Below are positions 1 to 64,000 of a stretch of 64,000 nt of DNA, in pieces (within the stretch, counting starts at the first letter, position 1; every line of letters begins with the position of its first letter). The position numbers and the translations under genes were made by a program. The stretch is from contig JAKAUC010000013.1 in assembly GCA_021827865.1 (NCBI GenBank), forward strand, positions 1 through 64,000, read 5' to 3'. Below the pieces are notes generated by a model. The model saw nothing but the letters and a program-made list of their open reading frames with translations. It was not told the origin of the DNA and did no database searches. This stretch comes from an archaeon. GTDB lineage: Archaea; Thermoproteota; Nitrososphaeria; Nitrososphaerales; Gagatemarchaeaceae.

Positions 1-380
1 ACGATGAACTTGTAGCCGTAGAGGATCTGCCCCGACTCCCCGTCCACCCTCGCCCGCCTCACCGTAGCCTTCACCGTCGCCCCCATCTTCACCGCCTCGG
101 CCGGGGAGTCGACGATCTGGGTGAGCACCCTGGCCCCGTTGTCGAGCTTCACCACGGCGAGGTAGAAGGGGGCCTGGGCCTCGAACCCGGGGAGAGGCTC
201 GTGCAGCTGGGTGTAGGTCATGATCTTCCCCGTCCTGGGCATCTCCTTGTCGGAGATCTCCTCGGACCCGCACTTCTTGCACCTGTAGACCGGGGGGAAG
301 AACTCCGCCCCGCAGGAGCCGCACCCGCTCCCAATGAGCCGATAGTACCTGTCCCTTATCCTCCAGTACTGTATCGCCAG
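1..380 (-). CDS. DUF35 zinc-ribbon/OB-fold protein, thiolase partner (partial)
   Basis: The reading frame continues past the left edge of the window. It carries a zinc ribbon near its start (C-x2-C, then C-x2-C in CGSCGAEF and CKKCG) followed by an OB-fold-like stretch. In archaea this protein bridges acetoacetyl-CoA thiolase and HMG-CoA synthase and channels acetoacetyl-CoA at the start of the mevalonate pathway. It is the third gene of the HMGS-thiolase-DUF35 order seen here. There is no ATG, GTG or TTG before the zinc ribbon: the frame follows directly, in the same frame, on the thiolase TAG stop, and its first codon is CTG (378-380). The start is therefore unusual or recoded. The family call is firm; the start is not. 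Confidence 0.8.
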   Translation of the reverse strand, partial: MAIQYWRIRDRYYRLIGSGCGSCGAEFFPPVYRCKKCGSEEISDKEMPRTGKIMTYTQLHEPLPGFEAQAPFYLAVVKLDNGARVLTQIVDSPAEAVKMGATVKATVRRARVDGESGQILYGYKFI

Positions 381-1544
381 CTAGGACCCCCTCCCGAAGA
401 CGTGCACCGCGCTGGTTGAGTCGACCCCTCCTATGTTCTGGGTGGCCGCGTACTTCGCCCCCTCCACCTGGTTCTTCCCCGCCTGGTCGGTCAGCTGGAG
501 GAACGCCTCCACTATCTGGTACATCCCCGTCGCGCCGACCGGGTGCCCCCTGGCCTTCAGCCCCCCGAACGTGTTGATCGGGAGATCCCCTCCCCTGGAG
601 TACTTCCCTGCCTTCACGTCCTTGGAGCCATGGCCGCGCTCGGAGAAGCCCATGGCCTCCAGCGAGAGCGCCCCCACCACCGAGAACGCGTCGTGGACTT
701 CCACCAGGCTGAGCTTCCCCGGCGCCAGCCCCGCCTCGGCCATGGCCCCCCTGAACGCCTCCCTGGTCGCCTTGAAGTCGAGCATGTCCTCCCGCTCGTA
801 GACGCTGAACTCGTTGGTCGCGATCTTCCCGCCGAGGACCTCCACGCGCCCCCCCTTGGACCCGGAGAGGGCGTCTTCGTTCACTATGAGCGTGGCGGCG
901 GCCCCGTCCCCCACCGGCGCGCAGTCGAAAAGCCTCAGCGGGTCCGCGATCATGGCCGACCTTGACACCACCTCCGGGGCGATCGCCTTCCTGAACTGGG
1001 CGTGGGCGGCGGTGACCGCGTTGGCGTGGTCCAGCACCGGCATCGCGCTCAGCTCATCCCTGGTGACGTCCTCCTGCTCCATGTACAGCCGGGCCAGGAG
1101 CCCGTTGAGGGCTGCGAAGGTGGCCCCCACGAACTGGGTGTACTCAGCCGACTCGGCCATGGCCAGGGCCTGAGACGCCTCCTCTGGCTCGAGGTCCCTC
1201 ATCTTCTCCACCCCAACCACCAGGGCGCTCCCTATGGCCCCCGACCTCACCAGGTTGTACCCCACGTTGAACGCCGAGCTCCCCGACGCGCAGGCCGCCT
1301 CCACCTTGAACGCCGGGGTCCCGTGCAGCCCCAGGGCGCTGGTCACCAGGGCGCCCAGGTGCTCCTGGCTTGCCCCCACAGCGCTGAACATGTTCCCGAC
1401 TATGACCTGGTCGACCTTCCTCCCTCCGAGCCCCTTCAGGGCCCCCCTCGACGCCTCGACCGCCAGGTCGAGGAGGGACTTGTTCCAGTGGTCCCCGACC
1501 TGGGTGAATCCCACCGACGCCACGTACGCCTTTTGCCTGCTCAC
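381..1544 (-). CDS. Acetyl-CoA acetyltransferase (thiolase, archaeal mevalonate type)
   Basis: A 387-residue thiolase-superfamily enzyme, expected to condense two acetyl-CoA into acetoacetyl-CoA for isoprenoid lipid synthesis. The nucleophilic cysteine is visible at residue 85 in EAACASGSSAF, and the C-terminal glycine-rich active-site loop with its histidine is in ARGHPVGATG. Like other archaeal SCP2-type thiolases it lacks the classical second C-x-G cysteine and has an HDAF motif instead. It lies 8 nt downstream of HMG-CoA synthase, so the two are probably cotranscribed. It ends in TAG immediately before the DUF35 frame. Length is normal for the family. Confidence 0.9.
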   Translation of the reverse strand: MSRQKAYVASVGFTQVGDHWNKSLLDLAVEASRGALKGLGGRKVDQVIVGNMFSAVGASQEHLGALVTSALGLHGTPAFKVEAACASGSSAFNVGYNLVRSGAIGSALVVGVEKMRDLEPEEASQALAMAESAEYTQFVGATFAALNGLLARLYMEQEDVTRDELSAMPVLDHANAVTAAHAQFRKAIAPEVVSRSAMIADPLRLFDCAPVGDGAAATLIVNEDALSGSKGGRVEVLGGKIATNEFSVYEREDMLDFKATREAFRGAMAEAGLAPGKLSLVEVHDAFSVVGALSLEAMGFSERGHGSKDVKAGKYSRGGDLPINTFGGLKARGHPVGATGMYQIVEAFLQLTDQAGKNQVEGAKYAATQNIGGVDSTSAVHVFGRGS

Positions 1545-1552
1545 CAGATCGC

Positions 1553-2596
1553 CTACTTGTGGAGCTTGTCCCTGAACTTCGAATAGGTGGAGTAGTCGAT
1601 CTTGGTGCTCCGCTCCATCATCGACTTCACCGTGGGGTTGACCCCCCTGCTCGCGGTTATCCCCTCCAGGACCTCGATGCAGAAGGCGTCCGACCCCGCC
1701 CCCGAGCCGAAGCTCGCCAGGAGTATCTTGTCACCGGGGCTCGCCTCGTCCAGGACAGCCGCCATGCCGATGGGGGAGCTCCCCGAGTAGGTGTTGCCTA
1801 TCAGCGGATTGAGTAGCCCAGTCTTGATCTGCTCCATGGTGAACCCCAGGCGGGTGGCGACCTCGACAGGGAACCTCGGGTTCGGCTGGTGGAAGACGGC
1901 GTACTTGAAGTCCGACGGCTTGTGCCCAGTCTCCTCGAAGAGGGTCTTCACCGAGTTCTCGATGTGGTAGAAGTAGGCCGGCTCGCCGGTGAACCTCGAC
2001 AGGTGCCTGGGGTACCGCTCGTGGGCCCGGCGCCAAAAGTCCCCGGTGTCTGAAACGAACGAGGTGCTGCAGTCTATGACCGCCACCGCCTTCTTCGAGT
2101 TCCTCCCTATGACGTAGGCCGCCCCCCCGCTGGCCGCGGTGTACTCGAGGTCGTCCCCGGGCCTCCCCTGGGCCGTGTCCATCCCCACGGCGAGCCCTGA
2201 CTCTATCATCCCCGACCCGACCAGGCCGGTGACTATCTGCATCGCCTCCGTCCCCGCCTTGCAGGCGAACTCCAGGTCCGCCGCCAGGGTGTGGTGCTGC
2301 CCCAGCGCCTGGGCGACCATGGTGCTGGACGGCTTCACCGCGTAGGGCTTGGACTCGGTCCCCACGAAGACCGCCCCCAGCCTGTCGACCCCGGCCATCT
2401 TGATCGCACCCCTCGACGCCTCTATGGCCATGGTCACGGTGTCCTCGTCGATGGACGCCACTGCCTTCTCCAGGTTGGGGCCAGACCCTCCCCCCTTCCA
2501 GACCCGCGCTATCTCTGTGGTAGGGAGCCTGTAGTGCGGGACGTAGGCGCCGTACCCGAGGATGGCTGCCCTCTCCTTGCTCTGCATCAGGAACAA
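1553..2596 (-). CDS. Hydroxymethylglutaryl-CoA synthase
   Basis: A 347-residue HMG-CoA synthase, making HMG-CoA from acetyl-CoA and acetoacetyl-CoA, the second step of the mevalonate pathway. Expected catalytic residues are present: Glu81 (GTESKPY), nucleophilic Cys112 (EFACKAGTEA) and His236 (FHQPNP). The TTG start at 2596 was preferred because a TATA-like box is centred 32 nt before it; ATG at 2587 (residue 4) is the alternative. The gene heads an operon with thiolase and DUF35, the standard archaeal order, consistent with the three products forming one complex. Confidence 0.92.
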   Translation of the reverse strand: MFLMQSKERAAILGYGAYVPHYRLPTTEIARVWKGGGSGPNLEKAVASIDEDTVTMAIEASRGAIKMAGVDRLGAVFVGTESKPYAVKPSSTMVAQALGQHHTLAADLEFACKAGTEAMQIVTGLVGSGMIESGLAVGMDTAQGRPGDDLEYTAASGGAAYVIGRNSKKAVAVIDCSTSFVSDTGDFWRRAHERYPRHLSRFTGEPAYFYHIENSVKTLFEETGHKPSDFKYAVFHQPNPRFPVEVATRLGFTMEQIKTGLLNPLIGNTYSGSSPIGMAAVLDEASPGDKILLASFGSGAGSDAFCIEVLEGITASRGVNPTVKSMMERSTKIDYSTYSKFRDKLHK

Positions 2597-2623
2597 ACCG
2601 GTCAGGCCGCCCGATTGGCGGCG

Positions 2624-2632
2624 CTAATTAAA
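2624..2632 (-). promoter_or_regulatory. TATA-like box of the HMG-CoA synthase operon
   Basis: On the minus strand the box reads TTTAATTAG, an A/T island in GC-rich surroundings, centred about 32 nt before the TTG start of HMG-CoA synthase. The spacing matches other promoters in this window and suggests a leaderless transcript. Confidence 0.5.
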
Positions 2633-2677
2633 CTGTGAATCGATGATAGGCAATCGTCGAATCGGGAGGCGATCCGC

Positions 2678-2887
2678 TCAGATGGCCTTTATCTGCTTGA
2701 CCACGGCCGGCCTTGCCTTCCTGAAGACCCTGTAGCCGCAGATGCACTTCACTTCGGGGAGCCGCGACAGCTCCTCCTGGGTCGTCCTGGTCCCGCACCT
2801 AACGCACTCGTAGACCGCGCCTGCGAAGACCTTGGCGGGCTGCTCCTTGGGAGCCGGCGCAGCGGCCGGGGAAGTCTCTCCGCTCAA
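2678..2887 (-). CDS. rpoP: DNA-directed RNA polymerase subunit P (Rpo12)
   Basis: A 69-residue protein whose C-terminal 45 residues are a typical archaeal RpoP/eukaryotic Rpb12 zinc ribbon: Cys28, Cys31, Cys48 and Cys50, followed by the basic tail YRVFRKARPAVVKQI. It is a small structural subunit of RNA polymerase. The first 20 residues are Pro/Ala-rich and look like a lineage-specific extension. A TATA-like stretch (CATAAGATAG on the minus strand, about 2917-2926) lies roughly 34 nt before the ATG. It seems to be transcribed separately from the mevalonate genes. Confidence 0.92.
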   Translation of the reverse strand: MSGETSPAAAPAPKEQPAKVFAGAVYECVRCGTRTTQEELSRLPEVKCICGYRVFRKARPAVVKQIKAI

Positions 2888-2959
2888 ATCGTCTGCTCGC
2901 CCGCCGCGCCTCGTATTTCTATCTTATGCTGACTCGCACCGCCAGGGCGCGTCCTGCGG

Positions 2960-3235
2960 TCATCCCCAGTCGCCGCCAGCGTGTCTCCCGCCCGGCTTCC
3001 TGGCGCTCTTCACCCCCTCGCTGACTGCCATGGCGAGGGCCCCCAGGGCGAAGAGGACGAAAAGGGCCGCCGCCCAGGCCGCCCCGGCGTCGCAGGGGAA
3101 CGGCTTGAGGAGGACAGGGCTGGTGCAGTACAGGGCGGAGGGGCGGACATACACCTCGAACTGTTCGAAGGCGACCGCGCAGCAGCCGAGGGCGAACAAT
3201 AGATACGCGACCGTCCGCCCCCACTTGAAGTCCAA
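2960..3235 (-). CDS. Small membrane protein, two predicted helices
   Basis: Not recognised. From a TTG start at 3235 the frame encodes about 91 residues with one hydrophobic helix near the N-terminus (TVAYLLFALGCCAVAF), a middle loop with three cysteines, and a second helix (AALFVLFALGALAMAV), ending in a basic tail. The open frame continues upstream to 3487, but that part overlaps the better-supported gene on the other strand and has the look of an antisense shadow. Start and expression are uncertain; the two clean helices are the main support. Confidence 0.5.
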   Translation of the reverse strand: MDFKWGRTVAYLLFALGCCAVAFEQFEVYVRPSALYCTSPVLLKPFPCDAGAAWAAALFVLFALGALAMAVSEGVKSARKPGGRHAGGDWG

Positions 3236-3361
3236 AGAGCGGACGACGCGGCGCGCCGGCTCCGATTTAGCTTCGCCCCTGACCCTGCGGGGGGCCGCAC
3301 GGTGGTGTGGGGTCGGCCGAGCTCGAAAAGCCAATAAGACCTGTCGGCCCCTTGCGCGAGG

Positions 3362-3598
3362 ATGGCCAGGCTGACCTTCGGCTCGTGCAAAAACTGCGGC
3401 CATGAGGTGGCGTGCATGGACGGCCGCTGGATGCACCACATAACCCGCAGCAGCCTGCGGGGCCTGCCTCACTGGCCGACAGGGCACGTGATCACCCAGG
3501 GGTGCAGGCGGGGGTGCCCGTGCCAGTCGCCGGAGCTGGACCAGACGAAGGCGCAGAAGTCAAAGCTGGTGCTCCTCGGCAGCCACACCGACGGGTGA
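3362..3598 (+). CDS. Small cysteine/histidine-rich (zinc-finger-like) protein
   Basis: A 78-residue protein of unknown function. It has CKNCGHE near residue 10, another cysteine soon after (ACMDG), paired histidines (MHHIT), and a second cluster (CRRGCPC) near residue 50, a spacing that suggests one or two bound zinc ions. It starts with ATG and stands alone between minus-strand genes. Small proteins of this kind are common in TACK genomes, but no family can be named from the sequence. Confidence 0.55.
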   Translation: MARLTFGSCKNCGHEVACMDGRWMHHITRSSLRGLPHWPTGHVITQGCRRGCPCQSPELDQTKAQKSKLVLLGSHTDG

Positions 3599-3644
3599 CG
3601 GGGGCCTCCCCGCATCGGGGGCTGCCCTCGGCCCCTGCCGCCCT

Positions 3645-4193
3645 CTATCTGAAGGCCGCGCCCAGGAGCTTGAGCTGGTAGTGGGTGGTCCTCTTCGACT
3701 CAGCCTCGTCGTTGGCCGAGGAGACGTAGCCGTACTGGACCAGCCTGGCCCCCGACCTCAGTGCGTGCTTGAGTATCTCTATGTGCACCGTCATGTCGGC
3801 GGACTTCAGCGGCTGGAGGGACTTCATCAGGTCCAGGGACAGCCTGCAGAGGCCGCTGGTGGCGTCCCTCACCCTCCTCCCCTCGAGGGCGGAGAAGAAG
3901 AGCGAGAAGGACTTCGACTGGAACCCTATGTTCTCCCTGTACGGCAGGACGAGGTATGCCCCCTCCCCGAACTCCCCGGCCGCGAGCCTCGCTATCTCCG
4001 CCGGCGGGTGATACCCGTCCGTGTCAGCGGTCACCAGGTCCATCCCCCCGTCCACGGCCCTGGCTATGGCCTGCCTGTACGCTTCGGCGTAGTTCGGCGT
4101 CTTGTTGACGAACTGCTCGTACCTTCCGTCCAAGGGGACCTGAATCTTCGGCTCCCGCTCCGGGTGGCACATCAGGGAGACGAGCGCCCTCAA
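3645..4193 (-). CDS. GT2-like (dolichyl-phosphate mannosyltransferase-like) glycosyltransferase, short
   Basis: A 182-residue protein resembling the core of family 2 glycosyltransferases: an acidic DTDGYHPP motif near residue 57, equivalent to the DxD region that binds the nucleotide-sugar metal, and RDATSGLCRLS, which resembles the conserved D-x-TSGFR segment. It lacks the usual N-terminal opening strand, so it is either a compact variant or starts upstream. It lies 13 nt downstream of a DegT-family sugar aminotransferase, which suggests a role in surface glycan or protein glycosylation. The start used is TTG. Confidence 0.6.
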   Translation of the reverse strand: MRALVSLMCHPEREPKIQVPLDGRYEQFVNKTPNYAEAYRQAIARAVDGGMDLVTADTDGYHPPAEIARLAAGEFGEGAYLVLPYRENIGFQSKSFSLFFSALEGRRVRDATSGLCRLSLDLMKSLQPLKSADMTVHIEILKHALRSGARLVQYGYVSSANDEAESKRTTHYQLKLLGAAFR

Positions 4194-4206
4194 GCCGCCC
4201 TCTCCG

Positions 4207-5319
4207 CTACAGGTGTTCTCGCGCGGCGGCCAGGAACGCGTCCCCCACCTTCTCGACCTCTTCCGGGGTCAGCCCCGGGTGGACAGGGATCGAGAGGACG
4301 TGCTTCGCCGAGTCGTCCGTCATCGGGAGCCTCTTCCCCGCATACCCGAGCTTCCGATAGAGCGGTGTCCTGTGCACCGGGGTAGGCCAGTAGACCGCGG
4401 CCGCCACCCCAGCCGCCCCCATGGCCTGCTGGACCTTGTCCCTGTTCCTCCTCAGCCTGAGGGTGTACAGGTAGAAGACGTGGGCCCTCCCCTCGGCGTC
4501 CTGGGTGAACTTCGCCCCCTTGACCCCGGCGATCCGCTCGCCGAGGCGCTTCGCGTTCTTCGCCCTGGCCCGCAGGAACCCGTCGAGCTTGTCCATCTGG
4601 ACCGAGGCGAGGGCCGCGCACATCTCGGGCATGCGGTAGTTGAACCCCAGGTGCTTCGAGTCGTAGCCGTGGACCTGGCCGTGGTTCCTCACCAGCCTGA
4701 GCTTGTCTGCGAGCTCGTCGTCGTCGGTTGATATCGCGCCCCCCTCCCCCGACGTGACCACCTTGGTGGCGTACAAGCTGAAGCATCCGGCGTCCGACAG
4801 CTTCCCAGTCTGCGTCCCATGGTAGGTCGCGCCCAGGGACTCGGCCGCGTCCTCCACCACCCTGATCGACCTGGAGGCCGCAACCTCCCTGATCTCGTCC
4901 ATGTCCGCCGGGTAGCCGTATACGTGGACCGGGATGACCGCCCTGGTCTTCCTGGTCACGGCCTTCCTGAAGGCGGCGGGGTCCATGTTGTAGTCCTCCT
5001 TTATGTCGACGAATACGGGCTTGGCCCCGCAGGCGAGGACCACGTTGGCCGTCGCCAGGAACGTGAACGACGGGACTATCACCTCGTCCCCCCGCTTTAT
5101 CCCGAGGGCCATCAGGACGGAGTGCAGCGCCGCCGTCCCAGAGTTCACCGCGATCACGTGCTTCGTCCCGACCAGGCCCTTCACCTTCCCCTCGAACTCC
5201 CTCACCTTCGCCCCGCCCTCGTAGGACGCGTTTACGAGCATCCCCGACGACACCACGTCGAGGACCGCCTTCTTCTCTTCCTCGCCGATGATGGGCTTGT
5301 TCACAGGGATGAGCGCCAA
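4207..5319 (-). CDS. DegT/DnrJ/EryC1/StrS-family sugar aminotransferase
   Basis: A 370-residue PLP enzyme of the fold-type I sugar aminotransferase family, expected to transaminate a nucleotide-linked keto-sugar. Visible landmarks: substrate and phosphate-binding NSGTAALHSVL near residue 60, VEDAAESLGA with the PLP-contacting aspartate near residue 156, and the Schiff-base lysine in SLYATKVVTSGEGGA. A C-terminal PVHRTPLY segment is also typical. It is first in a pair with the downstream glycosyltransferase and is transcribed divergently from a membrane glycosyltransferase-like gene. The specific sugar is unknown. Confidence 0.88.
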   Translation of the reverse strand: MALIPVNKPIIGEEEKKAVLDVVSSGMLVNASYEGGAKVREFEGKVKGLVGTKHVIAVNSGTAALHSVLMALGIKRGDEVIVPSFTFLATANVVLACGAKPVFVDIKEDYNMDPAAFRKAVTRKTRAVIPVHVYGYPADMDEIREVAASRSIRVVEDAAESLGATYHGTQTGKLSDAGCFSLYATKVVTSGEGGAISTDDDELADKLRLVRNHGQVHGYDSKHLGFNYRMPEMCAALASVQMDKLDGFLRARAKNAKRLGERIAGVKGAKFTQDAEGRAHVFYLYTLRLRRNRDKVQQAMGAAGVAAAVYWPTPVHRTPLYRKLGYAGKRLPMTDDSAKHVLSIPVHPGLTPEEVEKVGDAFLAAAREHL

Positions 5320-5343
5320 GACAGCCCGCCCCGCCCCGGCTTT

Positions 5344-5353
5344 GCTTTTAAGT
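5344..5353. promoter_or_regulatory. Shared TATA-like box between divergent sugar genes
   Basis: The island GCTTTTAAGT reads as a box on both strands. It is centred about 29 nt before the minus-strand aminotransferase start (5319) and about 42 nt before the plus-strand ATG at 5390. Only the minus-strand spacing fits a leaderless transcript closely. Confidence 0.4.
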
Positions 5354-5389
5354 TCGGCACCGCGTCGGGGTGCCCGGCCTCAGCTTACA

Positions 5390-6439
5390 ATGGCAGCGAC
5401 GAGCTCACCCCGCGGACGCTCCTCCATCCGACCTGCGCTCCTCGCAGCCCTGGGCGCCGGCCTGGCGGTGAGGGTCGCCCTCTTGGTCGTGGTCGTCCTC
5501 CACCAGCCGTACCTCACCGACGTGTCATACTACAACGCCCAGGCGGTCCGCTACCTCCTCGGCGGCGTCGACCCCTACGGAGCTGCCTACTCGGTCCCGA
5601 GCAGCCTGGCCACCCCCGGGGCCGCCGACGTCTTCGCGTACCTCCCAGGTGTCTTCGCGTTCATAGCCCCGGCCGGCGCGGTCGGCACCCCTGCGCTGGG
5701 GATGGTGGCGTCCGACCTTGTCGTCGCCCTTTCGCTCTGGCTCCTCGGCCCCAGGGGGGGGCTGCCGTCCCTGGCCTACTTCCTCTTCCCCCCCGTCATA
5801 CTCTTCTCCACCTACTTCGTCAACGACTCCCTCCCGGCCATCGCCTTCGTCGCCCTGGCCATCTTGGCCGAGTCCAGGGGGAGGCCGCGGGCCGCGGCGG
5901 TCCTCTGGGGGCTGGCCTTCGGGACAAGCGTCGAGGCCTGGCTGGCCTTCCCCTTCTACGCGGCATACTCCGTCCGGAGGCGCCGGGCCCTCCCCCCGCT
6001 GATCTCCGTCCTGACCGCGGCTGCCGTCGTCCTCCCGTTCTTAGCATGGGGACCGGCGGCGTTCGTCAGGGACACCGTGCTGTTCCAGTTCCAGAGGTCC
6101 CCGCTCCCTCTCTTCTACTCCGGCCCCTTCGGGCTCAGCCTGAACCCCAGCCTCCAGGGGGTCCTGGCGTCCATGGGCGAACCCGCCCCCCTTGCCCTCA
6201 GGGGGGCCCTGGTCCTGGCGGCGCTGGCGCTGCTCCTGTGGCGCTCCGACGGGACGCTGAAGTCGCTGGCCCTGGGGACGGCGGGCTTCACCGCCGCCTC
6301 CCTCTTCCTCCTCCCGGGGGTCGCGTTCTGGAGCTACTTCGAGCTCCCGCTGATGCTCCTGGCCGCCTGGTACGCGCTGCGCCCTGCAGGCGACGGGGGA
6401 GCCCCGCCCAGGCCGCCAATCCTTAAAGAGCCGAGATAG
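5390..6439 (+). CDS. Polytopic membrane glycosyltransferase-like protein (GT87/DUF2029-like)
   Basis: About 349 residues with roughly eight to ten hydrophobic segments. The first extracytoplasmic loop, following helix 1, contains DVSYYNAQAVRYLLGGVDPYG, cut here by position to its key features: an acidic residue, aromatic pair and G-x-DPYG, which resembles the loop of lipid-phosphosugar-dependent membrane glycosyltransferases. ATG at 5390 was chosen over upstream starts that overlap the divergent gene. Neighbouring sugar aminotransferase and GT2-like genes fit a role in building a surface glycan. The family assignment is by pattern only. Confidence 0.6.
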   Translation: MAATSSPRGRSSIRPALLAALGAGLAVRVALLVVVVLHQPYLTDVSYYNAQAVRYLLGGVDPYGAAYSVPSSLATPGAADVFAYLPGVFAFIAPAGAVGTPALGMVASDLVVALSLWLLGPRGGLPSLAYFLFPPVILFSTYFVNDSLPAIAFVALAILAESRGRPRAAAVLWGLAFGTSVEAWLAFPFYAAYSVRRRRALPPLISVLTAAAVVLPFLAWGPAAFVRDTVLFQFQRSPLPLFYSGPFGLSLNPSLQGVLASMGEPAPLALRGALVLAALALLLWRSDGTLKSLALGTAGFTAASLFLLPGVAFWSYFELPLMLLAAWYALRPAGDGGAPPRPPILKEPR

Positions 6440-6455
6440 AGGTCGCGACTCCCCT

Positions 6456-6983
6456 ATGAGCGACGGCACCATGCGGATGTACAAGCTGGTGGCCTGGGTC
6501 TCGCTTGCCGTCATTGCCGTCGTGGTGGTTTACGGGACGATCAGGTCGCTCTCCATCACGGGGGAGCCCATCGGCAAGGCCCTGGTCGACGTCTACTTCC
6601 CCTTCCCCCCCTACTTCGCGCAGCCGATAACCTACTTCAGCGTCGCCTGCGTGGCGCTATTCTACAGCGGTCTGAGGATCTGGGAGGACAGGGTGTCGAA
6701 GCTCCCCCACTGGCTCCTCATGCTCCTCCAGCTCCTCGGCTTCGTGGTCGCCTTCTCCGCCGCCTACGAGGTCATGTACAACTTCATGGTGTGGGGCTCC
6801 CTCTTCGTCATCGCCTGCCAGCAGGGGGTGGCCAGCGTCACCTGCAACCCCGACACCCTGTCCACGGTCTACCCCGCCCAGTGGAGCCTGGTCTTCGCCA
6901 CCAGGGCGTTCAGCTCCCTGTTCGTGATAAGCGGGTACTCGGTCTACTACCTCAGGAAGTTCTCGCGGTCCGGGTCTATCTAG
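6456..6983 (+). CDS. Four-helix membrane protein of unknown function
   Basis: Not recognised. The 175-residue product has four predicted transmembrane helices, a conserved-looking PFPPYFAQP loop between helices 1 and 2, and a cysteine-containing loop between helices 3 and 4 (ACQQG, TCNPD) that could form a disulfide outside the cell. A TATA-like CTTAAAG lies about 30 nt before the ATG. Its 3' end overlaps the convergent gene by 8 nt. Confidence 0.6.
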   Translation: MSDGTMRMYKLVAWVSLAVIAVVVVYGTIRSLSITGEPIGKALVDVYFPFPPYFAQPITYFSVACVALFYSGLRIWEDRVSKLPHWLLMLLQLLGFVVAFSAAYEVMYNFMVWGSLFVIACQQGVASVTCNPDTLSTVYPAQWSLVFATRAFSSLFVISGYSVYYLRKFSRSGSI

Positions 6984-7347
6984 CCTGGGTCTGGAGGGGC
7001 TTCACGGCCCCGGCGTAGAGCAGGAACAGGTGGACCACCGCTAGCACAGCGAACAGCCCCAGTGCGGAGGCCGCCAGGACGGAGAAGTCCCCCGCGAGGA
7101 GCGGGACCCAGGCGTAGACCTGGTAGGCGGATATCAGAAGCCCCAGGACGGCCGTCGAGGCCGCCCAGGAGAAGGTGATCTTCCAGGCGGGCCTGAACTT
7201 CAGGAGCAGCCCGGACAGGGCGCAGGCGACCACCGGCCAGGCCATGAGGACCGACCCTCCCTCGACCCCTATCGCGACCCAGACCGCGGCGACGACCCAG
7301 AAGAGGTAGGCGGCGTAGTTGTTCAGGAAGGCTCGGACGTCGGGCAT
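6976..7347 (-). CDS. Four-helix membrane protein of unknown function
   Basis: About 123 residues made almost entirely of four hydrophobic helices, with short loops and no recognisable motif. The ATG at 7347 is preferred to the upstream start at 7368 because a strong TATA-like box is centred 29 nt before 7347 but only 8 nt before 7368. It is convergent with the preceding membrane gene and overlaps its last codons. Confidence 0.6.
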   Translation of the reverse strand: MPDVRAFLNNYAAYLFWVVAAVWVAIGVEGGSVLMAWPVVACALSGLLLKFRPAWKITFSWAASTAVLGLLISAYQVYAWVPLLAGDFSVLAASALGLFAVLAVVHLFLLYAGAVKPLQTQAR

Positions 7348-7370
7348 CTGAGGGGGCGCCTCCGGCACTT

Positions 7371-7380
7371 GTTATAAATC
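7371..7380 (-). promoter_or_regulatory. TATA-like box for the minus-strand membrane gene
   Basis: The minus strand reads GATTTATAAC, a near-ideal archaeal TATA box, centred about 29 nt before the ATG at 7347. It argues for that start and a leaderless transcript. Confidence 0.55.
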
Positions 7381-7454
7381 GTCCGCCGGCCGCGGCGTGA
7401 GGCCCCCTGGGCCGCCAGGCTGGGCAGGCCAGACCGCCCGTCCGGCCGAGGTAG

Positions 7455-7464
7455 CCTTATTTGC
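7455..7464 (+). promoter_or_regulatory. TATA-like box of polB
   Basis: CCTTATTTGC is the only A/T-rich island near the polB start and is centred about 33 nt before the ATG at 7492. Confidence 0.45.
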
Positions 7465-7491
7465 CGAAGGGGGACCGCTCGTCATATCTCC

Positions 7492-10400
7492 ATGTCCGCC
7501 CAGACCCAGGCACAGACCACCGGCCTCGCAGAGAAGCTGGCCGCGCTGACCAGGCCGGTGATGGAGGCGGACGAGTCCCTGCTCGCCTCCGCGGCCTACG
7601 ACGGGGACAGGCGGAAGGCGATACTGAAGCTCTACGACCAGAAGGCGGGGAGGTTCTGGCTCTGGGAGGACAACACCGGCCACCGCCCCTACTGCTTCAC
7701 CAGGCTCCCCATGGAGGAGCTTTCGGCGGTCAGGGCCCGCAAGGACGTGGTGGAGATCGTCGAGGAGGAGAAGCTCGACCTGCTCACTGACTCGAAGGCG
7801 AGGCTGAGGAAGATAGTCACCACCGACCCCCTCGCCATCGGCGGGGGGAACGACAGCATCCGCGACCAGATCAAGGCATGGGAGGCGGACATCAAGTACT
7901 ACGAGAACTACGCCTACGACCTCGGGCTCCGGATGGGGACCTACTACAGGGTGGCAGGGGGGAAGGTGGTCCCTGTCAAGCACCCGGCCCCCGAGACGGT
8001 CACCCGGTCCCTGGAAGAGGTCGCGCGCCGGGACCCCAAGGAGTTCCAGCCCTACCTGGAGGAGTGGGCAGAGCTGCTGTCAGAGCCCCTGGCGGACTTC
8101 CGCAGGGCCGCCCTGGACATAGAGGTGGCCAACGAGTCGGGGAGGCTCCCCGACGTCGAGGATCCGAAGCGGCCGGTCATAGCAGTCTCCTTCGTGAACG
8201 ACCACGAAAGGCTGGTCTACGTCCTGAGGTCGGGGAAGGGGACCGAAGGGCTGGACGCCGCCGGCTTCGCCTACGCTGTCTTCGAAAATGAGGAGGACCT
8301 GCTCCGGGCCGTCTTCGCCAAGATCATGGACTACCCGGTCCTCGTGACTTTCAACGGCGACGACTTCGACCTGCGTTACCTCCAGCACAGGGCGGAGCGC
8401 CTGGGCATAGCGGAGGAGGAGGACCCCATCCAGCTCGAGCGGGTGGCGGCGTCGCTCAAGCACGGGATACACATCGACCTCTACCAGTTCTTCAGGAACA
8501 GGTCGATCCAGGTGTACGCCTTCGGCAACAAGTACGCCGAGCACACCCTCAACGGCATATCCGAGGCCCTCCTCAACAGGTCCAAGATAGAGTTCGAGGG
8601 GGAGGTGGGGGACCTCCCACTGGCCGAGCTCGCGAAGTATTGCCTGAACGACTCGCAGCTGACCTACGACCTCACGTCCATGGGGGGGTCGGTGGTCATG
8701 AAGCTCCTGCAGGTGATCTCGAGGATAGGGAAGATGCCCATGAACGACGTCTCCAGGCTCGGGGTCTCCAACTGGATCAGGAGCATGCTCTTCTACGAGC
8801 ACAGGAAGATAGGGGCCCTCATCCCGAGGCAGGACGAGCTGACCGAGAAGGGGGGAGCGTCTTCCCAGGCCATAATCAAGGGGAAGAAGTACAAGGGGGG
8901 GTTCGTGATCGAGCCGAAGCCCGGGGTCTACTTCGACGTGTCCGTCCTCGACTTCGCCAGCCTGTACCCTAGCCTCATCAAGGTCCACAACCTGTCCTAC
9001 GAGACCGTCAACTGCACCCACCCGGAGTGCCGGGCCAACAAGATACCCGACACGTCATCCTGGGAGTGCACCAGGAGGAAGGGGATCGTGAGCCTCGTCA
9101 CCGGGTCGCTGAGGGACCTCAGGGTGGCGCACTACAAGCCTCTCACCAGAGACCAGAGCCTGTCCAAGGACGACCGCGACCTGTACAACGTGGTCTCCCA
9201 GGGGCTGAAGGTCTTCCTCAACGCGTGCTTCACCGGGGACACCTTCGTGGTCACCCCCCGGGGCGTCAGGAACATCAAGGAGATGAAGGTCGGGGACGAG
9301 GTCGTCAACGTAAATCCGAAGACACTGGAGGCGGAGGTCGACAAGGTCGTCGAAGTCCAGGCCTTCGCCTACGCCGGGGACCTCGTACACTTCAAGGACT
9401 CGGGTTTCGTGGACCTGATGGTCACCCCCAACCACAGGATGCTCACGGCGGACCGCCGCACCCCCCGGGGTTCCCCCGCCCTGTTCAGGACGGCCGAGGA
9501 AGTCGCCCGGCTGCCCAACATGTCCATACCGAAGCTGAAGGGCGGGGTCGAAGACCAGGCCCCTCAGCCCAAGGTGACGCTGCTCGACGCCGCGAAGCGG
9601 CTGGGGGCTTCCGCCAGCGTCCATCCTCCGGACCGAGAGCGGCTCGCCGACTGGCTCAGGACCCTCCCTGCAGCCCAGCGGAAGAAGCTAGGAGAGCACG
9701 GAGAGGCCTGCGAGGGCCGGGGGAGGGGGCGGCAGAGGCTCGGGCCGCACTGCAGGATCCCCGCCGGCTCCCTCGCCGACGAGGACGTGGACGCGATCCG
9801 GTCGTGCGGAGGCACCGTGCTGGTGGAGGAGCCCGGCCCCTCGATGATCCCGGTCAGCTTCGACGGGGTGGACTTCGCGTCGCTCTGCGGACGGTACGTC
9901 GGCGGAGGGTCGCAGCGTGCAGACCGGCCGGGGGTGCACCAGGACGGGGGGGACCGGGGCGGAGCCGCGTCGTTCGTAGTCTCCCAGGGGGGAGGGGGCC
10001 CCGGAGGGCTCGCCTTTGGGGGGGACGCAGGGCAGCTGCTCGAAAGGCTCGGCCTCCCCCTGGTCATGGAAGACAGCGAAAGTGGGCGCATCTGGGTCGC
10101 GAGCCCGGTACTCCGCGAGTGGATGGTCGAGCACTGCCAGGGCGGCGGGGCGAAGGCGCTCGACGCCACCGCGATGAAGGTCCCCAGCTTCGTGTACGAG
10201 CACGCCGGGACGGCGAGGGCGTTCCTGGCCACCGCCTGCAAGGGGGGCGGCGACTGGAGTGGGATGCGCTGTGCGACCCAGAGCCAGAGGCTCGCCGAGG
10301 GCATCGTCGTCCTCGCCGCCAGGCTCGGGATGAAGTCGAAGATGGAGTATGACGGCGAGACGTTCAGGGTCGCCTTCGGGAACGTGAGCTCCAGGCTGAC

Positions 10401-11331
10401 GCCCGCCGGGGGGGCAAGACGCGTCGAGAGGGTCCCCTACGAGGGGACGGTCTACTGCGTCACCACCGAAAGGAACCACACTGTCATGGCCGGAAGGAAC
10501 GGGAGGTTCGTCCACGTCGGCCAGTCCTACGGCGTCCTCGGCTTCGAGACGTTCGCGTTCTACTGCCTCCCGGTGGCCGAGGCAACGGCCGCCCTGGGCC
10601 GGGACGCGATCACGCGGACGATAGCGAGGTGCAACGAGCTGGGCGTCAAGGTCCTCTACGGCGACACCGACTCCACCTACCTCCAGAACCCCTCCAAAGA
10701 GCAGATCGCCACCATCATGAGCTGGACCAGGAGCGAGCTCGGCATCGACCTCGACCTGGACAAGGTCTACCGCTACGTTGCTTTCAGCAGCAGGAAGAAG
10801 AACTACTTCGGGGTGCTCCCCGACGGGACAGTCGACATACGCGGGCTGACGGGCAAGAAGTCCCAGACCCCGGAGTACCTGAAGCGCGTCTTCTACGAGA
10901 CCCTGGACATCCTTAGCAGCGTCAAGACCCCGGACGACTTCGAGCGGGCCAGGAAGAGCACCAGGGAGCTCCTCGCCAAGATGATATCAGACCTGAAGGG
11001 GAAGAAGGTCCCCGTCCAGGACCTCGCGTTCACCGTCATGATGGGCAAGCCGACCGACAAGTACAGCGGGACCACCCCCCAGCACGTCCGGGCCGCCATG
11101 CAGCTCGAGGAGAAGGGGGAGGAGATCAAGGCCGGGGAGATAATCGCATTCGTCAAGACCAAGAGCCCCCCCTACGTGAAGCCCGCCAAGCTCGCCAGGG
11201 GGGACGAGGTGGACGCCGACAAGTACATCGAGTACGCCCATTCCATGTTCGACCAGCTCCTCGACGCCCTGGACTTCTCCTTCGACGAGATAATGGGCGC
11301 TACGACCCTCGACCTTTTCTGGGGAGGGTAG
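7492..11331 (+). CDS. polB: Family B DNA polymerase with an in-frame intein
   Basis: A 1279-residue precursor; removing the intein (residues 579-1011) leaves an 846-residue replicative-type polymerase of normal length. The 3'-5' exonuclease motifs are intact: Asp209 and Glu211 (ALDIEV), TFNGDDFD and YCLNDSQ. The polymerase motifs are DFASLYPS (motif A), KVFLNA joined to SYG across the intein (motif B), and YGDTDS at 1056-1061 (motif C). The intein sits inside motif B, so the enzyme should be inactive until splicing. The gene is monocistronic with its own TATA-like box. Confidence 0.95.
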   Translation: MSAQTQAQTTGLAEKLAALTRPVMEADESLLASAAYDGDRRKAILKLYDQKAGRFWLWEDNTGHRPYCFTRLPMEELSAVRARKDVVEIVEEEKLDLLTDSKARLRKIVTTDPLAIGGGNDSIRDQIKAWEADIKYYENYAYDLGLRMGTYYRVAGGKVVPVKHPAPETVTRSLEEVARRDPKEFQPYLEEWAELLSEPLADFRRAALDIEVANESGRLPDVEDPKRPVIAVSFVNDHERLVYVLRSGKGTEGLDAAGFAYAVFENEEDLLRAVFAKIMDYPVLVTFNGDDFDLRYLQHRAERLGIAEEEDPIQLERVAASLKHGIHIDLYQFFRNRSIQVYAFGNKYAEHTLNGISEALLNRSKIEFEGEVGDLPLAELAKYCLNDSQLTYDLTSMGGSVVMKLLQVISRIGKMPMNDVSRLGVSNWIRSMLFYEHRKIGALIPRQDELTEKGGASSQAIIKGKKYKGGFVIEPKPGVYFDVSVLDFASLYPSLIKVHNLSYETVNCTHPECRANKIPDTSSWECTRRKGIVSLVTGSLRDLRVAHYKPLTRDQSLSKDDRDLYNVVSQGLKVFLNACFTGDTFVVTPRGVRNIKEMKVGDEVVNVNPKTLEAEVDKVVEVQAFAYAGDLVHFKDSGFVDLMVTPNHRMLTADRRTPRGSPALFRTAEEVARLPNMSIPKLKGGVEDQAPQPKVTLLDAAKRLGASASVHPPDRERLADWLRTLPAAQRKKLGEHGEACEGRGRGRQRLGPHCRIPAGSLADEDVDAIRSCGGTVLVEEPGPSMIPVSFDGVDFASLCGRYVGGGSQRADRPGVHQDGGDRGGAASFVVSQGGGGPGGLAFGGDAGQLLERLGLPLVMEDSESGRIWVASPVLREWMVEHCQGGGAKALDATAMKVPSFVYEHAGTARAFLATACKGGGDWSGMRCATQSQRLAEGIVVLAARLGMKSKMEYDGETFRVAFGNVSSRLTPAGGARRVERVPYEGTVYCVTTERNHTVMAGRNGRFVHVGQSYGVLGFETFAFYCLPVAEATAALGRDAITRTIARCNELGVKVLYGDTDSTYLQNPSKEQIATIMSWTRSELGIDLDLDKVYRYVAFSSRKKNYFGVLPDGTVDIRGLTGKKSQTPEYLKRVFYETLDILSSVKTPDDFERARKSTRELLAKMISDLKGKKVPVQDLAFTVMMGKPTDKYSGTTPQHVRAAMQLEEKGEEIKAGEIIAFVKTKSPPYVKPAKLARGDEVDADKYIEYAHSMFDQLLDALDFSFDEIMGATTLDLFWGG
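9226..10524 (+). other. PolB intein (433 residues, Cys1 ... Gln-terminal)
   Basis: Intein inserted between LNA and SYG of polymerase motif B. It begins with Cys1 (CFTGDTFVVTPRG, block A), has the TPNHRML block B histidine, and ends VYCVTTERNHTVMAG (block F) then FVHVGQ, with Ser as the +1 residue. The terminal residue is Gln rather than Asn and the penultimate is Gly rather than His, which is rare but known in functional inteins such as the Pyrococcus abyssi PolII intein (Gln end). A LAGLIDADG endonuclease region is present, but both motifs have glycine at the catalytic acid (LCGRYVGGG and LATACKGGG), so homing activity is probably lost. Confidence 0.9.
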
Positions 11332-11374
11332 CCGTTCAGCCTCGGGGGACCCGCGGGCGGCCCGGAGCGCTCGA

Positions 11375-11382
11375 TTTGTATA
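11375..11382 (+). promoter_or_regulatory. TATA-like box of the agmatine operon
   Basis: TTTGTATA is centred 27 nt before the TTG at 11406, which supports that codon over the upstream TTG at 11376 that lies inside the box. Confidence 0.5.
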
Positions 11383-11405
11383 GGGAGCGGGGGCTGGCTG
11401 GCCGG

Positions 11406-12251
11406 TTGGAGCAGGAGAAGGTCAGGCTGGGGCTGGTCCAGATGTCCATGGCCGAGGACAGGAGGGAGAACCAGAGGAAGGCGCACTGGTTCATCCGCGA
11501 AGCGGCGGCCCAGGGGGCGGAGATAGTCTGCCTCCCGGAGCTCTTCCACTCGCGCTACTTCCCCAGCAGGAGGGGGGCCTTCGAGAAGCCGGAGGAGATC
11601 CCGGGGCCGACGAGCAGGTGGCTCGCTGCGGCGGCGAAGGAGAGCAGGGTGATCCTCGTGGGCGGGAGCATCTTCGAGAGGGACGGACGGCGGAGGTACA
11701 ACACCTGCCTGGTCTACGACGAGAAGGGGAGGAGGGTCTCGAAGTACAGGAAGGTGCACATACCCCAGGACGAGCACTACTACGAGCAGGACTACTTCAG
11801 GCCGGGGGACAGGTACGCGGTCGCAAAGACCGCGAAAGGGAAGCTCGGTACGCTGATCTGCTTCGACCAGTGGTACCCCGAGGCGGCGAGGGTGAACAGG
11901 CTGATGGGCGCGGACATCATATTCTATCCGACGGCCATCGGCCGGGTGGAGGGGATTGACATGTCCGAGGGGGACTGGAGGCGGGCCTGGGAGGAGGTGC
12001 AGGTTGGTCACGCCATAGCCAACAGCGTGGTGGTCTGCGCGGTGAACAGGGTGGGGAAGGAGGGGCCCACCACCTTCTGGGGGGGATCCTTCGTGAGCGA
12101 CCAGTTCGGCAAGGTGCTCCTCAGGGCCGACGACAGCGAAGGCGCATTCACAGCCGACTGCGACCTCCGGCTGGGAAGGTCGATAGAGGAAGGCTGGGGG
12201 TTCCTCAGGAACAGGCAGAAGGGGACCTACGTCCCTATAGCGAAGCGGTGA
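11406..12251 (+). CDS. aguB: N-carbamoylputrescine amidase (nitrilase superfamily)
   Basis: A carbon-nitrogen hydrolase of about 281 residues with the complete Glu45-Lys116-Cys152 triad (CLPELF, YRKVHIPQ, LICFDQWYPE). The DQWYPE context after the cysteine and the HYYEQ-YF segment are typical of N-carbamoylputrescine amidase, which releases putrescine, CO2 and ammonia. The assignment is reinforced by the agmatine deiminase gene that follows directly with the stop and start regions overlapping (stop at 12249-12251). The TTG start is placed by the TATA spacing. Beta-ureidopropionase is the main alternative. Confidence 0.85.
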   Translation: MEQEKVRLGLVQMSMAEDRRENQRKAHWFIREAAAQGAEIVCLPELFHSRYFPSRRGAFEKPEEIPGPTSRWLAAAAKESRVILVGGSIFERDGRRRYNTCLVYDEKGRRVSKYRKVHIPQDEHYYEQDYFRPGDRYAVAKTAKGKLGTLICFDQWYPEAARVNRLMGADIIFYPTAIGRVEGIDMSEGDWRRAWEEVQVGHAIANSVVVCAVNRVGKEGPTTFWGGSFVSDQFGKVLLRADDSEGAFTADCDLRLGRSIEEGWGFLRNRQKGTYVPIAKR

Positions 12252-12253
12252 CC

Positions 12254-13282
12254 ATGCCGGAGACGCCAAGGTCGCTGGGCTACAGGATGCCCGCAGAGTG
12301 GGAGAAGCACGACGCCACCTGGGTGTCGTGGCCCAAGGACCCCGCCACGTTTCCGGCCGCGATACTCCCCAAAGTGGAAGCGGCCTATGTGAAGATGGTC
12401 GAGGCCCTCGCGGGGGGGGAGGAGGTTAGGGTCCTGGTCGACGACGGGAAGGCCGAGGCCAGAGTCTCAGGCATGCTCCGGCGGGCGGAGAGGGTCGCCT
12501 TCCACCGCATCAAGACCGTCGACGTCTGGACCAGGGACTACCTGGCGACCTGCGTCCGCGGGAGGGACGTCGCCTTGGTGAAGTGGGAGTTCAACGCTTG
12601 GGGGAACAAGTACGAAGACCTCCTCCCCGACGACGGGGCCGGGCGGGCGGTCGCCGAGGCTTCGGGCCTCCGGGTCTTCAACCCCGGGGTCGTCCTCGAA
12701 GGGGGGTCCATCGACTCCGACGGCGAAGGGACGATACTCACCACGGAGCAGTGCCTCCTCAACCCCAACAGGAACCCCCGGCTGGGGAGAGCCGGCCTGG
12801 ACAGGGTGCTGGCGGACAACCTCGGCGCCGAGAAGGTCGTCTGGCTGAAGAGCGGGATCGAAGGGGACGACACCGACGGGCATGTGGACGACATCGCCAG
12901 GTTCGTCGCCCCGGGGACAGTCGCCGTGGCTTCGGAGGGGGACGCCGGGGACCCGAACCGGGAGGCCCTCGAGGCCGACGCGCGGCTCCTCGAGGCCGGG
13001 CGGGACGCGAAGGGGCGCCCCCTCAAGGTCGTAAGGATCCCGATGCCCCCCAGGGCCGACGGGCCGGACGGGAGGCTCCCGGCTAGCCACCTGAACTTCT
13101 ACATAGGGAACAGGGGGGTGCTTGTCCCCACCTTCGGCGGAGAGAGCGACAGAGCTGCCCTGAGGTCCGTCGGGGAGGCGTTCCCGACCCGGGAAGTGGT
13201 CGGCATAGACTGCAGGGCCCTGGTCTACGGGCTGGGGACCATCCACTGCGTGACCCAGCAGGTCCCTGCCGCTCACCGGTGA
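12254..13282 (+). CDS. aguA: Agmatine deiminase
   Basis: A 342-residue peptidyl-arginine-deiminase-family enzyme that converts agmatine to N-carbamoylputrescine. Key elements are the N-terminal MPAEWEKHDATWVSWP, DVWTRDY with its catalytic/guanidinium-binding acid, DDTDGHVDD with the catalytic histidine, and the C-terminal nucleophile in GTIHCVTQQ. ATG at 12254 was used; an in-frame GTG at 12248 overlaps the aguB stop and is equally possible. With aguB it forms a two-step route to putrescine. Its 3' end overlaps convergent thrS by 10 nt. Confidence 0.93.
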   Translation: MPETPRSLGYRMPAEWEKHDATWVSWPKDPATFPAAILPKVEAAYVKMVEALAGGEEVRVLVDDGKAEARVSGMLRRAERVAFHRIKTVDVWTRDYLATCVRGRDVALVKWEFNAWGNKYEDLLPDDGAGRAVAEASGLRVFNPGVVLEGGSIDSDGEGTILTTEQCLLNPNRNPRLGRAGLDRVLADNLGAEKVVWLKSGIEGDDTDGHVDDIARFVAPGTVAVASEGDAGDPNREALEADARLLEAGRDAKGRPLKVVRIPMPPRADGPDGRLPASHLNFYIGNRGVLVPTFGGESDRAALRSVGEAFPTREVVGIDCRALVYGLGTIHCVTQQVPAAHR

Positions 13283-14973
13283 GAGGAGACTTCTCCCTTG
13301 ACCTTGGCCACGAAGTCGTCGACCTTGACCCCGAAGGTCTGCTCCCCGGACCTCGTCCTGACGGCCACGGTCCCCGAGTCCTCTTCCTTCTTCCCCACCA
13401 CCAGCATGTAGGGTATCTTCTGGAGCTGGGCGTCGCGGATCTTCCCCCCCATGGTCCCGCTGGCGAAGTCCCCATCCGCCCTCACCCCCGAAGAGACAAC
13501 CGATTCGAGGACCGACCTGGCGTAGCCCAGGTGCTCGTCGGAGAGGGGTATGACACGCGCCTGGACAGGGGAGAGCCAGACGGGGAGCGACCCCCGGTAA
13601 TGCTCGAGGAGGACCCCCATGAACCGCTCCAGCGACCCGAGTATCGTCCTGTGGAGGACCACTGGGAGGTGCTCCTTGCCGTCCGACCCGGTGTAGCTCA
13701 GCTTGAACCTCTTCGGCATCTGGAGGTCGAGCTGGAAGGTCCCGCACTGCCACTCCCTCCCCAGGGAGTCCTTGACGTCGACGTCTATCTTGGGGGAGTA
13801 GAAGTTCCCCTCCTTCTCCTTGATCTCGTAGGCCCACCCTCTCGACTTCACGACCCGGATCAGGGTGTCAGTGGCCCGCGCCCACTCCTCGTCGGTCCCC
13901 ATGGAGTCGTCGGGCCGGGTCGATATCTTGACCTTGTACTGCAGGCCGAAGGTGCCGTACACCCTCTCCATCATCTCGAGCATCTTGGCCAGCTCCCCCT
14001 CCGCCTGCTCCTCCGTGGCTATGATGTGGGCGTCGTCCTGGCTGAGCGACTTCACCCGGAACAGCCCGCTCGCCACCCCGCTCAGCTCGTTCCTGTATAG
14101 GGGGTCGAAGGCGGCGTACCTTACCGGGAGCTCGCGGAAACTCCATTTTCGCGACCTGTAAATCAAGAAGTGCGACGGGCAGTTCATGGGCTTGAGCCCC
14201 AGCTCCTCGTCCCCCAGGGCGGTCAGGAACATGTTGTCCTTGTAGTGGGCAGAGTGGCCGCTCACCTGCCAGAGGGCGGTGTTGGCCAGGGTGGGGGTGC
14301 TGACCTCCTGGTACCCTCCCCTGAGGAGCTCCCCCCGGAGGAAGTCCACCAGCAGGTTCCTCAGCACCAGCCCCTTGGCGTGCAGGTACACCATGCCTGG
14401 GGAGACCTCCTGGAAGCTGAACAGGTCCAGGCGCTCCCCGATGGTCCTGTGGTCCCCGTCCGGGAGGCCGACGAAGTCGCTCCGCCTGAGCCGGGCCATG
14501 GCCTCCGCTTCGGTCAGCTCGCGCCTCGGCTTCGCCATGGGCTGCGGCTGGGCGGGGGCTGCCCCGGACGAATAGCTCCTCGACATCTCGGCCAGCGGGT
14601 GCCCCTTCACTTTGATCTGCAGCGCCTTGGTCCACCCGAAGGGGGCCCTCCGCACCTCTAGGCCGGCCCCGAGGGCTTCCTTCTCCATCTGCAGGAGGAG
14701 ACCCAGCGCCTCGGCCGGGGGCGCGAGGTTCTGGCTCAGGTGGGCGAAGGGGTAGACCATCACCCTCTTCGTCCCGAGCTTCGCGAGGAACTCCTTCAAC
14801 TCGGACACGGCCTGCTTCACGACCCCGGCGTCGTCCCCGCCCTCGAAGGCGGTGAACAGCACCACGATCCCCTCCTCCCTGACCGTCCGGGGCTCGATCT
14901 CCTCGGCGGCGCGTATCTCCTTCTTGACCGGGGTGTACTCTATGAAGTCGGCGTGCATCTGCAGTATCTTCAT
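13273..14973 (-). CDS. thrS: Threonyl-tRNA synthetase (archaeal type)
   Basis: A 566-residue class II synthetase. The N-terminal ~140 residues (MKILQMHADFIEY...) are the archaeal editing domain related to D-aminoacyl-tRNA deacylases, which clears mischarged Ser-tRNA. The catalytic core shows LKPMNCPSHF with the zinc-site cysteine, the motif 2 region (FRVKSLSQDDAHI) and motif 3 (VVLHRTILGSLERF). A C-terminal anticodon-binding domain follows. The gene is 7 nt downstream of a small zinc protein and probably shares its promoter. Confidence 0.95.
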   Translation of the reverse strand: MKILQMHADFIEYTPVKKEIRAAEEIEPRTVREEGIVVLFTAFEGGDDAGVVKQAVSELKEFLAKLGTKRVMVYPFAHLSQNLAPPAEALGLLLQMEKEALGAGLEVRRAPFGWTKALQIKVKGHPLAEMSRSYSSGAAPAQPQPMAKPRRELTEAEAMARLRRSDFVGLPDGDHRTIGERLDLFSFQEVSPGMVYLHAKGLVLRNLLVDFLRGELLRGGYQEVSTPTLANTALWQVSGHSAHYKDNMFLTALGDEELGLKPMNCPSHFLIYRSRKWSFRELPVRYAAFDPLYRNELSGVASGLFRVKSLSQDDAHIIATEEQAEGELAKMLEMMERVYGTFGLQYKVKISTRPDDSMGTDEEWARATDTLIRVVKSRGWAYEIKEKEGNFYSPKIDVDVKDSLGREWQCGTFQLDLQMPKRFKLSYTGSDGKEHLPVVLHRTILGSLERFMGVLLEHYRGSLPVWLSPVQARVIPLSDEHLGYARSVLESVVSSGVRADGDFASGTMGGKIRDAQLQKIPYMLVVGKKEEDSGTVAVRTRSGEQTFGVKVDDFVAKVKGEVSSHR

Positions 14974-14980
14974 TGCCGCC

Positions 14981-15184
14981 CTACCAACGCGACCTTTCCA
15001 GCGTCCTCGACTTCTTCGTCGCCTTCTTCCACTGCTTGTAATGGTCGCGGCAGAGGTACACCCTCCGTCCCTCCCCTCCGACCGCGAGCCCGCTCCCGCC
15101 CATGTCCTCCCTGCTGATGGACCGCTCCGCCTGGTTCTTGCAACCGGTCACTCCGCAGCCTACGCCCTTGTCTATCTTCCCCAA
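14981..15184 (-). CDS. Small zinc-binding protein, conserved-looking, unknown role
   Basis: A 67-residue protein with CGVTGCKN near the N-terminus and a C-x2-H pair (YLCRDHYKQWKK) later, so a probable four-ligand zinc site, followed by a strongly basic tail. The function is not known to me. It is the first gene of an operon with thrS, 7 nt ahead of it, and its ATG lies 29 nt from the centre of a palindromic TATA box. A translation- or RNA-related role is a guess from position and charge only. Confidence 0.65.
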   Translation of the reverse strand: MGKIDKGVGCGVTGCKNQAERSISREDMGGSGLAVGGEGRRVYLCRDHYKQWKKATKKSRTLERSRW

Positions 15185-15209
15185 GGCAACCGACTCCGCC
15201 CCCCTTTGG

Positions 15210-15217
15210 TATATATA
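15210..15217. promoter_or_regulatory. Palindromic TATA box serving two divergent genes
   Basis: TATATATA is self-complementary and lies almost midway between the minus-strand ATG at 15184 and the plus-strand GTG at 15241. The box centre is 27-29 nt from each start, the spacing expected for leaderless transcripts in both directions. Confidence 0.65.
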
Positions 15218-15240
15218 GAAAAGGGGGAGACCGCTGAGTC

Positions 15241-15852
15241 GTGCTGGACAGGCTGCGTGGGAGGCTGGAGTCGTCCCTGGGGTCAGTGGGGTCAGCCTTC
15301 GCGAAGGTGGAGGGGTCGCCGACCGCGTGGACCGCGGTGGGGCTGGCGCTCTCCGTCCTCGCCGCCGTCGCCTACGCCACGGCGCGCTACGAAGGGGAGC
15401 TGCTGGGCGGGGTGCTCATCCTCGTGGGGGGGTGGTTCGACATAGTGGACGGGGCGGTCGCCAGGGTGACCAACAGGACGTCGAAGAGGGGGGCGTTCCT
15501 CGACTCCACCCTCGACAGGGTCGCGGAGGTGGCCCTGTTCACTGGGATACTCCTGGGGGCCTACGCCCCCCCGGCCACGGTCCTCCTCGCCCTGTCGCTC
15601 AGCCTCCTCGTCAGCTACACCAGGGCCAAGGGGGACGCCCTGGGGGTGAAGCTCGCAGGGGTCGGCATAGGGGAGAGGAGCGAGAGGCTGCTGATAGTGG
15701 CGGTCTCCTCCTTGGTTGGCCTCCTCGGCTGGGGGCTGCTGCTGGTGATAGCCGTGGCCGCGTTCACCTTCGTGGAGCGGACCTACACGGCCGTCAGGGG
15801 GCTCGGTGGGGAGGGGGAGCGCCCCGAGGCCCCAGGGCCAGAGCCAAAGTGA
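15241..15852 (+). CDS. CDP-alcohol phosphatidyltransferase (archaetidylinositol-phosphate synthase-like)
   Basis: A 203-residue membrane enzyme with the full CDP-alcohol phosphotransferase signature D-x2-D-G-x2-A-R-x8-G-x3-D-x3-D, seen as DIVDGAVARV followed by GAFLDSTLDR. It should transfer a polar head group to CDP-archaeol; archaetidylinositol-phosphate synthase is the likeliest role in archaea, but archaetidylglycerol- or serine-type enzymes are not excluded. About five to six helices are visible. The GTG start is fixed by the palindromic TATA box 27 nt upstream. Confidence 0.85.
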   Translation: MLDRLRGRLESSLGSVGSAFAKVEGSPTAWTAVGLALSVLAAVAYATARYEGELLGGVLILVGGWFDIVDGAVARVTNRTSKRGAFLDSTLDRVAEVALFTGILLGAYAPPATVLLALSLSLLVSYTRAKGDALGVKLAGVGIGERSERLLIVAVSSLVGLLGWGLLLVIAVAAFTFVERTYTAVRGLGGEGERPEAPGPEPK

Positions 15853-16050
15853 GGGCTCAGGCGGGCCCGGGGCGCGCTCCAGGATTTCCACGGGGACTTC
15901 ATGCTCTTCGCCCCGGTGGCGGCTCTCACGCGGCGGCTTCAGGCCCTCATCTTGGGCTCCTGACGTCGCTTGGTCCCCAGTCCGGGTGAAACAAGAGAAG
16001 CCACACCGGGACCGCCGGTGTCATTGCCCCGTGGGGACCACGGCGCCCCG

Positions 16051-16566
16051 CTAGTCAAACTCCTTTCCTACGAACTGGAGCGCCAGGCCGGCCGAGACGA
16101 GGATCACGGAGAGACCGGCGAGCAGGAGGGCGAATATCTCCAGGAGTATGTTCCCTCCAGGTGCGAGAGCGGACGACGCTATCGACGCGGCCAGGTCCGC
16201 AAGGAAGGCTGTGAACAGGATCACCCCCAGTTTCAAGACCAGTGAGAGCCGCGGCTGGGCGTCTCCCGGCAGCTTGGAAAACGGCTCTCGACAGTACCTG
16301 CAGGTGTATACCTGAATCACCTTGGGCGAACCGGGACGGGGGATGGCGGCATCCGGGGCGAACCCGACGATATGATTATCGAAGAACACTTTCCAGTTCA
16401 GGTACTCGTTCGCAGGGACCAATTTCGTGTACGACGTGTTCGCCAGGGTCCTCGCCCACAGCCTTCCGCACGAAGGGCACTTCTTCCTGGTTCCATCGAT
16501 GAGCAGAAGGGCGCCCGGCAGGGGGAAGGCAAGGACGACCGCGATGACGACCATCGTCCAGATCAA
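16051..16566 (-). CDS. Membrane protein with zinc-ribbon-like loop
   Basis: Not recognised. The 171-residue product has an N-terminal helix, a soluble loop with CPSCGRLW and a matching CRYCREPF about 60 residues later, which together make a plausible zinc ribbon, and two or three C-terminal helices. TTG at 16566 is used; ATG at 16554 is an alternative. It stands alone. The intergenic stretch from 15853 to 16050 upstream of its stop contains no convincing gene. Confidence 0.6.
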   Translation of the reverse strand: MIWTMVVIAVVLAFPLPGALLLIDGTRKKCPSCGRLWARTLANTSYTKLVPANEYLNWKVFFDNHIVGFAPDAAIPRPGSPKVIQVYTCRYCREPFSKLPGDAQPRLSLVLKLGVILFTAFLADLAASIASSALAPGGNILLEIFALLLAGLSVILVSAGLALQFVGKEFD

Positions 16567-16591
16567 TGGGTTGGGTCACCTGGCTTGCTTT

Positions 16592-16639
16592 GCAAACCCA
16601 GAATCCCTTTCCAGACGGCTGCGAAAGTTAAGGGTTTGC
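16592..16639. repeat. 8-bp inverted repeat with 32-nt spacer
   Basis: GCAAACCC at 16592-16599 is mirrored by GGGTTTGC at 16632-16639, just upstream of the minus-strand start at 16566. It could be a regulator site or part of a structured transcript. The rest of the 221-nt gap to 16787 shows nothing recognisable. Confidence 0.35.
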
Positions 16640-16787
16640 GGCCTCGTGACTTTCCCCCCCGGCCCTATGCGAACAGCCGCGGTCTCGACGCGCGCCTGAA
16701 GCGCTCTCCCCGTCGGCTCGGTGGGGCGCCTGGCCGCTTCTTGCCTCCCCGGCTGCTGCAGGAGCAGCGCCGGCTTCGGGTTGTCGC

Positions 16788-17150
16788 CTACCTGCGCCGG
16801 GACAGGGCGTCGTCTATCATCCGGGCAGCCGCCTCCTTGTCCTCCACCTCGAAGACGACCTTCTTGTAGGACTCGTGGTCAAGGCTGACCGTGATGCACT
16901 TGTCGGGGTCGTGCATCTCGAAGAACATGTAACCCTCGCCGGAAAGGAACCTCCCGTCCTTGACCACCCCTGGGATCTCCGCCCCGCCCACCTTGACCTG
17001 CTTGAGGAACGCCCAGCCCGGGTCGTCGGTGGAGACCGACAGCACGTGCTCCAGCGGGACCGAGATGCTCCTCTTGACCGACAGTATCTCGTCGATGCCG
17101 TGCATCTCGAAGACCAGCTGGTCCCCCTCTATCATGACCGTGCCTGACAT
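16788..17150 (-). CDS. Conserved-looking small protein, PH-like beta-rich
   Basis: A 120-residue soluble protein dominated by alternating hydrophobic beta-strands and ending in a single helix (KEAAARMIDDALSRR), a layout resembling small bacterial PH-like domain proteins. A central SGEGYMFFEMHDPDK segment is distinctive. No catalytic motif is visible. It is a single gene, with divergent genes on the far side. The function is unknown; the fold suggestion is from pattern only. Confidence 0.6.
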   Translation of the reverse strand: MSGTVMIEGDQLVFEMHGIDEILSVKRSISVPLEHVLSVSTDDPGWAFLKQVKVGGAEIPGVVKDGRFLSGEGYMFFEMHDPDKCITVSLDHESYKKVVFEVEDKEAAARMIDDALSRRR

Positions 17151-17359
17151 GCTATGGCCGCCTGCACCGGCCGGGATGGGTCGGCAAAAACCCTTCCCTG
17201 CTCCATGCTGACGTCCAGCCTGTGGTAGGCGGCGGCCGCACTCAGCGGCGGCGAGCCGGGGGTCCGCTGGAAGAACAGCCTCAAGCCAGAGGGAGGATTG
17301 GCCGTCGTGGCACCGAAGCGTATTTCTACGCTCGGCGGAACGCCTGCACCCTAGACTTG

Positions 17360-18073
17360 GTGGACAAGCCTGGCCGGCGGAAGACCCAGAGGACCCCCTG
17401 GGCTAAGATAGCGGGGGTCGTCGTAGTGCTGATCATCCTGGGGGCTGCGGGGTGGGAGGTATACTGGAACTACGTCTACCAGACGCCCCCGGTGTATGCG
17501 AAGCTCGGGACAAGCCAGGGGTACGTCTACCTGGAGCTCTACCCGAGCTGCGCCCCCAAGGCCGTGGCCAACTTCGTCAACCTCACCAACTCAGGCTTCT
17601 ACAACGACCTGGTCTGGCACAGGATAGTCCCCGGCTTCGTGATCCAGACAGGGGACCCCAACACCAGGGGGGCGGTGAACAGCACAAGGTCGACCTGGGG
17701 GGCGGGCGGGTCGTCCCAGTCGGCCCCCTTCGAGTGGTGCGGGAAGCTCCACAACGACGCGGGGTACCTGGGGATGGCGAGCACCCAGCCCAAGGGGCCG
17801 TCCACGTCGCAGTTCTTCGTCAACCTCGTCAACAACCCGAGCCTGGACGGCAACTACACCGTCTTCGCCAGGGTACTGTCCGGGATGAGCGCGGTCTGCG
17901 CCCTTGCCAACCCCAGCACCGACCCGACCTACGGGGCGACCGAACCGACCCTGTCTACGTCGTCGCCGTACTATTCCCAGCCCGCCAACGCTTCGAGCGC
18001 CATGCTGAACAACGCCACCATAATACCTGCCTCCGAGGCCCCCCCGGCCCAGACGCTCAGCCCGTGCCCCTAG
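17360..18073 (+). CDS. Membrane-anchored cyclophilin-type peptidyl-prolyl isomerase
   Basis: About 237 residues: a short basic N-terminus, one transmembrane helix (IAGVVVVLIILGAAGW) and an extracytoplasmic cyclophilin domain. The domain shows FVNLTNSGFYNDLVWHRIVP, trimmed to family landmarks HRIVPGFVIQTGDP, then QFFVNL and GNYTVFARV. Several cysteines may form disulfides. It should assist folding of exported proteins at the cell surface. The start was placed at GTG 17360 (TTG 17357 is adjacent) because a TATA-like TATTTCTA at 17321 lies about 33 nt upstream; the open frame extends further but without support. Confidence 0.85.
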   Translation: MDKPGRRKTQRTPWAKIAGVVVVLIILGAAGWEVYWNYVYQTPPVYAKLGTSQGYVYLELYPSCAPKAVANFVNLTNSGFYNDLVWHRIVPGFVIQTGDPNTRGAVNSTRSTWGAGGSSQSAPFEWCGKLHNDAGYLGMASTQPKGPSTSQFFVNLVNNPSLDGNYTVFARVLSGMSAVCALANPSTDPTYGATEPTLSTSSPYYSQPANASSAMLNNATIIPASEAPPAQTLSPCP

Positions 18074-18119
18074 GCTTCAGCGCAACCCATATGCCACCAG
18101 GGCGCGGACCCCCAGCCGC

Positions 18120-19268
18120 ATGACCGACGGCGGCAGCCTCTTCCCGACTTCGGTGGTGGGGAGCCTCCCGAGGCCCGAGTGGCTGATGGACGGGATAGCG
18201 GCCAACGAAAGGGGGGCGCTCTCCGACGAACGGCTGAGGGAGTACTACGACGAGGCGGTGGTCCTGGCGCTCAAGCAGCAGGAGACAGCCGGGGTGGACG
18301 AGCTGTCCGACGGCGAGCAGCGGCGCTTCAGCTTCCTCGCGTTCGTGGCGGAGAGGATACCGTCGTTCAGGCTGGTCCCGGCAGCCCGGCTGATGAACAA
18401 GGAGGCCGCCGGCTACGCCGAAGACATGAACCTCCACGTCGGCATCATCAGCAACCCCGTCATAGTGGGGCAGATCCGGAGGACCGCCCCGCTGGTCGCC
18501 GAAGAGGTCGGGTTCGCCAGGAAGCATACAGACAGGCCCGTCATGGCGCCTGTGATCGGGCCGTTCACCCTGCTGATCAACTCCTGGAACAGGAGGATGT
18601 CAGGCCGCTACTATCCCGCCCCCGAGGACGCGTTCGGGGACCTGACCCGGCTCCTTAGGGAGGAGATCCTCGCGCTGAAGGAGGCTGGGGCGAGCTTCGT
18701 CCAGCTGGACGAGCCAGCCATCGGCAACTTCGTCGACTTCCGCTACACCAGGTGGCTCCTTGCCCTCAACGGGTGGAAGGTGGGTGACGTGCAGGAGTTG
18801 CACCGCATCTCTGCCGAGCTGATCAACAGGACAGTGAAAGGGGTCGGCGGGATCAAGCTCGGGGTCCACATCTGCAGGGGGAACTGGAAATCGGACGAGG
18901 CCCACTACTCCCGCGGCGGCTACGAGCACATGATAGACGAGATATTGGCCATGAAGGTCCAGAGGCTGGTGCTGGAGTACGCGACGAAGAGGGCCGGGAG
19001 CTTCGACGTCTTCAGGGAGCACCCGTGGCCGGGGGAGATAGGCCTCGGCGTGATAGACGTGAAGAGCCCCCGGGTCGAGACGCCGAGGGAGATAGTCGCG
19101 CGGGTGGAACGGGCCGCGAAGGTCTTCGGTGAGGAGAGGCTGGTGCTCAACCCCGACTGCGGTTTCTCGTCAGGGAGGCCGTGGCCGGTGGTGAGCAGGC
19201 GGACGGCGTTCGCGAAGCTGAAGGCTCAGACGGAGGCGGCGAAGTTACTAAGGCAGATACACAGCTGA
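18120..19268 (+). CDS. metE: MetE C-terminal-like methionine synthase (cobalamin-independent)
   Basis: A 382-residue protein corresponding to the catalytic C-terminal half of MetE, the usual archaeal form. It begins FPTSVVGSLPRP and carries the zinc ligands His and Cys in GVHICRGN, a glutamate in LEYATKRAG and the distal cysteine in NPDCGF. It would methylate homocysteine; the methyl donor of short archaeal MetE proteins is not settled. ATG at 18120 follows a TATA-like CATATG stretch by about 30 nt. It is a single gene. Confidence 0.85.
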   Translation: MTDGGSLFPTSVVGSLPRPEWLMDGIAANERGALSDERLREYYDEAVVLALKQQETAGVDELSDGEQRRFSFLAFVAERIPSFRLVPAARLMNKEAAGYAEDMNLHVGIISNPVIVGQIRRTAPLVAEEVGFARKHTDRPVMAPVIGPFTLLINSWNRRMSGRYYPAPEDAFGDLTRLLREEILALKEAGASFVQLDEPAIGNFVDFRYTRWLLALNGWKVGDVQELHRISAELINRTVKGVGGIKLGVHICRGNWKSDEAHYSRGGYEHMIDEILAMKVQRLVLEYATKRAGSFDVFREHPWPGEIGLGVIDVKSPRVETPREIVARVERAAKVFGEERLVLNPDCGFSSGRPWPVVSRRTAFAKLKAQTEAAKLLRQIHS

Positions 19269-19338
19269 GGCGCTGTCCTTCCCTATCATGGTCGATGGCG
19301 CCCTGAGAAAGACTGCGTTCTTGAGGGCCCTGGCCGCG

Positions 19339-19614
19339 TTACCAGCTGCGCCTTTCGCTCTTGGCCCTGACCTTCACGATCCCGTAGTGGACGCTGCATG
19401 AGATGCAGTAGTAGCGGACCTGAGTTGGGGATGCGATGTACGCCCCGGCCGCTCTCAGCTCTCGGGCCAACGTAGGCTCCACGAGGCTGGTCCTCGTCGT
19501 GACCTTCTTCGCCTTGTCCCTGGGGACCGCGGCACCGCAGTTGCTGCAGTGGATGACGTCGCTCCGGCCCTTCCCTCCCTTGGACCGTCCGCGACTCTTC
19601 CTCTTCTTAGACAA
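19339..19614 (-). CDS. rps26e: Small ribosomal subunit protein eS26
   Basis: A 91-residue basic protein with the eS26 signature: KKRKSRGRSKG N-terminus, IHCSNCGAAVPRDKAKK and a second zinc pair YYCISCSVHYGIVKVR. eS26 is found in eukaryotes and TACK/Asgard archaea but not in most euryarchaea, so it informs the taxonomic guess. Its ATG is 32 nt from a TATA-like box at 19642-19649. It is monocistronic. Confidence 0.93.
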   Translation of the reverse strand: MSKKRKSRGRSKGGKGRSDVIHCSNCGAAVPRDKAKKVTTRTSLVEPTLARELRAAGAYIASPTQVRYYCISCSVHYGIVKVRAKSERRSW

Positions 19615-19641
19615 GGCAGAGGCGGCACCGGCATAGTCCCT

Positions 19642-19649
19642 CTTTAAAC
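19642..19649 (-). promoter_or_regulatory. TATA-like box of eS26
   Basis: The minus strand reads GTTTAAAG, centred 32 nt before the ATG at 19614, in line with the leaderless pattern. Confidence 0.45.
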
Positions 19650-19698
19650 CTATAGAGCTGGCTCGCCCCTCGGCCGATTAGACGAAGGCAGGCTTTGG

Positions 19699-21090
19699 CT
19701 AGTTCGCGTCGGCCTGGTTCAGGGCCCGGACTCCGGGAGACGCCATGGCGGGCGACGAAGGCGAAACGACAGGAGACTCCCCTGAGGCGACGGTGATGCT
19801 GACCCCCTGGCCCGTCTCGATCCCCTTGAACTGCCAGACCAGGACCCCGATCAGCCCCACGGTCCAGATGAGTGCGTTGAACAGGATGTAGTTGTTCTCA
19901 GACAGCCCCAGGCCGATGTAGTAGGCGGGTATCGCGGCCCCGATTGCGATGAACCTGGTGAGCGCGGTCAGGGTGCCCCTCCTCGTCGTCTGCCAGACCT
20001 CCCCCTTCAGGGTGTCCTCGGCGAGGTATCCGGCCCCCACGAACACGTTGAGGATTATGAGGATGACGTAGAAGGTGATCAGCGAGTTGGAGAAGAGGGC
20101 GGTCGAAAGGTTCAGGCCATATATCCCCCAGGTGACTATGAACGTCCCCACCATCGAGTAGGTGAGCACCTTCTTCCTGCTCCACTTCTCCGCCATTATC
20201 GACACGACGGCGCCCGCCATGAAGCCGACGAGGTTCGCGACCAGGATGATGGTGGCGATCTGGCTGGCGTAGTAGTAGTAGCCGAGCGAGTAGGTCATGA
20301 GCCCGAAGCCGACCGCGTTGGCTCCGGCTATGGCGGTCACGACGAAGATCTTGATCGCGAGCGACGGGTGCTTCACCCCAGCCGCCTGAGCCGCAGGCGC
20401 CGCCGGCGTGGCCGACGCTGCCACGGTCGCGAAGTGCTTCTGAACGGCTGCCGCCGCCTCGGCGTGCTTCCCCTTCGCCTCCAGCCACCTGACCGACTCC
20501 GGCATCTTCAGTCTACTGAAGAGCAGGACCACCAGTATCGGGATGAACATCGCAGCCACGAGCTCCTTTGAGAACGAGAGAGAGCCATACTCCGAGGCCG
20601 CGACGAAGCCGACGAGACCAAGGACCACCCCTCCGACGTTGATGAAGTTGATCTCCCAGAACATGGTCTTGCTCCTGTACTTGCGCGGCATGATTTCATG
20701 GTTGGCCGCCATGATGGTGTTCATCTCCCCCCCTGCGGCGAAGAGCAGGAGGGCGAGGAAGAAGAGCACCTCGGCGTAGGCCGAGAAGAAGAATATCCCG
20801 ACGGCCCCGACGGCGTAGAGGGCCATGGTGAAGAAAAAGGTCAGCCGCCTTCCCAGCGTGTCGGAGATGGGGCCCGCGAAGGCGATCCCGAGTATCAGGA
20901 AGAGTGGCGACCACACCAGCGCGAGCGTGCCGAGGAGGCTGGGGAGCGTGGTGAACCACGCCGCCGCGAAGCTGCCGAGCCCGTAGATGTAGGCTTCAGC
21001 GAGCATGCCGACGGCGAATGCGATGAAGGTCCAAGAATGCGCAGACGTCCAGGCGGACTCCTCCAGTTTGCTGGAGTAGGACAACCGCAT
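19699..21090 (-). CDS. Major facilitator superfamily transporter
   Basis: A 463-residue membrane protein with about twelve helices. The loop between helices 2 and 3 reads GPISDTLGRRLTFF, the MFS signature G-x3-D-x2-GRR. A soluble linker of about 50 residues rich in Ala/Pro separates the two halves, and the C-terminus is a Ser/Pro-rich tail. Substrate is unknown; sugar or organic acid transport is plausible because a PfkB-type sugar kinase is divergently transcribed 171 nt away. Confidence 0.85.
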   Translation of the reverse strand: MRLSYSSKLEESAWTSAHSWTFIAFAVGMLAEAYIYGLGSFAAAWFTTLPSLLGTLALVWSPLFLILGIAFAGPISDTLGRRLTFFFTMALYAVGAVGIFFFSAYAEVLFFLALLLFAAGGEMNTIMAANHEIMPRKYRSKTMFWEINFINVGGVVLGLVGFVAASEYGSLSFSKELVAAMFIPILVVLLFSRLKMPESVRWLEAKGKHAEAAAAVQKHFATVAASATPAAPAAQAAGVKHPSLAIKIFVVTAIAGANAVGFGLMTYSLGYYYYASQIATIILVANLVGFMAGAVVSIMAEKWSRKKVLTYSMVGTFIVTWGIYGLNLSTALFSNSLITFYVILIILNVFVGAGYLAEDTLKGEVWQTTRRGTLTALTRFIAIGAAIPAYYIGLGLSENNYILFNALIWTVGLIGVLVWQFKGIETGQGVSITVASGESPVVSPSSPAMASPGVRALNQADAN

Positions 21091-21224
21091 AGGGTGGTCC
21101 GCCCCAGTTTAATAAAGTGGCCGAATTCTAGTTTTCTGTCAGCGCAAGAGGCCGGGCCAGCGTCGCCAAGAGCTAGCGGACCGGTCTCAGAAAGCCCCGG
21201 AGCGGTCCTCGAGAAAAGCCCGCG

Positions 21225-21244
21225 GGAATCTTGATAAGGATTCC
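21225..21244 (+). promoter_or_regulatory. TATA-like box inside a 6-bp inverted repeat
   Basis: GGAATC (21225-21230) and GATTCC (21239-21244) flank TTGATAAG, which is centred 28 nt before the TTG start of the PfkB kinase. Binding of a dimeric repressor here would block the core promoter; that is inference from layout. Confidence 0.4.
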
Positions 21245-21261
21245 AGTCGGCGCGTCGTTCG

Positions 21262-22176
21262 TTGAGGGTCCTGGTCGCCGGCTTCGTCACCATTGACACG
21301 ATACAGCTGTCCATGCGCCAGGTTATGTCCGTCGGCGGTCCTCCCTCCTATGCCGGGCTCATCTGCTCCAGGTTCGGCAACGACGTCGTCCCCCTGACCA
21401 GGGTGGGCGCGGACTTCCCGGACGACCAGGCGGTGTGGCTGGCGAGGAACGGGGTCGTGCTCAGAGCCACGGACAGGAGCGCGTCCAGGCCGACCACGAG
21501 GTTCAGCATAGAGAACAGCGCCGGGGCGAGGACCCTCAGGCTGACCAGCAGGTGCGACGACATATCCCCGTCGCAGATCCCCCCTGACACGAAGTTCAAC
21601 GCCGCCCTGGTGAGCCCGCTGGCGGGGGAGGTGTCTGGGCCCCTCCTCGACGAGATCGCGGCCCGCAGCGAGTTCGTCTTCCTCGACCCCCAGGGGTTCA
21701 TCAGGTCATTCGGCGCGGACGGAGCCGTGAGCTTCTCCCCCCCGAAGGACTTGCGGATGCTCGCCAAGGTCAACGCGATCAAGATGGACAAGACGGAGGC
21801 GGAGATGATCACCGGCAAGCGGGACCCGGTGGGGGCCCTCGAGAAGCTGTCCTCCCTCGGGGTCAGGAAGGGGATAGTCACCCAGGGGGCCGACTCCTGC
21901 CACGTCCTGGACGGTTCGAAGGTCTACAGGGTGGGGGTGCCGAAGGTCCCGGTCATAGACAGCACCGGGGCTGGGGACATCCTCAGCGGAGCCACGGTCT
22001 CCTGGTACCTCAGGAGCAGGGACTTCCTGCGCAGCGCCTGCTTCGGTATCGCGGCGTCGTCCCTCTCCCTCCAGATGATAGCACTGGGGAAGGTCGACCT
22101 CCCCATGAGCGTGGACGAGACCGCGGCAAGGCTCTACTCCGCCGCAGACCCGGTCGGCACGGTCCGCCCCGTCTAG
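21262..22176 (+). CDS. PfkB-family carbohydrate/nucleoside kinase
   Basis: A 304-residue ribokinase-fold enzyme. It has the N-terminal GGPPSYAG substrate loop and the C-terminal DSTGAGDILSG motif with the catalytic aspartate and anion hole. The substrate cannot be named: ribose, inositol and nucleosides are all phosphorylated by archaeal members. The N-terminal segment is more divergent than usual. The TTG start is supported by the TATA-like box 28 nt upstream. It overlaps the convergent proS by 4 nt and is divergent from the MFS transporter, possibly its supply route. Confidence 0.82.
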   Translation: MRVLVAGFVTIDTIQLSMRQVMSVGGPPSYAGLICSRFGNDVVPLTRVGADFPDDQAVWLARNGVVLRATDRSASRPTTRFSIENSAGARTLRLTSRCDDISPSQIPPDTKFNAALVSPLAGEVSGPLLDEIAARSEFVFLDPQGFIRSFGADGAVSFSPPKDLRMLAKVNAIKMDKTEAEMITGKRDPVGALEKLSSLGVRKGIVTQGADSCHVLDGSKVYRVGVPKVPVIDSTGAGDILSGATVSWYLRSRDFLRSACFGIAASSLSLQMIALGKVDLPMSVDETAARLYSAADPVGTVRPV

Positions 22177-23636
22177 TAGGATTTGCCGTAGAGGGCGACG
22201 GCGGGGGCGTCCTTCCCGCAGGCGACGCACTTCCCCTTCCCAGGCTCCTGGTCCAGGGGGACGTTGAGGATCTTCCCCCCGGCTGCCTCCCGGGCCTTCG
22301 CCTCGCACCCGGCGTCGCCGCACCAGGGTATCCGGACGATCCCTCCTTCCGCCGCCATTATCGACTTCAGCTCCCCCAGGCTCCCGGCGTCGTGGGTGCT
22401 CCTCTTCAGCGCGTCAGAGGCCCTGGCGAAGAGGCTCGCCTGTATCGCGTCCAGCTCCTTGGAGACCTCGGCGGCGAGGGCGTCCGTCTTCACAGCCCTC
22501 TTGGCCCCCGTGTCCCTCCGGACCAGGACAGCCTGGCCCTCCCTCATGTCTCTGGGCCCGAACTCGACCCTGAGCGGGACCCCCTTCAGCTCCCACTCGT
22601 TGAACTTACGGCCCGGGGTGAGGTGGTCCCGGTCGTCCAGCCGGGACCTGAAGCCCGACAGCGACCCCATCAGCTTCCTCGCCTCGGCCAGGACGGCCTG
22701 CTTGCTCTCGTCGTTGACTATGGGGACCAGCACCACCTGCACCGCGGCCAGGCGCGGAGGGACCACCGCCCCCCTGTCGTCGCTGTGGACAGCGAGCATC
22801 ACCCCTATCTCGCGGGTGGATATCGCCCAGGTGTTCTGGTAGACGAACTGCCTGTTCCCTTCTCTGTCGACGAACGCTATCCCGAAGGCCTTGGAGAAGT
22901 TCTGGCCGTCGGCGTGCCAGTCTGGGCCCTGGATCGCCTTCCCGTCGGGGAGCAGGTGCTCGATGCTGTAGGTCCCCTCCGCCCCCGCGAAGGTCTCCCC
23001 CCTGGTCTTCTTCCCCGCGTATCCCGGGAGGGCGAGGTACTCCTCCGTTATCTTGCGGTAGATCCCGAGTATCTGGTCCCGCTCGGCCTCCGCCTCCTCC
23101 CTGGTGGCGAAGAGGGAGTGCCCCTCGTTCCAGAGGAACTCACGCGACCTCAGTATGAACGCCGGGTTCTTGAACTCCCAGCGGACCACGTTGTTCCACT
23201 GGTTCAGCCTCATGGGGAGGTCCCTCCAGGACCTGACCCACCGCGAGACGACCTCGTACATGAGGGACTCGGAGGTCGGCCTGATCGCCAGCCTCTCTTC
23301 CATCTTCGAGCTCCCGGCCTCGGTGACCCAGGCCACCTCCGGGGCGAAACCCTCTACGTGCTCCGCCTCCTTCTTGAGGAGCCGCTCGGGTATGAACAGA
23401 GGGAAGTAGGTGTTGGTTATCCCCGCCTTCTTGAAGAGGGCGTCGGTCTCCCTCTGGATGTTCTCCCAGATCGCGTACCCCGAAGGCCTGTATACGACGC
23501 AGCCGGAGACCGGGCTGTAGTCGGCGATCTCAGACTTCAGGACGATCTGTGTGTACCACTCGTCGAAGTTCTCCGCCTTCTTGGCGGTTATCCCTTCCTG
23601 GCTCGTCCCCGACATGAAACCTGGTCCCGTCTTCAT
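22173..23636 (-). CDS. proS: Prolyl-tRNA synthetase (archaeal/eukaryotic type)
   Basis: A 487-residue class II synthetase. Motif 1 lies around VSGCVVYRPSGYAIWENIQ, motif 2 in RWEFKNPAFILRSREFLW and motif 3 in the GVMLAVHSDDRG-VVPPRLA region. The C-terminal zinc domain typical of the archaeal/eukaryotic class is visible as CGDAGCEAKAR and CVACGKDA, ending in the conserved KSY. ATG at 23636 is used; an internal ATG at 23615 is also possible. It is a single gene. Confidence 0.95.
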   Translation of the reverse strand: MKTGPGFMSGTSQEGITAKKAENFDEWYTQIVLKSEIADYSPVSGCVVYRPSGYAIWENIQRETDALFKKAGITNTYFPLFIPERLLKKEAEHVEGFAPEVAWVTEAGSSKMEERLAIRPTSESLMYEVVSRWVRSWRDLPMRLNQWNNVVRWEFKNPAFILRSREFLWNEGHSLFATREEAEAERDQILGIYRKITEEYLALPGYAGKKTRGETFAGAEGTYSIEHLLPDGKAIQGPDWHADGQNFSKAFGIAFVDREGNRQFVYQNTWAISTREIGVMLAVHSDDRGAVVPPRLAAVQVVLVPIVNDESKQAVLAEARKLMGSLSGFRSRLDDRDHLTPGRKFNEWELKGVPLRVEFGPRDMREGQAVLVRRDTGAKRAVKTDALAAEVSKELDAIQASLFARASDALKRSTHDAGSLGELKSIMAAEGGIVRIPWCGDAGCEAKAREAAGGKILNVPLDQEPGKGKCVACGKDAPAVALYGKSY

Positions 23637-23661
23637 CCGCTCTTAATGAACGTGCCCCCGG

Positions 23662-24261
23662 TCAGGCGTACCCCAGGAGGATGATCGTCCCCAGCCCCAG
23701 GAAGACGACCGCCGACAGGGCCCTCACCCTCGGAGGGGTCAGCAGCCGTCCGAGGCTGCTCCCGAGGGCCGCTTCCATGGCCGTGGCCGCGTAGAGGCCG
23801 GCGCAGGCGCCGCCGAACACCAGCAGAGGCTCGGCGTAGCGGGCGACCAGGACGATGGTGAGCACCTCGGTGGCGTCCCCCGCCACGTCAAGGGCGACCA
23901 GGGCGCCGACCAGGGCCAGGAAGAACCCGGCCGCCGACTTCCGCTCCCCGGCCCGGGACCCGTCCCCTTCGGCCTGCTTCTTCCCCAGGAGCCCCCTCGC
24001 CGCCCAGGCGCCGTAGCCGAGCATGACCGCCCCGCCGGCCAGGCGGACCCACTCCACCGGGACGTAGAGGAGGAGGACCGACCCGAGGGCGACGAAGAGG
24101 GCGGTGGTGAGCGTGAAGGCGGTCACCCCGGCCAGGAAGGTGAGCCCGGGCCTCCCTCTCGCGGAGACACCGAGGATGAAGAACGCGTCCTTGTCGGTGA
24201 GCTCGGCCGCGAAGAGGGCCGCAGCTATCTCCGCGAATGGATAGAGGATGGTGGCGGCCAT
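23662..24261 (-). CDS. UPF0016/GDT1-like cation transporter-type membrane protein
   Basis: A 199-residue membrane protein with two halves, each of about three helices. The first half carries AAELTDKDAF and the second DVAGDATEVLTI, which resemble the paired E-x-G-D-(K/R)-(T/S) motifs of the GDT1/UPF0016 family of Mn2+/Ca2+ antiporters. Both motifs deviate: TDKD instead of GDKT in the first, GDAT in the second. The call is therefore family-level with a variant motif. It lies 37 nt downstream of another membrane gene. Confidence 0.6.
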   Translation of the reverse strand: MAATILYPFAEIAAALFAAELTDKDAFFILGVSARGRPGLTFLAGVTAFTLTTALFVALGSVLLLYVPVEWVRLAGGAVMLGYGAWAARGLLGKKQAEGDGSRAGERKSAAGFFLALVGALVALDVAGDATEVLTIVLVARYAEPLLVFGGACAGLYAATAMEAALGSSLGRLLTPPRVRALSAVVFLGLGTIILLGYA

Positions 24262-24298
24262 TGGTGCGCCCGCGGGGCCTGCGGCAGGACCGCCCGCG

Positions 24299-24910
24299 CT
24301 ACCCCTCTTCCGCGCCCTTCGCCCGCTCTGGGAGGACGTACATCAGGGCGCCGACGACGAGGAGGGCGAAGGCGAGCCCGAGCCCCACGTAGATCTGGCG
24401 CTTGCCGACCTCGTAGATCGAGACGGGGACGAGCAGGAGGGCTATGATCCCCAGGGTCCTCCTCTTGGCCAAGGCGGAGAACTGGAACGGGATGGTGATG
24501 AGGTAGCTCACGAGGATCAGGATCGCTGGGAAGATGAGGTTGAACTTCCCCCCCATGAAGTCCCCCGCAATCCCGATGGGGTTCGCGCCGCTGGCATAGA
24601 TCGCGCCGACCACGGCGAAGAAGACGCTCGCCCCAGCTATCACCTGGAGGGTCGTCCCCAGTGAGCCCACCTTCGCGCGCCTCTGGGCGGCGTCGGTCCC
24701 TCCGATCTCAATGGCGACGCCTACCAGCACGGCCAGGGAGCCCACGACGAACACTTCGGGGCTCTGTGTGACAGTGAGGTAGACTTCGGACGGGAGGAGG
24801 GCGGAGATCCCCTGCTGGACCCACAGGGCGAGGCCGTAGAGCGCGCTCGCGGCGAAGGGGACGAGGTAGAGCAGCGTCGTGATGTCTTCATAGCGCCCTC
24901 TGGTGCTCAA
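24299..24910 (-). CDS. Polytopic membrane protein of unknown function
   Basis: Not recognised. The 203-residue product has about five to six helices and few charged residues except a short RRAK cytoplasmic loop. The TTG start at 24910 is supported by a TATA-like GGTTTTAAGCC on the minus strand about 29 nt upstream. It may be cotranscribed with the GDT1-like gene downstream (37-nt gap). Confidence 0.6.
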   Translation of the reverse strand: MSTRGRYEDITTLLYLVPFAASALYGLALWVQQGISALLPSEVYLTVTQSPEVFVVGSLAVLVGVAIEIGGTDAAQRRAKVGSLGTTLQVIAGASVFFAVVGAIYASGANPIGIAGDFMGGKFNLIFPAILILVSYLITIPFQFSALAKRRTLGIIALLLVPVSIYEVGKRQIYVGLGLAFALLVVGALMYVLPERAKGAEEG

Positions 24911-24946
24911 TGTCTGGCCTGCGCGACTGGGCTGGGCTTAAAACCG

Positions 24947-25729
24947 TTACGTCGTAGGCGGCGGCTGGGCCGCTCTCCCGAAGGTGAGGTACGCAGTGTG
25001 CCCCACCATTATGTTGGAGGGCCTGGTCATGCCGACCCTCGCCTCGAGGTGCCTGAGGAGTATCTCGACCGTCTCGATGGCCACGAACCCCTCCTCCTTC
25101 ATCTTCGCCACCAGCTTCTCGGCCTGGTTGGTCGTCGGGGTGACCGCGGCCATGGGGGCGGAGGGCCTGAGGCTGACCTTCATGCTGTGCACGACCTCCC
25201 AGGGGTCCCCCACGTCCAGGATCCCCGCGTCGAAGTCGCGCTCCTCGAACCCGAGGCGGGAGTCCCCCGCCTTGAACGTGACGTAGGGGGACAGGCCGAG
25301 CTTCTCCACGTTCTTCTTTGCGACCCCCTGGAACTCGGGGTTGAGGTCGTAGGTGTAGACCATCCCCGTGGGCTGGACCAGGTACGCCATCAGGGCCGTG
25401 GTCGCGCCGCTCCCGGTTCCGGTCTCTATCACCTTCGAGCCTGAGTGGACCCCAAGCTTCACAGCCATCAGGCCGAGGTCCTTTGGGTAGATCACCTGGG
25501 TCTTCCGCGCGAGCTTCATCACCATGTCCTCGATGGTGGGCCTGAGGATTGTCAGCTCGTCCCCCATGGTTGTCAATACCCTGATCCCGAAATCCCGCCC
25601 CACGAGGGAGGCCACGTCGAGGATCCCCAGGTGGGTGTGCAGCTTCGGGGTGTCCTTGGGCCTGACGAGCCAGCGCCTCCGCCTGTCCCTGTACACCAGG
25701 ATGTAGGAGTCCTCTGAAATCTGGTCCAC
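24947..25729 (-). CDS. trmI: tRNA (adenine-N1)-methyltransferase TrmI
   Basis: A 260-residue Rossmann-fold methyltransferase. The N-terminal beta domain is followed by QVIYPKDLG, the SAM-binding loop VIETGTGSGATTALMA and the motif IV region DAGILDVGDPWE. In archaea TrmI methylates A57/A58 of tRNA. A TATA-like GCATATAGAAC on the minus strand lies about 27 nt before the ATG. It follows endA and an MBL-fold gene on the same strand, so it belongs to a loosely tRNA-related neighbourhood. Confidence 0.92.
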   Translation of the reverse strand: MDQISEDSYILVYRDRRRRWLVRPKDTPKLHTHLGILDVASLVGRDFGIRVLTTMGDELTILRPTIEDMVMKLARKTQVIYPKDLGLMAVKLGVHSGSKVIETGTGSGATTALMAYLVQPTGMVYTYDLNPEFQGVAKKNVEKLGLSPYVTFKAGDSRLGFEERDFDAGILDVGDPWEVVHSMKVSLRPSAPMAAVTPTTNQAEKLVAKMKEEGFVAIETVEILLRHLEARVGMTRPSNIMVGHTAYLTFGRAAQPPPTT

Positions 25730-25765
25730 GGCCGGGCCCTGGGTGTCAGTTCTATATGCTTGCGG

Positions 25766-26629
25766 CTAGGCCGGCTCCTCGGCCCAGGAGGGGGCTCCGC
25801 CCCTGCGGCCGATCCTCCCCGCCGGGAGGTGCCCGGGGAGGACCAGGGCGCGCTCCGACGCCGCCCGCTCCGAGAATATCCTCCTGCTTGCCAGGAGCGC
25901 GGGGGCGTCCGCCCAGGCGGCTGCGAGCTCGGGGTGCTCCACCTCCTCGACGAGGTGGTACAGGTCGCCCACGAAGTAGCACGAAGCCCCGTCCGACCTC
26001 AGGGCGACCACCTGGTGCCCCGGGCTCTCCCCCGGGAAGGGCTCCACCGTCAACCCCTCGCCGAGGTCGAGGGGGCCGTCGAGCAGCTCCAGCTTCCCCG
26101 CCGCCTCCACCGCGCCCAGGGTCTCGGTCACGTCACTGTCCCCCTTCCGTCTCGCATCGACCATGTCGGGCATCGCCCAGTCCCTGGCCGGGATGATGTA
26201 CCGGGCGGAAGGGAAGGCGAGCGAGGGCCCGTCAGCCGTCGCCCTGGTGACCCCGGCGTAGTGGTCGTAGTGGAGGTGGGTGACCACCACGTGGGTCACC
26301 GAGTCCGGGCTGACCCCCGCGGCCGCGAGCTGCTCCTCGAGGGGGAGAGGAGGCGCCGACCCCGGGGGCGCCCTGAAGTGCCCCGGGGAGACCAGCCTGC
26401 CGTAGTCGCTCGGGTCCACGACCGCCCTCAGGGACCCTGACGAGACGTAGAACGACCTCGTCGGGAAGGCCTCGGGGGCGGACAGGTCCCTCCCCCCGAA
26501 GTAGGGCGATAGGTCTGCCTTCGGGTCGAACACCTCGTCCAGCCTGAGCTCGAGGTCGCCCAGGTTGAAGGAGACGACCCGGCCGCGGCCCACCCTGTAC
26601 GAAACCCCGGGCCCCGAGACCGCTGACAC
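25766..26629 (-). CDS. MBL-fold metallo-hydrolase
   Basis: A 287-residue metallo-beta-lactamase-fold protein. The first zinc motif is THLHYDHYAG (H-x-H-x-D-H) near residue 118; later ligands appear in SPGHQ and VGDLYH, and a final GHLPAG histidine is near the C-terminus. This arrangement resembles lactonase- or quorum-quenching-type and general hydrolase members, but the substrate is not deducible. It starts 3 nt after the endA stop and so is probably cotranscribed. Confidence 0.85.
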   Translation of the reverse strand: MSAVSGPGVSYRVGRGRVVSFNLGDLELRLDEVFDPKADLSPYFGGRDLSAPEAFPTRSFYVSSGSLRAVVDPSDYGRLVSPGHFRAPPGSAPPLPLEEQLAAAGVSPDSVTHVVVTHLHYDHYAGVTRATADGPSLAFPSARYIIPARDWAMPDMVDARRKGDSDVTETLGAVEAAGKLELLDGPLDLGEGLTVEPFPGESPGHQVVALRSDGASCYFVGDLYHLVEEVEHPELAAAWADAPALLASRRIFSERAASERALVLPGHLPAGRIGRRGGAPSWAEEPA

Positions 26630-26632
26630 CCC

Positions 26633-27190
26633 CTAGGCGCGCCACCAGTCGTAGCGGAGGAACTCTATCGACTTCTTCTCCGCGTCGGGGATGGCTATGA
26701 TGAACTGCTTGCGGACCGTGGTCGCCAGCCTCCCGGACCTCACCATGGAGGTGGCCGTCATCTTCGAGCCTGGGGAGGTCACCTGGACGATGTAGGGGGC
26801 GTGGTCTATCCCCGGCCCGTGCTCGTAGACCGCGAAGTCGGAGCCGAACTTTATCCCCGGGGTCACCACGTAGCCCGCCTCCCTCAGCTTCCTGTAGACC
26901 ATGAACTTCTCCGTGAACTCCGGGTAGGAGGCCTCGCAGACCCCCTGCAGCTGCCTGGGGGTGAGCTCCTTCCCCGCCTGGTCCTCGACCTCTATCACCT
27001 TGCGCATGGCGAGGTAGTAGCCCTCCATCAGATCCAGGATGAGGGGGGCGTCGAACTCGAAGTCCTTCGGCTTCGGGATCCCCAGGGGCTTTCCGTAGTA
27101 TCCCTCTTTGAAGAGCCGCCGGGAGTCCTCGATGTCCCAGACCACTATCCTGTTCTCGAAGAGCCTGCCCCTGGCCCGAGCCCTGGGCAT
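26633..27190 (-). CDS. endA: tRNA-intron (splicing) endonuclease
   Basis: A 185-residue EndA-type subunit. The C-terminal catalytic domain contains GIKFGSDFAVYEHGPG with the catalytic tyrosine, DHAPYIVQV with the histidine, and TVRKQFIIAIP with the lysine, the full Tyr-His-Lys triad. It cuts the bulge-helix-bulge motif of pre-tRNA and other RNA introns. The short length indicates a homotetrameric or heteromeric form. It sits between a DUF47 gene (3-nt gap) and the MBL gene (3-nt gap) in one transcription unit. Confidence 0.92.
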   Translation of the reverse strand: MPRARARGRLFENRIVVWDIEDSRRLFKEGYYGKPLGIPKPKDFEFDAPLILDLMEGYYLAMRKVIEVEDQAGKELTPRQLQGVCEASYPEFTEKFMVYRKLREAGYVVTPGIKFGSDFAVYEHGPGIDHAPYIVQVTSPGSKMTATSMVRSGRLATTVRKQFIIAIPDAEKKSIEFLRYDWWRA

Positions 27191-27193
27191 CGC

Positions 27194-27865
27194 CTACATT
27201 CCCAGCGCGAGGATCGTGCTCGCGTTCGCGGCCACGAGCATCACGTCTGCGCAGTTTTCGATGGACTCGAGGACGTCCTTGATGGTGATGAGCTCCTTGA
27301 CGTTGGTCGCCGTCTTCATCACGGTCGCCACCCCGTCCCTGTACCTCGAGTCGATGGAGCTTTCGATCCGCTGGACCTGGCTCGCCATCTGTATCGCCTG
27401 GTCCGGGTTTATCGAGAGCGCCCTTATGCTCTCGTTGAGCTTCGAGACCCCGTCGACCAGCAGGCCTAGGAGCTCCACGATGCAGTCCTTGTACTTCTTG
27501 TTCTTCGCCGAGCTCCGCTGCAGCTGAGACATCTTGAAGGCGACCCCGTTGATGTGGCCGAAGATGTCCTCGACCGCGAAGGCCCCCCGCATGATGTCCT
27601 CCCTGTTGACGAGGAGGGTGCCGATCTGCGACAGCTCGCGGATGAGGGCGGTCCTCAGGGTCATGACGTCCTCCTCTGCCCGCTTCACCCTCTCGAGGGA
27701 GGCGTCGACCTGTCCCTTATCCCCCGCCGCGAGTGCGCTGAACTCCTCCAAGAGCACCCGGGTGGCGTCGAGGACGCGCCTCATCTCGTCCTGAAGCACG
27801 ACCACCGTCCGCCGTCTCGCCTGAATCTCTCCTTCTTGGCCCGACACTTGATCCGCTCGCCTCAA
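27194..27865 (-). CDS. DUF47 (PhoU-like) helical protein
   Basis: A 223-residue, almost entirely alpha-helical protein of the DUF47 family, related to PhoU and usually linked to phosphate transport or its control. Long amphipathic helices, a LSINPDQAIQMASQV segment and a hydrophobic C-terminus are visible. No Pit or Pst phosphate transporter gene is adjacent here. It leads the endA-MBL group with a 3-nt gap. The TTG start at 27865 is about 21 nt from a TATA-like box; GTG at 27847 is an alternative. Confidence 0.75.
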   Translation of the reverse strand: MRRADQVSGQEGEIQARRRTVVVLQDEMRRVLDATRVLLEEFSALAAGDKGQVDASLERVKRAEEDVMTLRTALIRELSQIGTLLVNREDIMRGAFAVEDIFGHINGVAFKMSQLQRSSAKNKKYKDCIVELLGLLVDGVSKLNESIRALSINPDQAIQMASQVQRIESSIDSRYRDGVATVMKTATNVKELITIKDVLESIENCADVMLVAANASTILALGM

Positions 27866-28041
27866 CCCTTCAAGCGCTTCGGATTTAAAACTGGGGCAGC
27901 ATTTGGACGCTTGATTTAGAACTTTTCCTGTTAGTCAGGGTGAGAATTGGAATTCCTGCAAGTTCAGCGAGAGAGTCGAGGGACCGCTCCCCGGGCCTTG
28001 GTCGGTCGCCATGGCGCCCCATCGGAAGGCCCGCGGCCCTG

Positions 28042-28962
28042 CTATCTGCCGGACGAGTCTGACTGGGACTGCTTTACCTGGTCCCGCAGGTTGGTCAGGA
28101 GCCCGGTGAACTCCATGGGGAAGATGTACTTCGTCGAAGGCGACGCCCCGAGTGCCTTCAGCGTGTCCAGGTACTGCAGCACCATGGTCTTGGAGTCGAT
28201 GCCCTTGGCAGCGCCGAATATCTGGCTGAGCGCGCCTGCGTACCCCTCGGCCCTCAGTATCTGGGCCTGCTTGTCACCCTCGGCCCGCAGGATGTTGGAC
28301 TTCTTCTCCCCTTCGGCCACGAGTATCGAGGCCTCCCTCTTGCCGTCCGCCTCGGTGACGGTCGCCCTCCTGGTCCTCTCCGCGGACATCTGGCGGACCA
28401 TGGCCTCCTGCACGTCCTTCGGGGGGGTGATCTCGCGTATCTCGACGTTGGTGACCTTGATCCCCCACCTCTCGGTGACTTCGTCGAGCTTCGACCTGAG
28501 GATCTGGTTGATCTGCTCCCTCTTGGCGAGGAGCTCGTCCAGCGGGATGTCGCCCACAACCGCCCTGAGTGTGGTGGTGGCGATGCCGATGGAGGCCCCC
28601 TCGAAGTTCTGCACCTGGACGATGCTCTGGGTCGCCTCCGTCACCTTGTTGTAGATCAGGAAGTCGATGTCGACGGGGGCGTTGTCCTTGGTGATGCAGG
28701 TCTGGTGGGGCACCTCGAGGTACCTCTCCCTCAGGTCGACCTTGTTGACGCGGTTGATGAAGGGGAAGATGAAGACGACCCCGGGGCCCCTCGCCCCGAT
28801 GAGCCTGCCGAGCCTGAACACGACCAGGCGCTCGTACTCCCGGATGATCTTGATGGTGGACGCGATCAGCCCGATTATGACCACCACGACTATGAAGTAT
28901 ATCACGTAGTTGATGATGGCCCCTACGTTGATCGCCAGGGACGCGTCAGCCAGGAGATTCAA
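28042..28962 (-). CDS. Stomatin/slipin-like SPFH protein
   Basis: About 306 residues: an N-terminal transmembrane helix, then an SPFH domain (REYERLVVFRLGR, GPGVVFIFPFINRV, LRERYLEVPHQ) and a coiled coil of Ala-Glu-Gly repeats (AEGEKKSNILRAEGDKQAQ). Prokaryotic stomatins form membrane scaffolds and are cleaved by their NfeD-type partner protease. Its TTG start overlaps the NfeD stop as TTGA, so translation is coupled. The much longer open frame upstream lies antisense-like within nfeD and is not part of this gene. Confidence 0.9.
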   Translation of the reverse strand: MNLLADASLAINVGAIINYVIYFIVVVVIIGLIASTIKIIREYERLVVFRLGRLIGARGPGVVFIFPFINRVNKVDLRERYLEVPHQTCITKDNAPVDIDFLIYNKVTEATQSIVQVQNFEGASIGIATTTLRAVVGDIPLDELLAKREQINQILRSKLDEVTERWGIKVTNVEIREITPPKDVQEAMVRQMSAERTRRATVTEADGKREASILVAEGEKKSNILRAEGDKQAQILRAEGYAGALSQIFGAAKGIDSKTMVLQYLDTLKALGASPSTKYIFPMEFTGLLTNLRDQVKQSQSDSSGR

Positions 28963-30275
28963 CCGCTCACCCTCTCTACCGTCAGCGTGTTTCCACGAAC
29001 CGCTATAACTCTTACCTGGTCGCCGCGGTTCAGGTCCTGGGAGGAGTGCACCGACCACTCCTCCGAGGCGATGATGGCGACCCCCCTCCCCCCCGCCTTG
29101 AGCGACGACTCCATCGCCCCCTCGCGGCCAATCAGAGCCGAGGGCTCGTTGACCTTCGGTCTTTTCTTCAGCGCGTCCCGGATGGACCTGAGGTAGAGGC
29201 TGGCGATGACCACGGCGGCGCCCAGGCCCACCAGCAGCCCGTAGGTGATGTCCGGGGTCGCCGAGAAGTTGGCGGCGGGGAGGTTCCCCGAAGTCGCCGG
29301 GGGGAACTGGTAGATGAGGAAGAACCCGAGTATGAATATCACCACGCCTACTATGGCGCTGATCCCGTGCTGGGTCTTCACCTCGAGGAAGATGAACGCC
29401 GCGCCGATGACCATAAGCAGCACCGCCAGCGGGGAGGCCCCGAAGACCCCGAGGCCGAACAGGGCCACGGCTATGACCGCGACCCCCACCGCCGAGAGGA
29501 TGATCGTCGGATGGTAGACGTCGGCCAAGACGGCGAAGACGCCCAGCAGGAAGAGGAGGCTGGACACGTTGGGGTTGCTGAAGATTGAGATCAGCGTCGA
29601 CCTGATGCCGGGGGTGTTGACCGGGGCGGACGCCGGGACCCCGAGGTCGGCCAGGGCGCCGGCTATGGTGGTGGAGTTGATCACGCCGTTCACTACGTGG
29701 TACCGCAGGGCCCTGTCGTAGGGATAGGAGACGCCCTTGGTGACCATCAGCGCCGTGGCGGTGGAGTTCCTCCCATGGGTCTGCGTAAGTGTCGTCATGT
29801 AGGATGCGAAGGCGTTGATATCCTTGGTCATGGTGGTGTTCGCCTCGCCGGTCGGTATCCCTGAGACTATGGGGGTGGCGGACCCGATGGTCGTCCCCGG
29901 CTCCATGTAGATCTGATTGGAGGACTCGGCGATGTAGGACCCGGCCGAGAAGACGTAGGCCCCCTGGGGGGCGACCAGCGTGATGAAGTTCCCTCCCCAC
30001 TGCTGGTATCCCTGGATGGAGGACACCATGGACTCCATGCTGGCGCTGTCCCCCCCGTTCGTCTGGAGGACGAACACTACGTTCGCCGCGCAGGCTGACT
30101 CGGCGTTGGCCACGGTGGATGACAGGAAGTCGGCGGCGCCTGGGTCGATGCCCGCGTTGAGAGAGGCGACGTAGTAGCCGCTCTTCGTCGTGCATGACTG
30201 CGCGTGGACGGGAGCCGTCTGCACGGCGAACGCCGTCAGGAGGGCGGCCACCAACAGGAGCCTGATCAGCTTCAA
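28959..30275 (-). CDS. NfeD-family membrane serine protease (ClpP-class)
   Basis: About 438 residues: signal peptide (LIRLLLVAALLTAF), an extracytoplasmic ClpP-like domain with the nucleophile region FSAGSYIAES and GTTIGSATPI, four to five helices, and a C-terminal cytoplasmic OB-fold NfeD domain (ALIGREGAM...). It is the full-length form typically paired with stomatin, which it cleaves. TTG at 30275 is preferred to GTG at 30305 because the shared TATA-like box is 34 nt upstream of the former but only 4 nt from the latter. Confidence 0.88.
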   Translation of the reverse strand: MKLIRLLLVAALLTAFAVQTAPVHAQSCTTKSGYYVASLNAGIDPGAADFLSSTVANAESACAANVVFVLQTNGGDSASMESMVSSIQGYQQWGGNFITLVAPQGAYVFSAGSYIAESSNQIYMEPGTTIGSATPIVSGIPTGEANTTMTKDINAFASYMTTLTQTHGRNSTATALMVTKGVSYPYDRALRYHVVNGVINSTTIAGALADLGVPASAPVNTPGIRSTLISIFSNPNVSSLLFLLGVFAVLADVYHPTIILSAVGVAVIAVALFGLGVFGASPLAVLLMVIGAAFIFLEVKTQHGISAIVGVVIFILGFFLIYQFPPATSGNLPAANFSATPDITYGLLVGLGAAVVIASLYLRSIRDALKKRPKVNEPSALIGREGAMESSLKAGGRGVAIIASEEWSVHSSQDLNRGDQVRVIAVRGNTLTVERVSG

Positions 30276-30303
30276 GTGGCGAGGTTTGCGCTCGGCGACT
30301 CTC

Positions 30304-30313
30304 ACATAAATAC
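30304..30313. promoter_or_regulatory. TATA-like box between nfeD and upp
   Basis: ACATAAATAC (minus strand GTATTTATGT) lies between divergent genes. It is about 34 nt from the nfeD TTG at 30275 and 23 nt from the upp GTG at 30332 (35 nt from the in-frame GTG at 30344). Confidence 0.45.
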
Positions 30314-30331
30314 TCTGGCGCCTCAGCGAGT

Positions 30332-30988
30332 GTGGTAGCCCAAGTGAAGCCGCAGGTGACTGTAGTGAGCCATCCGATGGTGATGGAACAGCTCACCCTC
30401 GCCCGCGACAGGCGGACGAACCAGGTCGCGTTCAGGAAGGCGGTCTACAGGCTGGGGCGCCTGATGGCCTACGAGTTTTTGAGGACGCTGGAAACTGAGG
30501 AGTCCGTGGTCCAGACCCCCCTGGGTCGGGCGAGAGGGGGGAAGGTGAAGGGGAACGACAAGATCGTCATCATCCTCGTGCTGAGGGCGGCCATCCCCTT
30601 CGTCGAGGGGATGTACAAGAGCTTCCCCATGGCGAGGACCGGCGTCATCAGCGCCTGGAGGGGGGAGGCCCCCGACTTCCCCATCGAGGTGACCTACTCC
30701 AAGATACCGCAGATCAGGGCCGACGACGTCGTCGTCATAGCCGACCCGATGCTCGCCACCGGGCACACGCTGCTGGAAGTCGCCAGGAGGGTGGCCAAGC
30801 AGGGGAGGCCCAAGAGGCTCGCCTTCTTCTCGGTGATCGCCACCATGACCGGCATAGACTACGTGGCGAAGTCGTTCCCCAGGGCGGAGTTCTACACCTG
30901 CGCGGTGGACCCGACGCTGGACGAGCACGGGTACATCGTCCCCGGGCTGGGGGACGCCGGGGACAGGGCCTTCGGGGCCCCCCGCTGA
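30332..30988 (+). CDS. upp: Uracil phosphoribosyltransferase
   Basis: A 218-residue type I phosphoribosyltransferase converting uracil and PRPP to UMP. The PRPP-binding loop is VVIADPMLATGHTLLE and the uracil-recognition segment EHGYIVPGLGDAGDRAFG is conserved at the C-terminus. GTG 30332 is used, with an in-frame GTG at 30344 as a possibility. It stands 9 nt from the convergent DNA ligase gene. Together with thymidine kinase and uridine phosphorylase elsewhere in the window it points to pyrimidine salvage. Confidence 0.93.
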   Translation: MVAQVKPQVTVVSHPMVMEQLTLARDRRTNQVAFRKAVYRLGRLMAYEFLRTLETEESVVQTPLGRARGGKVKGNDKIVIILVLRAAIPFVEGMYKSFPMARTGVISAWRGEAPDFPIEVTYSKIPQIRADDVVVIADPMLATGHTLLEVARRVAKQGRPKRLAFFSVIATMTGIDYVAKSFPRAEFYTCAVDPTLDEHGYIVPGLGDAGDRAFGAPR

Positions 30989-30997
30989 GCCGGGGGC

Positions 30998-32752
30998 TCA
31001 CTCGACCCGCTTGACCTGGCGCTGGTACATCCCCACGATCTCCTCCACCGTCGTCGCGTCCTCGGGACGCTTGTCGTCCCGGACCTTCCCGGTGAACTTC
31101 GGGAACCGGAGGGAGACGCCGGCCCCCGGCCTGATCCTCCCCATGGCCGCGGTGTGGATGGGGGAGAGGGTCAGCTCGGCCGCGATTATCTCTATCACGA
31201 GGTGGGGCCTGAACCAGACGTCGGGGACCATGTTCGACTCGACCCCCGGGGGCCTGACGTGGCTCTCGTAGGGCTCGAGGAGCCTGGGGAACTTTGCCAG
31301 GTTCTCGTCTGAGAACCCGGTCCCCACCTTGGCCACGCTGGTGAAGACATCCCTCTTGCCGTCGTAGGTCCCCAGGAGGTAGGTCCCGAAGGCCCCCGCC
31401 CTCCGCCCCTTCCCGTGGAAGGCGCCGATGACCACCAGGTCGAGGGTGTCTGTCAGCTCGCTCCTGTACTCCCGCTTGAGCTTGATCCAGGCGAACTCCC
31501 TCGCCCCGGCCCTGTAGGGGGAGCCGGGGTCCTTCACCACCAGCCCTTCGCAGCCGTCGGTGATGGCGTCCTCCATGAACTTCTCCAGCTCCGCGGGGTC
31601 GGAGGAGGAGATTGAGGGGACCGCCCTGGTCCTCGGGGTCTGCTCGACCGCCTGCTGCAGCCTCTTCCTCCTGAAGGCGTAGGGCTTGGCCGTGAGGTCC
31701 GACCCCCCGGCGAGGAGGATGTCGAAGAAGTTCAGCGCCACGGGGTAGTCCTCCATGGCCTGCTGGATGCCGTGCTTCCTCCTCCGGTGCATCAGCTCCT
31801 GGAAGGGGAGGTACTCCCCGGTGTCCTCGTTGATCGCGACCACCTCCGCCTCGAGTATCGCCTTCCTGGCGCTCACGTGCTCCCTGACCAGGTCGGCCGC
31901 GTCTGGATAGTGGGAGGTTATCACCTCGAGCCTCCGCGAGAAGAGCTTGACGTCGTCGCCGTTGCGATGGATCTGGAGCCTCTCTCCGTCGAGCTTGTAC
32001 TCCGCGGCCACGGCCTTCCCCCCCATCTTCTCGATGATCGCCTGGGGGGAGTTCAGCCTCTCGGCGAGCATCGGGCGGATGGGCACCCCCACCTCCAGCT
32101 TCACCTCCTCGACCCCTGCCGTCCCCTTCGATGCCGCGCTCGAGACGACGAAGCCGAGGTCCGGGTGGACGTTGTAGGCCCTCTCCACCCCTGGCCTTGA
32201 CTCCTTGCCGCCGAGGAACGCCGTCGCCGCGGCGTCCAGGACGGTGTAGTCAGCCACTCCGAGCCTGAGCTCGCCGGTGACCGTCCTCATGATGTACTTC
32301 GCTTCGAGTGGGGTGGCGTCGTTGAGGAGCGAAGCGAGCTCCCTGAGCTTCGCCTCCACAGACCCCGAGCCGCTCTGGCGGGCGATCCTCAGCAGCGTCT
32401 CGTAGACCCGATTCAGGGTCAGCCCCTCGCTGAAGAGCGTCCCCTGGCTCCTGTTCTTCAGGAGCTCCTCGGCCGCGGTCCCGATGTCGCCATGCTTCAC
32501 GTAGACGGAGTAGACCCTGTCCTGGCTTATCCCCGACGCGGTCGCCAGGGCCCTGAGCGCGAGCTTCTCCGCGAGGCCGAGCTCCACCCCTTCGTAGTCT
32601 GGCCTAAGCTTCCCCTGGGTCATGTAGACCAGGGGCGCGAGCTCGGCTGACGGGGCGGACTTCAGCAGGTCGGCGAGGATCCTGGTCAGCTCGTTCCTCC
32701 CCGATATGGCCTCGAGCTCGGCGTACTTCGCCGCGACTTCCGAGTAGTCCAA
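30998..32752 (-). CDS. lig: ATP-dependent DNA ligase
   Basis: A 584-residue archaeal ligase I homologue. The N-terminal DNA-binding domain is followed by the nucleotidyltransferase core with adenylation Lys253 in EYKLDGERLQ, motif III (EAEVVAINEDTGEY), motif IV (EGLVVKD) and motif V (WIKLKREY), then the OB domain. TTG at 32752 was chosen because it gives the normal N-terminus and lies about 28 nt from a weak TATA-like GATTAG; the open frame extends to 32944 but that part overlaps the regulator gene and is unsupported. Confidence 0.93.
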   Translation of the reverse strand: MDYSEVAAKYAELEAISGRNELTRILADLLKSAPSAELAPLVYMTQGKLRPDYEGVELGLAEKLALRALATASGISQDRVYSVYVKHGDIGTAAEELLKNRSQGTLFSEGLTLNRVYETLLRIARQSGSGSVEAKLRELASLLNDATPLEAKYIMRTVTGELRLGVADYTVLDAAATAFLGGKESRPGVERAYNVHPDLGFVVSSAASKGTAGVEEVKLEVGVPIRPMLAERLNSPQAIIEKMGGKAVAAEYKLDGERLQIHRNGDDVKLFSRRLEVITSHYPDAADLVREHVSARKAILEAEVVAINEDTGEYLPFQELMHRRRKHGIQQAMEDYPVALNFFDILLAGGSDLTAKPYAFRRKRLQQAVEQTPRTRAVPSISSSDPAELEKFMEDAITDGCEGLVVKDPGSPYRAGAREFAWIKLKREYRSELTDTLDLVVIGAFHGKGRRAGAFGTYLLGTYDGKRDVFTSVAKVGTGFSDENLAKFPRLLEPYESHVRPPGVESNMVPDVWFRPHLVIEIIAAELTLSPIHTAAMGRIRPGAGVSLRFPKFTGKVRDDKRPEDATTVEEIVGMYQRQVKRVE

Positions 32753-32854
32753 GCGAGAGGTTCCGAGGCCCCGGACTAATCTCCCTATCGGTGCGGACCC
32801 TTCGGAGGCGGAGGGGGTTCGTCCGTCGGCTCCTGTCGCCGCCCTTCGTGCACA

Positions 32855-32868
32855 AGGCGCCGGCGCCT
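32855..32868. repeat. Perfect 14-bp GC palindrome
   Basis: AGGCGCC and GGCGCCT abut to make a perfect palindrome 17 nt downstream of the regulator stop and about 100 nt upstream of the ligase start. It may be a 3' hairpin of the regulator transcript or a protein-binding site. Confidence 0.4.
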
Positions 32869-32885
32869 CGACCCCTGGGGCGGGC

Positions 32886-33623
32886 CTACCTCGCAGGGCG
32901 GAGGGTCGCCACGTACTCGCAGTAGCTGTCCCCGTGGCCCGCACATTTCAGCTTCCTCCAGTCGATCTCTCTGCAGAGCTCCCTGACCAGGGAGGCGTTG
33001 ATGGTGTCATCGAGCTGCTCGCAGACTATCCGCGGGTAACGGACGGCGAGCTCCTTGAAGGGGCAGTTGTTCACCCTGTACTGGATGCTCTTCTTCGAGA
33101 ATCTTACCGTCTCAGGCTGCGTCCCGAAGTCCTCCAGCAGCCCCTCGACCAGGTGCTTCTTGAGCGAAACGCCGTCCCACCTGCTGATGCCTGTCCTCAT
33201 CCTGAGGTCCCTCCCAAGTTCGGAGCCCAGCTTCTTCCCCGCCTTCCGGACGTCCCTTGCGACCTGGTCATGACCGGAGCTCGCCGTCAGGGCTCTCAGC
33301 AGGAGGTCCGCGAGCTGCATGTAACTTCGAGGCGGAAAGGCCACCTCGAAGCGCTTCTTGGACGCGCGATAGAGGCTTCTCGGCCTGCCTACGCCCCCTC
33401 GTTGTTTGACCTCTTCGATCAGGCCCGCCTCGAGCATTTTCTTGAGGTGGAACCTCACGGAAATAGGTTCCAGACCCACCCTTCGCGCTATCTCAGGCAC
33501 GCTGGACGGCATTCTCGACACAAGATCGAGGACGGCCCGGCGCGGAGCGCTGGCAACGGACTCCAGAAGCTCCGTCGCCTCGTCCTTCGGAGCCGGTTGG
33601 CCGCTCCTATGCGCCTGGGGCAA
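32886..33623 (-). CDS. ArsR-like HTH regulator with SufR-like cysteine domain
   Basis: A 245-residue predicted transcription factor. Residues 15-90 form a winged helix (EIARRVGLEPISVRFHLKKM recognition region) with a GGVGRPRSLY wing. The C-terminal domain has five cysteines (187, 201, 217, 227, 235) in NNCPFKELA, IVCEQL, RELCRE, LKCAGHG and SYCEY, a spacing similar to SufR-type Fe-S sensors. It is divergent from a membrane/ferredoxin cluster and separated from it by 246 nt containing three inverted repeats. Control of that cluster by an Fe-S or redox signal is inference. TTG start, TATA-like box about 25 nt upstream. Confidence 0.75.
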   Translation of the reverse strand: MPQAHRSGQPAPKDEATELLESVASAPRRAVLDLVSRMPSSVPEIARRVGLEPISVRFHLKKMLEAGLIEEVKQRGGVGRPRSLYRASKKRFEVAFPPRSYMQLADLLLRALTASSGHDQVARDVRKAGKKLGSELGRDLRMRTGISRWDGVSLKKHLVEGLLEDFGTQPETVRFSKKSIQYRVNNCPFKELAVRYPRIVCEQLDDTINASLVRELCREIDWRKLKCAGHGDSYCEYVATLRPAR

Positions 33624-33650
33624 ACCTCCTTCTCACATTAGAGGAATTTA

Positions 33651-33680
33651 CCTTCGGGCGTTTATCGGTTCCCCCGAAGG
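33651..33680. promoter_or_regulatory. Inverted repeat at the regulator promoter
   Basis: CCTTCGGG (33651-33658) and CCCGAAGG (33673-33680) are perfect 8-bp arms around a 14-nt A/T-richer centre. The left arm touches the TATA-like box of the minus-strand regulator gene (about 33644-33652), which fits autoregulation. Confidence 0.45.
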
Positions 33681-33697
33681 AGTTAGGATTTGTGGCA

Positions 33698-33717
33698 CAT
33701 CGTTGATATCAACGATG
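33698..33717. promoter_or_regulatory. Perfect 20-bp palindrome, candidate operator
   Basis: The half-site CATCGTTGAT is followed directly by its exact reverse complement ATCAACGATG, centred between the divergent regulator and the membrane/ferredoxin genes. A perfect 10+10 palindrome in non-coding DNA is a strong candidate for a dimeric regulator site. Confidence 0.6.
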
Positions 33718-33792
33718 GCACCCGTAGGGTCCCCCCGTTGGCAATGGCGCGGTGGCGCCGCCGTCACCTGGGCGGACTGACCCCCGCAACCG

Positions 33793-33816
33793 TTTTTATG
33801 GTTCGAATCATAAAAA
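33793..33816. promoter_or_regulatory. 24-bp near-palindrome overlapping TATA-like sequences
   Basis: Arms TTTTTATG (33793-33800) and CATAAAAA (33809-33816) enclose GTTCGAAT, whose core TTCGAA is also self-complementary. The right arm could serve as the TATA box of the plus-strand cluster, giving a leader of about 30 nt before the ATG at 33870. Confidence 0.55.
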
Positions 33817-33869
33817 TGCTAACCGGTTAGGGAAACGAGCTATCTCACCCCGCCACCCTTGCCACGGCA

Positions 33870-34757
33870 ATGGGCTTCCTAAGAAAAATAGGAAAGCTTG
33901 CAGGAATCATAATCGCAGCGACAACGCCATTCATGTTCAACGCCCCAGCCTACGCCATAACCCAGTCCGGCCTCCAGAATAGCCTGGTCAACGGCGGGTC
34001 GATTTGGCTGGAGACCACCATAGCCGTCGCCATGGTCTTCGTGACAGCGATGGCATTCTCCCTCCAGATCGCCCGGGGGTACTTCCTCAGAACGCTGGAG
34101 AAGTTCACCCTGAGGCTCGGGGCCGACATCTGGTGGCTTGCCTACGTCCTCATCAGAGACGCTCTCATCTTCATGTCGTTCATAATGGGGCTCCTGGTCT
34201 TCTTTCCAGGCACGTTCCAAGATTACACGATAGCCGTGCCATTCATGCCCATCTCCGTGGTCCTGTTCGGGATCGCCCTGGTGACCAAACTCTACTTTGA
34301 CGCCGACGACAACAGGAACGCGTTCCGCGCGGTCACCGTTCTCGTATTCGCCGGGACAGCCCTCTGGATATTCGGAACCATCTTCGTCACCGAGACCCCC
34401 CTCGCGCTCTCTACACTCCCGGCGGGGGTGAGCAGCACGGGCGGCTTCTGGTACTCGGTCTACAACACCTTCAGCTCGCAGACCGACGTCAACCTATCCA
34501 TGGCTACTTTTGACGTCACCTTCGCGGCCCTGGGGGTCATCGGACTCTTCGGGTTCGCCCACCCGCTGCTCCACTCGAGGCTCGGCAAGCAGTCACCTAA
34601 AGCGACCCGCAGCCAGGGACCTGGGTCCCCTTCGGGGATGCCAGCTTCGATGCCTTCGAGGCAGGCGCACGCCGTGGAAGAACAGCCAAGGCGACCGATT
34701 GGGTCCATGCAAGCTCCGGCATCATTCCCAAGGGATGGTGCCGAGTACATACAATAG
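33870..34757 (+). CDS. Polytopic membrane protein upstream of ferredoxins, unknown
   Basis: Not recognised. The 295-residue product has a signal-like N-terminus (LAGIIIAATTPFMFNAPAYA), about five further helices, several conserved-looking charged or aromatic positions in loops (TLEKFTLRLGADIWWLAY, YFDADDNRN), and a 50-residue Ser/Pro/Gln-rich cytoplasmic tail. It is followed 13 nt later by a dicluster ferredoxin gene, so it may anchor an electron-transfer unit to the membrane. No haem- or quinone-binding motif can be claimed. Confidence 0.65.
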   Translation: MGFLRKIGKLAGIIIAATTPFMFNAPAYAITQSGLQNSLVNGGSIWLETTIAVAMVFVTAMAFSLQIARGYFLRTLEKFTLRLGADIWWLAYVLIRDALIFMSFIMGLLVFFPGTFQDYTIAVPFMPISVVLFGIALVTKLYFDADDNRNAFRAVTVLVFAGTALWIFGTIFVTETPLALSTLPAGVSSTGGFWYSVYNTFSSQTDVNLSMATFDVTFAALGVIGLFGFAHPLLHSRLGKQSPKATRSQGPGSPSGMPASMPSRQAHAVEEQPRRPIGSMQAPASFPRDGAEYIQ

Positions 34758-34770
34758 GGGGAGAGGGACG

Positions 34771-35304
34771 ATGGGGCTCTACAAGTTCCTCGTCGACGAG
34801 ACGAAGTGCATGAACTGTGGAGCCTGCATGGACCTCTGCCCCTCCACCTGTATTGAGTTTACACGGCCGACGGATCTGGACTTCTACGGCGCCATCATGG
34901 GGGGCTCAAGCCCCAAGAACTGGATGATGGAGAAGCCCTACCTCATAGAACAGGAGAGGTGCACCGGCTGTCAGATCTGCGTGCGGGAGTGCCCGACCAA
35001 CGCCATCGCGGTGGAGCTCGACCCTACAAAGCCCGCGTCGGCCCGGCCGAGGCCCGTGATCGTCAGAAAGGAAAGGCTGGCGGAGGACGGTCGCTGGCAC
35101 CCGTTGTCGGAGTACACCAGGGAGTACCTGAAGCGTCCTGTGACAAGCATGTGGTCCGGGATTTCGGACTGGAGGCCCATGACCGAGTCGCCCTCTCCCG
35201 CCGAGGTCTGGAGGACCATGAAGAAGCCGAGGGCCAAAGATGGAGCCGTGGAGCAGGCCGTGGCTCCGGGGGCAGAAGTGGCCGAGCGAGCTTCTCAACC
35301 CTGA
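34771..35304 (+). CDS. Ferredoxin-type protein with two [4Fe-4S] motifs
   Basis: A 177-residue iron-sulfur protein. Cluster one: Cys13, 16, 19, 23 followed by Pro (KCMNCGACMDLCP), with an additional Cys27. Cluster two: Cys64, 67, 70, 74 followed by Pro (RCTGCQICVRECP). A 100-residue C-terminal extension with a W-rich SMWSGISDWRPM stretch may contact a partner. It lies 13 nt after the membrane gene. The ATG at 34771 was chosen because the open frame upstream overlaps that gene. It probably passes electrons in a complex with its neighbours; the donor and acceptor are unknown. Confidence 0.85.
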   Translation: MGLYKFLVDETKCMNCGACMDLCPSTCIEFTRPTDLDFYGAIMGGSSPKNWMMEKPYLIEQERCTGCQICVRECPTNAIAVELDPTKPASARPRPVIVRKERLAEDGRWHPLSEYTREYLKRPVTSMWSGISDWRPMTESPSPAEVWRTMKKPRAKDGAVEQAVAPGAEVAERASQP

Positions 35305-35349
35305 CAATCGCCTCTGTCTCTTATTAGGACATCCAGAGCCCGAAGCCCC

Positions 35350-35655
35350 ATGGCGCAGTGGGCCGACCCTCGGAAGCCGACCCTGCTCGAGGGGATCGCC
35401 GCGAGGTCTCAGCTCATCGACTGCCCGTTCCACGCCTACGCTGTCGAAGTCGCGAGATGCAGCCGCATCGGGGAGTGCGCCGCCATATGCCCCGTGGGGG
35501 TCTTCGGGACAGACTCGGCGGGGAGCTGCGCCGTCTTGAATGAGGAGCTGTGCTTCGGGTGCATGGCGTGCGTAGCCCAGTGCGCCGAGAAGGGGGTGAC
35601 CGTCGTCCCAAGGGACGTCAGAAGGTATCCCTCGGCTGACGAGCTGCTCCGGTGA
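35350..35655 (+). CDS. Small ferredoxin-like iron-sulfur protein
   Basis: A 101-residue protein with nine cysteines. The second half has a canonical C-x2-C-x2-C-x3-C motif (Cys68, 71, 74, 78). The first half has a variant C-x5-C-x3-C-P arrangement (Cys37, 43, 47) with Cys25 and Cys60 as possible fourth ligands, so it may bind one typical and one atypical cluster. It is 45 nt after the dicluster ferredoxin gene and likely works with it. The function is otherwise unknown. Confidence 0.78.
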   Translation: MAQWADPRKPTLLEGIAARSQLIDCPFHAYAVEVARCSRIGECAAICPVGVFGTDSAGSCAVLNEELCFGCMACVAQCAEKGVTVVPRDVRRYPSADELLR

Positions 35656-35781
35656 AATCCCGGCGCTTGGCTCGCGAGCGCCGTTGCCCCGGTCGCTGTC
35701 TTTCCGCGGCCTCGGTCTTCATATCGGCCCCGGGACGAGAAAACCTTAATTGGACTGCGGAAAGCTCTGACCTCGAAGAAT

Positions 35782-36126
35782 ATGGGCGGAGTGAAGAAGA
35801 AGTCACTGGCATCCATGGAGAAGTCGCAGGACTCCGAGGAGACGGCCCAGGGAGATACTACGCAGGGCAAGGGGAAGAAGACGAAGGAGAAGTCGGCCCC
35901 CCCGCAGCAGAGGAAGCAGCTCTCGTTCCTCCCGCCTAGGATGAGCGACTCCGACCTGCTCAAGAGCCTGGCGCCGCTGAAGGCGATAACAGTCCACACC
36001 GCCGCGAAGGCCCTGGGGGTGAACTCGTCGGTCGCCACAGGGGTGCTAAGGGAGCTCGAGAGCAAGGGCTCGCTAAAGAGAGTCGGCGGCTTCAGCGGGC
36101 ACGGCGTCTGGTCCACGAAGGTCTGA
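35782..36126 (+). CDS. rps25e: Small ribosomal subunit protein eS25
   Basis: A 114-residue protein with a basic, Lys-rich N-terminal extension (GGVKKKSLASMEKS, then GKGKKTKEKS) and the eS25 winged-helix domain (LLKSLAPLKAITVHTAAKAL, VATGVLRELESKGSLKRVG). eS25 is shared by eukaryotes and TACK/Asgard archaea. A TATA-like CCTTAATTGG is centred 34 nt before the ATG. It ends exactly where the convergent cyclophilin-like gene ends. Confidence 0.9.
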   Translation: MGGVKKKSLASMEKSQDSEETAQGDTTQGKGKKTKEKSAPPQQRKQLSFLPPRMSDSDLLKSLAPLKAITVHTAAKALGVNSSVATGVLRELESKGSLKRVGGFSGHGVWSTKV

Positions 36127-36525
36127 CTACGGTGCCGGCAACTTTAGGCTGACGACGTCCCCGGACCTGACGGAATCGAACCACTCCAGCCCCGATTCCA
36201 CTTTCCCTATCGGGTTCAGGGGCCTGTCGCTCTGGGCCTCCCCCAGGAAGACGCAGATCAGCCCTCCCGACGGGAGGAACGCAACTTCGCCCCTGCCGAA
36301 CTTCATCCTCGGCTTTTCCACCCCTATCCTGAGCTGAGTGAAGAGGCAGACCATGGCCGGCTGGAGGTTGACCCTGCTGGATAGCGGGAGGCTCCTGACC
36401 ACCGCGTTGACGGTGAGGGGCGCCAGGTGCCTGTAGAGCGACATCTTCGCGTCCCCCTTGCCGCCCACGGACGCGACGCACTCGAGCTTGGAGACCGAAC
36501 CGGCTGCGGGCGCATCGACGGCCAT
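36127..36525 (-). CDS. Cyclophilin-like-fold protein (DUF369/TM1367-like)
   Basis: A 132-residue beta-rich protein resembling the small archaeal/bacterial cyclophilin-like family: a repetitive strand pattern, LPSGGLICVFLGEAQ, and the C-terminal PLNPIGKVESGLEWFDSV region. Isomerase residues are not evident, and the family is of unknown function. ATG at 36525 is preferred to the longer open frame to 36696, which overlaps the divergent rpoK and has no support. A TATA-like AGATTTACC lies on the minus strand upstream. Confidence 0.6.
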   Translation of the reverse strand: MAVDAPAAGSVSKLECVASVGGKGDAKMSLYRHLAPLTVNAVVRSLPLSSRVNLQPAMVCLFTQLRIGVEKPRMKFGRGEVAFLPSGGLICVFLGEAQSDRPLNPIGKVESGLEWFDSVRSGDVVSLKLPAP

Positions 36526-36634
36526 TCGGGCGACCTTCGCGGAGGGGGTAAATCTGTCTTCGGCGCAGGGGTGGATCGTCAGGAAAGACTTATGTTCCGA
36601 CCGAGAAGGGCGAGAGCATCTCCTGGTCTCATAG

Positions 36635-36925
36635 ATGCCCCCAGCAAAGACCGTGAAAAAGACGAAGCAGGCCTCGATGTCCGACTTCGAGGTCACGATA
36701 GGCCCACCGAAGCTGACTCGCTTCGAGAAGGCGAGGATTGTCGGCGCCAGGTCGCTTCAGCTGGCCATGGGCGCCCCTGCCTTCGTCTCGCTTGAAGGCG
36801 GCTACCGCGGACCTATACAGACGGCCATGCTAGAGCTGGAAGCAGACGCCCTCCCGATATCCATCAGGAGGTCCCTCCCCAACGGGATCACCCAGGACAT
36901 ACCTATCAAGGCGCTCGCAAAGTAA
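36635..36925 (+). CDS. rpoK: DNA-directed RNA polymerase subunit K (Rpo6)
   Basis: A 96-residue subunit, the archaeal counterpart of Rpb6/omega. The hallmark LTRFEKARIVGARSLQLAMGAP segment is present, here cited by its core RFEKARIVGARSLQLAMG, followed by PISIRRSLPNG. It helps assemble and stabilise the polymerase clamp. A basic Lys-rich N-terminal tail precedes the domain. It is 12 nt ahead of a dehydrogenase gene and may be cotranscribed with it. Confidence 0.92.
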   Translation: MPPAKTVKKTKQASMSDFEVTIGPPKLTRFEKARIVGARSLQLAMGAPAFVSLEGGYRGPIQTAMLELEADALPISIRRSLPNGITQDIPIKALAK

Positions 36926-36937
36926 GCCAGAGCCTCG

Positions 36938-37855
36938 ATGTCCACCCGGGTCGCAGTCTACGCAACCGACGCGCTCCCTCCCCGGGCCATGGAGGCCCTC
37001 GAAGGTTTCGAAGTGATGGTCGGTCAGGCCGACGACGCCTCCCTGGGGCGCTGCCAGGCCCTGATATGCTGGCCCCACAGCGTCCCAGCGGGGCTGCTCG
37101 AGAAGATGAAAGGGCTGAGGATGATCCAGGCCATGTCTGCAGGGGTCGACGGGCTCGACTTCTCGTCCCTCCCCGCCGGGGTGCAGCTCTTCTCCAACGC
37201 CGGTGCGTTCACCCAGTCCGTGGCCGAGCACGCCTGGGGGCTACTTCTTGGGGTGGCGAAGGGGGTCCACATCAGGGGGCAGAGGTCGACGCCCCGCAGG
37301 CTCCGGGGGAAGACACTGGTCGTGGTCGGGGCTGGGTCCATAGGGTCGGAGGTCGCCAGGCTGGGAAGGTCCATCGGCATGAAGACCGTGGGGGTGTCGA
37401 GGTCGTTCGCGTCCCCGGACGTCTTCGACGAGAAGGCCCCGATGTCTTCCCTGGCCCAGAAGGTGAAGGAGGCCGACGCCATCGTGATGGCCCTCCCCCT
37501 GACCAAGAGCACCAGGGGGGTCGTCTCCTATGACCTGCTCATGAGCACCAAGGAGTCGGTGATCGTCGTCAACGTCGGGAGGGGGGAGAGCGTCAACGAG
37601 GATGGGCTCCTTCGCTGGCTGCGGGCGCGGCCGGAGAGCCGCTTCGCCACCGACGTCTTCTGGGTGAAGGGAGGGAGGGAGTCCTTCGAGACCGCGGCCT
37701 GGGAGCTCCCCAACTTCGCCGGGACCCTCCACATCTCCGCGGTGCCGCTGGGGGAGGACCTCTCTGGCATGAAGGAGGCTGCGGCGGCGAACGTGAGGAG
37801 GTTCTTCGAGACAGGGAGGGCAAGGAATCTGGTCGACCCGACCGAGTATCTCTGA
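36938..37855 (+). CDS. D-isomer-specific 2-hydroxyacid dehydrogenase family protein
   Basis: A 305-residue NAD(P)-dependent dehydrogenase. The dinucleotide loop is VVVGAGSIGSEVARLG (G-x-G-x2-G), followed by the family signatures MALPLTKSTRGVVS and VNVGRGESVNE; the active-site histidine is probably in LHISAVP. The substrate is unknown: phosphoglycerate, glyoxylate and other 2-keto acids are possible. It lacks an ACT domain, so it is not a long-form SerA. It lies 12 nt after rpoK. Confidence 0.85.
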   Translation: MSTRVAVYATDALPPRAMEALEGFEVMVGQADDASLGRCQALICWPHSVPAGLLEKMKGLRMIQAMSAGVDGLDFSSLPAGVQLFSNAGAFTQSVAEHAWGLLLGVAKGVHIRGQRSTPRRLRGKTLVVVGAGSIGSEVARLGRSIGMKTVGVSRSFASPDVFDEKAPMSSLAQKVKEADAIVMALPLTKSTRGVVSYDLLMSTKESVIVVNVGRGESVNEDGLLRWLRARPESRFATDVFWVKGGRESFETAAWELPNFAGTLHISAVPLGEDLSGMKEAAAANVRRFFETGRARNLVDPTEYL

Positions 37856-37872
37856 CCCCGCGGCACCCATGT

Positions 37873-37882
37873 GGTTATATAC
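37873..37882 (+). promoter_or_regulatory. TATA-like box of alba
   Basis: GGTTATATAC is the clear A/T island between the dehydrogenase stop and the alba ATG at 37917. Its centre is about 39 nt upstream, leaving room for a short leader. Confidence 0.5.
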
Positions 37883-37916
37883 GCGCCCGGAGGGCCGGGC
37901 CAGCAAGGTCAGTCAA

Positions 37917-38282
37917 ATGCCAAAGAAGAGATCCGACACAAACTCGTCAGAGGGACACAAGGCACCCGAACGGGCCACAGCACCAGCAGCGCCCAGCGCG
38001 CCAGCCCAGAGGTCAGCACCTACCAACCACATATTCGTAGGCCAGAAGCCTGTGATGAACTACGCCATGAGCGCGCTCATCCAGCTTGCCGCGGCCGGCG
38101 AAGTGGTGGTGAAGGCCAGGGGGATGGCAATCAGCAGGGCAGTAGACGTCGCTGAAATCGTCACGAAGCGGCTGGGGAACGGCCAGTTCAAGGTCAAGGA
38201 CATCGGCATCAGCACCGAGGTCGTTGGCGAAGGGGCAGAGACAAGGAACATCTCCTCGATCGAAATCGTCGTCGGTAAGTGA
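37917..38282 (+). CDS. albA: DNA/RNA-binding protein Alba
   Basis: A 121-residue protein with a 35-residue Ala/Pro/Ser-rich basic extension followed by a complete Alba fold: NHIFVGQKPVMNYAMSAL, then KARGMAISRAVDVAEIV and the C-terminal SSIEIVVGK. The VGQKPVMNY loop contains the conserved lysine of the DNA-binding face. Alba coats chromatin and also binds RNA. ATG at 37917 is chosen because the open frame to 37869 overlaps the TATA box. Confidence 0.92.
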   Translation: MPKKRSDTNSSEGHKAPERATAPAAPSAPAQRSAPTNHIFVGQKPVMNYAMSALIQLAAAGEVVVKARGMAISRAVDVAEIVTKRLGNGQFKVKDIGISTEVVGEGAETRNISSIEIVVGK

Positions 38283-38324
38283 CGGGGACAGCACACCAAC
38301 AATCCAACCGTTGGGCAGAATGAA

Positions 38325-38356
38325 GCAGCGTAAGCTGCGGATCTACTTTCTTATTT
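38325..38356 (+). terminator. Hairpin with T-rich tail after alba
   Basis: GCAGC-GTAA-GCTGC makes a 5-bp stem with a GNRA-type loop 43 nt after the alba stop, followed by a pyrimidine/T-rich run (CTACTTTCTTATTT). Archaeal termination depends mainly on T-rich tracts, so this is a plausible 3' end. The remainder of the gap to 38527 shows no gene. Confidence 0.35.
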
Positions 38357-38527
38357 CGCTCATGACAGCGGGACGTCTTATTCCGAGATCTCGCCAACCT
38401 CCACGCTCAGAAGGGTACGCGCGCTGACCGGGCGGGGCTCGGATGGACCCAGGCCGGTTGGATCGCCAGGGCCGAGGGGCGGAGCGCGTCAGAGAACCCC
38501 GGCGACGACCCGTGGGGTCGCGCACAT

Positions 38528-38836
38528 TCAGTCGGCGGGCTGGCGCTTGATTCGACCGGGCCGGGGGCCGGCGCGGCTTCTCCTTCCGCCTTGCCCCGAG
38601 CAGAGGAGGAGCTTCTCGCTCCTGCTCATCTTCTTTATCGCAATCTCGCGCTTGAGCGCCCCGGACAGGCTGGGGGACTCCTCCGCGTAGGCGAGGGCGA
38701 CCGGGACCCTGGACCTGGTGTACCTCGACGCCTTGCCGGCGTTGTGGAGGGCGACGCGCCTCCGCAGGTCGACGGTATAGCCGGTGTAGAGCGACCCGTC
38801 GGCGCAGTCGAGGATGTAGACCCAGTATCGGCGCAC
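38528..38836 (-). CDS. GIY-YIG nuclease-domain protein
   Basis: A 102-residue protein of the small UPF0213/GIY-YIG type. WVYILDCADGSLYTGYT contains the two signature elements (here VYI and YTG), followed by the RRVALHNAGKASRYT segment with the catalytic arginine and histidine region, and the C-terminal EIAIKKMSRSEK. Such proteins are presumed single-strand or structure-specific nucleases, but their roles are unclear. A basic tail is present. It is monocistronic. Confidence 0.85.
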   Translation of the reverse strand: MRRYWVYILDCADGSLYTGYTVDLRRRVALHNAGKASRYTRSRVPVALAYAEESPSLSGALKREIAIKKMSRSEKLLLCSGQGGRRSRAGPRPGRIKRQPAD

Positions 38837-38946
38837 CCCGGGCGCTGGAGCTCGCCGAGATTAGAACCTGCTCGGAGTCCCGGCTGGAGCGGACCGCGCG
38901 ACCGGCCGCGCCTGGGAGGACCTCGGCTCGTCGGCGACGCCCCGCA

Positions 38947-38966
38947 GGCTCCGCGTCAGCGGAGCC
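38947..38966. repeat. Perfect 8-bp hairpin in intergenic DNA
   Basis: GGCTCCGC and GCGGAGCC enclose a GTCA loop between the divergent GIY-YIG and decarboxylase genes. It would be very stable in RNA. The flanking 38837-39040 sequence has no other recognisable element. Confidence 0.35.
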
Positions 38967-39040
38967 CTCGCGCCCCCGATGTCGGCCAAGCCGGGGCTGA
39001 CGCGCTTCGACATGGACGACGCAATAAAATTCTCCTCGCG

Positions 39041-39056
39041 GGGATAATCTTATAAG
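39041..39056 (+). promoter_or_regulatory. TATA-like region of the PLP decarboxylase
   Basis: GATAATCTTATAAGAG offers two overlapping boxes; the first is centred about 27 nt before the GTG at 39072 and the second fits the TTG at 39090. Confidence 0.45.
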
Positions 39057-39071
39057 AGAAAATTTGCGGCC

Positions 39072-40409
39072 GTGTCGCCTAACAAAAAGTTGGTCGACAC
39101 TCGCACGCAGCCCGTATCACGCGCGGGTGAGGCGGCGCCGAGGTTTTCCGATGCGGACCTATACAGGCTAGCAGAGAAGCACGGCACACCGTACTTCCTG
39201 ATAGACGAAGAGACACTGAGAAGGAAGGTGTCCGAGATGAAGGAAGGGTTCAGCGAGTACACTGGGGCGTTCCGCGTCGCGTACTCGGTGAAGGCGAACT
39301 TCAACCCGTCCGTGATCAGAGCGTTCACCGGCGAAGGGATACTCTTCGACCTGACGGCACCGAGCGAGCTGGTCTTCGTCCAGAAGGCCGGGGGCTCGCC
39401 GGAGAACGTGATGTACACCAGCATCACGGAGACCGCTGCGGAGTACGAGCAGGTGCTGAAGATGGGTGTGCGGAAGGTTGTGGTGGCCAGCTACAACGGG
39501 CTGGTCAACCTTTCCGAGGCCGCGGCCAGGGCGAACGTCAAGGTCAAGACCATGGTCAGGGTCAACCCCGAGGTCCAGGTCCACGCCGAGCTCAGGGGCT
39601 CGATGGGGCACGGGAAGTTCGGGCTGCAGTTCAACGGCGGGAGCCCCGACAGCGCCCTCTCCGTCCTGAAGAAGATCCTCGGGACGCCGCAGCTCGAGTT
39701 CGAGGGGTTCCACTTCCACCTCGGTAGCCAGATCGAGGACCCGACCTGCTACGCCGAGGCGATAGAGAAGCTCGAGGCGTTCATACTGGGCGCCCGGAGG
39801 CAGCTCGGAGACTTCAGGGTGGGGACCCTCGACATCGGCGGCGGCCTCCCTGTCCCCTACGGGAAGAAGGTCCCGACCCCCAAGGACCTGGGGTCGAAGA
39901 TCGTCGGGCAGCTCAACAGCCTCGTGGAGAGCATAGGCGACAGGTTCACGCTGGTAGCCGAAAGCGGCAGGTTCCTCACCGCGGAGTCCACCATCCTCGT
40001 GACACGGGTGGTCAACGTCAAGAGCTTCGGGGACGCGAAGTACATCTACGTGGACGCGGGGTACAACGTCCTGCTCGACTCGGCGCTCCTCCATCACGAA
40101 TACCCGGTGGACGTTGTGCCTGGGGGGAGGCCTTCCCCCCAGAAGGTCGCCCTGGTCGGCAGGCTTTGCGACCCCCTGGACGTCTTCCCGACGTCGTCCA
40201 GGTCGAAGCTCGGCGGGGCGGGGGTCGGAAAGCTCGTCGTGTTCAGGGAGGTCGGCGCATACTCGCTGGTGATGAACATGCCCTTCCACAGCCAGCCCAG
40301 GCCCCCGGTCCTCATGCGGAACAGCCAGGGGTCCTACGTTGTGGCCCGGAAGGGGCAGGACGTCGAGAGGCTCTTCGCCGACGAAGGCGGGGACTGCCTC
40401 CCCAACTGA
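39072..40409 (+). CDS. PLP-dependent decarboxylase, diaminopimelate decarboxylase-like
   Basis: A 445-residue fold-type III decarboxylase of the Orn/DAP/Arg family. It shows the Schiff-base lysine in AYSVKANFNP, HFHLGSQI, the phosphate-binding DIGGGLPVPYG and ESGRFLTAES. The partner-subunit motif that is usually C-E-x-x-D in DAP decarboxylases reads CDPLDVF here, so substrate preference is open: DAP, ornithine or carboxynorspermidine-like amines are possible. GTG 39072 is used. It is a single gene; a polyamine connection with aguAB is speculative. Confidence 0.75.
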   Translation: MSPNKKLVDTRTQPVSRAGEAAPRFSDADLYRLAEKHGTPYFLIDEETLRRKVSEMKEGFSEYTGAFRVAYSVKANFNPSVIRAFTGEGILFDLTAPSELVFVQKAGGSPENVMYTSITETAAEYEQVLKMGVRKVVVASYNGLVNLSEAAARANVKVKTMVRVNPEVQVHAELRGSMGHGKFGLQFNGGSPDSALSVLKKILGTPQLEFEGFHFHLGSQIEDPTCYAEAIEKLEAFILGARRQLGDFRVGTLDIGGGLPVPYGKKVPTPKDLGSKIVGQLNSLVESIGDRFTLVAESGRFLTAESTILVTRVVNVKSFGDAKYIYVDAGYNVLLDSALLHHEYPVDVVPGGRPSPQKVALVGRLCDPLDVFPTSSRSKLGGAGVGKLVVFREVGAYSLVMNMPFHSQPRPPVLMRNSQGSYVVARKGQDVERLFADEGGDCLPN

Positions 40410-40524
40410 CCCCTGAGCCAGGATTCTCGCTCCGCCCTCGGGGCTGAGTGCGTCCGAAGGCCGCGCGTGCAGGCTCACCGACAGCGGGGAAACGATAAAT
40501 CGGCGCCGAAGGGAAGGCGTCGGA

Positions 40525-41091
40525 GTGACCCTCGAGATAATAATCGGCCCCATGTTCTCAGGGAAGACGTCGGAGCTGATCAGGCTGGTCGAGCGGGAGG
40601 TCTACGCGAAGAAGAAAGGAGCCATATTCAAAATCGACTTCGACAAGAGATACAGCGAGATGCAGGTGGTCACCCACAACGGGCTCCGCTATGACGCCTA
40701 TTCGATCTCGTCGACCGACGAGGGGGTCAGGAGGGTCGAAGAGGTCGCCGAGTCAGGGGGCCTCGACGCCATAGGGGTGGACGAGGTGAACTTCTTCCCT
40801 CGCTCCATCGTGGGCCTCCTGGACAGGCTCGCCGGCGCGAGGAGGGTGATAGCCTGCGGGCTGAACCTGGACTTTCGGGCCGAGCCCTTCCCCACCACCA
40901 TGGAGCTGGCGGCCAGGGCGGACAGGGTGAGGTACCTCAGCGCTGTCTGCGTCGTGTGCGGCCAGGAGGCGACCCGGACGCAGCGGCTGCTGGCGGGGAA
41001 GCCGGCGCCGAGGGACTCGCCGCTGATAGTCGTTGGGGGGAAGGACATGTACGAGCCGAGGTGCCGGGCGTGCTACGTGTCGCCGAGCTAG
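40525..41091 (+). CDS. tdk: Thymidine kinase
   Basis: A 188-residue type II thymidine kinase. The P-loop is GPMFSGKTSELI, the catalytic/Walker B region DAIGVDEVNFF, the lasso region begins after ACGLNLDF, and the structural zinc is bound by CVVC and CRAC. It phosphorylates deoxythymidine for salvage. The GTG start lies 28 nt from a TATA-like CGATAAATC. The next gene, uridine phosphorylase, begins about 57 nt later, which makes a pyrimidine-salvage pair. Confidence 0.93.
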   Translation: MTLEIIIGPMFSGKTSELIRLVEREVYAKKKGAIFKIDFDKRYSEMQVVTHNGLRYDAYSISSTDEGVRRVEEVAESGGLDAIGVDEVNFFPRSIVGLLDRLAGARRVIACGLNLDFRAEPFPTTMELAARADRVRYLSAVCVVCGQEATRTQRLLAGKPAPRDSPLIVVGGKDMYEPRCRACYVSPS

Positions 41092-41148
41092 GTGGCTGGA
41101 ACCGTTGATAACTCCGTGGCCCGGCCCAGATGGAGGGATGATGTAGAG

Positions 41149-41919
41149 ATGGCCCAGGAGCCGAAGGACGAGTCAGGTAAGCCATACCACGTCAGGCTGT
41201 CGAAGTCCGAAGTGGGGCGGGTGGCCCTGCTCCCCGGGGACCCGGGCAGGGTTCCGCTGATCGCCGGGAAGCTGGAGGGGGGGAAGCCGCTCAGCTCCAA
41301 CCGGGAGTACGTCGCCTATGGCGGCAGGGTCGGGGGGGAGAAGGTGGTGGTCGTCAGCACCGGGATAGGGGGGCCGTCGGCCGCCATCGCGGTGGAGGAG
41401 CTCGCCAGGCTGGGGGTCGAGGTGATGATACGGGTCGGCACATGCGGGTCGATCCAGCGCTCGGTGGGGGTGGGGACCCTGGTGATCGCCGACGCGGCCG
41501 TCCGCATGGACGGCACCACCGCCCAGTACGCCCCGCCCGGCTACCCCGCCGCCGCGACCCCCGGGGTGGCCCTGGCCCTGGCCGACGCCGCAGCATCCCT
41601 CCGAAAGAAGGCGTCCGTGGGCCTGGCGGCTTCGACCGACTCGTTCTACGCGGGGCAGGGGAGGAGGTCCTTCGGCGGATACATCCCCAGGGACAAGGCC
41701 CACATCGTCGAGGACCTCGGGGCGGCCAAGGTCCTGTGCTTCGAGATGGAGGCGTCGACCCTCTTCACACTTGGAAGGCTCTTCGGGGTGAAGACCGGGG
41801 CGGTCTTTGCGGTGGTGGCCAACAGGGTCACGGATGAGTTCAGGGTCCACGCCGGGGTGGACGACGCCGTCGACGTGGCCGTCGAGGCTGTCAGGAACCT
41901 GAAGCGCTACTCCGTCTGA
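41149..41919 (+). CDS. udp: Uridine phosphorylase (nucleoside phosphorylase family)
   Basis: About 256 residues of the NP-I family: phosphate-binding ALLPGDPGR, STGIGGPSAAIAVEEL, IRVGTCGSIQ and the substrate-recognition FEMEASTLFTLG. These fit uridine phosphorylase more closely than purine nucleoside phosphorylase, though specificity is not certain. ATG at 41149 is chosen over GTG 41092, which abuts the tdk stop, because a TATA-like GTTGATAAC precedes it. It overlaps convergent apgM by 29 nt. Confidence 0.87.
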   Translation: MAQEPKDESGKPYHVRLSKSEVGRVALLPGDPGRVPLIAGKLEGGKPLSSNREYVAYGGRVGGEKVVVVSTGIGGPSAAIAVEELARLGVEVMIRVGTCGSIQRSVGVGTLVIADAAVRMDGTTAQYAPPGYPAAATPGVALALADAAASLRKKASVGLAASTDSFYAGQGRRSFGGYIPRDKAHIVEDLGAAKVLCFEMEASTLFTLGRLFGVKTGAVFAVVANRVTDEFRVHAGVDDAVDVAVEAVRNLKRYSV

Positions 41920-43144
41920 CGGGCTTCCCGGCGACCAGGCTCAGGACGTCCCTCCCCATGAGGTGCCCCAGCGAGCCGAGCTTGGCGCCCTCTTCGGTGA
42001 AGCGCTTCCCGTCCCCGTCGCCTCCGGTGACGAGCAGCGGGACCGGGTCCGCCGAGTGCATCTTGAGGGTGCAGGGGGTCGCGTGGTCGCAGGAGACTCC
42101 GAGCCTCGGGCCGTCCGCCGTCACGTGGACCGTGGAGAAGAAGTCCCTGTCAATGGCCTCGATGCTCCGCTTCTTCCCGCGGGCGTCCCCGTCGTGGCCG
42201 AACTCGTCGGGGCCCTTGATGTGCACGTACACCACCGTCCCCTCCCTGAGCTCGGAGGCGAACTTGCTTGCCTTCTCCTTGATGTCGTGCCTGTCCTTGA
42301 TCGCGACCATCTTCATCCCCAGGAGCTTCGCGATCCCCACCTCGGCCGGGAACTCGACGAGGGCCGTCCCCTTCAGGCCGTGCTTCTCCTCGAAGGAGGG
42401 GAGGACAGGGAGGTGGTCCCCGGCGTCGCGGAGGAGGACGCAGTTGGCCGGGAGCTTCCCAGCCGCGACCCTCTCCCCGTTGGTCTCGCTCTTCTCAAGG
42501 ATCCTGGCCGCCTTCGCCGTGAACTCGTTCACCAGCTCCGCGGCCAGCGCCGCCCCCTCGTCCTTGGACTCGGGGACGCTCCGCATCACTTCGTCCGACC
42601 CGGTAATCGCCTTCGCAGCCCCGAACCCGCCGACGCGCTCGTAGGCCGGGTCTGTGTTGGAGATGGCCGCGGACAGGGGGCGCCGGGCCCGTATGACGAG
42701 GACCCCTCTGTAGGACACGGTCGTCTTGAAGAAGCAGCTCGCCCCCCTGAGGGAGACCTTCCCGAGGTCCTCGGCCAGGCGCTCCCCTTCCTCCTGGGTG
42801 AGGTCCCTCCCGGCCCTCCGGTCCACTATCCTCCTCCCCCTCGCGGACGCGAGGTTCGCCCTGAACGCCAGGTCCCCGTCGCGCACCTCGAGCCCCGAGC
42901 CGACCGCCTCGACCACCCCCCTGCCGGGGTAGTTCCTGCCGAAGGAGTAGCCAAGCATGTTGAAGACAGCGATGTCCGACTCCGGGGCGATGCCCCTGCC
43001 GACGGTGGTGACCGTCCCGAGCCTCGACCTCGCAGCGATTCTGTCCAGGTGCGGGGTGTAGGCGGCCTCCAGCGGGGTGGTGTAGTTGAGCCCAGGCACG
43101 GGCCTGTCCCCGCAGCCGTCGAGCAGCACGTAACCGACCTTCAT
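41891..43144 (-). CDS. apgM: 2,3-bisphosphoglycerate-independent phosphoglycerate mutase (archaeal)
   Basis: A 417-residue alkaline-phosphatase-superfamily enzyme interconverting 3- and 2-phosphoglycerate. It has the N-terminal metal site (LLDGCGDRP), the presumed phosphoserine in PESDIAVFNMLGY, and the C-terminal metal ligands in HIKGPDEFGHDGD and SCDHATPC. The length and motif spacing fit aPGAM. It is convergent with udp and ends in a Ser-rich tail. Central glycolysis/gluconeogenesis role. Confidence 0.92.
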   Translation of the reverse strand: MKVGYVLLDGCGDRPVPGLNYTTPLEAAYTPHLDRIAARSRLGTVTTVGRGIAPESDIAVFNMLGYSFGRNYPGRGVVEAVGSGLEVRDGDLAFRANLASARGRRIVDRRAGRDLTQEEGERLAEDLGKVSLRGASCFFKTTVSYRGVLVIRARRPLSAAISNTDPAYERVGGFGAAKAITGSDEVMRSVPESKDEGAALAAELVNEFTAKAARILEKSETNGERVAAGKLPANCVLLRDAGDHLPVLPSFEEKHGLKGTALVEFPAEVGIAKLLGMKMVAIKDRHDIKEKASKFASELREGTVVYVHIKGPDEFGHDGDARGKKRSIEAIDRDFFSTVHVTADGPRLGVSCDHATPCTLKMHSADPVPLLVTGGDGDGKRFTEEGAKLGSLGHLMGRDVLSLVAGKPVRRSSASGS

Positions 43145-43235
43145 GGCTTCCGGCTACGGCTGCCCGGATGTGCATTTCATCCTTTCGCGGGGGCGCACCC
43201 AAACGCTAATACCGGCCCTCCAGCGCGGAGCGCCC

Positions 43236-44270
43236 ATGGTGGAGATTCGCAAGGACTACTTCACCGAGAAGCTCTCGATAATCCTGCCCGACCGTGGGCT
43301 CAGGCCGGGCCAGGTCATCCCCCAGAAGCCGGAGAAGTGCAACTACTGCGCCGGGAACGAGGAGATGACCCCGCCGGCAGACCTGGTGCTGGTCAAGCGG
43401 GGGGACACCCTGCTCAAGCAGACAGACTCCGAGGGGGACGTGGTGAAGAACTGGTCCGTGAGGATATTCCCGGCCAAGGCCCCGCTGGTGACCCCCGGGG
43501 CCCCGCCCTCCTACGGGGAGTCCCCACACTACAGCGAGCCCGCCGCGGGATACCACTACGTGCTGGTGGCCACCCCGAGGCACGACCTGCCCTTCTCGAA
43601 GATAGACATCGAGCAGTGGACCAACATACTCGCGTCGCTGCAGGACAAGGTCCGCTGGCTGTACTCGCAGAAGGGGGTCAGCTACGTGCTCGTGTACGTC
43701 AACAGCGAGAAGGATGGGACACCCACCGCCGTGCACCCCAGCCTGCAGCTGGTCACCACCCCCCGGGTCCCGCCTGCGGTGGAGGTGGAGGCCGTGACGG
43801 TCCAGACGTCCCTCAACGACCTGGGGATATGCCCCATGTGCCAGGTGGTGACAGCAGAGACGGGCGGCCCCAGGCAGATACTCGCCACCGACTTCTTCCT
43901 CGCCTTCGCCCCCTGGGTCTCGACCCACCCCTTCGAGTTCTGGGTGTACCCGAAGAGGCACATGACGAGCATCCTGAAGCTGTCGCAGAAGGAGATGATG
44001 GACCTGGCGCTCATGCTCAGGTCCACGCTGGGGGGGCTGTCCAAGGCGCTCGACTCGCCGAGCTTCACCATGGTCTTCCACAGCTCCTCGGAGAAGAAGA
44101 CCACGAAGCAGATACACTGGCACATCGAGGTCTTCCCGAAGAGGGAGCGCTGGACGGGGCTGGAGCTCGGGGGCGGGATCTACGCCAACGAGGTCTCGCC
44201 GGAGGCAGCGGCCCAGGCCCTGGGGGCGAGCTCGAGGAAGGAGCTCGCACAGCTCGTCGGGATAAAGTAG
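43236..44270 (+). CDS. GalT-like HIT-superfamily nucleotidyltransferase with altered active site
   Basis: A 344-residue protein resembling galactose-1-phosphate uridylyltransferase. It has zinc cysteines (KCNYCAGNEE) and the C-terminal IHWHIEVFP motif. The catalytic H-P-H-x-Q triad, however, reads HPSLQL, so the usual nucleophilic second histidine is Ser. An extra C-P-M-C pair is present in the second half. Either it uses different chemistry (for example a phosphorylase or hydrolase) or has lost activity. It lies next to sugar isomerase and nucleotidyltransferase genes. ATG at 43236 is used. Confidence 0.7.
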   Translation: MVEIRKDYFTEKLSIILPDRGLRPGQVIPQKPEKCNYCAGNEEMTPPADLVLVKRGDTLLKQTDSEGDVVKNWSVRIFPAKAPLVTPGAPPSYGESPHYSEPAAGYHYVLVATPRHDLPFSKIDIEQWTNILASLQDKVRWLYSQKGVSYVLVYVNSEKDGTPTAVHPSLQLVTTPRVPPAVEVEAVTVQTSLNDLGICPMCQVVTAETGGPRQILATDFFLAFAPWVSTHPFEFWVYPKRHMTSILKLSQKEMMDLALMLRSTLGGLSKALDSPSFTMVFHSSSEKKTTKQIHWHIEVFPKRERWTGLELGGGIYANEVSPEAAAQALGASSRKELAQLVGIK

Positions 44271-44279
44271 GGGCCCCGC

Positions 44280-45341
44280 TCAGCTGGAGCCGAGCCTGTG
44301 CCTGAGCGAGGTGAGCAGCCTGGTGGGGAGCGGGTCGACCCCCCTGGCCATGGCCATGTAGTAGGAGACCATATCCAGCCTGTAGACCATGGAGACCAGC
44401 TCCGCCAGTGGAGGCCCCTTCTCCCCCTCGGCGGTCAGCACCACCGCCCCCTTCCGGCGCAGGGCGGAGGCGAACCAGCCGAGCCTCGCGGCCAGCATCC
44501 TGTCGTCGGCGGAGCACTTCAGTATGACCGGCGAGAAGGCGCGGTGAGGGGCCTCCCAGGTCTCCACGTCGTTGTGCATCGCCTCCGGCGCCTCCTCGAA
44601 GAAGGCGTTCGCCTTCGCGTTCTCGTTCACCGCGTTGCAGAACCTCAGCCCCACCCCCCGGGTCACCCTCGTCCCGTAGACCTTGGGGGTCTGCTTCCAG
44701 AGCCTGAGGGCCAGGGCCTTCGAAGTGTTCCTGGGGGCCGGGACCTCCGCCCTGGCGCCAGCCCATACGCGCTTGAGCGAAGCCAATGCGTCCCCCACTT
44801 CCCCCTCTGCCGACAGCCCGAAGGCTGAGTTCACTACGCCGACGCAGGCGAACAGCATGAACGGGAGCATGTACCGGGGGGCCTTGGCCTCGGGGACCGG
44901 GATGTGGGCCATGGCGGCCGCTTCGATGTCTTTCCTGAGAGCGCCGCCGCTTGAGACCCCGACCACCTCCGCGCCGTTGGCCAGGGCCGCCTTCGTCATC
45001 TGTATGGTCTCCATGGTCCCGCCGGACGCGCTGCAGGCTATGGCCAGGGTCCCCTTCATGTCCATCGCGGGGAGGAACCCCTTGTAGACCACGGTCTCGG
45101 GCCCGCCCCTGGCCGCTAGCCAACTGGAGATTATGTCCCCGGCGGAAGCGGACCCCCCCATGCCGAGGACGGCCAGCCTCCGGTGCTTCTCCCTGGGCTC
45201 GTAGGCGGCGGAGGAGAAGCCCCTGGCCGCTAGCTCGGGCCACTCCGCGTAGGAGGAATACACGTCAGACCTGTCCACCCGCGATATGAGCGAGGGACCG
45301 AACTGGTCCCGCATGATTCCCGCACCGCCCTCCTCCTTCAA
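44280..45341 (-). CDS. Bifunctional phosphoglucose/phosphomannose isomerase
   Basis: A 353-residue SIS-domain isomerase. GMGGSASAGDIISSW and CSASGGTMETIQM are the two phosphosugar-binding loops, and NAFFEEAPEAMHNDVETWE holds the catalytic glutamate and histidine of the archaeal bifunctional PGI/PMI family. It interconverts fructose-6-phosphate with glucose- and mannose-6-phosphate. ATG 45341 is 3 nt after the upstream GlmU-like stop, so it is the third gene of a sugar-nucleotide operon. An internal ATG (residue 10) is possible. Confidence 0.9.
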   Translation of the reverse strand: MKEEGGAGIMRDQFGPSLISRVDRSDVYSSYAEWPELAARGFSSAAYEPREKHRRLAVLGMGGSASAGDIISSWLAARGGPETVVYKGFLPAMDMKGTLAIACSASGGTMETIQMTKAALANGAEVVGVSSGGALRKDIEAAAMAHIPVPEAKAPRYMLPFMLFACVGVVNSAFGLSAEGEVGDALASLKRVWAGARAEVPAPRNTSKALALRLWKQTPKVYGTRVTRGVGLRFCNAVNENAKANAFFEEAPEAMHNDVETWEAPHRAFSPVILKCSADDRMLAARLGWFASALRRKGAVVLTAEGEKGPPLAELVSMVYRLDMVSYYMAMARGVDPLPTRLLTSLRHRLGSS

Positions 45342-45344
45342 AGA

Positions 45345-46604
45345 TTAAGGTTTCTCCGGCTGGCCGATCTTCCCCTTCCGCGCTCCCGCACTGCGGCGCT
45401 CGGCCGCGGTGGAGGCGAAGGCCCTGCGCACCAGCGCCTCCCCGCTCCTCCCCAGGCTCATCCCCCGCCGCTCCATCATGCGCCTCTGGGTCTCGAGGAC
45501 CGACTCGAGCTCGAGCTCGACCTTCCTCCCGGTCCCGCCGTCGTAGTAGGTGAAGCTCGGGACGTCCGTGGCCGCCAGGCCTGCTACGTGGGAGCCCGTC
45601 CCCACAGACTTCCCCGCGTACACGAGGGTGCCGATCGAGAGCTTCGCCATGTCCCCCACTGCCGGGCCCAGCTTCACGGCGCCGCTGTCGACCCTCTTCC
45701 CGTCTACGGTAGGCCTGACGTTGCCGTAGGTGTTCTTCAGGTTGCTGAAGGTGCACCCGGCCCCGAGGTTCACCCAGGACCCGATGTAGGAGTCGCCGAC
45801 GTAGCCGTAGTGGGCCTTGTTGGTGAACGGCATGATGATGGAGTTCTCCACCTCCCCCCCGACCTTGCACGCCTCGAAGATGGAGGTCCCCCCGCCTATC
45901 AGGGCGGAGTAGAGCTTCGCCCTGGGCCCGATGTAGCAGGGGCCCATGACCCTGCTGAAGCTCTCCACCGAGGCGCCCCTGTCGATTACTATCGGCCCCA
46001 GCCTGGCGTCGAGGGTGACGCTCCCCTCCAGGTCCGCCCCCTCAGCGACCATCAGGTTAGAGGCTGGACCCCTGACAGCGACGTCCCTGGGGAGGGGGAG
46101 GGGCTCCTCGAAGCGCCTCGCCTGCTCCGCTATGGCGAGCCCGTTGCTCGCCACCAGGTCCCAGTACCCTGAGAAGAGAGGGTCCGGGGGCGGGGCGACG
46201 CGGCTGACCTTCTTCGCGATGCCGGCGACCACCCCCTTCGTGATGACGCCTGGCTTGAACCAGACGCTTTCAAGCATCGCTGCCACGAGCTCCCCCCCTG
46301 AGACCGCGGCGAACGGCTCTGACGAGGAGACCGAGGAGAGGAGCCTCTGTGTCGGCCGCGCCCTGGCGTTCAGGAAGAACGTCGGGCCGTAGGTCTTGTC
46401 GTTGTACTGGGCCCGGGTCAGGTCCTTGGAGACGGCCGCCAGCTCGGGCCTCCCCCAGAGGGAGACGTCCTTGGCGTCCGGGACGGTCCCCGCCAGGGCC
46501 TCGAGGATCGTCTTGGTCCCCCAGCGCAGCAGGCTCGCGTGCCTCAGGCGGGTCAGGGGCCCGAACCCCCCGAGGCGCTCGTCCTCGAAGACGACTAGCT
46601 TCGT
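45345..46604 (-). CDS. GlmU-like sugar-phosphate nucleotidyltransferase with left-handed beta-helix
   Basis: About 419 residues. The N-terminus (KLVVFEDERLGGFGPLTRL) resembles the NTP-transferase domain of GlmU-related proteins but lacks the canonical GGxGTR loop. The C-terminal half is a left-handed parallel beta-helix of hexapeptide repeats (for example IGPRAKLYSALIGGG, IGSWVNLGAGCTFSNL), as in sugar acyltransferases. No ATG, GTG or TTG lies near the natural N-terminus; the best fit is an ACG codon at 46602-46604, overlapping the upstream gene by 10 nt. The product may make UDP-N-acetylglucosamine-type sugars. Confidence 0.72.
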   Translation of the reverse strand, partial: TKLVVFEDERLGGFGPLTRLRHASLLRWGTKTILEALAGTVPDAKDVSLWGRPELAAVSKDLTRAQYNDKTYGPTFFLNARARPTQRLLSSVSSSEPFAAVSGGELVAAMLESVWFKPGVITKGVVAGIAKKVSRVAPPPDPLFSGYWDLVASNGLAIAEQARRFEEPLPLPRDVAVRGPASNLMVAEGADLEGSVTLDARLGPIVIDRGASVESFSRVMGPCYIGPRAKLYSALIGGGTSIFEACKVGGEVENSIIMPFTNKAHYGYVGDSYIGSWVNLGAGCTFSNLKNTYGNVRPTVDGKRVDSGAVKLGPAVGDMAKLSIGTLVYAGKSVGTGSHVAGLAATDVPSFTYYDGGTGRKVELELESVLETQRRMMERRGMSLGRSGEALVRRAFASTAAERRSAGARKGKIGQPEKP

Positions 46605-47314
46605 CCGGCGCCATCGCCTTCCTTGAAGTTCCTGGTGTAGATCTCGTTGGCGTCCCTGAACGACTTCCTGTCGCCTATGTCCTTGAAGGTCCCGTCGACC
46701 TTCACCGCGTAGAGCCTCGCCCCCGCGGCCTTTGCCTCCTTGAAGGCGTCGTTCATCTCGTAGACCCTCCCAGGGGTGATGAACCTGAGGAAGCTCTTCT
46801 CCATGATGTAGCACCCCACGTTGATGTATCCCGAGATGGTGGGCTTCTCCTTCCACTCGGTCAGCCGCCCCTCCTTGTCCGTCTCCATGAACCCGTACTT
46901 CAGCTCGGTGCTGTACTTCATCAGCACCATGGTTGCGGTGGCCTTCTTCCTCAGGTGGAACTCTAGCGCCTCCTTTAGGTCGAAGTCCAGGAGCTGGTCA
47001 CCGTAGACGCAAACGAACCTCCCCTTGATCTTGGACTCGGCCGCCTTCAGCTGGCCCGCGGTCCCGAGCGGCCGCGGGGAGGTGGCGTAGGCTATGTTCA
47101 TCCCCCAGTCCTCGCCGGAGCCGAAGTACTCCTGGAGCATCTTCCCCAGGTATCCCGTCGAGACCACCACGTCGTCGACCCCCCACTTCTTCAGCCAGTC
47201 GAGGATGTGCTCCATGATTGGCTTGGGCCCCACCGGGAGCATGGGCTTTGGGAGGAGGAAGGTGTACGGCCTGAGCCTCGTCCCCAGTCCTCCCGCGAGC
47301 ACGACCGCCTGCAG
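46595..47314 (-). CDS. Nucleoside-diphosphate-sugar pyrophosphorylase
   Basis: About 239 residues of the glucose-1-phosphate thymidylyltransferase/mannose-1-phosphate guanylyltransferase family: LAGGLGTRLRPYT, LPKPMLPVGPKPIMEH, VVSTGYLG, the metal-site CVYGDQLLD, and GYINVGCYIM. The first beta-strand (AVVLAGG) lies before the first canonical start, GTG 47302. CTG at 47314 gives the standard N-terminus, and a second CTG at 47329 follows a TGA. A TATA box sits 30 nt before a GTG at 47340 in another frame, so a frameshift or assembly error is also possible. Confidence 0.85.
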   Translation of the reverse strand: MQAVVLAGGLGTRLRPYTFLLPKPMLPVGPKPIMEHILDWLKKWGVDDVVVSTGYLGKMLQEYFGSGEDWGMNIAYATSPRPLGTAGQLKAAESKIKGRFVCVYGDQLLDFDLKEALEFHLRKKATATMVLMKYSTELKYGFMETDKEGRLTEWKEKPTISGYINVGCYIMEKSFLRFITPGRVYEMNDAFKEAKAAGARLYAVKVDGTFKDIGDRKSFRDANEIYTRNFKEGDGAGRS

Positions 47315-47366
47315 CCTGTTGTCCTTCAGTCAGAGCGCACCCGGGAGGGAGGCTGGAGACTCCGTT

Positions 47367-47375
47367 CTTTATACG
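47367..47375 (-). promoter_or_regulatory. TATA box ahead of the nucleotidyltransferase operon
   Basis: The minus strand reads CGTATAAAG, a strong box overlapping the 3' end of the upstream TIM-barrel gene. A leaderless transcript would begin near 47340, where a GTG opens a four-codon reading frame whose TGA overlaps a CTG in the nucleotidyltransferase frame. Confidence 0.5.
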
Positions 47376-48148
47376 CTTGGCCCGGCGGCGGACGACACCC
47401 CCTCCCCGGGGTCCGGGCGCCCTTCGGGGGCGTCCGCGGGGGTCCTCTCTGGGGCGAGCTGCGAGATCTCAGAGCCGTAGGCCTCGTCGGCCCCCGAGAG
47501 TATGCATGGGTCCACGACCAGCCCCTTCACCCCCAGCCCCATGGCCCGCTCGATGTCGGCCCTGGTCAGCCTCTTCTGGGTCCGGAGGAGGACGGGCTTG
47601 GCCGAGAGGTCGGTGATCACCCCCAGGGTGGCGTAGTCGAGGACGCTGAACGGCGCCCCCTGCATCTGGTGCGGGACCGTCGCCACGTCGATCGCTTCTA
47701 TCCCGTCCATGTCCGACAGCCGCTTGACCTGCTCGAGGATGTACCCGGTGGCGATGGCGCTGATCTTCTTCACCCTCGGGTCCGAGAGGATGAAGGCGGG
47801 CATCTGGTGGGCGTACATCTCCACGAAGCTGAAGGCGCTGGACATTATCCTCTCCCAGTACTCCTCGGTGAGAAGCCTGGCCCCCCCGACGAAGATGCCG
47901 CATGGGACAGACACGGTCGAGATGACGTCGTTGATGTAGACGTCGTGGAGGTCGTAGCTCCCGAAGTGGTTCGGGTGCGAGTTGTCCTCCCCCTCTATGT
48001 TGAGCATCACGGCGTCGGCGCCCCCCTCCACGGCCCGGACAGCAAGGGAGGTGCTGTTCTTGGGGAGGCTCGCTATGGTCGTGTATGGCCTGCCCCGGGG
48101 CACGACTTCCAGTGGCCTGCGCAGCTGGCCTACGGGCTCCATCCGCAC
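47369..48148 (-). CDS. TIM-barrel-like protein of unknown function
   Basis: A 259-residue protein with the alternating strand-helix pattern of a (beta/alpha)8 barrel: AVEGGADAVMLNIEGE, VPCGIFVGGARLL, EAIDVATVPHQ, AKPVLLRTQKRL, GVKGLVVDPCIL. Acidic/His pairs (HPNHFGSYDLHD) could bind a metal or substrate. I cannot match it to a named enzyme. The C-terminal 30 residues are Pro/Gly-rich and carry the TATA box of the next operon. GTG start at 48148. Confidence 0.6.
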   Translation of the reverse strand: MRMEPVGQLRRPLEVVPRGRPYTTIASLPKNSTSLAVRAVEGGADAVMLNIEGEDNSHPNHFGSYDLHDVYINDVISTVSVPCGIFVGGARLLTEEYWERIMSSAFSFVEMYAHQMPAFILSDPRVKKISAIATGYILEQVKRLSDMDGIEAIDVATVPHQMQGAPFSVLDYATLGVITDLSAKPVLLRTQKRLTRADIERAMGLGVKGLVVDPCILSGADEAYGSEISQLAPERTPADAPEGRPDPGEGVSSAAGPSV

Positions 48149-48236
48149 GGTCAGGTGGGGCAGGGGCCCTTAGAATTGGGTGCTCAAATGTGCGCAACCA
48201 AATGATGCGCCTGCATTAACAAGGCGGGGCCGGGGC

Positions 48237-49124
48237 CTAGGCGGCGATCCAGAAGGTCACGCCGAGGACGAGGAAGATTATCGTGAGGTAGGGGCTGGTC
48301 AGCTTGAACAGGGTCCAGGCGGTCTTCCTGCTCTGGTTGAGCGCCAGCCTCCCGCTGTAGACGAGCACCACCCCGCCGAGGACGACGGCGGTGAGGGTGT
48401 AGAAGATGCTGACGCTCGGGGTGAAGAGGAATATGGCTACGGAGAAGACCGTGAGCAGGGCGCTGGTCCCGGCTATGCAGATCGAAGCGACCTTGTCCCC
48501 GAACACCACCGGGAGCATGGGGACCTTGGCCGCTTCGTAGTCGCTCCTGTTGAAGATCGCGAGGCTCCAGATGTGGGTGGGGATCCAGACTATGACCAGG
48601 GCGGACATGTACAGCGCCAGGGGGGTGACCGAGTCGGAGACGGCCGTGTACCCGACCAGGACGGGCATCCCGCCGGAGATGCCGCCGAGGATGATGTTCA
48701 GCCAGCTCCTCCGCTTGAGGAGCAGGGAGTAGACCACGATGTTGTCGATGAGCCCCAGGACCATGAAGCCCGCGGACATCTCGTTGATCAGGAAGAGCGG
48801 GACAAGGATGGAGAGGGCCGCCATTACGAGGCCGAAGGCCAGGGCGCTGCGGGGCCGGATCCTCCCGGACGGGAGCTCCCTCTTCATCGTCCTCTTCATC
48901 ATCCCGTCGATGTCCCTGTCGTGGTAGTTCGTGAGGACCTCGGCGGATGCGCTCCCTAGGACCAGGGCGAGCACCCCGGTGAGAAAGAGGCCGGCGCTCA
49001 GTGAGGCGCCCGGGGTCGCCTTGTAGGCGACGAGCATGGCGATGGCCCCCGTGAAGACCAGGAGACCCCAAATGCGCGGCTTCGTCAGCCTCCAGTAGGC
49101 CTCGAAGTGCGCCTTCAACTCCAC
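48237..49124 (-). CDS. ctaB: Protohaem IX farnesyltransferase (haem O synthase)
   Basis: A 295-residue UbiA-superfamily prenyltransferase with about nine helices. The first Asp-rich motif is NYHDRDIDGMMKRT, and the second region, FNRSDYEAAKVPMLPVV, is characteristic of CtaB/Cox10. It makes haem O, the precursor of haem A, implying a haem-copper terminal oxidase elsewhere in the genome and thus aerobic capacity. The GTG at 49124 is fixed by a TATA-like box centred 27 nt upstream; the longer open frame is unsupported. Confidence 0.9.
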   Translation of the reverse strand: MELKAHFEAYWRLTKPRIWGLLVFTGAIAMLVAYKATPGASLSAGLFLTGVLALVLGSASAEVLTNYHDRDIDGMMKRTMKRELPSGRIRPRSALAFGLVMAALSILVPLFLINEMSAGFMVLGLIDNIVVYSLLLKRRSWLNIILGGISGGMPVLVGYTAVSDSVTPLALYMSALVIVWIPTHIWSLAIFNRSDYEAAKVPMLPVVFGDKVASICIAGTSALLTVFSVAIFLFTPSVSIFYTLTAVVLGGVVLVYSGRLALNQSRKTAWTLFKLTSPYLTIIFLVLGVTFWIAA

Positions 49125-49146
49125 ATTAAGAGCTGACCGCAGCGAG

Positions 49147-49155
49147 GATAAAACG
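49147..49155 (-). promoter_or_regulatory. TATA-like box of ctaB
   Basis: The minus strand reads CGTTTTATC, centred 27 nt before the GTG at 49124, supporting a leaderless transcript and that start. Confidence 0.5.
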
Positions 49156-49236
49156 TTAGCGCTTCGGAGGGAGCAGGGTCCCGGCCGGCCACGGGGGGCG
49201 CCCTGGTCAGGCGTCGCGACCACCGCGAAGGCTCTA

Positions 49237-49437
49237 TTACCTGTGGCCCCTGACCTTGGCTGCCTTCTGCAGCTCCTCGGCGTCCTTGCCCTTCTTGAGC
49301 GTGATCTGGCCCTCGGAGACGTACAGGACAATCTCGTCCCCCTCGTCCCAGTCGAATCCCTCCACTATGGGGCGCGGCAGCGTCACCCTCAGGCTGTTTC
49401 CTGTCTTGCCCAGGAGGACGCGGAAGACTACTGGCAC
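49237..49437 (-). CDS. AbrB/SpoVT-MazE-type DNA-binding protein
   Basis: A 66-residue swapped-hairpin protein: LLGKTGNSLRVTLPRPIVEGF followed by GDEIVLYVSEGQITLKK is the AbrB/MazE fold, cited here by segments. Such proteins act as small dimeric transcription factors or antitoxins; no toxin gene is adjacent. It is divergent from a short ORF/Hsp20-like gene pair, with a palindrome and repeats in the shared promoter region, so it may regulate them. ATG is 27 nt from a TATA-like box. Confidence 0.82.
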   Translation of the reverse strand: MPVVFRVLLGKTGNSLRVTLPRPIVEGFDWDEGDEIVLYVSEGQITLKKGKDAEELQKAAKVRGHR

Positions 49438-49459
49438 TGGCGACGCTGGTTATTACGGC

Positions 49460-49468
49460 GATAAAAAC
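49460..49468 (-). promoter_or_regulatory. TATA-like box of the AbrB-like gene
   Basis: The minus strand reads GTTTTTATC, centred 27 nt before the ATG at 49437. Confidence 0.5.
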
Positions 49469-49476
49469 GTGGGTTT

Positions 49477-49506
49477 GTCAACTTCCAGCACCTCTGGGGT
49501 CAACTT
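49477..49506. repeat. Direct repeat GTCAACTT, 22-nt period
   Basis: GTCAACTT occurs at 49477-49484 and 49499-49506, two helical turns apart, between the divergent promoters. It is a candidate pair of binding sites. Confidence 0.4.
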
Positions 49507-49521
49507 GGTTCGCTCGTAGAT

Positions 49522-49529
49522 GATATATC
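49522..49529 (+). promoter_or_regulatory. TATA box of the small-ORF/Hsp20-like unit
   Basis: GATATATC, itself palindromic, is centred 30 nt before a GTG at 49556. This is the typical leaderless spacing in this window and is the main support for the small ORF. Confidence 0.55.
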
Positions 49530-49533
49530 GGGC

Positions 49534-49545
49534 GTGTAATTACAC
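49534..49545. promoter_or_regulatory. Perfect 12-bp palindrome between TATA box and start
   Basis: GTGTAATTACAC lies 4 nt after the TATA box and 10 nt before the GTG start, so a bound dimer would cover the transcription start. It is a probable operator. Confidence 0.55.
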
Positions 49546-49555
49546 AGGTGATAAC

Positions 49556-49666
49556 GTGGCTTCCCAGGCGCAGGCCCCAGCCGTCTTGACGAGGCCGTTC
49601 CGTTGGGAGCAGGTGGGTTTCGAATTGTTCGACATGGAAGGGGAGGGTGCGGGCGTCGGCCGGTGA
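49556..49666 (+). CDS. Short leaderless ORF (36 residues) ahead of the Hsp20-like gene
   Basis: Starts at GTG 30 nt after a strong TATA box and encodes MASQAQAPAVLTRPFRWEQ then VGFELFDMEGEGAGVGR. It overlaps the Hsp20-like gene by 20 nt in another frame. No family is recognised. It could be a genuine small protein or a leader whose translation couples to the following gene. Position relative to the promoter is the evidence; coding character is modest. Confidence 0.4.
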   Translation: MASQAQAPAVLTRPFRWEQVGFELFDMEGEGAGVGR

Positions 49667-49976
49667 CAGGGACCCCCTCGAGGACATACTCGGGGAGATG
49701 GCCAGGGTCGCCCAGCGGGGGGCGGGTCGGGCGACGGCGGAAGGGGACCCGGACCCCGGAGAGCTCATCGAAGGGACCGAGGAGGTCTCCTTCGTCCTGA
49801 TGGCCCCAGGCCACAGCCGGCTCGACATCGACGTCAAAGCGGAGGACGACCGGCTCCGGGTGGAGTCCTACGACTTCAAGATAGTCAAGCTCCTGAGGTG
49901 CGTCGTGGACCCGTCGACCGCGAAGACGACCTACGTGAACGGCGTGCTGAGCGTCCGGGTGGCCAAGAGGGTCTGA
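49647..49976 (+). CDS. Hsp20/alpha-crystallin-like small protein
   Basis: A 109-residue protein whose C-terminal 65 residues resemble a shortened alpha-crystallin domain: EEVSFVLMAPGHSRLDIDVKAE, cited by its core, then LLRCVVDPSTAKTTYVNGVLSVRVAK, where YVNGVLSVRV matches the characteristic A-x-x-x-NGVL motif. A C-terminal I-x-I tail is missing, so oligomerisation may differ. GTG 49647 overlaps the preceding small ORF; ATG at 49698 is the alternative. Confidence 0.65.
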   Translation: MRASAGDRDPLEDILGEMARVAQRGAGRATAEGDPDPGELIEGTEEVSFVLMAPGHSRLDIDVKAEDDRLRVESYDFKIVKLLRCVVDPSTAKTTYVNGVLSVRVAKRV

Positions 49977-50020
49977 CCCGCGAGAGCGGGATTTAATTAC
50001 GTCCGCTCCGCCATCTTGGC

Positions 50021-50515
50021 ATGACCCTCGACGACAACAGGCGCGCGCTCTCTGCGGCAGAGGGGTTCGACGACATATTCGAGATGGTGAAAGCCGCCAC
50101 CGAGCGGTCCCTGCGGCTGCACAGGGCCGGGCTGACCCTGGTGCTTGGGGACATCCCCAACTCTGTGGGGGCCTACCACGAGATGGGCTCCAACGCCATC
50201 GTCATGAACCGGAACCTGCTCAGGATCGTGGAGAAGGTCTCCAGGTCCAGGGTCAAGCGCAACTCCTACGTCTTCATGATCCTCCTCCACGAGTACCTCC
50301 ACACCCTCGGCTACGCCAGCGACGAGCAGGTGAGGAAGCTCGTCGCGGCCATCAGCGGGGACTACCTCGGGAAGAAGCACGTCGCGGCTGAGATGGCGGC
50401 CAGGCCCCTCGACCTGTTCTTCCCCGAGCTCGGGGCGCTGTCGGCGTTCAGGGACAACGGCGAGTATCAGACCATAAGGCGCTTCGACTCGTCTAGCACC
50501 TCCTACATCGCCTGA
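50021..50515 (+). CDS. HExxH zinc metallopeptidase-like protein
   Basis: A 164-residue soluble protein with a gluzincin/minigluzincin-type motif HEYLHTLGY (His90, Glu91, His94) and a preceding hydrophobic helix. The third ligand is not obvious, but acidic residues follow (SDEQ). No signal peptide is seen, so it acts inside the cell. Its substrate is unknown. ATG lies about 27 nt from a TATA-like GGATTTAATTA. It is a single gene. Confidence 0.7.
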   Translation: MTLDDNRRALSAAEGFDDIFEMVKAATERSLRLHRAGLTLVLGDIPNSVGAYHEMGSNAIVMNRNLLRIVEKVSRSRVKRNSYVFMILLHEYLHTLGYASDEQVRKLVAAISGDYLGKKHVAAEMAARPLDLFFPELGALSAFRDNGEYQTIRRFDSSSTSYIA

Positions 50516-50565
50516 ACCGAGAACGTGTAAATACGCCAGCCGGTTGCGCCGGCCTCCGAAGGCCT

Positions 50566-52149
50566 ATAGCAACCCTTGAGTTTGGCCTGGTCGCCCTGGA
50601 CATACTTGCGTCCTGGGTGAGGATGATCTTCGCCCTTGGGCTGAGCATCGTCTTTGCACTCTTCGTCGGGATCCTGGCCGCGAGGAACAGGAGGGCCGAG
50701 AGCGTCATCCTCCCCCTCCTCGACATCTTCCAGTCCATCCCGGTGCTCGGCTTCTTCCCCTTCGTCATAGCGGCCGTGTACGGGGCCTTCCCCGACTTCG
50801 TGGGGGCGAACCTCGCGGTCATCATCCTGATCTTCACGAGCATGTCCTGGAACATCGCCTTCGGGGTCTACGAGGCGGTGAAGGCGATTCCCCAGGACTA
50901 CTTCGATCTGCTGAACGTCTCCCAGGCGGGGCCCTGGGAGAGGGTCAGGAGCCTCTACATCCCCGCTTCGATGAGCCGCATCGCGTACAACACCCAGATC
51001 TCCTGGGCCGTTGGGCTCTTCTTCCTCGTCGCCAGCGAGATCATCAGCCTGGGGACAAAGAACGTCCCGATACAGTACGGGATAGGGGTGGCCGTCGAGA
51101 GCTTCGCCGGACCCCCCTTCGACTTCAGCAACTACGCCCTGCTGGTGGGCGGGATAATCGTCGCCGTGATAGTCTGGAGGTTCCTCTTCCTGAGGGAGTT
51201 CGCCCTGTGGTCGGAGAGGTTCAAGATGATGGAGGAGCCGAGGGAGACCCACAGGGACCCCATCATGCGGGCCTACTCGTGGATCAACGCCAGGGGGGTC
51301 TCCAAGCTCTTCCTGCTGACCCAGGGGAGAGGGGTGGACCGGTTCACCTCCGCCATCTCGCGCTTCGGGAAGGGGCTGAAGTACGCCCTCGCGATATTCG
51401 GGGGGCTCCTGCTCATGCTGATCCTCGTGGCCGCTGCGTCGTCAGGGACACTGCGGCTGGAGGCCCTCCCCTCCCTCGGGTCCATCGCGTCCACGGAAGC
51501 GACGGTCCTGGTGGCCCTGGTCTACTCGTTCGTCAGGGTGTGGTACGTCGTGGCGATCTGCGTGGCCGTGGGGCTCCCCATGGGGATCGTGATCTCCCTC
51601 AACTTCAAGCTCTACGACTCAGTGTCCCCGCTCCTCGAGGTCATCTCTTCGATCCCAGCCCCCATACTCCTCCCCCTCATCGTCCTGATCCCCTTCGTCG
51701 GGACCAACCCGGAGGCGGTGGCCGGCATCGTGATCTTCCTCTCCATCTTCTGGTACATAGTCTTCAACGTGATGGCCGGGGTGAGGACCCTCCCGGCCGA
51801 CATGAAGGACCTCCCCCACGCCTTCAAGGTGGGGAGGGTCTCGTCCTGGAGGAACGTCTACATCCCGAGCGCGCTCTCGGCCCTCGTGACCGGGGCCATA
51901 ACAGCGGTCGGGGGGGCGTGGAACGCGCTCATCATCGCCGAGTACTTCCAGCCTGACCCGACCAAGCCTGCCCTCACCCAGGTGGGCATCGGGATAGGGA
52001 AGATGATCACCGTGGCTACTGACCAGGGGAACCTGGAGACCCTGTTCCTCGCCGTGGCCTCCATGACCATCCTCATAGTCGCATTCAACCTGACGGTGTG
52101 GAGAAGGCTCTATCACAGGGTCACGAAGAAGTACTCCTACAACAGGTAG
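50566..52149 (+). CDS. NitT/TauT-type ABC transporter permease, two fused domains
   Basis: About 510-527 residues containing two permease domains in tandem, each with the EAA-type cytoplasmic loop (ISQAGPWERVRSLYIPASMSR region, first; VGRVSSWRNVYIPSALSAL, second) that contacts the ATPase. NitT/TauT permeases normally are single-domain dimers, so this is a fusion. The first canonical start is GTG 50617, which would cut helix 1 of the first domain; an ATA at 50566, 35 nt from a TATA-like GTAAATACG, gives a fuller N-terminus. The ATPase genes lie 2 kb downstream. Confidence 0.8.
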   Translation: MATLEFGLVALDILASWVRMIFALGLSIVFALFVGILAARNRRAESVILPLLDIFQSIPVLGFFPFVIAAVYGAFPDFVGANLAVIILIFTSMSWNIAFGVYEAVKAIPQDYFDLLNVSQAGPWERVRSLYIPASMSRIAYNTQISWAVGLFFLVASEIISLGTKNVPIQYGIGVAVESFAGPPFDFSNYALLVGGIIVAVIVWRFLFLREFALWSERFKMMEEPRETHRDPIMRAYSWINARGVSKLFLLTQGRGVDRFTSAISRFGKGLKYALAIFGGLLLMLILVAAASSGTLRLEALPSLGSIASTEATVLVALVYSFVRVWYVVAICVAVGLPMGIVISLNFKLYDSVSPLLEVISSIPAPILLPLIVLIPFVGTNPEAVAGIVIFLSIFWYIVFNVMAGVRTLPADMKDLPHAFKVGRVSSWRNVYIPSALSALVTGAITAVGGAWNALIIAEYFQPDPTKPALTQVGIGIGKMITVATDQGNLETLFLAVASMTILIVAFNLTVWRRLYHRVTKKYSYNR

Positions 52150-52216
52150 CGCGCCGGCGTCGGAAGCCACGACGGGCGCCGACGCAGAGTCCACATCGCC
52201 TGGCCGAGCGCCCCGG

Positions 52217-53650
52217 TCAGCTGGCCGAAGCCGGCGCCTTCTTCCTCTTGATTAAGCCGGCCGCCGCGATGGCGAGGCCGCCGCCTAGGATCGAGCCCCC
52301 CACCATGTATCCTGCCCCGGTCGCCAGGTAGGAGCTGGAGTCCTGTGGGAACAAGACCAGGGCGCCAGAGCCTCCGGTATGAGGGGTGTCGCCGGAGTAG
52401 GTCGCGGTGATTGTCAACTCCCCAGCGGCGGGGGTCGTGAAGCTGGCGTGACAGCTCAGCGCACTTGAACCGCCACAGGCGCTGGCTTGCGTAAAGACGT
52501 CCCCGGTCCCGTTGAACACCGTCCACCCCATCGTCCCGCTCAGCGCCTGGCCGTTGGCGTCGGTGACCGTCGCTGTGCACGTCTCGTTGGCTCCGACCTG
52601 CGGGTAGAAGTGGCCGCAGGCCACGGAGACGAACACCTCCGGAGACTCGGACGGCAGCACGGAGATGCCGTATGTCTGCGAGCTAGGAGCGTGATAGGTG
52701 TCCCCGGTGTAGGAGGCGGTGATGATCTGGATGGGGGAGGCGGTGGAGTTCGTGTCGGCGTTGTAGGTCGCGGTGCAGGTCACCTCCGCGGGGCTCCCCT
52801 GGATCCACTGCTGCTGCGTCGGCGTGCACGGGCTTAGGGTGAAATTCCCTCCGCCGGGGCTCGTCGCCCATACGACGCTCCCCTGGAGTATCCCCAGGTC
52901 GGCTGAGTAGACCCGGTCGTTGCAGACATAGACGCCGACGGTGGAGGTGGTGGTGCAGGTGAGCGACGACCCCGTGGGGACAGGCGCGGTGGTCGCCGTC
53001 GCCCCGGTCACGGTGCTGGTGGACGTCAGCGTGGTGGTCTGGGTCGAGGTCAGGCTCGTTGTCGCGGTGACCGTGGAGGTCGCCGCCGAAGTGACCGTCG
53101 AGACCTCGGTCGCGGTCGTCGTGGACGGAGACGTCACCGTCTCGGTGGCGGTGGAGGTGTAGCCGACCGTCGTTGTGGCCGTGCTCGTCGAGGTCTGGGT
53201 GGCGGTGGTCGTCTGGGTGGCGGTCCTGGTGACCGTCCTGGTGGCCGTCTCGGTCGTAGTCGTGGTGTTCGCCGGGAGTGTCGTCGTGGTGGTGAGGGTG
53301 GTCGTGTTGGTGAAGGTGGTGGAGGACGTTGTCACCTCGGTGGTTGTGGTCCCGAGGGTCACGGTCGCAGTCACCGTCTCGGCTATGGAGGGGCCCGTGC
53401 CTCCGGCGTTCGACGGGGGCGAGAGGGTCGGAGACGTCTGGGTCTGCGTAGTGGAACTCGAGGACCCCTGCGGGTAGGTCGTCGTCTCGGTCTTCGTGAG
53501 CGTCCTGGTGGATATCGAGTGGGCGTAGGGGCCCTGGGTGAAGCCAGAGGCCGCGGAGCCGGCGTAGGGGGCGACGACGCTCCCGACTATGACGACCACG
53601 GTCAGGACGTTCACGCCGATTATGACCTGGGTGGGGACCATCAGCCTCAT
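52217..53650 (-). CDS. Threonine-rich cell-surface protein with Ig-like domains
   Basis: A 477-residue surface protein: an N-terminal hydrophobic helix (residues 8-30), a mucin-like Thr/Ser-rich stalk at about 49-226, two beta-sandwich Ig-like domains with cysteines (about 270-340 and 355-435; ASYTGDTYH and ATYSGDTPH are matching strands), and a C-terminal helix with a KRKK anchor. The stalk is probably heavily O-glycosylated. The ATG at 53650 overlaps the upstream stop as ATGA. It lies on the opposite strand between ABC permease and ATPase genes. Binding role is unknown. Confidence 0.78.
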   Translation of the reverse strand: MRLMVPTQVIIGVNVLTVVVIVGSVVAPYAGSAASGFTQGPYAHSISTRTLTKTETTTYPQGSSSSTTQTQTSPTLSPPSNAGGTGPSIAETVTATVTLGTTTTEVTTSSTTFTNTTTLTTTTTLPANTTTTTETATRTVTRTATQTTTATQTSTSTATTTVGYTSTATETVTSPSTTTATEVSTVTSAATSTVTATTSLTSTQTTTLTSTSTVTGATATTAPVPTGSSLTCTTTSTVGVYVCNDRVYSADLGILQGSVVWATSPGGGNFTLSPCTPTQQQWIQGSPAEVTCTATYNADTNSTASPIQIITASYTGDTYHAPSSQTYGISVLPSESPEVFVSVACGHFYPQVGANETCTATVTDANGQALSGTMGWTVFNGTGDVFTQASACGGSSALSCHASFTTPAAGELTITATYSGDTPHTGGSGALVLFPQDSSSYLATGAGYMVGGSILGGGLAIAAAGLIKRKKAPASAS

Positions 53651-54111
53651 TTCGTCCCCCTCCTCGCCTCCCAGGTCTCGGTCGCAAGCAGGGTCGCTAT
53701 CAGGACGTTGACGATCATCCCTGCGGCTGCGATGCCCGGGGCGAAGGTGGTCGCGAGCCCGCTCCACACCATCCCGACGATGGAGACGATCATGCCGACG
53801 TAGACCCCCTTGACCCAGTGGGTCTCGGACCAGAGCAGGGTAGCAGACAGCACGTAGACGACCCCGAGGGCCACGTTGACGGTCCCGAAGCCGCCCAGGA
53901 GCCCATTGGACGGAGAGGTCCCTGCGGAGAGGTTGACCAGGAGGGTCCCTTCGAGCGAGCCAGGGCTGGTGGCCATGGCGACGCCGATGGCGACCGAGAA
54001 GACCGCAGCCACCCCGCAGACCAGAGCAGCGACCACGGTCGGCCCCTTGAACAGGAAGCTGTTGCTGACGCTGGCCCTGCCACCTTCTTCGCCATGAGGA
54101 TCTCCTTCCAT
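53647..54111 (-). CDS. Four-helix membrane protein paired with the surface protein
   Basis: A 154-residue membrane protein with four helices and small Gly/Ser-rich loops, resembling DoxX- or DUF-type small integral proteins only in general shape. The function is not recognised. It overlaps the surface-protein start by ATGA, so the two are translated together and may work as a unit at the envelope. ATG at 54111 is used; the upstream open frame to 54153 adds only an unlikely tail. Confidence 0.65.
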   Translation of the reverse strand: MEGDPHGEEGGRASVSNSFLFKGPTVVAALVCGVAAVFSVAIGVAMATSPGSLEGTLLVNLSAGTSPSNGLLGGFGTVNVALGVVYVLSATLLWSETHWVKGVYVGMIVSIVGMVWSGLATTFAPGIAAAGMIVNVLIATLLATETWEARRGTK

Positions 54112-54149
54112 GCAGTAACTTTTACCTAACGAATCGGGGGCCGGCCCGT

Positions 54150-54167
54150 GCAATACATATGCGTTGC
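54150..54167. promoter_or_regulatory. Interrupted 18-bp palindrome between divergent transporter-region genes
   Basis: The pattern GCAA-NN-CATATG-NN-TTGC lies between the minus-strand membrane gene and the ABC ATPase. It is symmetric at 14 of 18 positions and is a possible operator. Confidence 0.4.
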
Positions 54168-54257
54168 TTCAAGGGGTCGGTGAGCTCCGGCGACCCTAAA
54201 TGGCGGACCCCGGGCCCTCGATAAACGTATAACGGAACCTCGTCGGGAGTCGCTGGT

Positions 54258-55043
54258 TTGGCGCAGGATCAGGCGCAGGCCGCACTGAGGGACACAGTGG
54301 TCACGGTGGACCACGTCAGCCTCGACTACAGGAAGGAGAAGGAGCCGCTCGCCGTGCTGGTCGACGTGTCTCTGAAGGCCGGGAAGGACGAGCTGGTCGC
54401 CATCACCGGCCCCTCGGGGTGCGGAAAGTCGACGCTCCTCAGGATCGTGTCGGGGCTCGTCAGGCCCACGGCAGGCACGGTGAAGGTGCTGGACTCCGAA
54501 GTCAAGGGTCCGAGGGAGGACATAGCGATGGTCTTCCAGAACTTCGTCCTCCTGCCATGGAGGACGTCGCTGGAGAACGTCCTGTTCGGGCTTGGGTCGC
54601 GGAAGGACCTCACGGAGGAGCAGAAGGCCGAGAAGGCGAAGGCGGCCCTCGACGTCGCCGGGCTGTCCGGCTTCGAGAACGTCTACCCGGGCGAGCTCTC
54701 TGGCGGGATGAAGCAGAGGGTGGGGGTCGCCAGGGCCCTGGCCACCGAGCCCAGGGTGATGCTCCTGGACGAGCCTTTCAGCTCCCTCGACGACCTCACC
54801 GCCGAGCGCCTGAGGAAGGAGACCTACACCCTCCTGATAAACCCCCAGAGCTCGGTCCAGTCCGTCATACTCGTCAGCCACAACGTCGAGGAGATCATCG
54901 AGCTCGCTGACAAGGTTGTGGTCCTCTCCGGGAGGCCCGCCCACGTCGTCGGGGAGCTCGAGGTCACGCTCCCCAGGCCCAGGAACAAGAAGTCCGAGGA
55001 GTTCTTCCAGTGGGTCGACAGGGTGTACACGCTGCTATCATGA
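54258..55043 (+). CDS. NitT/TauT-type ABC transporter ATP-binding protein
   Basis: A 261-residue ABC ATPase. Walker A is GPSGCGKSTLL, the Q-loop is MVFQNFVLLPW, the signature is LSGGMKQRVGVARAL, Walker B is VMLLDEPFSSLD, and the H-loop is LVSHNVEE. The sequence style matches nitrate/sulfonate/taurine importers. The TTG start follows TATA-like ATAAACGTATAA by about 27 nt. It is followed by an AAA-associated domain protein and is the likely partner of the fused permease at 50.6-52.1 kb. Confidence 0.9.
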   Translation: MAQDQAQAALRDTVVTVDHVSLDYRKEKEPLAVLVDVSLKAGKDELVAITGPSGCGKSTLLRIVSGLVRPTAGTVKVLDSEVKGPREDIAMVFQNFVLLPWRTSLENVLFGLGSRKDLTEEQKAEKAKAALDVAGLSGFENVYPGELSGGMKQRVGVARALATEPRVMLLDEPFSSLDDLTAERLRKETYTLLINPQSSVQSVILVSHNVEEIIELADKVVVLSGRPAHVVGELEVTLPRPRNKKSEEFFQWVDRVYTLLS

Positions 55044-55096
55044 GCCCCGGTGTTCACCTTAAATCACCTGCCCTGGCGCAGAGGCGACCGGTGTAG

Positions 55097-55618
55097 TTGA
55101 CCGAGATTCCAAGGCCGCTACCGACAGCCCTCATGATGCCAGGCAACGTCAGGGCGGGCCAGGTCATCAGCCTGGTGGAGATTGCCGGGAGCATCGGAGG
55201 CAGGGTAGACGTCCCGAAGCTCGCGGACGAGCTGGGGGCGGACATAGCCGTCCTCCTCCCGATATTGGACGCCGCCGAGATGCTCGGCCTCGTGAGGACT
55301 GAGAAGGGGGACGTGCTCCTGACTGAGCTCGGGCTGAAGTTCCAGAAGACGACGAGGAACAAGGTGATGATGCTGAAGGACAGGGTCGCCACCATCGAGC
55401 CGTTCCGCACGGCCCTGGAGCTGGCGTCCAAGGAGAGGGTGATCACAGCCCGTGAGGTCGCCGACTCGCTGTCGGAGATCGGGCTGAAGTGGCACTTCAA
55501 GCCTGACCTCAACGAGGCCCTGGTCCGCACACTGCTCATACACTGGGCCATCTACGCCGACCTGCTGGGCTACGACGGCAAGTCGGGGAAGTTCAGGAAG
55601 GCTCAGCCCAAGCCGTAG
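55097..55618 (+). CDS. AAA-associated domain protein of the ABC transporter
   Basis: A 173-residue protein matching the domain found C-terminal to some NitT-type ATPases (AAA_assoc_C-like). It opens with IPRPLPTALMMPGNVRAGQ, cited by segments, and has a winged-helix-like DVPKLADELGADIAVLLPIL followed by helices. Here it is a separate gene, 53 nt after the ATPase, with its own TATA-like TTAAATC about 35 nt before the TTG. It may regulate the ATPase in response to a ligand. It overlaps the convergent amidohydrolase by 16 nt. Confidence 0.78.
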   Translation: MTEIPRPLPTALMMPGNVRAGQVISLVEIAGSIGGRVDVPKLADELGADIAVLLPILDAAEMLGLVRTEKGDVLLTELGLKFQKTTRNKVMMLKDRVATIEPFRTALELASKERVITAREVADSLSEIGLKWHFKPDLNEALVRTLLIHWAIYADLLGYDGKSGKFRKAQPKP

Positions 55619-57129
55619 GAGTGGGCGAGCGACCCGTCCACGACGGTCGCCAGGGGCTTCACGTTCCTGAAGAGCGCGGGGTGCATCCCCGCCACCGCTG
55701 TGTCAAGGAGGGTCAGGTCCGCGGGCTCCCCTTCGGCGAAGGCTCGGTCGTCTAGACCGTTGGAGGCCGCCTTGGAGGTGTACATGTCAAGGGCTTCGTC
55801 CAGCCCGATGGACTCCTCGGGGACGATCCCTCCCCTGGTCATGGCGGACCAGACCCCCAGCACCGGGTTGAGGGACTCGACAGGGCAGTCGGAGCCCCCC
55901 GAGGCGACCAGCCCCTCGTCGAGCATGGAGCGGAAGGGGTAGAGGTCGCGAATCCTGTCCCCGCCGAGCCTCCCCACAGCCCAGGTGTCCGTAGTGACGA
56001 AGCAGGGCTGGACCGCGGCCCTGATGCCGTGCTTCGCCATCTTCGAGCGGAGGTCCCTGGGGAGGAGCCCCGCGTGCTCGATCCTGTGCCTCCTGGGGTT
56101 GTTGGCCCCGGTCACCTTCGAAAGCGCCCCGATGGTCTGCTCGACCGCCCTGTCCCCGATGGCGTGGACGATGGCCTGGTACCCCAGGGAGTCGACCCTC
56201 TCCACCAGGGAGGCGAGCTCCCCGTCCCCGTACCTGAGGAGCCCGGAGTTCGAGGGGTCGTCGGCGTAGGGCTCCCTCAGGGCGGCGGTCCTCGCCCCCA
56301 GTGACCCATCGGTGAATATCTTCACGCCGTTGATCCTCGCCTTGGGCCCCGAGAGCTTCGCCCTGAGCCCCTTTTCCTCCACGTACCCCAGGGACTCCGG
56401 GGGGACGTAGACCATGTGCCTCAGCGCGAGCCTCCCCGCCGATGCGAGGAGTGAGATCGCGGCGAGCTCTTCGCGGAACCCCTCCGGGGAGACGATGGTG
56501 TGGAGGGCGGTCAGCCCCAGGCGCGCCCCCTCGGTCTCCACAGACTGGAGGTCCGCGGCGACCCCCTCCGCGGTCCTCGGGATCCCCCCGTAGACCTCGG
56601 TGAGGGCATCCTCCTTCACGATCCCGGTCAGCTCCCCCGCGGTGTCCCGCTCGAAGAGCGGGCCCGTCCTCGACCCAAGGCCGAGAAGGCGGATGGCGGC
56701 GCTGTTGACCAGGGCTATGTGGCCGCAGACCCTGGACACGGCGACAGGGTTTGAGGCCGAGATGTCGTCGATGTCGTACCTGGTGGGCATCCTCCTGTCT
56801 GGGAACGCCTCCTGGTCCCAGCCCATCCCCACGACCCAGTCCCCCGGCTTCGCCCTGAGGACCCCCGCCTGGATCCGCAGGCGGAGGGCGACGACGTTGC
56901 TCGCCCCGCGGAGGTCGACGTTCCTCTTCAGCCAGCCGTACTCGAAGGGGTGGCAGTGGGTGTCGACGAGCCCCTGGAGGACTGTCCCCCCGTTGGCGTC
57001 GACCACCGCTGCGTCCGCCGGGACCTCGGGCTCCCCTCCGCGGTATATCCTCGCGATGCGCCCCTGTTCGCAGTAGACGGCCCCGTTGGACGAGTCGAGG
57101 AAGGTGCAGTTCTTCAGCAGGAGCCCCAT
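55603..57129 (-). CDS. Amidohydrolase family 3 (YtcJ-like) metal-dependent hydrolase
   Basis: A 508-residue amidohydrolase: the first metal site is GLVDTHCHPFEYG (H-x-H), the central lysine region ARINGVKIFTDGSLG, the second histidine group IVHAIGDRAVEQ and HRIEHAGLL, and the distal aspartate SGGSDCPVESLNP. These are hallmarks of YtcJ/N-substituted-formamide deformylase-like enzymes; the substrate is not known. ATG overlaps the cofC stop as TGATG, so it is translationally coupled to the F420 genes, which is unusual company. Confidence 0.85.
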   Translation of the reverse strand: MGLLLKNCTFLDSSNGAVYCEQGRIARIYRGGEPEVPADAAVVDANGGTVLQGLVDTHCHPFEYGWLKRNVDLRGASNVVALRLRIQAGVLRAKPGDWVVGMGWDQEAFPDRRMPTRYDIDDISASNPVAVSRVCGHIALVNSAAIRLLGLGSRTGPLFERDTAGELTGIVKEDALTEVYGGIPRTAEGVAADLQSVETEGARLGLTALHTIVSPEGFREELAAISLLASAGRLALRHMVYVPPESLGYVEEKGLRAKLSGPKARINGVKIFTDGSLGARTAALREPYADDPSNSGLLRYGDGELASLVERVDSLGYQAIVHAIGDRAVEQTIGALSKVTGANNPRRHRIEHAGLLPRDLRSKMAKHGIRAAVQPCFVTTDTWAVGRLGGDRIRDLYPFRSMLDEGLVASGGSDCPVESLNPVLGVWSAMTRGGIVPEESIGLDEALDMYTSKAASNGLDDRAFAEGEPADLTLLDTAVAGMHPALFRNVKPLATVVDGSLAHSYGLG

Positions 57130-57758
57130 CAGCCGACCGCCGTCCGCGAGAAGCGAGCCGCCCGGCCGGTCGAGCCGGAGGTGGCCAGGCCCCTGAAGTC
57201 GTCTGGGGAGTCGATGTCCAGCATTATCCCGGGCCTCGTGCTGACCCCGACCGAAAGCCCCATCGCCGCTGCCGAGGCCAGGTGGTTCCAAAAGCTGTTG
57301 CGGTCGTAGCTCAGCTGGAGCCCGGCGTCAGCCCGGAAGAGGAGGGCGTTGGTCCCGTCGAAGGCGACGGAGGGCGAGATCACCACGTCGGCCCCTCTGT
57401 CCGCGAGCCCGATGACAGCCTGGATGTCGGCCGGGGCAAGGAGAGGGAGGTCGGAGGGGAGCACCAGGAGCCGCTCCGCCCGGCTCGCCCTGGCCCCCGC
57501 CTCCACGGCGTCGTTCACCCCGGAGTCTGCTTCCTCTGGGACCCCCCTGGCTCCGCGTCGCTCGGCCAGGTCGAGGACCCCACGGTCGGAGGAAACGACG
57601 AAGCACCGCTCTGCGAGCCCCGCCCCCGCCAGGGCGGCGAGGACGTCCTCAAGCAGCAGCCTCCCGAACTCCGCCCTCTGGTCCGGGGCGAGGACGCTGG
57701 ACAGCCTGGACTTCCCCGCCGACGACTTCACCGGTATCACCACGGCCAGACCTGTCAT
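57129..57758 (-). CDS. cofC: 2-phospho-L-lactate guanylyltransferase
   Basis: A 209-residue nucleotidyltransferase. It begins AVVIPVKSSAGKSRLSSVL (guanylate-binding loop) and contains LLVLPSDLPLLAPADI with metal-binding acids and SPSVAFDGTNALLF. It makes lactyl-diphospho-guanosine (or a phosphoenolpyruvate equivalent) for F420 synthesis. ATG overlaps the cofD stop (ATGA) and its own stop overlaps the amidohydrolase start, so it is the third gene of a tightly coupled cofE-cofD-cofC unit. Confidence 0.9.
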   Translation of the reverse strand: MTGLAVVIPVKSSAGKSRLSSVLAPDQRAEFGRLLLEDVLAALAGAGLAERCFVVSSDRGVLDLAERRGARGVPEEADSGVNDAVEAGARASRAERLLVLPSDLPLLAPADIQAVIGLADRGADVVISPSVAFDGTNALLFRADAGLQLSYDRNSFWNHLASAAAMGLSVGVSTRPGIMLDIDSPDDFRGLATSGSTGRAARFSRTAVG

Positions 57759-58666
57759 GCCGCAAGCACCTCCCTGGCGACCCTCGCCTCGCCAGCCGGG
57801 CCGCTCATCATCGTGTCTGTGGTGACGCAGGCCAGCCCCATCCCCCGGATCTCCTGGCTCAGCCCCGCGTCCCTGTCGGAGACTACTATCGCGTCAGCGA
57901 ACCTCGAGTACAGCTTCGCCACCCCGAGGGAGCTGGGCGGAGCCTTGGTCGCCTCCATCAGCTTCCCCGCAGGACCGCTGAAGGGGGACCTCCCGACCAT
58001 GGGGGAGAGGGCGACCACCCTCCTGGCCGACCTCAGGAGCCTGACGAAACCCGGGACGGCGAGAGAGGGGCCGACGCTGGTGACTGGGTTCGCGGGGCAG
58101 ACGACCACGATGTCCGCCTTCTCTACCGCCTCCCTGACCCTGGCGGTAGGTCTCGCCCGGGCGGAGCCCAGGTACCTGACCCCCAGGGCCCGGGGGCGGC
58201 CCTTCTCCCTGACCCAGAACTCCTGCAGGTTGAGCTCCCCTCCCGGGGTGGAGATGACTGTCTGGACCGGCTCGTCGCAGGCGGGGAGGACGGCGCACCC
58301 GGTCCCGAGCCTTTCCGCTATCGCCTCCGTCGCCCTGGTCAGGGTGAGCCCCTCTCTGAGCATCTGGGTCCGGGCGAGGCAGGTCGCCAGGTCCCTGTCG
58401 CCGAGCTTGAACCAGGTCTCAGTCCCGGCCCGGGCCATCAGGTCAAGCATGCGGAACGTGTCCCCCCTGATCCCCCAGCCCCTGGTCCGGTCGGCTATCC
58501 CGGCGAGGGTGTAGCAGGCGATGTCGACGTCTGGGCAGACGTAGACCCCGTAGATCCAGGCGTTGTCCCCTACGTTGGCCACGACGGTCAGCTCAGCCCC
58601 CTGCGCCTGGAGCCCCCGGAGCAGCTTAGCCGAGCCCGTCCCTCCGGCCAGGGCGACCACCCTCAT
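57755..58666 (-). CDS. cofD: 2-phospho-L-lactate transferase (F420-0 synthase)
   Basis: A 303-residue CofD-family enzyme: MRVVALAGGTGSAKLLRGL at the N-terminus binds the activated lactyl-nucleotide, and NVGDNAWIYGVYVCPDVD and VCPANPVTSVGPSL are characteristic internal motifs. It joins the lactyl moiety to Fo to make F420-0. It lies 4 nt after cofE and overlaps cofC by ATGA. Confidence 0.93.
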   Translation of the reverse strand: MRVVALAGGTGSAKLLRGLQAQGAELTVVANVGDNAWIYGVYVCPDVDIACYTLAGIADRTRGWGIRGDTFRMLDLMARAGTETWFKLGDRDLATCLARTQMLREGLTLTRATEAIAERLGTGCAVLPACDEPVQTVISTPGGELNLQEFWVREKGRPRALGVRYLGSARARPTARVREAVEKADIVVVCPANPVTSVGPSLAVPGFVRLLRSARRVVALSPMVGRSPFSGPAGKLMEATKAPPSSLGVAKLYSRFADAIVVSDRDAGLSQEIRGMGLACVTTDTMMSGPAGEARVAREVLAA

Positions 58667-58670
58667 GGGC

Positions 58671-59420
58671 TCACCTGAACAGGTCCCTCTCCCTGGGCAT
58701 GACGATGGGCGCCACCCCCGTCTCTGCCCTGGAGTAGCTCGCCCCCCTGACGACCGCCACGGGGATCCCTCCCAGCTTCCCCAGGGCGAGCTCGGCGGCC
58801 CCGGCTATCTCGTCGACCACGGCCGGCTGGGTCACCCGCAGCCTGTAGCCGAACCTGTCCCGCTTGCTCGCGTAGCGGACGAAGGGGTCGATGCCTGAGC
58901 ACCCTATGGCGACGTCCGTCTGGCCCAGCCTCCAGGGGCGCCCGAAGGTGTCGGTTACCACCACGGCGACCTCCGCCCCCGAGCCCTTCTCGAGGGCGGC
59001 CCTTATCCCCCTGGCGCTCCTGTCGGAGTCCTCGGGGAGGAGGGAGGCGACCCCCTTCCCGACGTTCGACTGGTCTACCCCGGAGTTGGCGCAGACGAAG
59101 CCGTGCCTTGTCTCCGTGATTATCACGCCGTGCCCCGCCCGGACGACCCTCACCGACTCCCTCAGTATGAGCTCGACGAGGCGCTCGTCCTTCCCCTGGG
59201 ACTTCGCCAGCCGCTTCGCCCTGGCGGAGGGGACGACGTCGGCCAGGCTGACGAGCCGCCCCTCGGCCTTGGAGACCACCTTCTGCTTCACCACCACGAC
59301 GTCCCCGTCCTTCAAGCGCAGCCGGTTCCTCTGCAGCGCCGAGGAGATGAGGGCGCCCAGGTCCTCCCCCGGCTTCACCTCCGGGAGCCCGGGGACCGGG
59401 ATCACTTCTATGCGGTTCAC
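58671..59420 (-). CDS. cofE: Coenzyme F420:gamma-L-glutamate ligase
   Basis: A 249-residue CofE protein that adds glutamates to F420-0. It shows IEVIPVPGLPEVKPGEDLG, KVVSKAEGRLV, the metal/GTP-site HGFVCANSGVDQSNV, and DTFGRPWRLGQTDVAIG, all typical. The GTG at 59420 was chosen because it lies 33 nt from a TATA-like box and gives the normal N-terminus; the open frame upstream is unsupported. First gene of the cof operon. Confidence 0.93.
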   Translation of the reverse strand: MNRIEVIPVPGLPEVKPGEDLGALISSALQRNRLRLKDGDVVVVKQKVVSKAEGRLVSLADVVPSARAKRLAKSQGKDERLVELILRESVRVVRAGHGVIITETRHGFVCANSGVDQSNVGKGVASLLPEDSDRSARGIRAALEKGSGAEVAVVVTDTFGRPWRLGQTDVAIGCSGIDPFVRYASKRDRFGYRLRVTQPAVVDEIAGAAELALGKLGGIPVAVVRGASYSRAETGVAPIVMPRERDLFR

Positions 59421-59448
59421 TTTGCCGCGCGGCGCATCCGGCGGGTGC

Positions 59449-59457
59449 GATAAATGC
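59449..59457 (-). promoter_or_regulatory. TATA-like box of the cof operon
   Basis: The minus strand reads GCATTTATC, centred 33 nt before the cofE GTG at 59420. Confidence 0.5.
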
Positions 59458-59472
59458 TCTGCCCGGGGTAGG

Positions 59473-59480
59473 AAATTTAA
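59473..59480 (+). promoter_or_regulatory. TATA-like box of the Mrp-ATPase gene
   Basis: AAATTTAA is centred about 30 nt before the TTG at 59506 and supports that start over the longer open frame, which overlaps cofE. Confidence 0.5.
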
Positions 59481-59505
59481 GGGCCCGGCGGAGGCTCGCG
59501 TCGGA

Positions 59506-61632
59506 TTGGTCACCAGGGAAGAAGTTCTCAGGGCGCTCGCCGGGGTCAAGGACCCTGAGCTGGGGAGGGACGTGGTATCGCTCCGCATGGTGGACGGCGT
59601 CGAGGTAGACGGGGACAGGGTCGCGTTCACGCTCAACCTCACCACCCCGGCCTGCCCGCTTAGGTCGAGGCTCGAGGAAGCGGCCAGGGCCGCGGTCGCG
59701 GGGATCCCGGGGGTGAAGCATGTGGAGATGAAGACGGGGTCGAGCGTCTATGCGACCAGGGACTATGCTGAGGCGGAGGTCCTCAGGGGGGTGAAGAACA
59801 TCATAGCCGTCGCCAGCGGGAAGGGAGGGGTCGGGAAGTCGACGGTGGCGGTCAACCTGGCCTGCGCCCTGGCTGCGACGGGGGCGAAGGTGGGGATACT
59901 CGACGCGGACGTCTACGGCCCCACCATACCACTCATGATGGGGGCGAAGTCCCAACCGGAGGTGAGGGACGAGAAGGTGATCCCACCCGTCGCCCACGGG
60001 GTAAAGGTCGCCTCCCTCGGATTCTTCTACAACGAGGAGACGCCGGTGATCTGGAGGGGGCCCCTGGTGGCCGGGGCCGTGAGGCAGCTCCTCACCCAGG
60101 TGGATTGGGGGGAGCTCGACTACCTTGTCTGCGACATGCCGCCGGGCTGCCTTCCGGCGGGGACGAGCATACTGATGGCGGACAACTCCACGAAGCCCAT
60201 CGAGAAGGTGGAGGTCGGAGAGTTCTTGCTCAGCTACGACGGCCAGAGCCTCGTCCCCCGTCGTGTCCTGGGCACCGTCCCCCAGGGAGAGCAGGAGGTC
60301 TTCAGGCTGAGGGCCGGGGACCGCGAGATAGTCGCGAGCGCGAACCACCCGTTCCTCAGTCGCCATGGCACGAGCCGCTGGGTCAGGCTCGACCAACTGA
60401 GAGCGGGGGACAGGGTGGTTGTGCCCAACTGCGTCAGCGGAGGGCAGCCCCTGCGGCTCCCGAAGGCGGGGTCCGACCCGGAGGTCGTCCAGCTCCCTGG
60501 GGAGACCACGGCTGACTTCATGCGGGTCGTAGGGCATTTCGTCGCCGGCGGCTCTCTGACGCGCCGGAGAGGTGGGGAGCGCCCTGTCGGGTTGAGGCTG
60601 CGCCAGCGCCGGGGGACCAGGTTCAGGAAGACCCACGAGGGGCTCTACATGAAGGTCTTCAAGGGCCCCGTCTTCGACGACGACGGCGGACCGGGGCTCG
60701 CCGTAGCGTCCCCCCCTCTGGCCGAACTGTTTGAGGCCCTCGACCTGGACCACAAGGCCCGGGAGAGGTCTGTCCCCCGCTGGATCTTTACGCTCCCCCT
60801 GGACCAGAGGCTGGCGTTCATACGCGGATACGCAGAGGCCGGCGCGGTCATCAGACGCCGGGAGTCGACCAGGTCTCTTCCCGGCCGGAATGGGATGGAG
60901 GGCGCGGTGACCGTGGTGCAGGAGACGGCGACCGTCGAGGGCCCGAACGCGGCCTTGGCAGACAAGTTCCGTGAGCTTTGCGCCATAAGCGGGGTCAGAT
61001 CCACGAAGCCCCGTCTCCGCGGCGGACAGAGGCTCCCCGAGGGGAGGACAGGGTCGGGCGCCGCCGGTCGCAGATTCCAGTTCGCCCTGGAGCATGACCC
61101 ACGGCCGTTCAGGTTCGCCAGGGTCCAGTCCGTCGAACCCATGGGGCGCGCGGATACCTACGACCTGCAGGTCGACCAGTACGAGAACTTCGTCGCCAAC
61201 TCCATCCTGGTACACAACACCGGGGACGCCAGCCTCACCCTCGCGCAGACCGTCCCCCTCGGGGGGATCCTGATAGTCACCACCCCCCAGGACGCGGCGC
61301 TGAGCATAGCTGCCAAGGCCCTCGCCATGTTCAAACGCCTCGACGCCCCCATACTCGGGGTGGTCGAGAACATGAGCTACTTCGTCTGCCCTCACTGCGG
61401 CGAGCGGACCGACATCTTCTCGAGCGGCGGGGGGAAGAAGATCGCCGCTGAGAGGGGGGTCGACTACCTGGGGGAGATACCCCTGGCCGTCGCTGTGAGG
61501 GAGCAGAGCGACAGGGGGGAGCCCGTCGTCGCCTCGGACCCGGACTCGCCTGAGTCCATGGTCTACAAGGAGCTCGCGTTCAAGGTGGCCGGGATGCTCA
61601 GCATCGTCGCCTACTCCAAGATGAAGAAATGA
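59506..61632 (+). CDS. Mrp/NBP35-type Fe-S carrier ATPase with an in-frame intein
   Basis: A 708-residue precursor; removing the intein (residues 215-571) gives 351 residues, the normal size for an Mrp/ApbC protein. The N-terminal ~90 residues are a MIP18/DUF59 domain (PELGRDVVSLRMVDGV, TTPACPLRSRLE). The ATPase has deviant Walker A GKGGVGKSTVAVNLA, DADVYGPTIP, and DMPPG joined to TGDASL across the intein. The C-terminal CPHC pair binds the Fe-S cluster at the dimer interface. It delivers Fe-S clusters to apoproteins. Leaderless TTG start. Confidence 0.93.
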   Translation: MVTREEVLRALAGVKDPELGRDVVSLRMVDGVEVDGDRVAFTLNLTTPACPLRSRLEEAARAAVAGIPGVKHVEMKTGSSVYATRDYAEAEVLRGVKNIIAVASGKGGVGKSTVAVNLACALAATGAKVGILDADVYGPTIPLMMGAKSQPEVRDEKVIPPVAHGVKVASLGFFYNEETPVIWRGPLVAGAVRQLLTQVDWGELDYLVCDMPPGCLPAGTSILMADNSTKPIEKVEVGEFLLSYDGQSLVPRRVLGTVPQGEQEVFRLRAGDREIVASANHPFLSRHGTSRWVRLDQLRAGDRVVVPNCVSGGQPLRLPKAGSDPEVVQLPGETTADFMRVVGHFVAGGSLTRRRGGERPVGLRLRQRRGTRFRKTHEGLYMKVFKGPVFDDDGGPGLAVASPPLAELFEALDLDHKARERSVPRWIFTLPLDQRLAFIRGYAEAGAVIRRRESTRSLPGRNGMEGAVTVVQETATVEGPNAALADKFRELCAISGVRSTKPRLRGGQRLPEGRTGSGAAGRRFQFALEHDPRPFRFARVQSVEPMGRADTYDLQVDQYENFVANSILVHNTGDASLTLAQTVPLGGILIVTTPQDAALSIAAKALAMFKRLDAPILGVVENMSYFVCPHCGERTDIFSSGGGKKIAAERGVDYLGEIPLAVAVREQSDRGEPVVASDPDSPESMVYKELAFKVAGMLSIVAYSKMKK
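60148..61218 (+). other. Mrp intein (357 residues)
   Basis: Inserted between DMPPG and TGD of the conserved nucleotide-binding switch. It starts with Cys1 (CLPAGTSILMADNS), has the block B ASANHPFLS histidine, and ends DTYDLQVDQYENFVAN-SILVHN with the standard His-Asn end and Thr +1. The LAGLIDADG endonuclease region is recognisable (RVVGHFVAGGSLTRR; LAFIRGYAEAGAVIRR), but each motif has glycine where the metal-binding acid belongs, so homing is probably lost. Splicing motifs are intact. Confidence 0.9.
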
Positions 61633-61730
61633 GCGCCCCCCAGGACGAGCTCCTGGCCGCGTCGGCGAGGAAGAAGAAGGCGAGGAAGCGCAGGCGCGGG
61701 CCCTACCGCAAGTCTTGGGCTCCCGGCTGA
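61629..61730 (+). CDS. Very small basic protein (33 residues) coupled to the Mrp gene
   Basis: Its ATG overlaps the Mrp stop as ATGA. The product begins MSAPQDELLAASA and continues with a highly basic RKKKARKRRRGPYRKS stretch, ending 3 nt before the convergent ridA gene. The overlapping start and complete frame suggest a real, translationally coupled small protein, possibly nucleic-acid-binding. It is too short for confident homology and may be missed by gene finders. Confidence 0.5.
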   Translation: MSAPQDELLAASARKKKARKRRRGPYRKSWAPG

Positions 61731-61733
61731 CCT

Positions 61734-62105
61734 TCAGCGGACGGCGACCGCGTCTATCTCGACCCTGGCCCCCTTGGGGAGGGCCGCCACCTGGACCGTC
61801 GACCGGGCCGGGAACGGGGCCGAGAAGTGCTTCCCGTACTCCTCGTTCATCTGGGCGAACTCCGACAGGTCGACCATGAACACTGTAGTCTTCGCCACGT
61901 CGCCGAGGCCGAGCCCTGCGGCTCCGAGGACTTCGCCGAGGTTCGAGAGGGCCCGCCTCGTCTGGGCGACGATCCCCTCCTCTAGCTTCCCCGTGCCGGG
62001 GTCCGCTCCTAGCTGGCCCGAGCAGTAGACCGCGCCCCCGTCGACCCCCTGGGAGTAGGGCCCTATGGGCTCCGGCGCGCCCTTCGACCTGACCTCTGAC
62101 TTCAT
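61734..62105 (-). CDS. ridA: RidA family (YjgF/YER057c/UK114) protein
   Basis: A 123-residue enamine/imine deaminase-family protein. Family landmarks are PEPIGPYSQGV, YCSGQLG, the central NLGEVLGAAGLGLGDVAKTT and PARSTVQVAALPKGARVEIDAVA, which contains the conserved active-site arginine. It protects PLP enzymes by hydrolysing reactive enamines. The ATG at 62105 lies 27 nt from a TATA-like GATTTATC; the longer open frame to 62183 is unsupported. Confidence 0.93.
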   Translation of the reverse strand: MKSEVRSKGAPEPIGPYSQGVDGGAVYCSGQLGADPGTGKLEEGIVAQTRRALSNLGEVLGAAGLGLGDVAKTTVFMVDLSEFAQMNEEYGKHFSAPFPARSTVQVAALPKGARVEIDAVAVR

Positions 62106-62128
62106 GACCCGGGTCGCCCCGGGCGACG

Positions 62129-62136
62129 GATAAATC
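62129..62136 (-). promoter_or_regulatory. TATA-like box of ridA
   Basis: The minus strand reads GATTTATC, centred 27 nt before the ridA ATG. Confidence 0.5.
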
Positions 62137-62151
62137 GGTTTTGACCGCGCG

Positions 62152-62535
62152 TCACAGGGCGCGGAGGAGCGAGGGATAGACATCTTCCTCCGCTTCGTAT
62201 TCGACGAACTCCCTGCGGTCCATGTGCGCGAGCATGCCGGAGGTGACCTTCCCCTTCTTGGCCAGGAGTATGATGCGCTTTCCGGCCTTGTACGCCGCCA
62301 TGATCTCCATCCCCACCCCGATGCTCGGGTCGGTGACGTCGGCCACCAAGATGTCCGACGCCTCGGTGGCGTCCTTGTCGCGGCGAAATATGTTGACCGC
62401 CCCGTCCTTCTCCAGGGGCCCCAGGACCCAGGGGGATGTGATCGTGTGCCCTGCGTCGGCGACCGCCCTGGCCATCTCTTTGGCCCGGGGGAGCGCCCTG
62501 TTGGTAATCATGGGGACGGAGAGGTAGACTTTCAT
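62152..62535 (-). CDS. Nucleoside 2-deoxyribosyltransferase-like protein
   Basis: A 127-residue protein with the compact Rossmann-like layout of the family: VYLSVPMITNR at the N-terminus, SDILVADVTDPSIGVGMEIMAA with the likely catalytic glutamate, and AGKRIILLAKKG. Members split or transfer the deoxyribose of nucleosides or nucleotides, or bind nucleotide-derived signals. ATG 62535 lies 28 nt from a TATA-like GGGATAAAC. It is a single gene. Confidence 0.75.
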   Translation of the reverse strand: MKVYLSVPMITNRALPRAKEMARAVADAGHTITSPWVLGPLEKDGAVNIFRRDKDATEASDILVADVTDPSIGVGMEIMAAYKAGKRIILLAKKGKVTSGMLAHMDRREFVEYEAEEDVYPSLLRAL

Positions 62536-62567
62536 CGCTCTGGGGCGGGCGGGACGCGGGTTTATCC

Positions 62568-62753
62568 CTATCTGACCAGGGGCGACTTCGCCTGCTGCTT
62601 CGCCTTCACGTGGTCGCACTTCGCCGGAGAGTGGGCGTAGCAGAAGGTACGGGAGCACACGTGGCAGGTGTAGTAGTATCCGATGCCGAGCTTCCTGCCG
62701 CAGACCTCGCAGGTAGGGGCCGCCTGCTGCTCGGTGCTCGTGTACACGCTCAT
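62568..62753 (-). CDS. Small AN1-like zinc-finger protein
   Basis: A 61-residue protein with three zinc-ligand groups: CEVCGRKLG, YTCHVCSRTFCYAH and KCDH, a C-x2-C...C-x2-C-x4-C-x2-H...C-x-H order that resembles AN1-type fingers. Such small proteins occur in archaea with mostly unknown roles. ATG at 62753 lies about 33 nt from a TATA-like CTTAAAAG. It stands alone; the gap to 63006 is more A/T-rich than its surroundings. Confidence 0.7.
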   Translation of the reverse strand: MSVYTSTEQQAAPTCEVCGRKLGIGYYYTCHVCSRTFCYAHSPAKCDHVKAKQQAKSPLVR

Positions 62754-63006
62754 GCCACCTAACCAATGAATAATGCACTTCCTTTTAAGAAAACGTGTCT
62801 GAAACTTGCAAAATACGGCGGGGGTTGTGCGAAAGTGTATTTCACTTGTCCCCGTATGACTCGTGAAGACATGGTCCATGGGCGTCGTAGCCCAAGAGGC
62901 AAGTGGGCAGGCCGACACGTCGGGCCAGCGGCAGGCCACGGTCGGGAGCTTGGCTGGGAGCCCCGATCGTTTTCCTTAACTGTCGTTTCTGTCACCCCCG
63001 GCCCGA

Positions 63007-63516
63007 ATGAGCGCCGGGGAAGAGTCGATCATCGGCGCGATACTCTATGCTGCAGATTCCCCCGACTACACCCTCCGCTCTGTCGTCTTCACCGACAGGC
63101 AGGTCCTCCAAATCCCGATCTCCAAGATGAGCGAGATAGCCGCCAGGGTAAGCATGGCGCCTACCACCCTGGCTTGGTTGTTCGAGGCCGCCAACCCGGC
63201 TGTGTTCTCGGGTCTGGGAGGCCTGGTCGGAATGAAGATGTGGGGGAGCCTGAAGAAGCAGGTAGCAGCCATGGAACCGGTCCGGGTCGGGAGCGGGCCA
63301 CTCCCCCCTGAGCTGTCGGACGCAGCCAAGTCGAGGCTTCGTTACGACGAAGTCAAGGACGTGAAGATCAAGAAGGTGATGATGTCGAGCGACTTGGTCC
63401 TTTACCTCGCGGCGGGTTTCTTGCACAGCCAGAAGATCGTCTTCGAAGGCCGCGCTGGAGATGCCGTCAAGCGGCTGATCAGGGCGACGCCTCTTTCCCC
63501 GAAGCTCAAGGAATAG
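63007..63516 (+). CDS. Hypothetical protein
   Basis: Not recognised. The 169-residue product has an opening beta-rich part (ESIIGAILYAADSPDYTLRS, cited by character), a central Gly-rich hydrophobic stretch (SGLGGLVGMKMWGSLKK) that could pack against membrane or a partner, and a closing alpha/beta part ending AVKRLIRATPLSPKLKE. No catalytic or metal-binding motif is visible. Good codon use across the full length supports it as a gene; ATG at 63007 is the first start. It is a single gene. Confidence 0.55.
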   Translation: MSAGEESIIGAILYAADSPDYTLRSVVFTDRQVLQIPISKMSEIAARVSMAPTTLAWLFEAANPAVFSGLGGLVGMKMWGSLKKQVAAMEPVRVGSGPLPPELSDAAKSRLRYDEVKDVKIKKVMMSSDLVLYLAAGFLHSQKIVFEGRAGDAVKRLIRATPLSPKLKE

Positions 63517-63547
63517 ACCCGGCGGGGGCCACCGGCCGGCCCGGCTG

Positions 63548-64000
63548 TCATCTCTTGTACCCTAACTTCCTGAGAAAGTCACGCCTCTCCGCCTTGTCCT
63601 CCTCCCCCTCTTCCCCCTTCGGGTACCCTCCGTCTATCACCCCGAGCACCCCCCTCCCCTTCCCCGAGTCAGCCACCACCACGGTGACCTCGTTGGCTGT
63701 GGCGCAGTAGACCTGGGCCACCTCCTCCACCTGCTTGATCCGGTTGAGGACGTTGATGGGGAAGCTGCCGGAGAGGAAGACGACGAACGCGTGCCCCGCT
63801 GCCACCCGGGCGGCGCAGTCCACCGCGAGGCTCACGCAGCCGGGGTCTGACCCGTCGGACCTGATCAGCGATTTGCCCGAGGCTTCGCAGAAGGCCACCC
63901 CGAACTTTATGCCTGGCATGGACGTCGCCAGGGCCTCGTAGATGTCCTCGACCGACTTTATGAAGTGAGACTGGCCGAATATCAGCTGGTGCCCCTCGGG
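63548..64000 (-). CDS. Adenosine-specific kinase-like protein (partial)
   Basis: The frame runs off the right edge; about 150 C-terminal residues are visible. It contains the family features GQSHFIKSVEDIYEAL, PGIKFGVAFCEASGKSLIR and AAGHAFVVFLSGSFPINVLNRIK, with the conserved cysteine and glutamate in AFCEASG. These match the small archaeal adenosine-specific kinase family (PF04008-like), whose physiological role is not fully settled. The end is at 63548, with a Glu-rich then basic tail. The start lies outside the window. Confidence 0.85.
   Translation of the reverse strand, partial: PEGHQLIFGQSHFIKSVEDIYEALATSMPGIKFGVAFCEASGKSLIRSDGSDPGCVSLAVDCAARVAAGHAFVVFLSGSFPINVLNRIKQVEEVAQVYCATANEVTVVVADSGKGRGVLGVIDGGYPKGEEGEEDKAERRDFLRKLGYKR

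Follow-up and report, generated by a model that had tools for sequence, protein, structure and literature searches.

What has become of two inteins that interrupt separate genes within one window of an archaeal genome, both with glycine in place of the catalytic acids of their LAGLIDADG endonucleases, and does the likeness between them point to a coordinated event? The window, by which we mean the whole 64 kb stretch of DNA that was analyzed, is the first part of a 527 kb contig (C20), has a GC content of 65.9% and belongs to a draft genome (G000 hereafter) of 1.94 Mb in 20 contigs with a completeness of 99.24% and an estimated contamination of 7.47%. Genomes of the Gagatemarchaeaceae are given as 54-62% GC in PMC10640624, in the main text of which the word 'intein' occurs 0 times. 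The features that bear on the question are as follows:

7492-11331, plus strand: family B DNA polymerase (PolB) gene, PRK05761-type, split by an intein (NF004417, 1.8e-297)
7492-9225 and 10525-11331, plus strand: N-extein and C-extein of PolB
9226-10524, plus strand: PolB intein, 433 aa, with Cys1, a Gly-Gln end, Ser at +1 and GC3 of 0.90
9424-9435, plus strand: splicing block B of the PolB intein, T-P-N-H, kept (T67, P68, N69 and H70 invariant)
9883-9909, plus strand: LAGLIDADG motif 1 of the PolB intein, LCGRYVGGG; position-8 codon GGA at 9904-9906, Glu in eight of nine other copies
10225-10251, plus strand: LAGLIDADG motif 2 of the PolB intein, LATACKGGG; position-8 codon GGC at 10246-10248, Asp in eight of nine other copies
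10450-10524, plus strand: C-terminal splicing blocks F and G of the PolB intein (VYCVTTERNHTV...VGQ); Gly-Gln end in all ten aligned copies
about 59500-61632, plus strand: Mrp/ApbC (NUBPL-type) P-loop ATPase gene, split by an intein; start codon approximate
60148-61218, plus strand: Mrp intein, 357 aa, with Cys1, a His-Asn end, Thr at +1 and GC3 of 0.86 (0.8599)
60526-60552, plus strand: LAGLIDADG motif 1 of the Mrp intein, VVGHFVAGG; position-8 codon GGC at 60547-60549, Glu in G026, G036 and G030, Cys in G021
60820-60846, plus strand: LAGLIDADG motif 2 of the Mrp intein, IRGYAEAGA; position-8 codon GGC at 60841-60843, Asp in G026, G036 and G030, Ala in G021
61156-61218, plus strand: C-terminal splicing blocks F and G of the Mrp intein (TYDLQVDQYENFVANSILVHN); TIGR01443, 1.1e-8

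Intein splicing blocks comprise a Cys or Ser at position 1, a block B of the TxxH type, an Asn or Gln at the end and a Cys, Ser or Thr at +1, and both inteins display them in profile matches and aligned blocks. The boundaries first read from the sequence prove exact: the PolB intein lies in polymerase motif B, with the junctions LNA/CFTGDT...HVGQ/SYGV, and the Mrp intein lies between PPG and TGDA of the ATPase, with the junctions PPG/CLPAGT...LVHN/TGDA. Both are in-frame inserts at conserved sites of their host proteins, the exteins joining at LNA/SYG and PPG/TGDA. The TIGR01443 profile is over its cut-off for the two alike; TIGR01445 exceeds its cut-off for the PolB intein only together with its neighbours (24.2 and 24.8 bits), and for Mrp it falls short (18.9 bits). 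The PolB intein retains 63 of the 65 invariant Hint columns, and the Mrp intein retains its splicing blocks, going by the alignment and the TIGR01443 match. On these features both probably still splice. The Gly-Gln end with a Cys in block F (10450-10524) makes a non-canonical C-terminus, which is common to the ten copies of the PolB family and the PolB intein of Halorutilus.

The sequence-only reading had placed glycine at position 8 of both motifs in both inteins, and the orthologues bear this out, live copies having Glu and Asp there. Nine other copies of the PolB intein were found among 60 other genomes. Eight of them have Glu (GAA/GAG) and Asp (GAT/GAC) at position 8 in the same ungapped columns; the ninth, from a genome of a different genus (G035), carries Gly and Ser at the acid positions and a shortened endonuclease. 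The same-site inteins in thaumarchaeal MAGs (G023, G016 and others) are 42-53% identical to that of the window and share its Cys1, Gly-Gln end and +1 Ser. These three features recur in the PolB intein of Halorutilus salinus (L223, 3001-4173), which at 32% identity lies far outside the thaumarchaeal family and, like the eight copies, keeps both acids, whereas G000 and G035 have lost them. For the Mrp intein there are four other copies, one of them partial (G030), with Glu and Asp in G026, G036 and G030, and Cys and Ala in G021. The motif alignments of both sets of orthologues are ungapped, and the acids have not shifted to a neighbouring column; the Asp that follows PolB motif 2 (KGGGD) aligns with a Ser. 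Both inteins contain a two-motif LAGLIDADG domain inside the Hint domain, as seen in the orthologue alignments of both and, for PolB, also in predicted helices and fold matches; neither has the acid at position 8 of both motifs that marks an active LAGLIDADG (DOD) endonuclease. As a loss of function, the loss of the acids goes beyond chance, and cleavage by both endonucleases has presumably gone. The claim that the acids were lost while reading frames and splicing blocks stayed intact is supported by these alignments and, for PolB, by the retained Hint columns. That the glycines are errors of assembly or sequencing is hardly credible: the source is a draft with an estimated contamination of 7.47%, yet four separate codons and many further endonuclease changes would have to be wrong, G035 (PolB) and G021 (Mrp) lack the acids at these sites as well, and both inteins lie on a single contig.

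A genome labelled as the same species (G069) was set aside as a same-species control and is of no use as a population test. Its PolB, only 77-83% identical, lacks an insert there (the matches to query residues 48-580 and 1012-1125 are adjacent, leaving no room for the 433-aa intein), and its Mrp gene was not found in an assembly that is 62% complete. A pattern search of the fetched loci for an intein-free PolB junction gave no match.

Have only the catalytic residues changed, or the endonuclease domain at large? As pS is 0.61-0.68 between G000 and the nearest PolB copies, dS is near saturation, and we used pN and relative rates in place of dN/dS. With three outgroups, the relative rates of G000 against G023 in PolB are 42:17, 48:10 and 45:12 for the endonuclease and 13:5, 10:8 and 13:5 (not significant) for Hint; against G016 the endonuclease gives 36:19, 45:13 and 44:15, and the excess of change is also seen in the linker. 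The pN values for endonuclease and Hint are 0.389 and 0.153 between G000 and G023, and 0.266 and 0.132 between G023 and G016. Of the invariant columns, the G000 PolB intein retains 31 of 46 in the endonuclease and 16 of 24 in the linker, while live copies retain 0.85-0.96 in the endonuclease. For Mrp, the relative rates of G000 against G036 are 47:9 in the endonuclease and 27:12 in Hint, those of its sister G021 are 49:15 and 16:12, and G000 against G021 gives 15:4 in Hint; the pN values are flat (0.272 for the endonuclease and 0.266 for Hint between G000 and G036) and lend no support to relaxed constraint. In PolB, then, the endonuclease is fast and the splicing domain is not, whereas in Mrp the splicing domain is faster too, if less so than the endonuclease. 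A relaxed endonuclease beside a constrained Hint domain, the signature of degeneration, is present in PolB and weaker in Mrp; since the Mrp Hint domain is also fast and pN is flat, the case for decay there rests more on the lost acids.

The AlphaFold2 model of the PolB intein (mean pLDDT 81.7, pTM 0.84) has a confident Hint domain and both LAGLIDADG helices (214-227 and 327-338), with pLDDT below 50 at 236-246, 255-265 and 340-344; a model of the Mrp intein was set aside (four sequences, mean pLDDT 61). In Foldseek the best solved matches of the PolB model are full inteins with an endonuclease (2cw7, 7qsu and the degenerate 7qst), the nearest folds being PI-PkoII and the VMA inteins of Thermococcus litoralis and Pyrococcus horikoshii. 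The best of these, PI-PkoII (2cw7; E 2.7e-18, TMq 0.54), which we take to be the intein endonuclease of Thermococcales PolB and an active enzyme, shares the Hint domain and two-motif LAGLIDADG fold at only 14% identity. A PDB sequence search with the PolB intein gave weak matches only. Pfam LAGLIDADG_3 has no match in either window intein; one live copy of each (G023 PolB and G026 Mrp) does match, below the cut-off of the profile.

The sequence-only reading had further proposed that the endonucleases were switched off while the scaffold was kept, and one might suppose that the scaffold serves a second use, such as stabilizing the splicing domain, in keeping with the mutualism that PMC8966425 proposes for some inteins. 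The full-length open frames, the predicted PolB helices and the fold matches to full inteins lean that way. Against this, the open frame is imposed by the downstream extein, for which reason it is little evidence of a kept scaffold; the altered invariant columns of PolB are concentrated in the endonuclease (15 of 46) and linker (8 of 24) as opposed to Hint (2 of 65); the aligned endonuclease segment of the G035 copy is down to 129 residues from 178; two inteins of G000 do without any endonuclease; and the pLDDT of the PolB model drops below 50 in three stretches. With the two helices still predicted, a kept scaffold is weakly supported, and a second use for it is unlikely. Catalytically dead LAGLIDADG proteins can also take other roles, and the domain could in principle now be a non-cutting DNA-binding protein. 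This seems very improbable, given that the net charge of the G000 PolB endonuclease segment, another mark against a conserved scaffold, is -3 as opposed to +6 to +15 in live copies, and that the model has its lowest confidence just past motif 1.

We favor the reading that both are LAGLIDADG inteins that have long resided in a GC-rich host and have reached the phase of the homing cycle in which the endonuclease decays, and consider it very probable. In that cycle, as set out in PMC1654191 and PMC8966425, the endonuclease is selected only while the intein spreads and then decays, while splicing is always selected. Here, the splicing residues would be under constant selection because PolB and Mrp depend on excision, and the endonuclease that formerly spread the intein, no longer selected, would drift during long residence in one lineage. 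A close precedent is PhoVMA of Pyrococcus horikoshii (7qst), an archaeal LAGLIDADG intein without active-site acids which PMC8966425 reads as homing-cycle degeneration. As in the window inteins, the active-site residues are missing from both motifs but present in orthologues, and PhoVMA is the third-best fold match of the PolB intein. It differs in host gene and site, and in that one of its acids went when Block E was shortened by one turn (PMC8966425), whereas all four positions in the window are substituted to Gly. The window inteins are, in this respect, further examples of a known decayed kind and represent an ordinary late stage of intein life; inteins with a dead endonuclease are well known.

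As to whether the acids were lost independently, as had been claimed, this is supported between PolB and Mrp, though within Mrp the loss was probably inherited from an ancestor common to G000 and G021. The two pair in a four-row intein tree (100/100) and less firmly in one of the extein flanks (84/85), the endonucleases of both are fast, and the Cys codon of G021 (TGC) is one base from Gly GGC and three from GAA; these together place the loss, on present sequences, probably before the G000/G021 split. The extein flanks of multi-intein genes can contain parts of neighbouring inteins, which adds noise to extein GC3 and to the extein tree and probably accounts for the long branches of G034 and G036 in it, so that we place little weight on that tree. 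For PolB, a tree of the whole intein groups the lost copies of G000 and G035 weakly (75/96) and a Hint-only tree places G000 with G023 and G016 (90/93); a single loss common to G000 and G035 is thereby only weakly suggested.

If long residence is the cause, it might be legible in base composition. The homing cycle predicts the death of the endonuclease after fixation, and GC3 offers an independent, sequence-only measure of residence against which that prediction can be held. G000 has at least 14 inteins, found by three family searches and gene reading, of which two lack an endonuclease and 12 are two-motif. Among these 12, PolB (GC3 0.90, exteins 0.94-0.95) and Mrp (0.86, extein 0.91) have the two highest values, the others ranging over 0.64-0.80; the chance that the dead pair holds the top two places is 1 in 66, for a pattern noticed afterwards. 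The endonuclease-less MoxR intein has a GC3 of 0.93 in an extein of 0.93. By the gap to the local extein, live RadA, NuoB_b and NuoI_a2 are as close as PolB and Mrp, on account of the lower GC3 of their own exteins.

We surveyed the wider archaeal family in two sets. The first comprised 100 stretches, mostly the top of the matches listed (46 genomes), to which G000 itself and the orthologues of PolB and Mrp were added, and yielded 136 inteins, of which 129 in 38 genomes are two-motif and 7 without two motifs were set aside. Left out were the rows of G006, a near-duplicate of G013, and those of G068:C172 and G034:C64, as well as 12 N-terminal matches without a paired C-terminus (13 were listed, GGR among them being a manual addition). 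MetK and NuoB_a of G000 are further manual additions, the motifs of I009, I010 and I050 were assigned manually (with uncertainty over the second one of I010), and motifs one residue short (e.g. LKGCFGDG) were read at position 7. The later set comprised 39 stretches, 19 completing G035, G012, G004 and G021, and 20 further rows; 35 inteins were extracted and two matches were not, and 26 inteins were counted after nine without a clear two-motif domain were set aside. This set is not blind, as 19 of the 39 stretches were taken from four genomes in which losses were already known, and motifs were read with GC3 in view.

Both acids are intact in 110 inteins of the first set, one is lost in 8 and both in 11. 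At a GC3 cut of 0.86, picked after looking at this set and leaving the Mrp intein (0.8599) just under, acid loss affects 11 of 11 inteins at or above the cut versus 8 of 118 below it. The later set gives 4 of 5 versus 3 of 21, and the 155 inteins combined 15 of 16 versus 11 of 139. G035 contributes 11 of the 16 high-GC3 inteins; the figures are 5 of 5 versus 11 of 139 without it, and 4 of 4 versus 9 of 128 without both G035 and G000. Compared by insertion site, lost copies have the higher GC3 at 15 of 17 sites (Wilcoxon 0.0007) and the smaller absolute gap to the extein at 16 (Wilcoxon 0.00008); some gaps are tiny, and at 7 of the 17 no genome other than G035 has a lost copy. In a genome-stratified permutation over the five first-set genomes that have lost as well as kept inteins, the values are 0.0006 (GC3) and 0.02 (gap). 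The GC3 of the splicing domain alone separates lost from kept equally (AUC 0.79; gap 0.82), and relaxed selection on endonuclease codons is therefore not the cause of the pattern.

Might GC pressure by itself kill endonucleases in GC-rich hosts, regardless of age? Lost inteins do adjoin exteins of higher GC3 (median 0.91 versus 0.81, AUC 0.74), and the replacements run in the mutational direction. Nonetheless, next to first-set exteins of GC3 at or above 0.88, loss affects 12 of 13 inteins with an own GC3 of at least 0.84 and 0 of 16 with a lower one (2 of 3 versus 1 of 6 in the later set), and in the AT-rich G033 the inteins, host-like in composition too, have all lost acids or lack an endonuclease. 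We consider this account improbable. The common cause of decay and compositional match would rather be time since acquisition.

The rule has its exceptions. Losses occur at ordinary GC3 (0.64-0.78) in G008 L255, G012 L232, three inteins of G013 and one each of G024 and G028, and NuoB_a of G000 has lost one acid at 0.78; the host-like G035 L225 keeps both acids, as do G021 I039 and G007 L259 at 0.84. These fit recent loss or slow decay, yet limit the rule equally.

Two genomes stand out in the survey. In G035 (L100, L152, L181, L211, L225-L227), 10 of 11 two-motif inteins, at GC3 of 0.88-0.93, have lost an acid; its PolB gene holds three of them, and one further intein has no endonuclease domain. 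In the AT-rich G033 (L123, L131, L151, L207; extein GC3 about 0.41-0.48), five inteins of AT-like composition were found, both two-motif ones acid-less and three others without two motifs. This suggests that some lineages exit the homing cycle as a whole.

It is evenly balanced, in our estimate, whether base composition is a usable residence clock in the broad sense that acid loss in this archaeal family is largely predicted by the third-position convergence of an intein on its host, that the stage in the homing cycle can be read from sequence, and that entire genomes (G035 and G033) exit the cycle as one, as would be expected if gene exchange with intein-free relatives had ceased for the lineage. 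If true, the wider pattern of the smaller compositional gap in lost copies could matter. A narrow look at the open-licence literature found no test of composition against endonuclease decay, composition and GC terms occurring 0 times in term searches of PMC4071816, PMC3229294 and PMC13405050. We regard the association as moderately interesting in what is otherwise an ordinary object.

There remains the glycine in all four positions, for which the sequence-only reading had proposed one A-to-G change per codon and had seen novelty in the coordinated pattern. The former fits PolB motif 1 (GAA to GGA) and Mrp motif 2 (GAC to GGC), while PolB motif 2 took one or two changes (GAC/GAT to GGC) and Mrp motif 1 two (GAA to GGC). 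Across the family the 40 replacements (30 in the first set and 10 in the later) are Gly in 20 cases, Ala in 8, Lys and Arg in 3 each, Asn in 2, and Ser, Cys, His and Gln in one each; without the four of the window Gly is still the commonest, at 16 of 36. Gly and Ala, which result when the second base of GAN changes to G or C, make up 17 of the 21 replacements in first-set inteins of GC3 at or above 0.82 (13 of 17 without the window), and the AT-rich G033 has Ala, Arg and Lys. In a GC-rich genome, the catalytic GAN codons would most easily turn into GGN (Gly) or GCN (Ala), and with GAN to GGN favored by mutation bias, Gly at position 8 would arise without a coordinated switch. With independent positions, four Gly out of four would come up about 4% of the time, and Gly/Gly occurs in 2 of 12 other doubly lost inteins, making the pattern only mildly unusual.

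Within G000 itself, too, coordination finds no support. Aside from PolB and Mrp, which lost both acids, its two-motif inteins comprise NuoB_a, with Gln in motif 1, and nine with both acids intact; a genome-wide loss of intein endonucleases is ruled out by these nine of ten, and with Gly the commonest replacement in the family, coordination is not supported by the sequences and would not be needed for the two losses. NuoI and NuoB are each present twice, on C13 and C9 (L032, L034; L030, L036), every copy with inteins, so that some G000 inteins may stem from a contaminant, and assembly contamination may explain the paired copies. One NuoI has two inteins, and at the same site one copy holds a mini-intein where the other has a full intein.

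In the Walker A motif of a MoxR-type ATPase, a 183-aa mini-intein (GC3 0.90-0.93) is present at the same site in L037 (G000), L236 (G004), L229 (G012) and L252 (G022), and full-length inteins in G018, G016, G061 and G021. Finally, the contig of the window also bears L035 (G000 C20:428643-428894), a LAGLIDADG open frame of 213 aa that stands on its own; each of its motifs has an acid, and from the surroundings as read it is not an intein.
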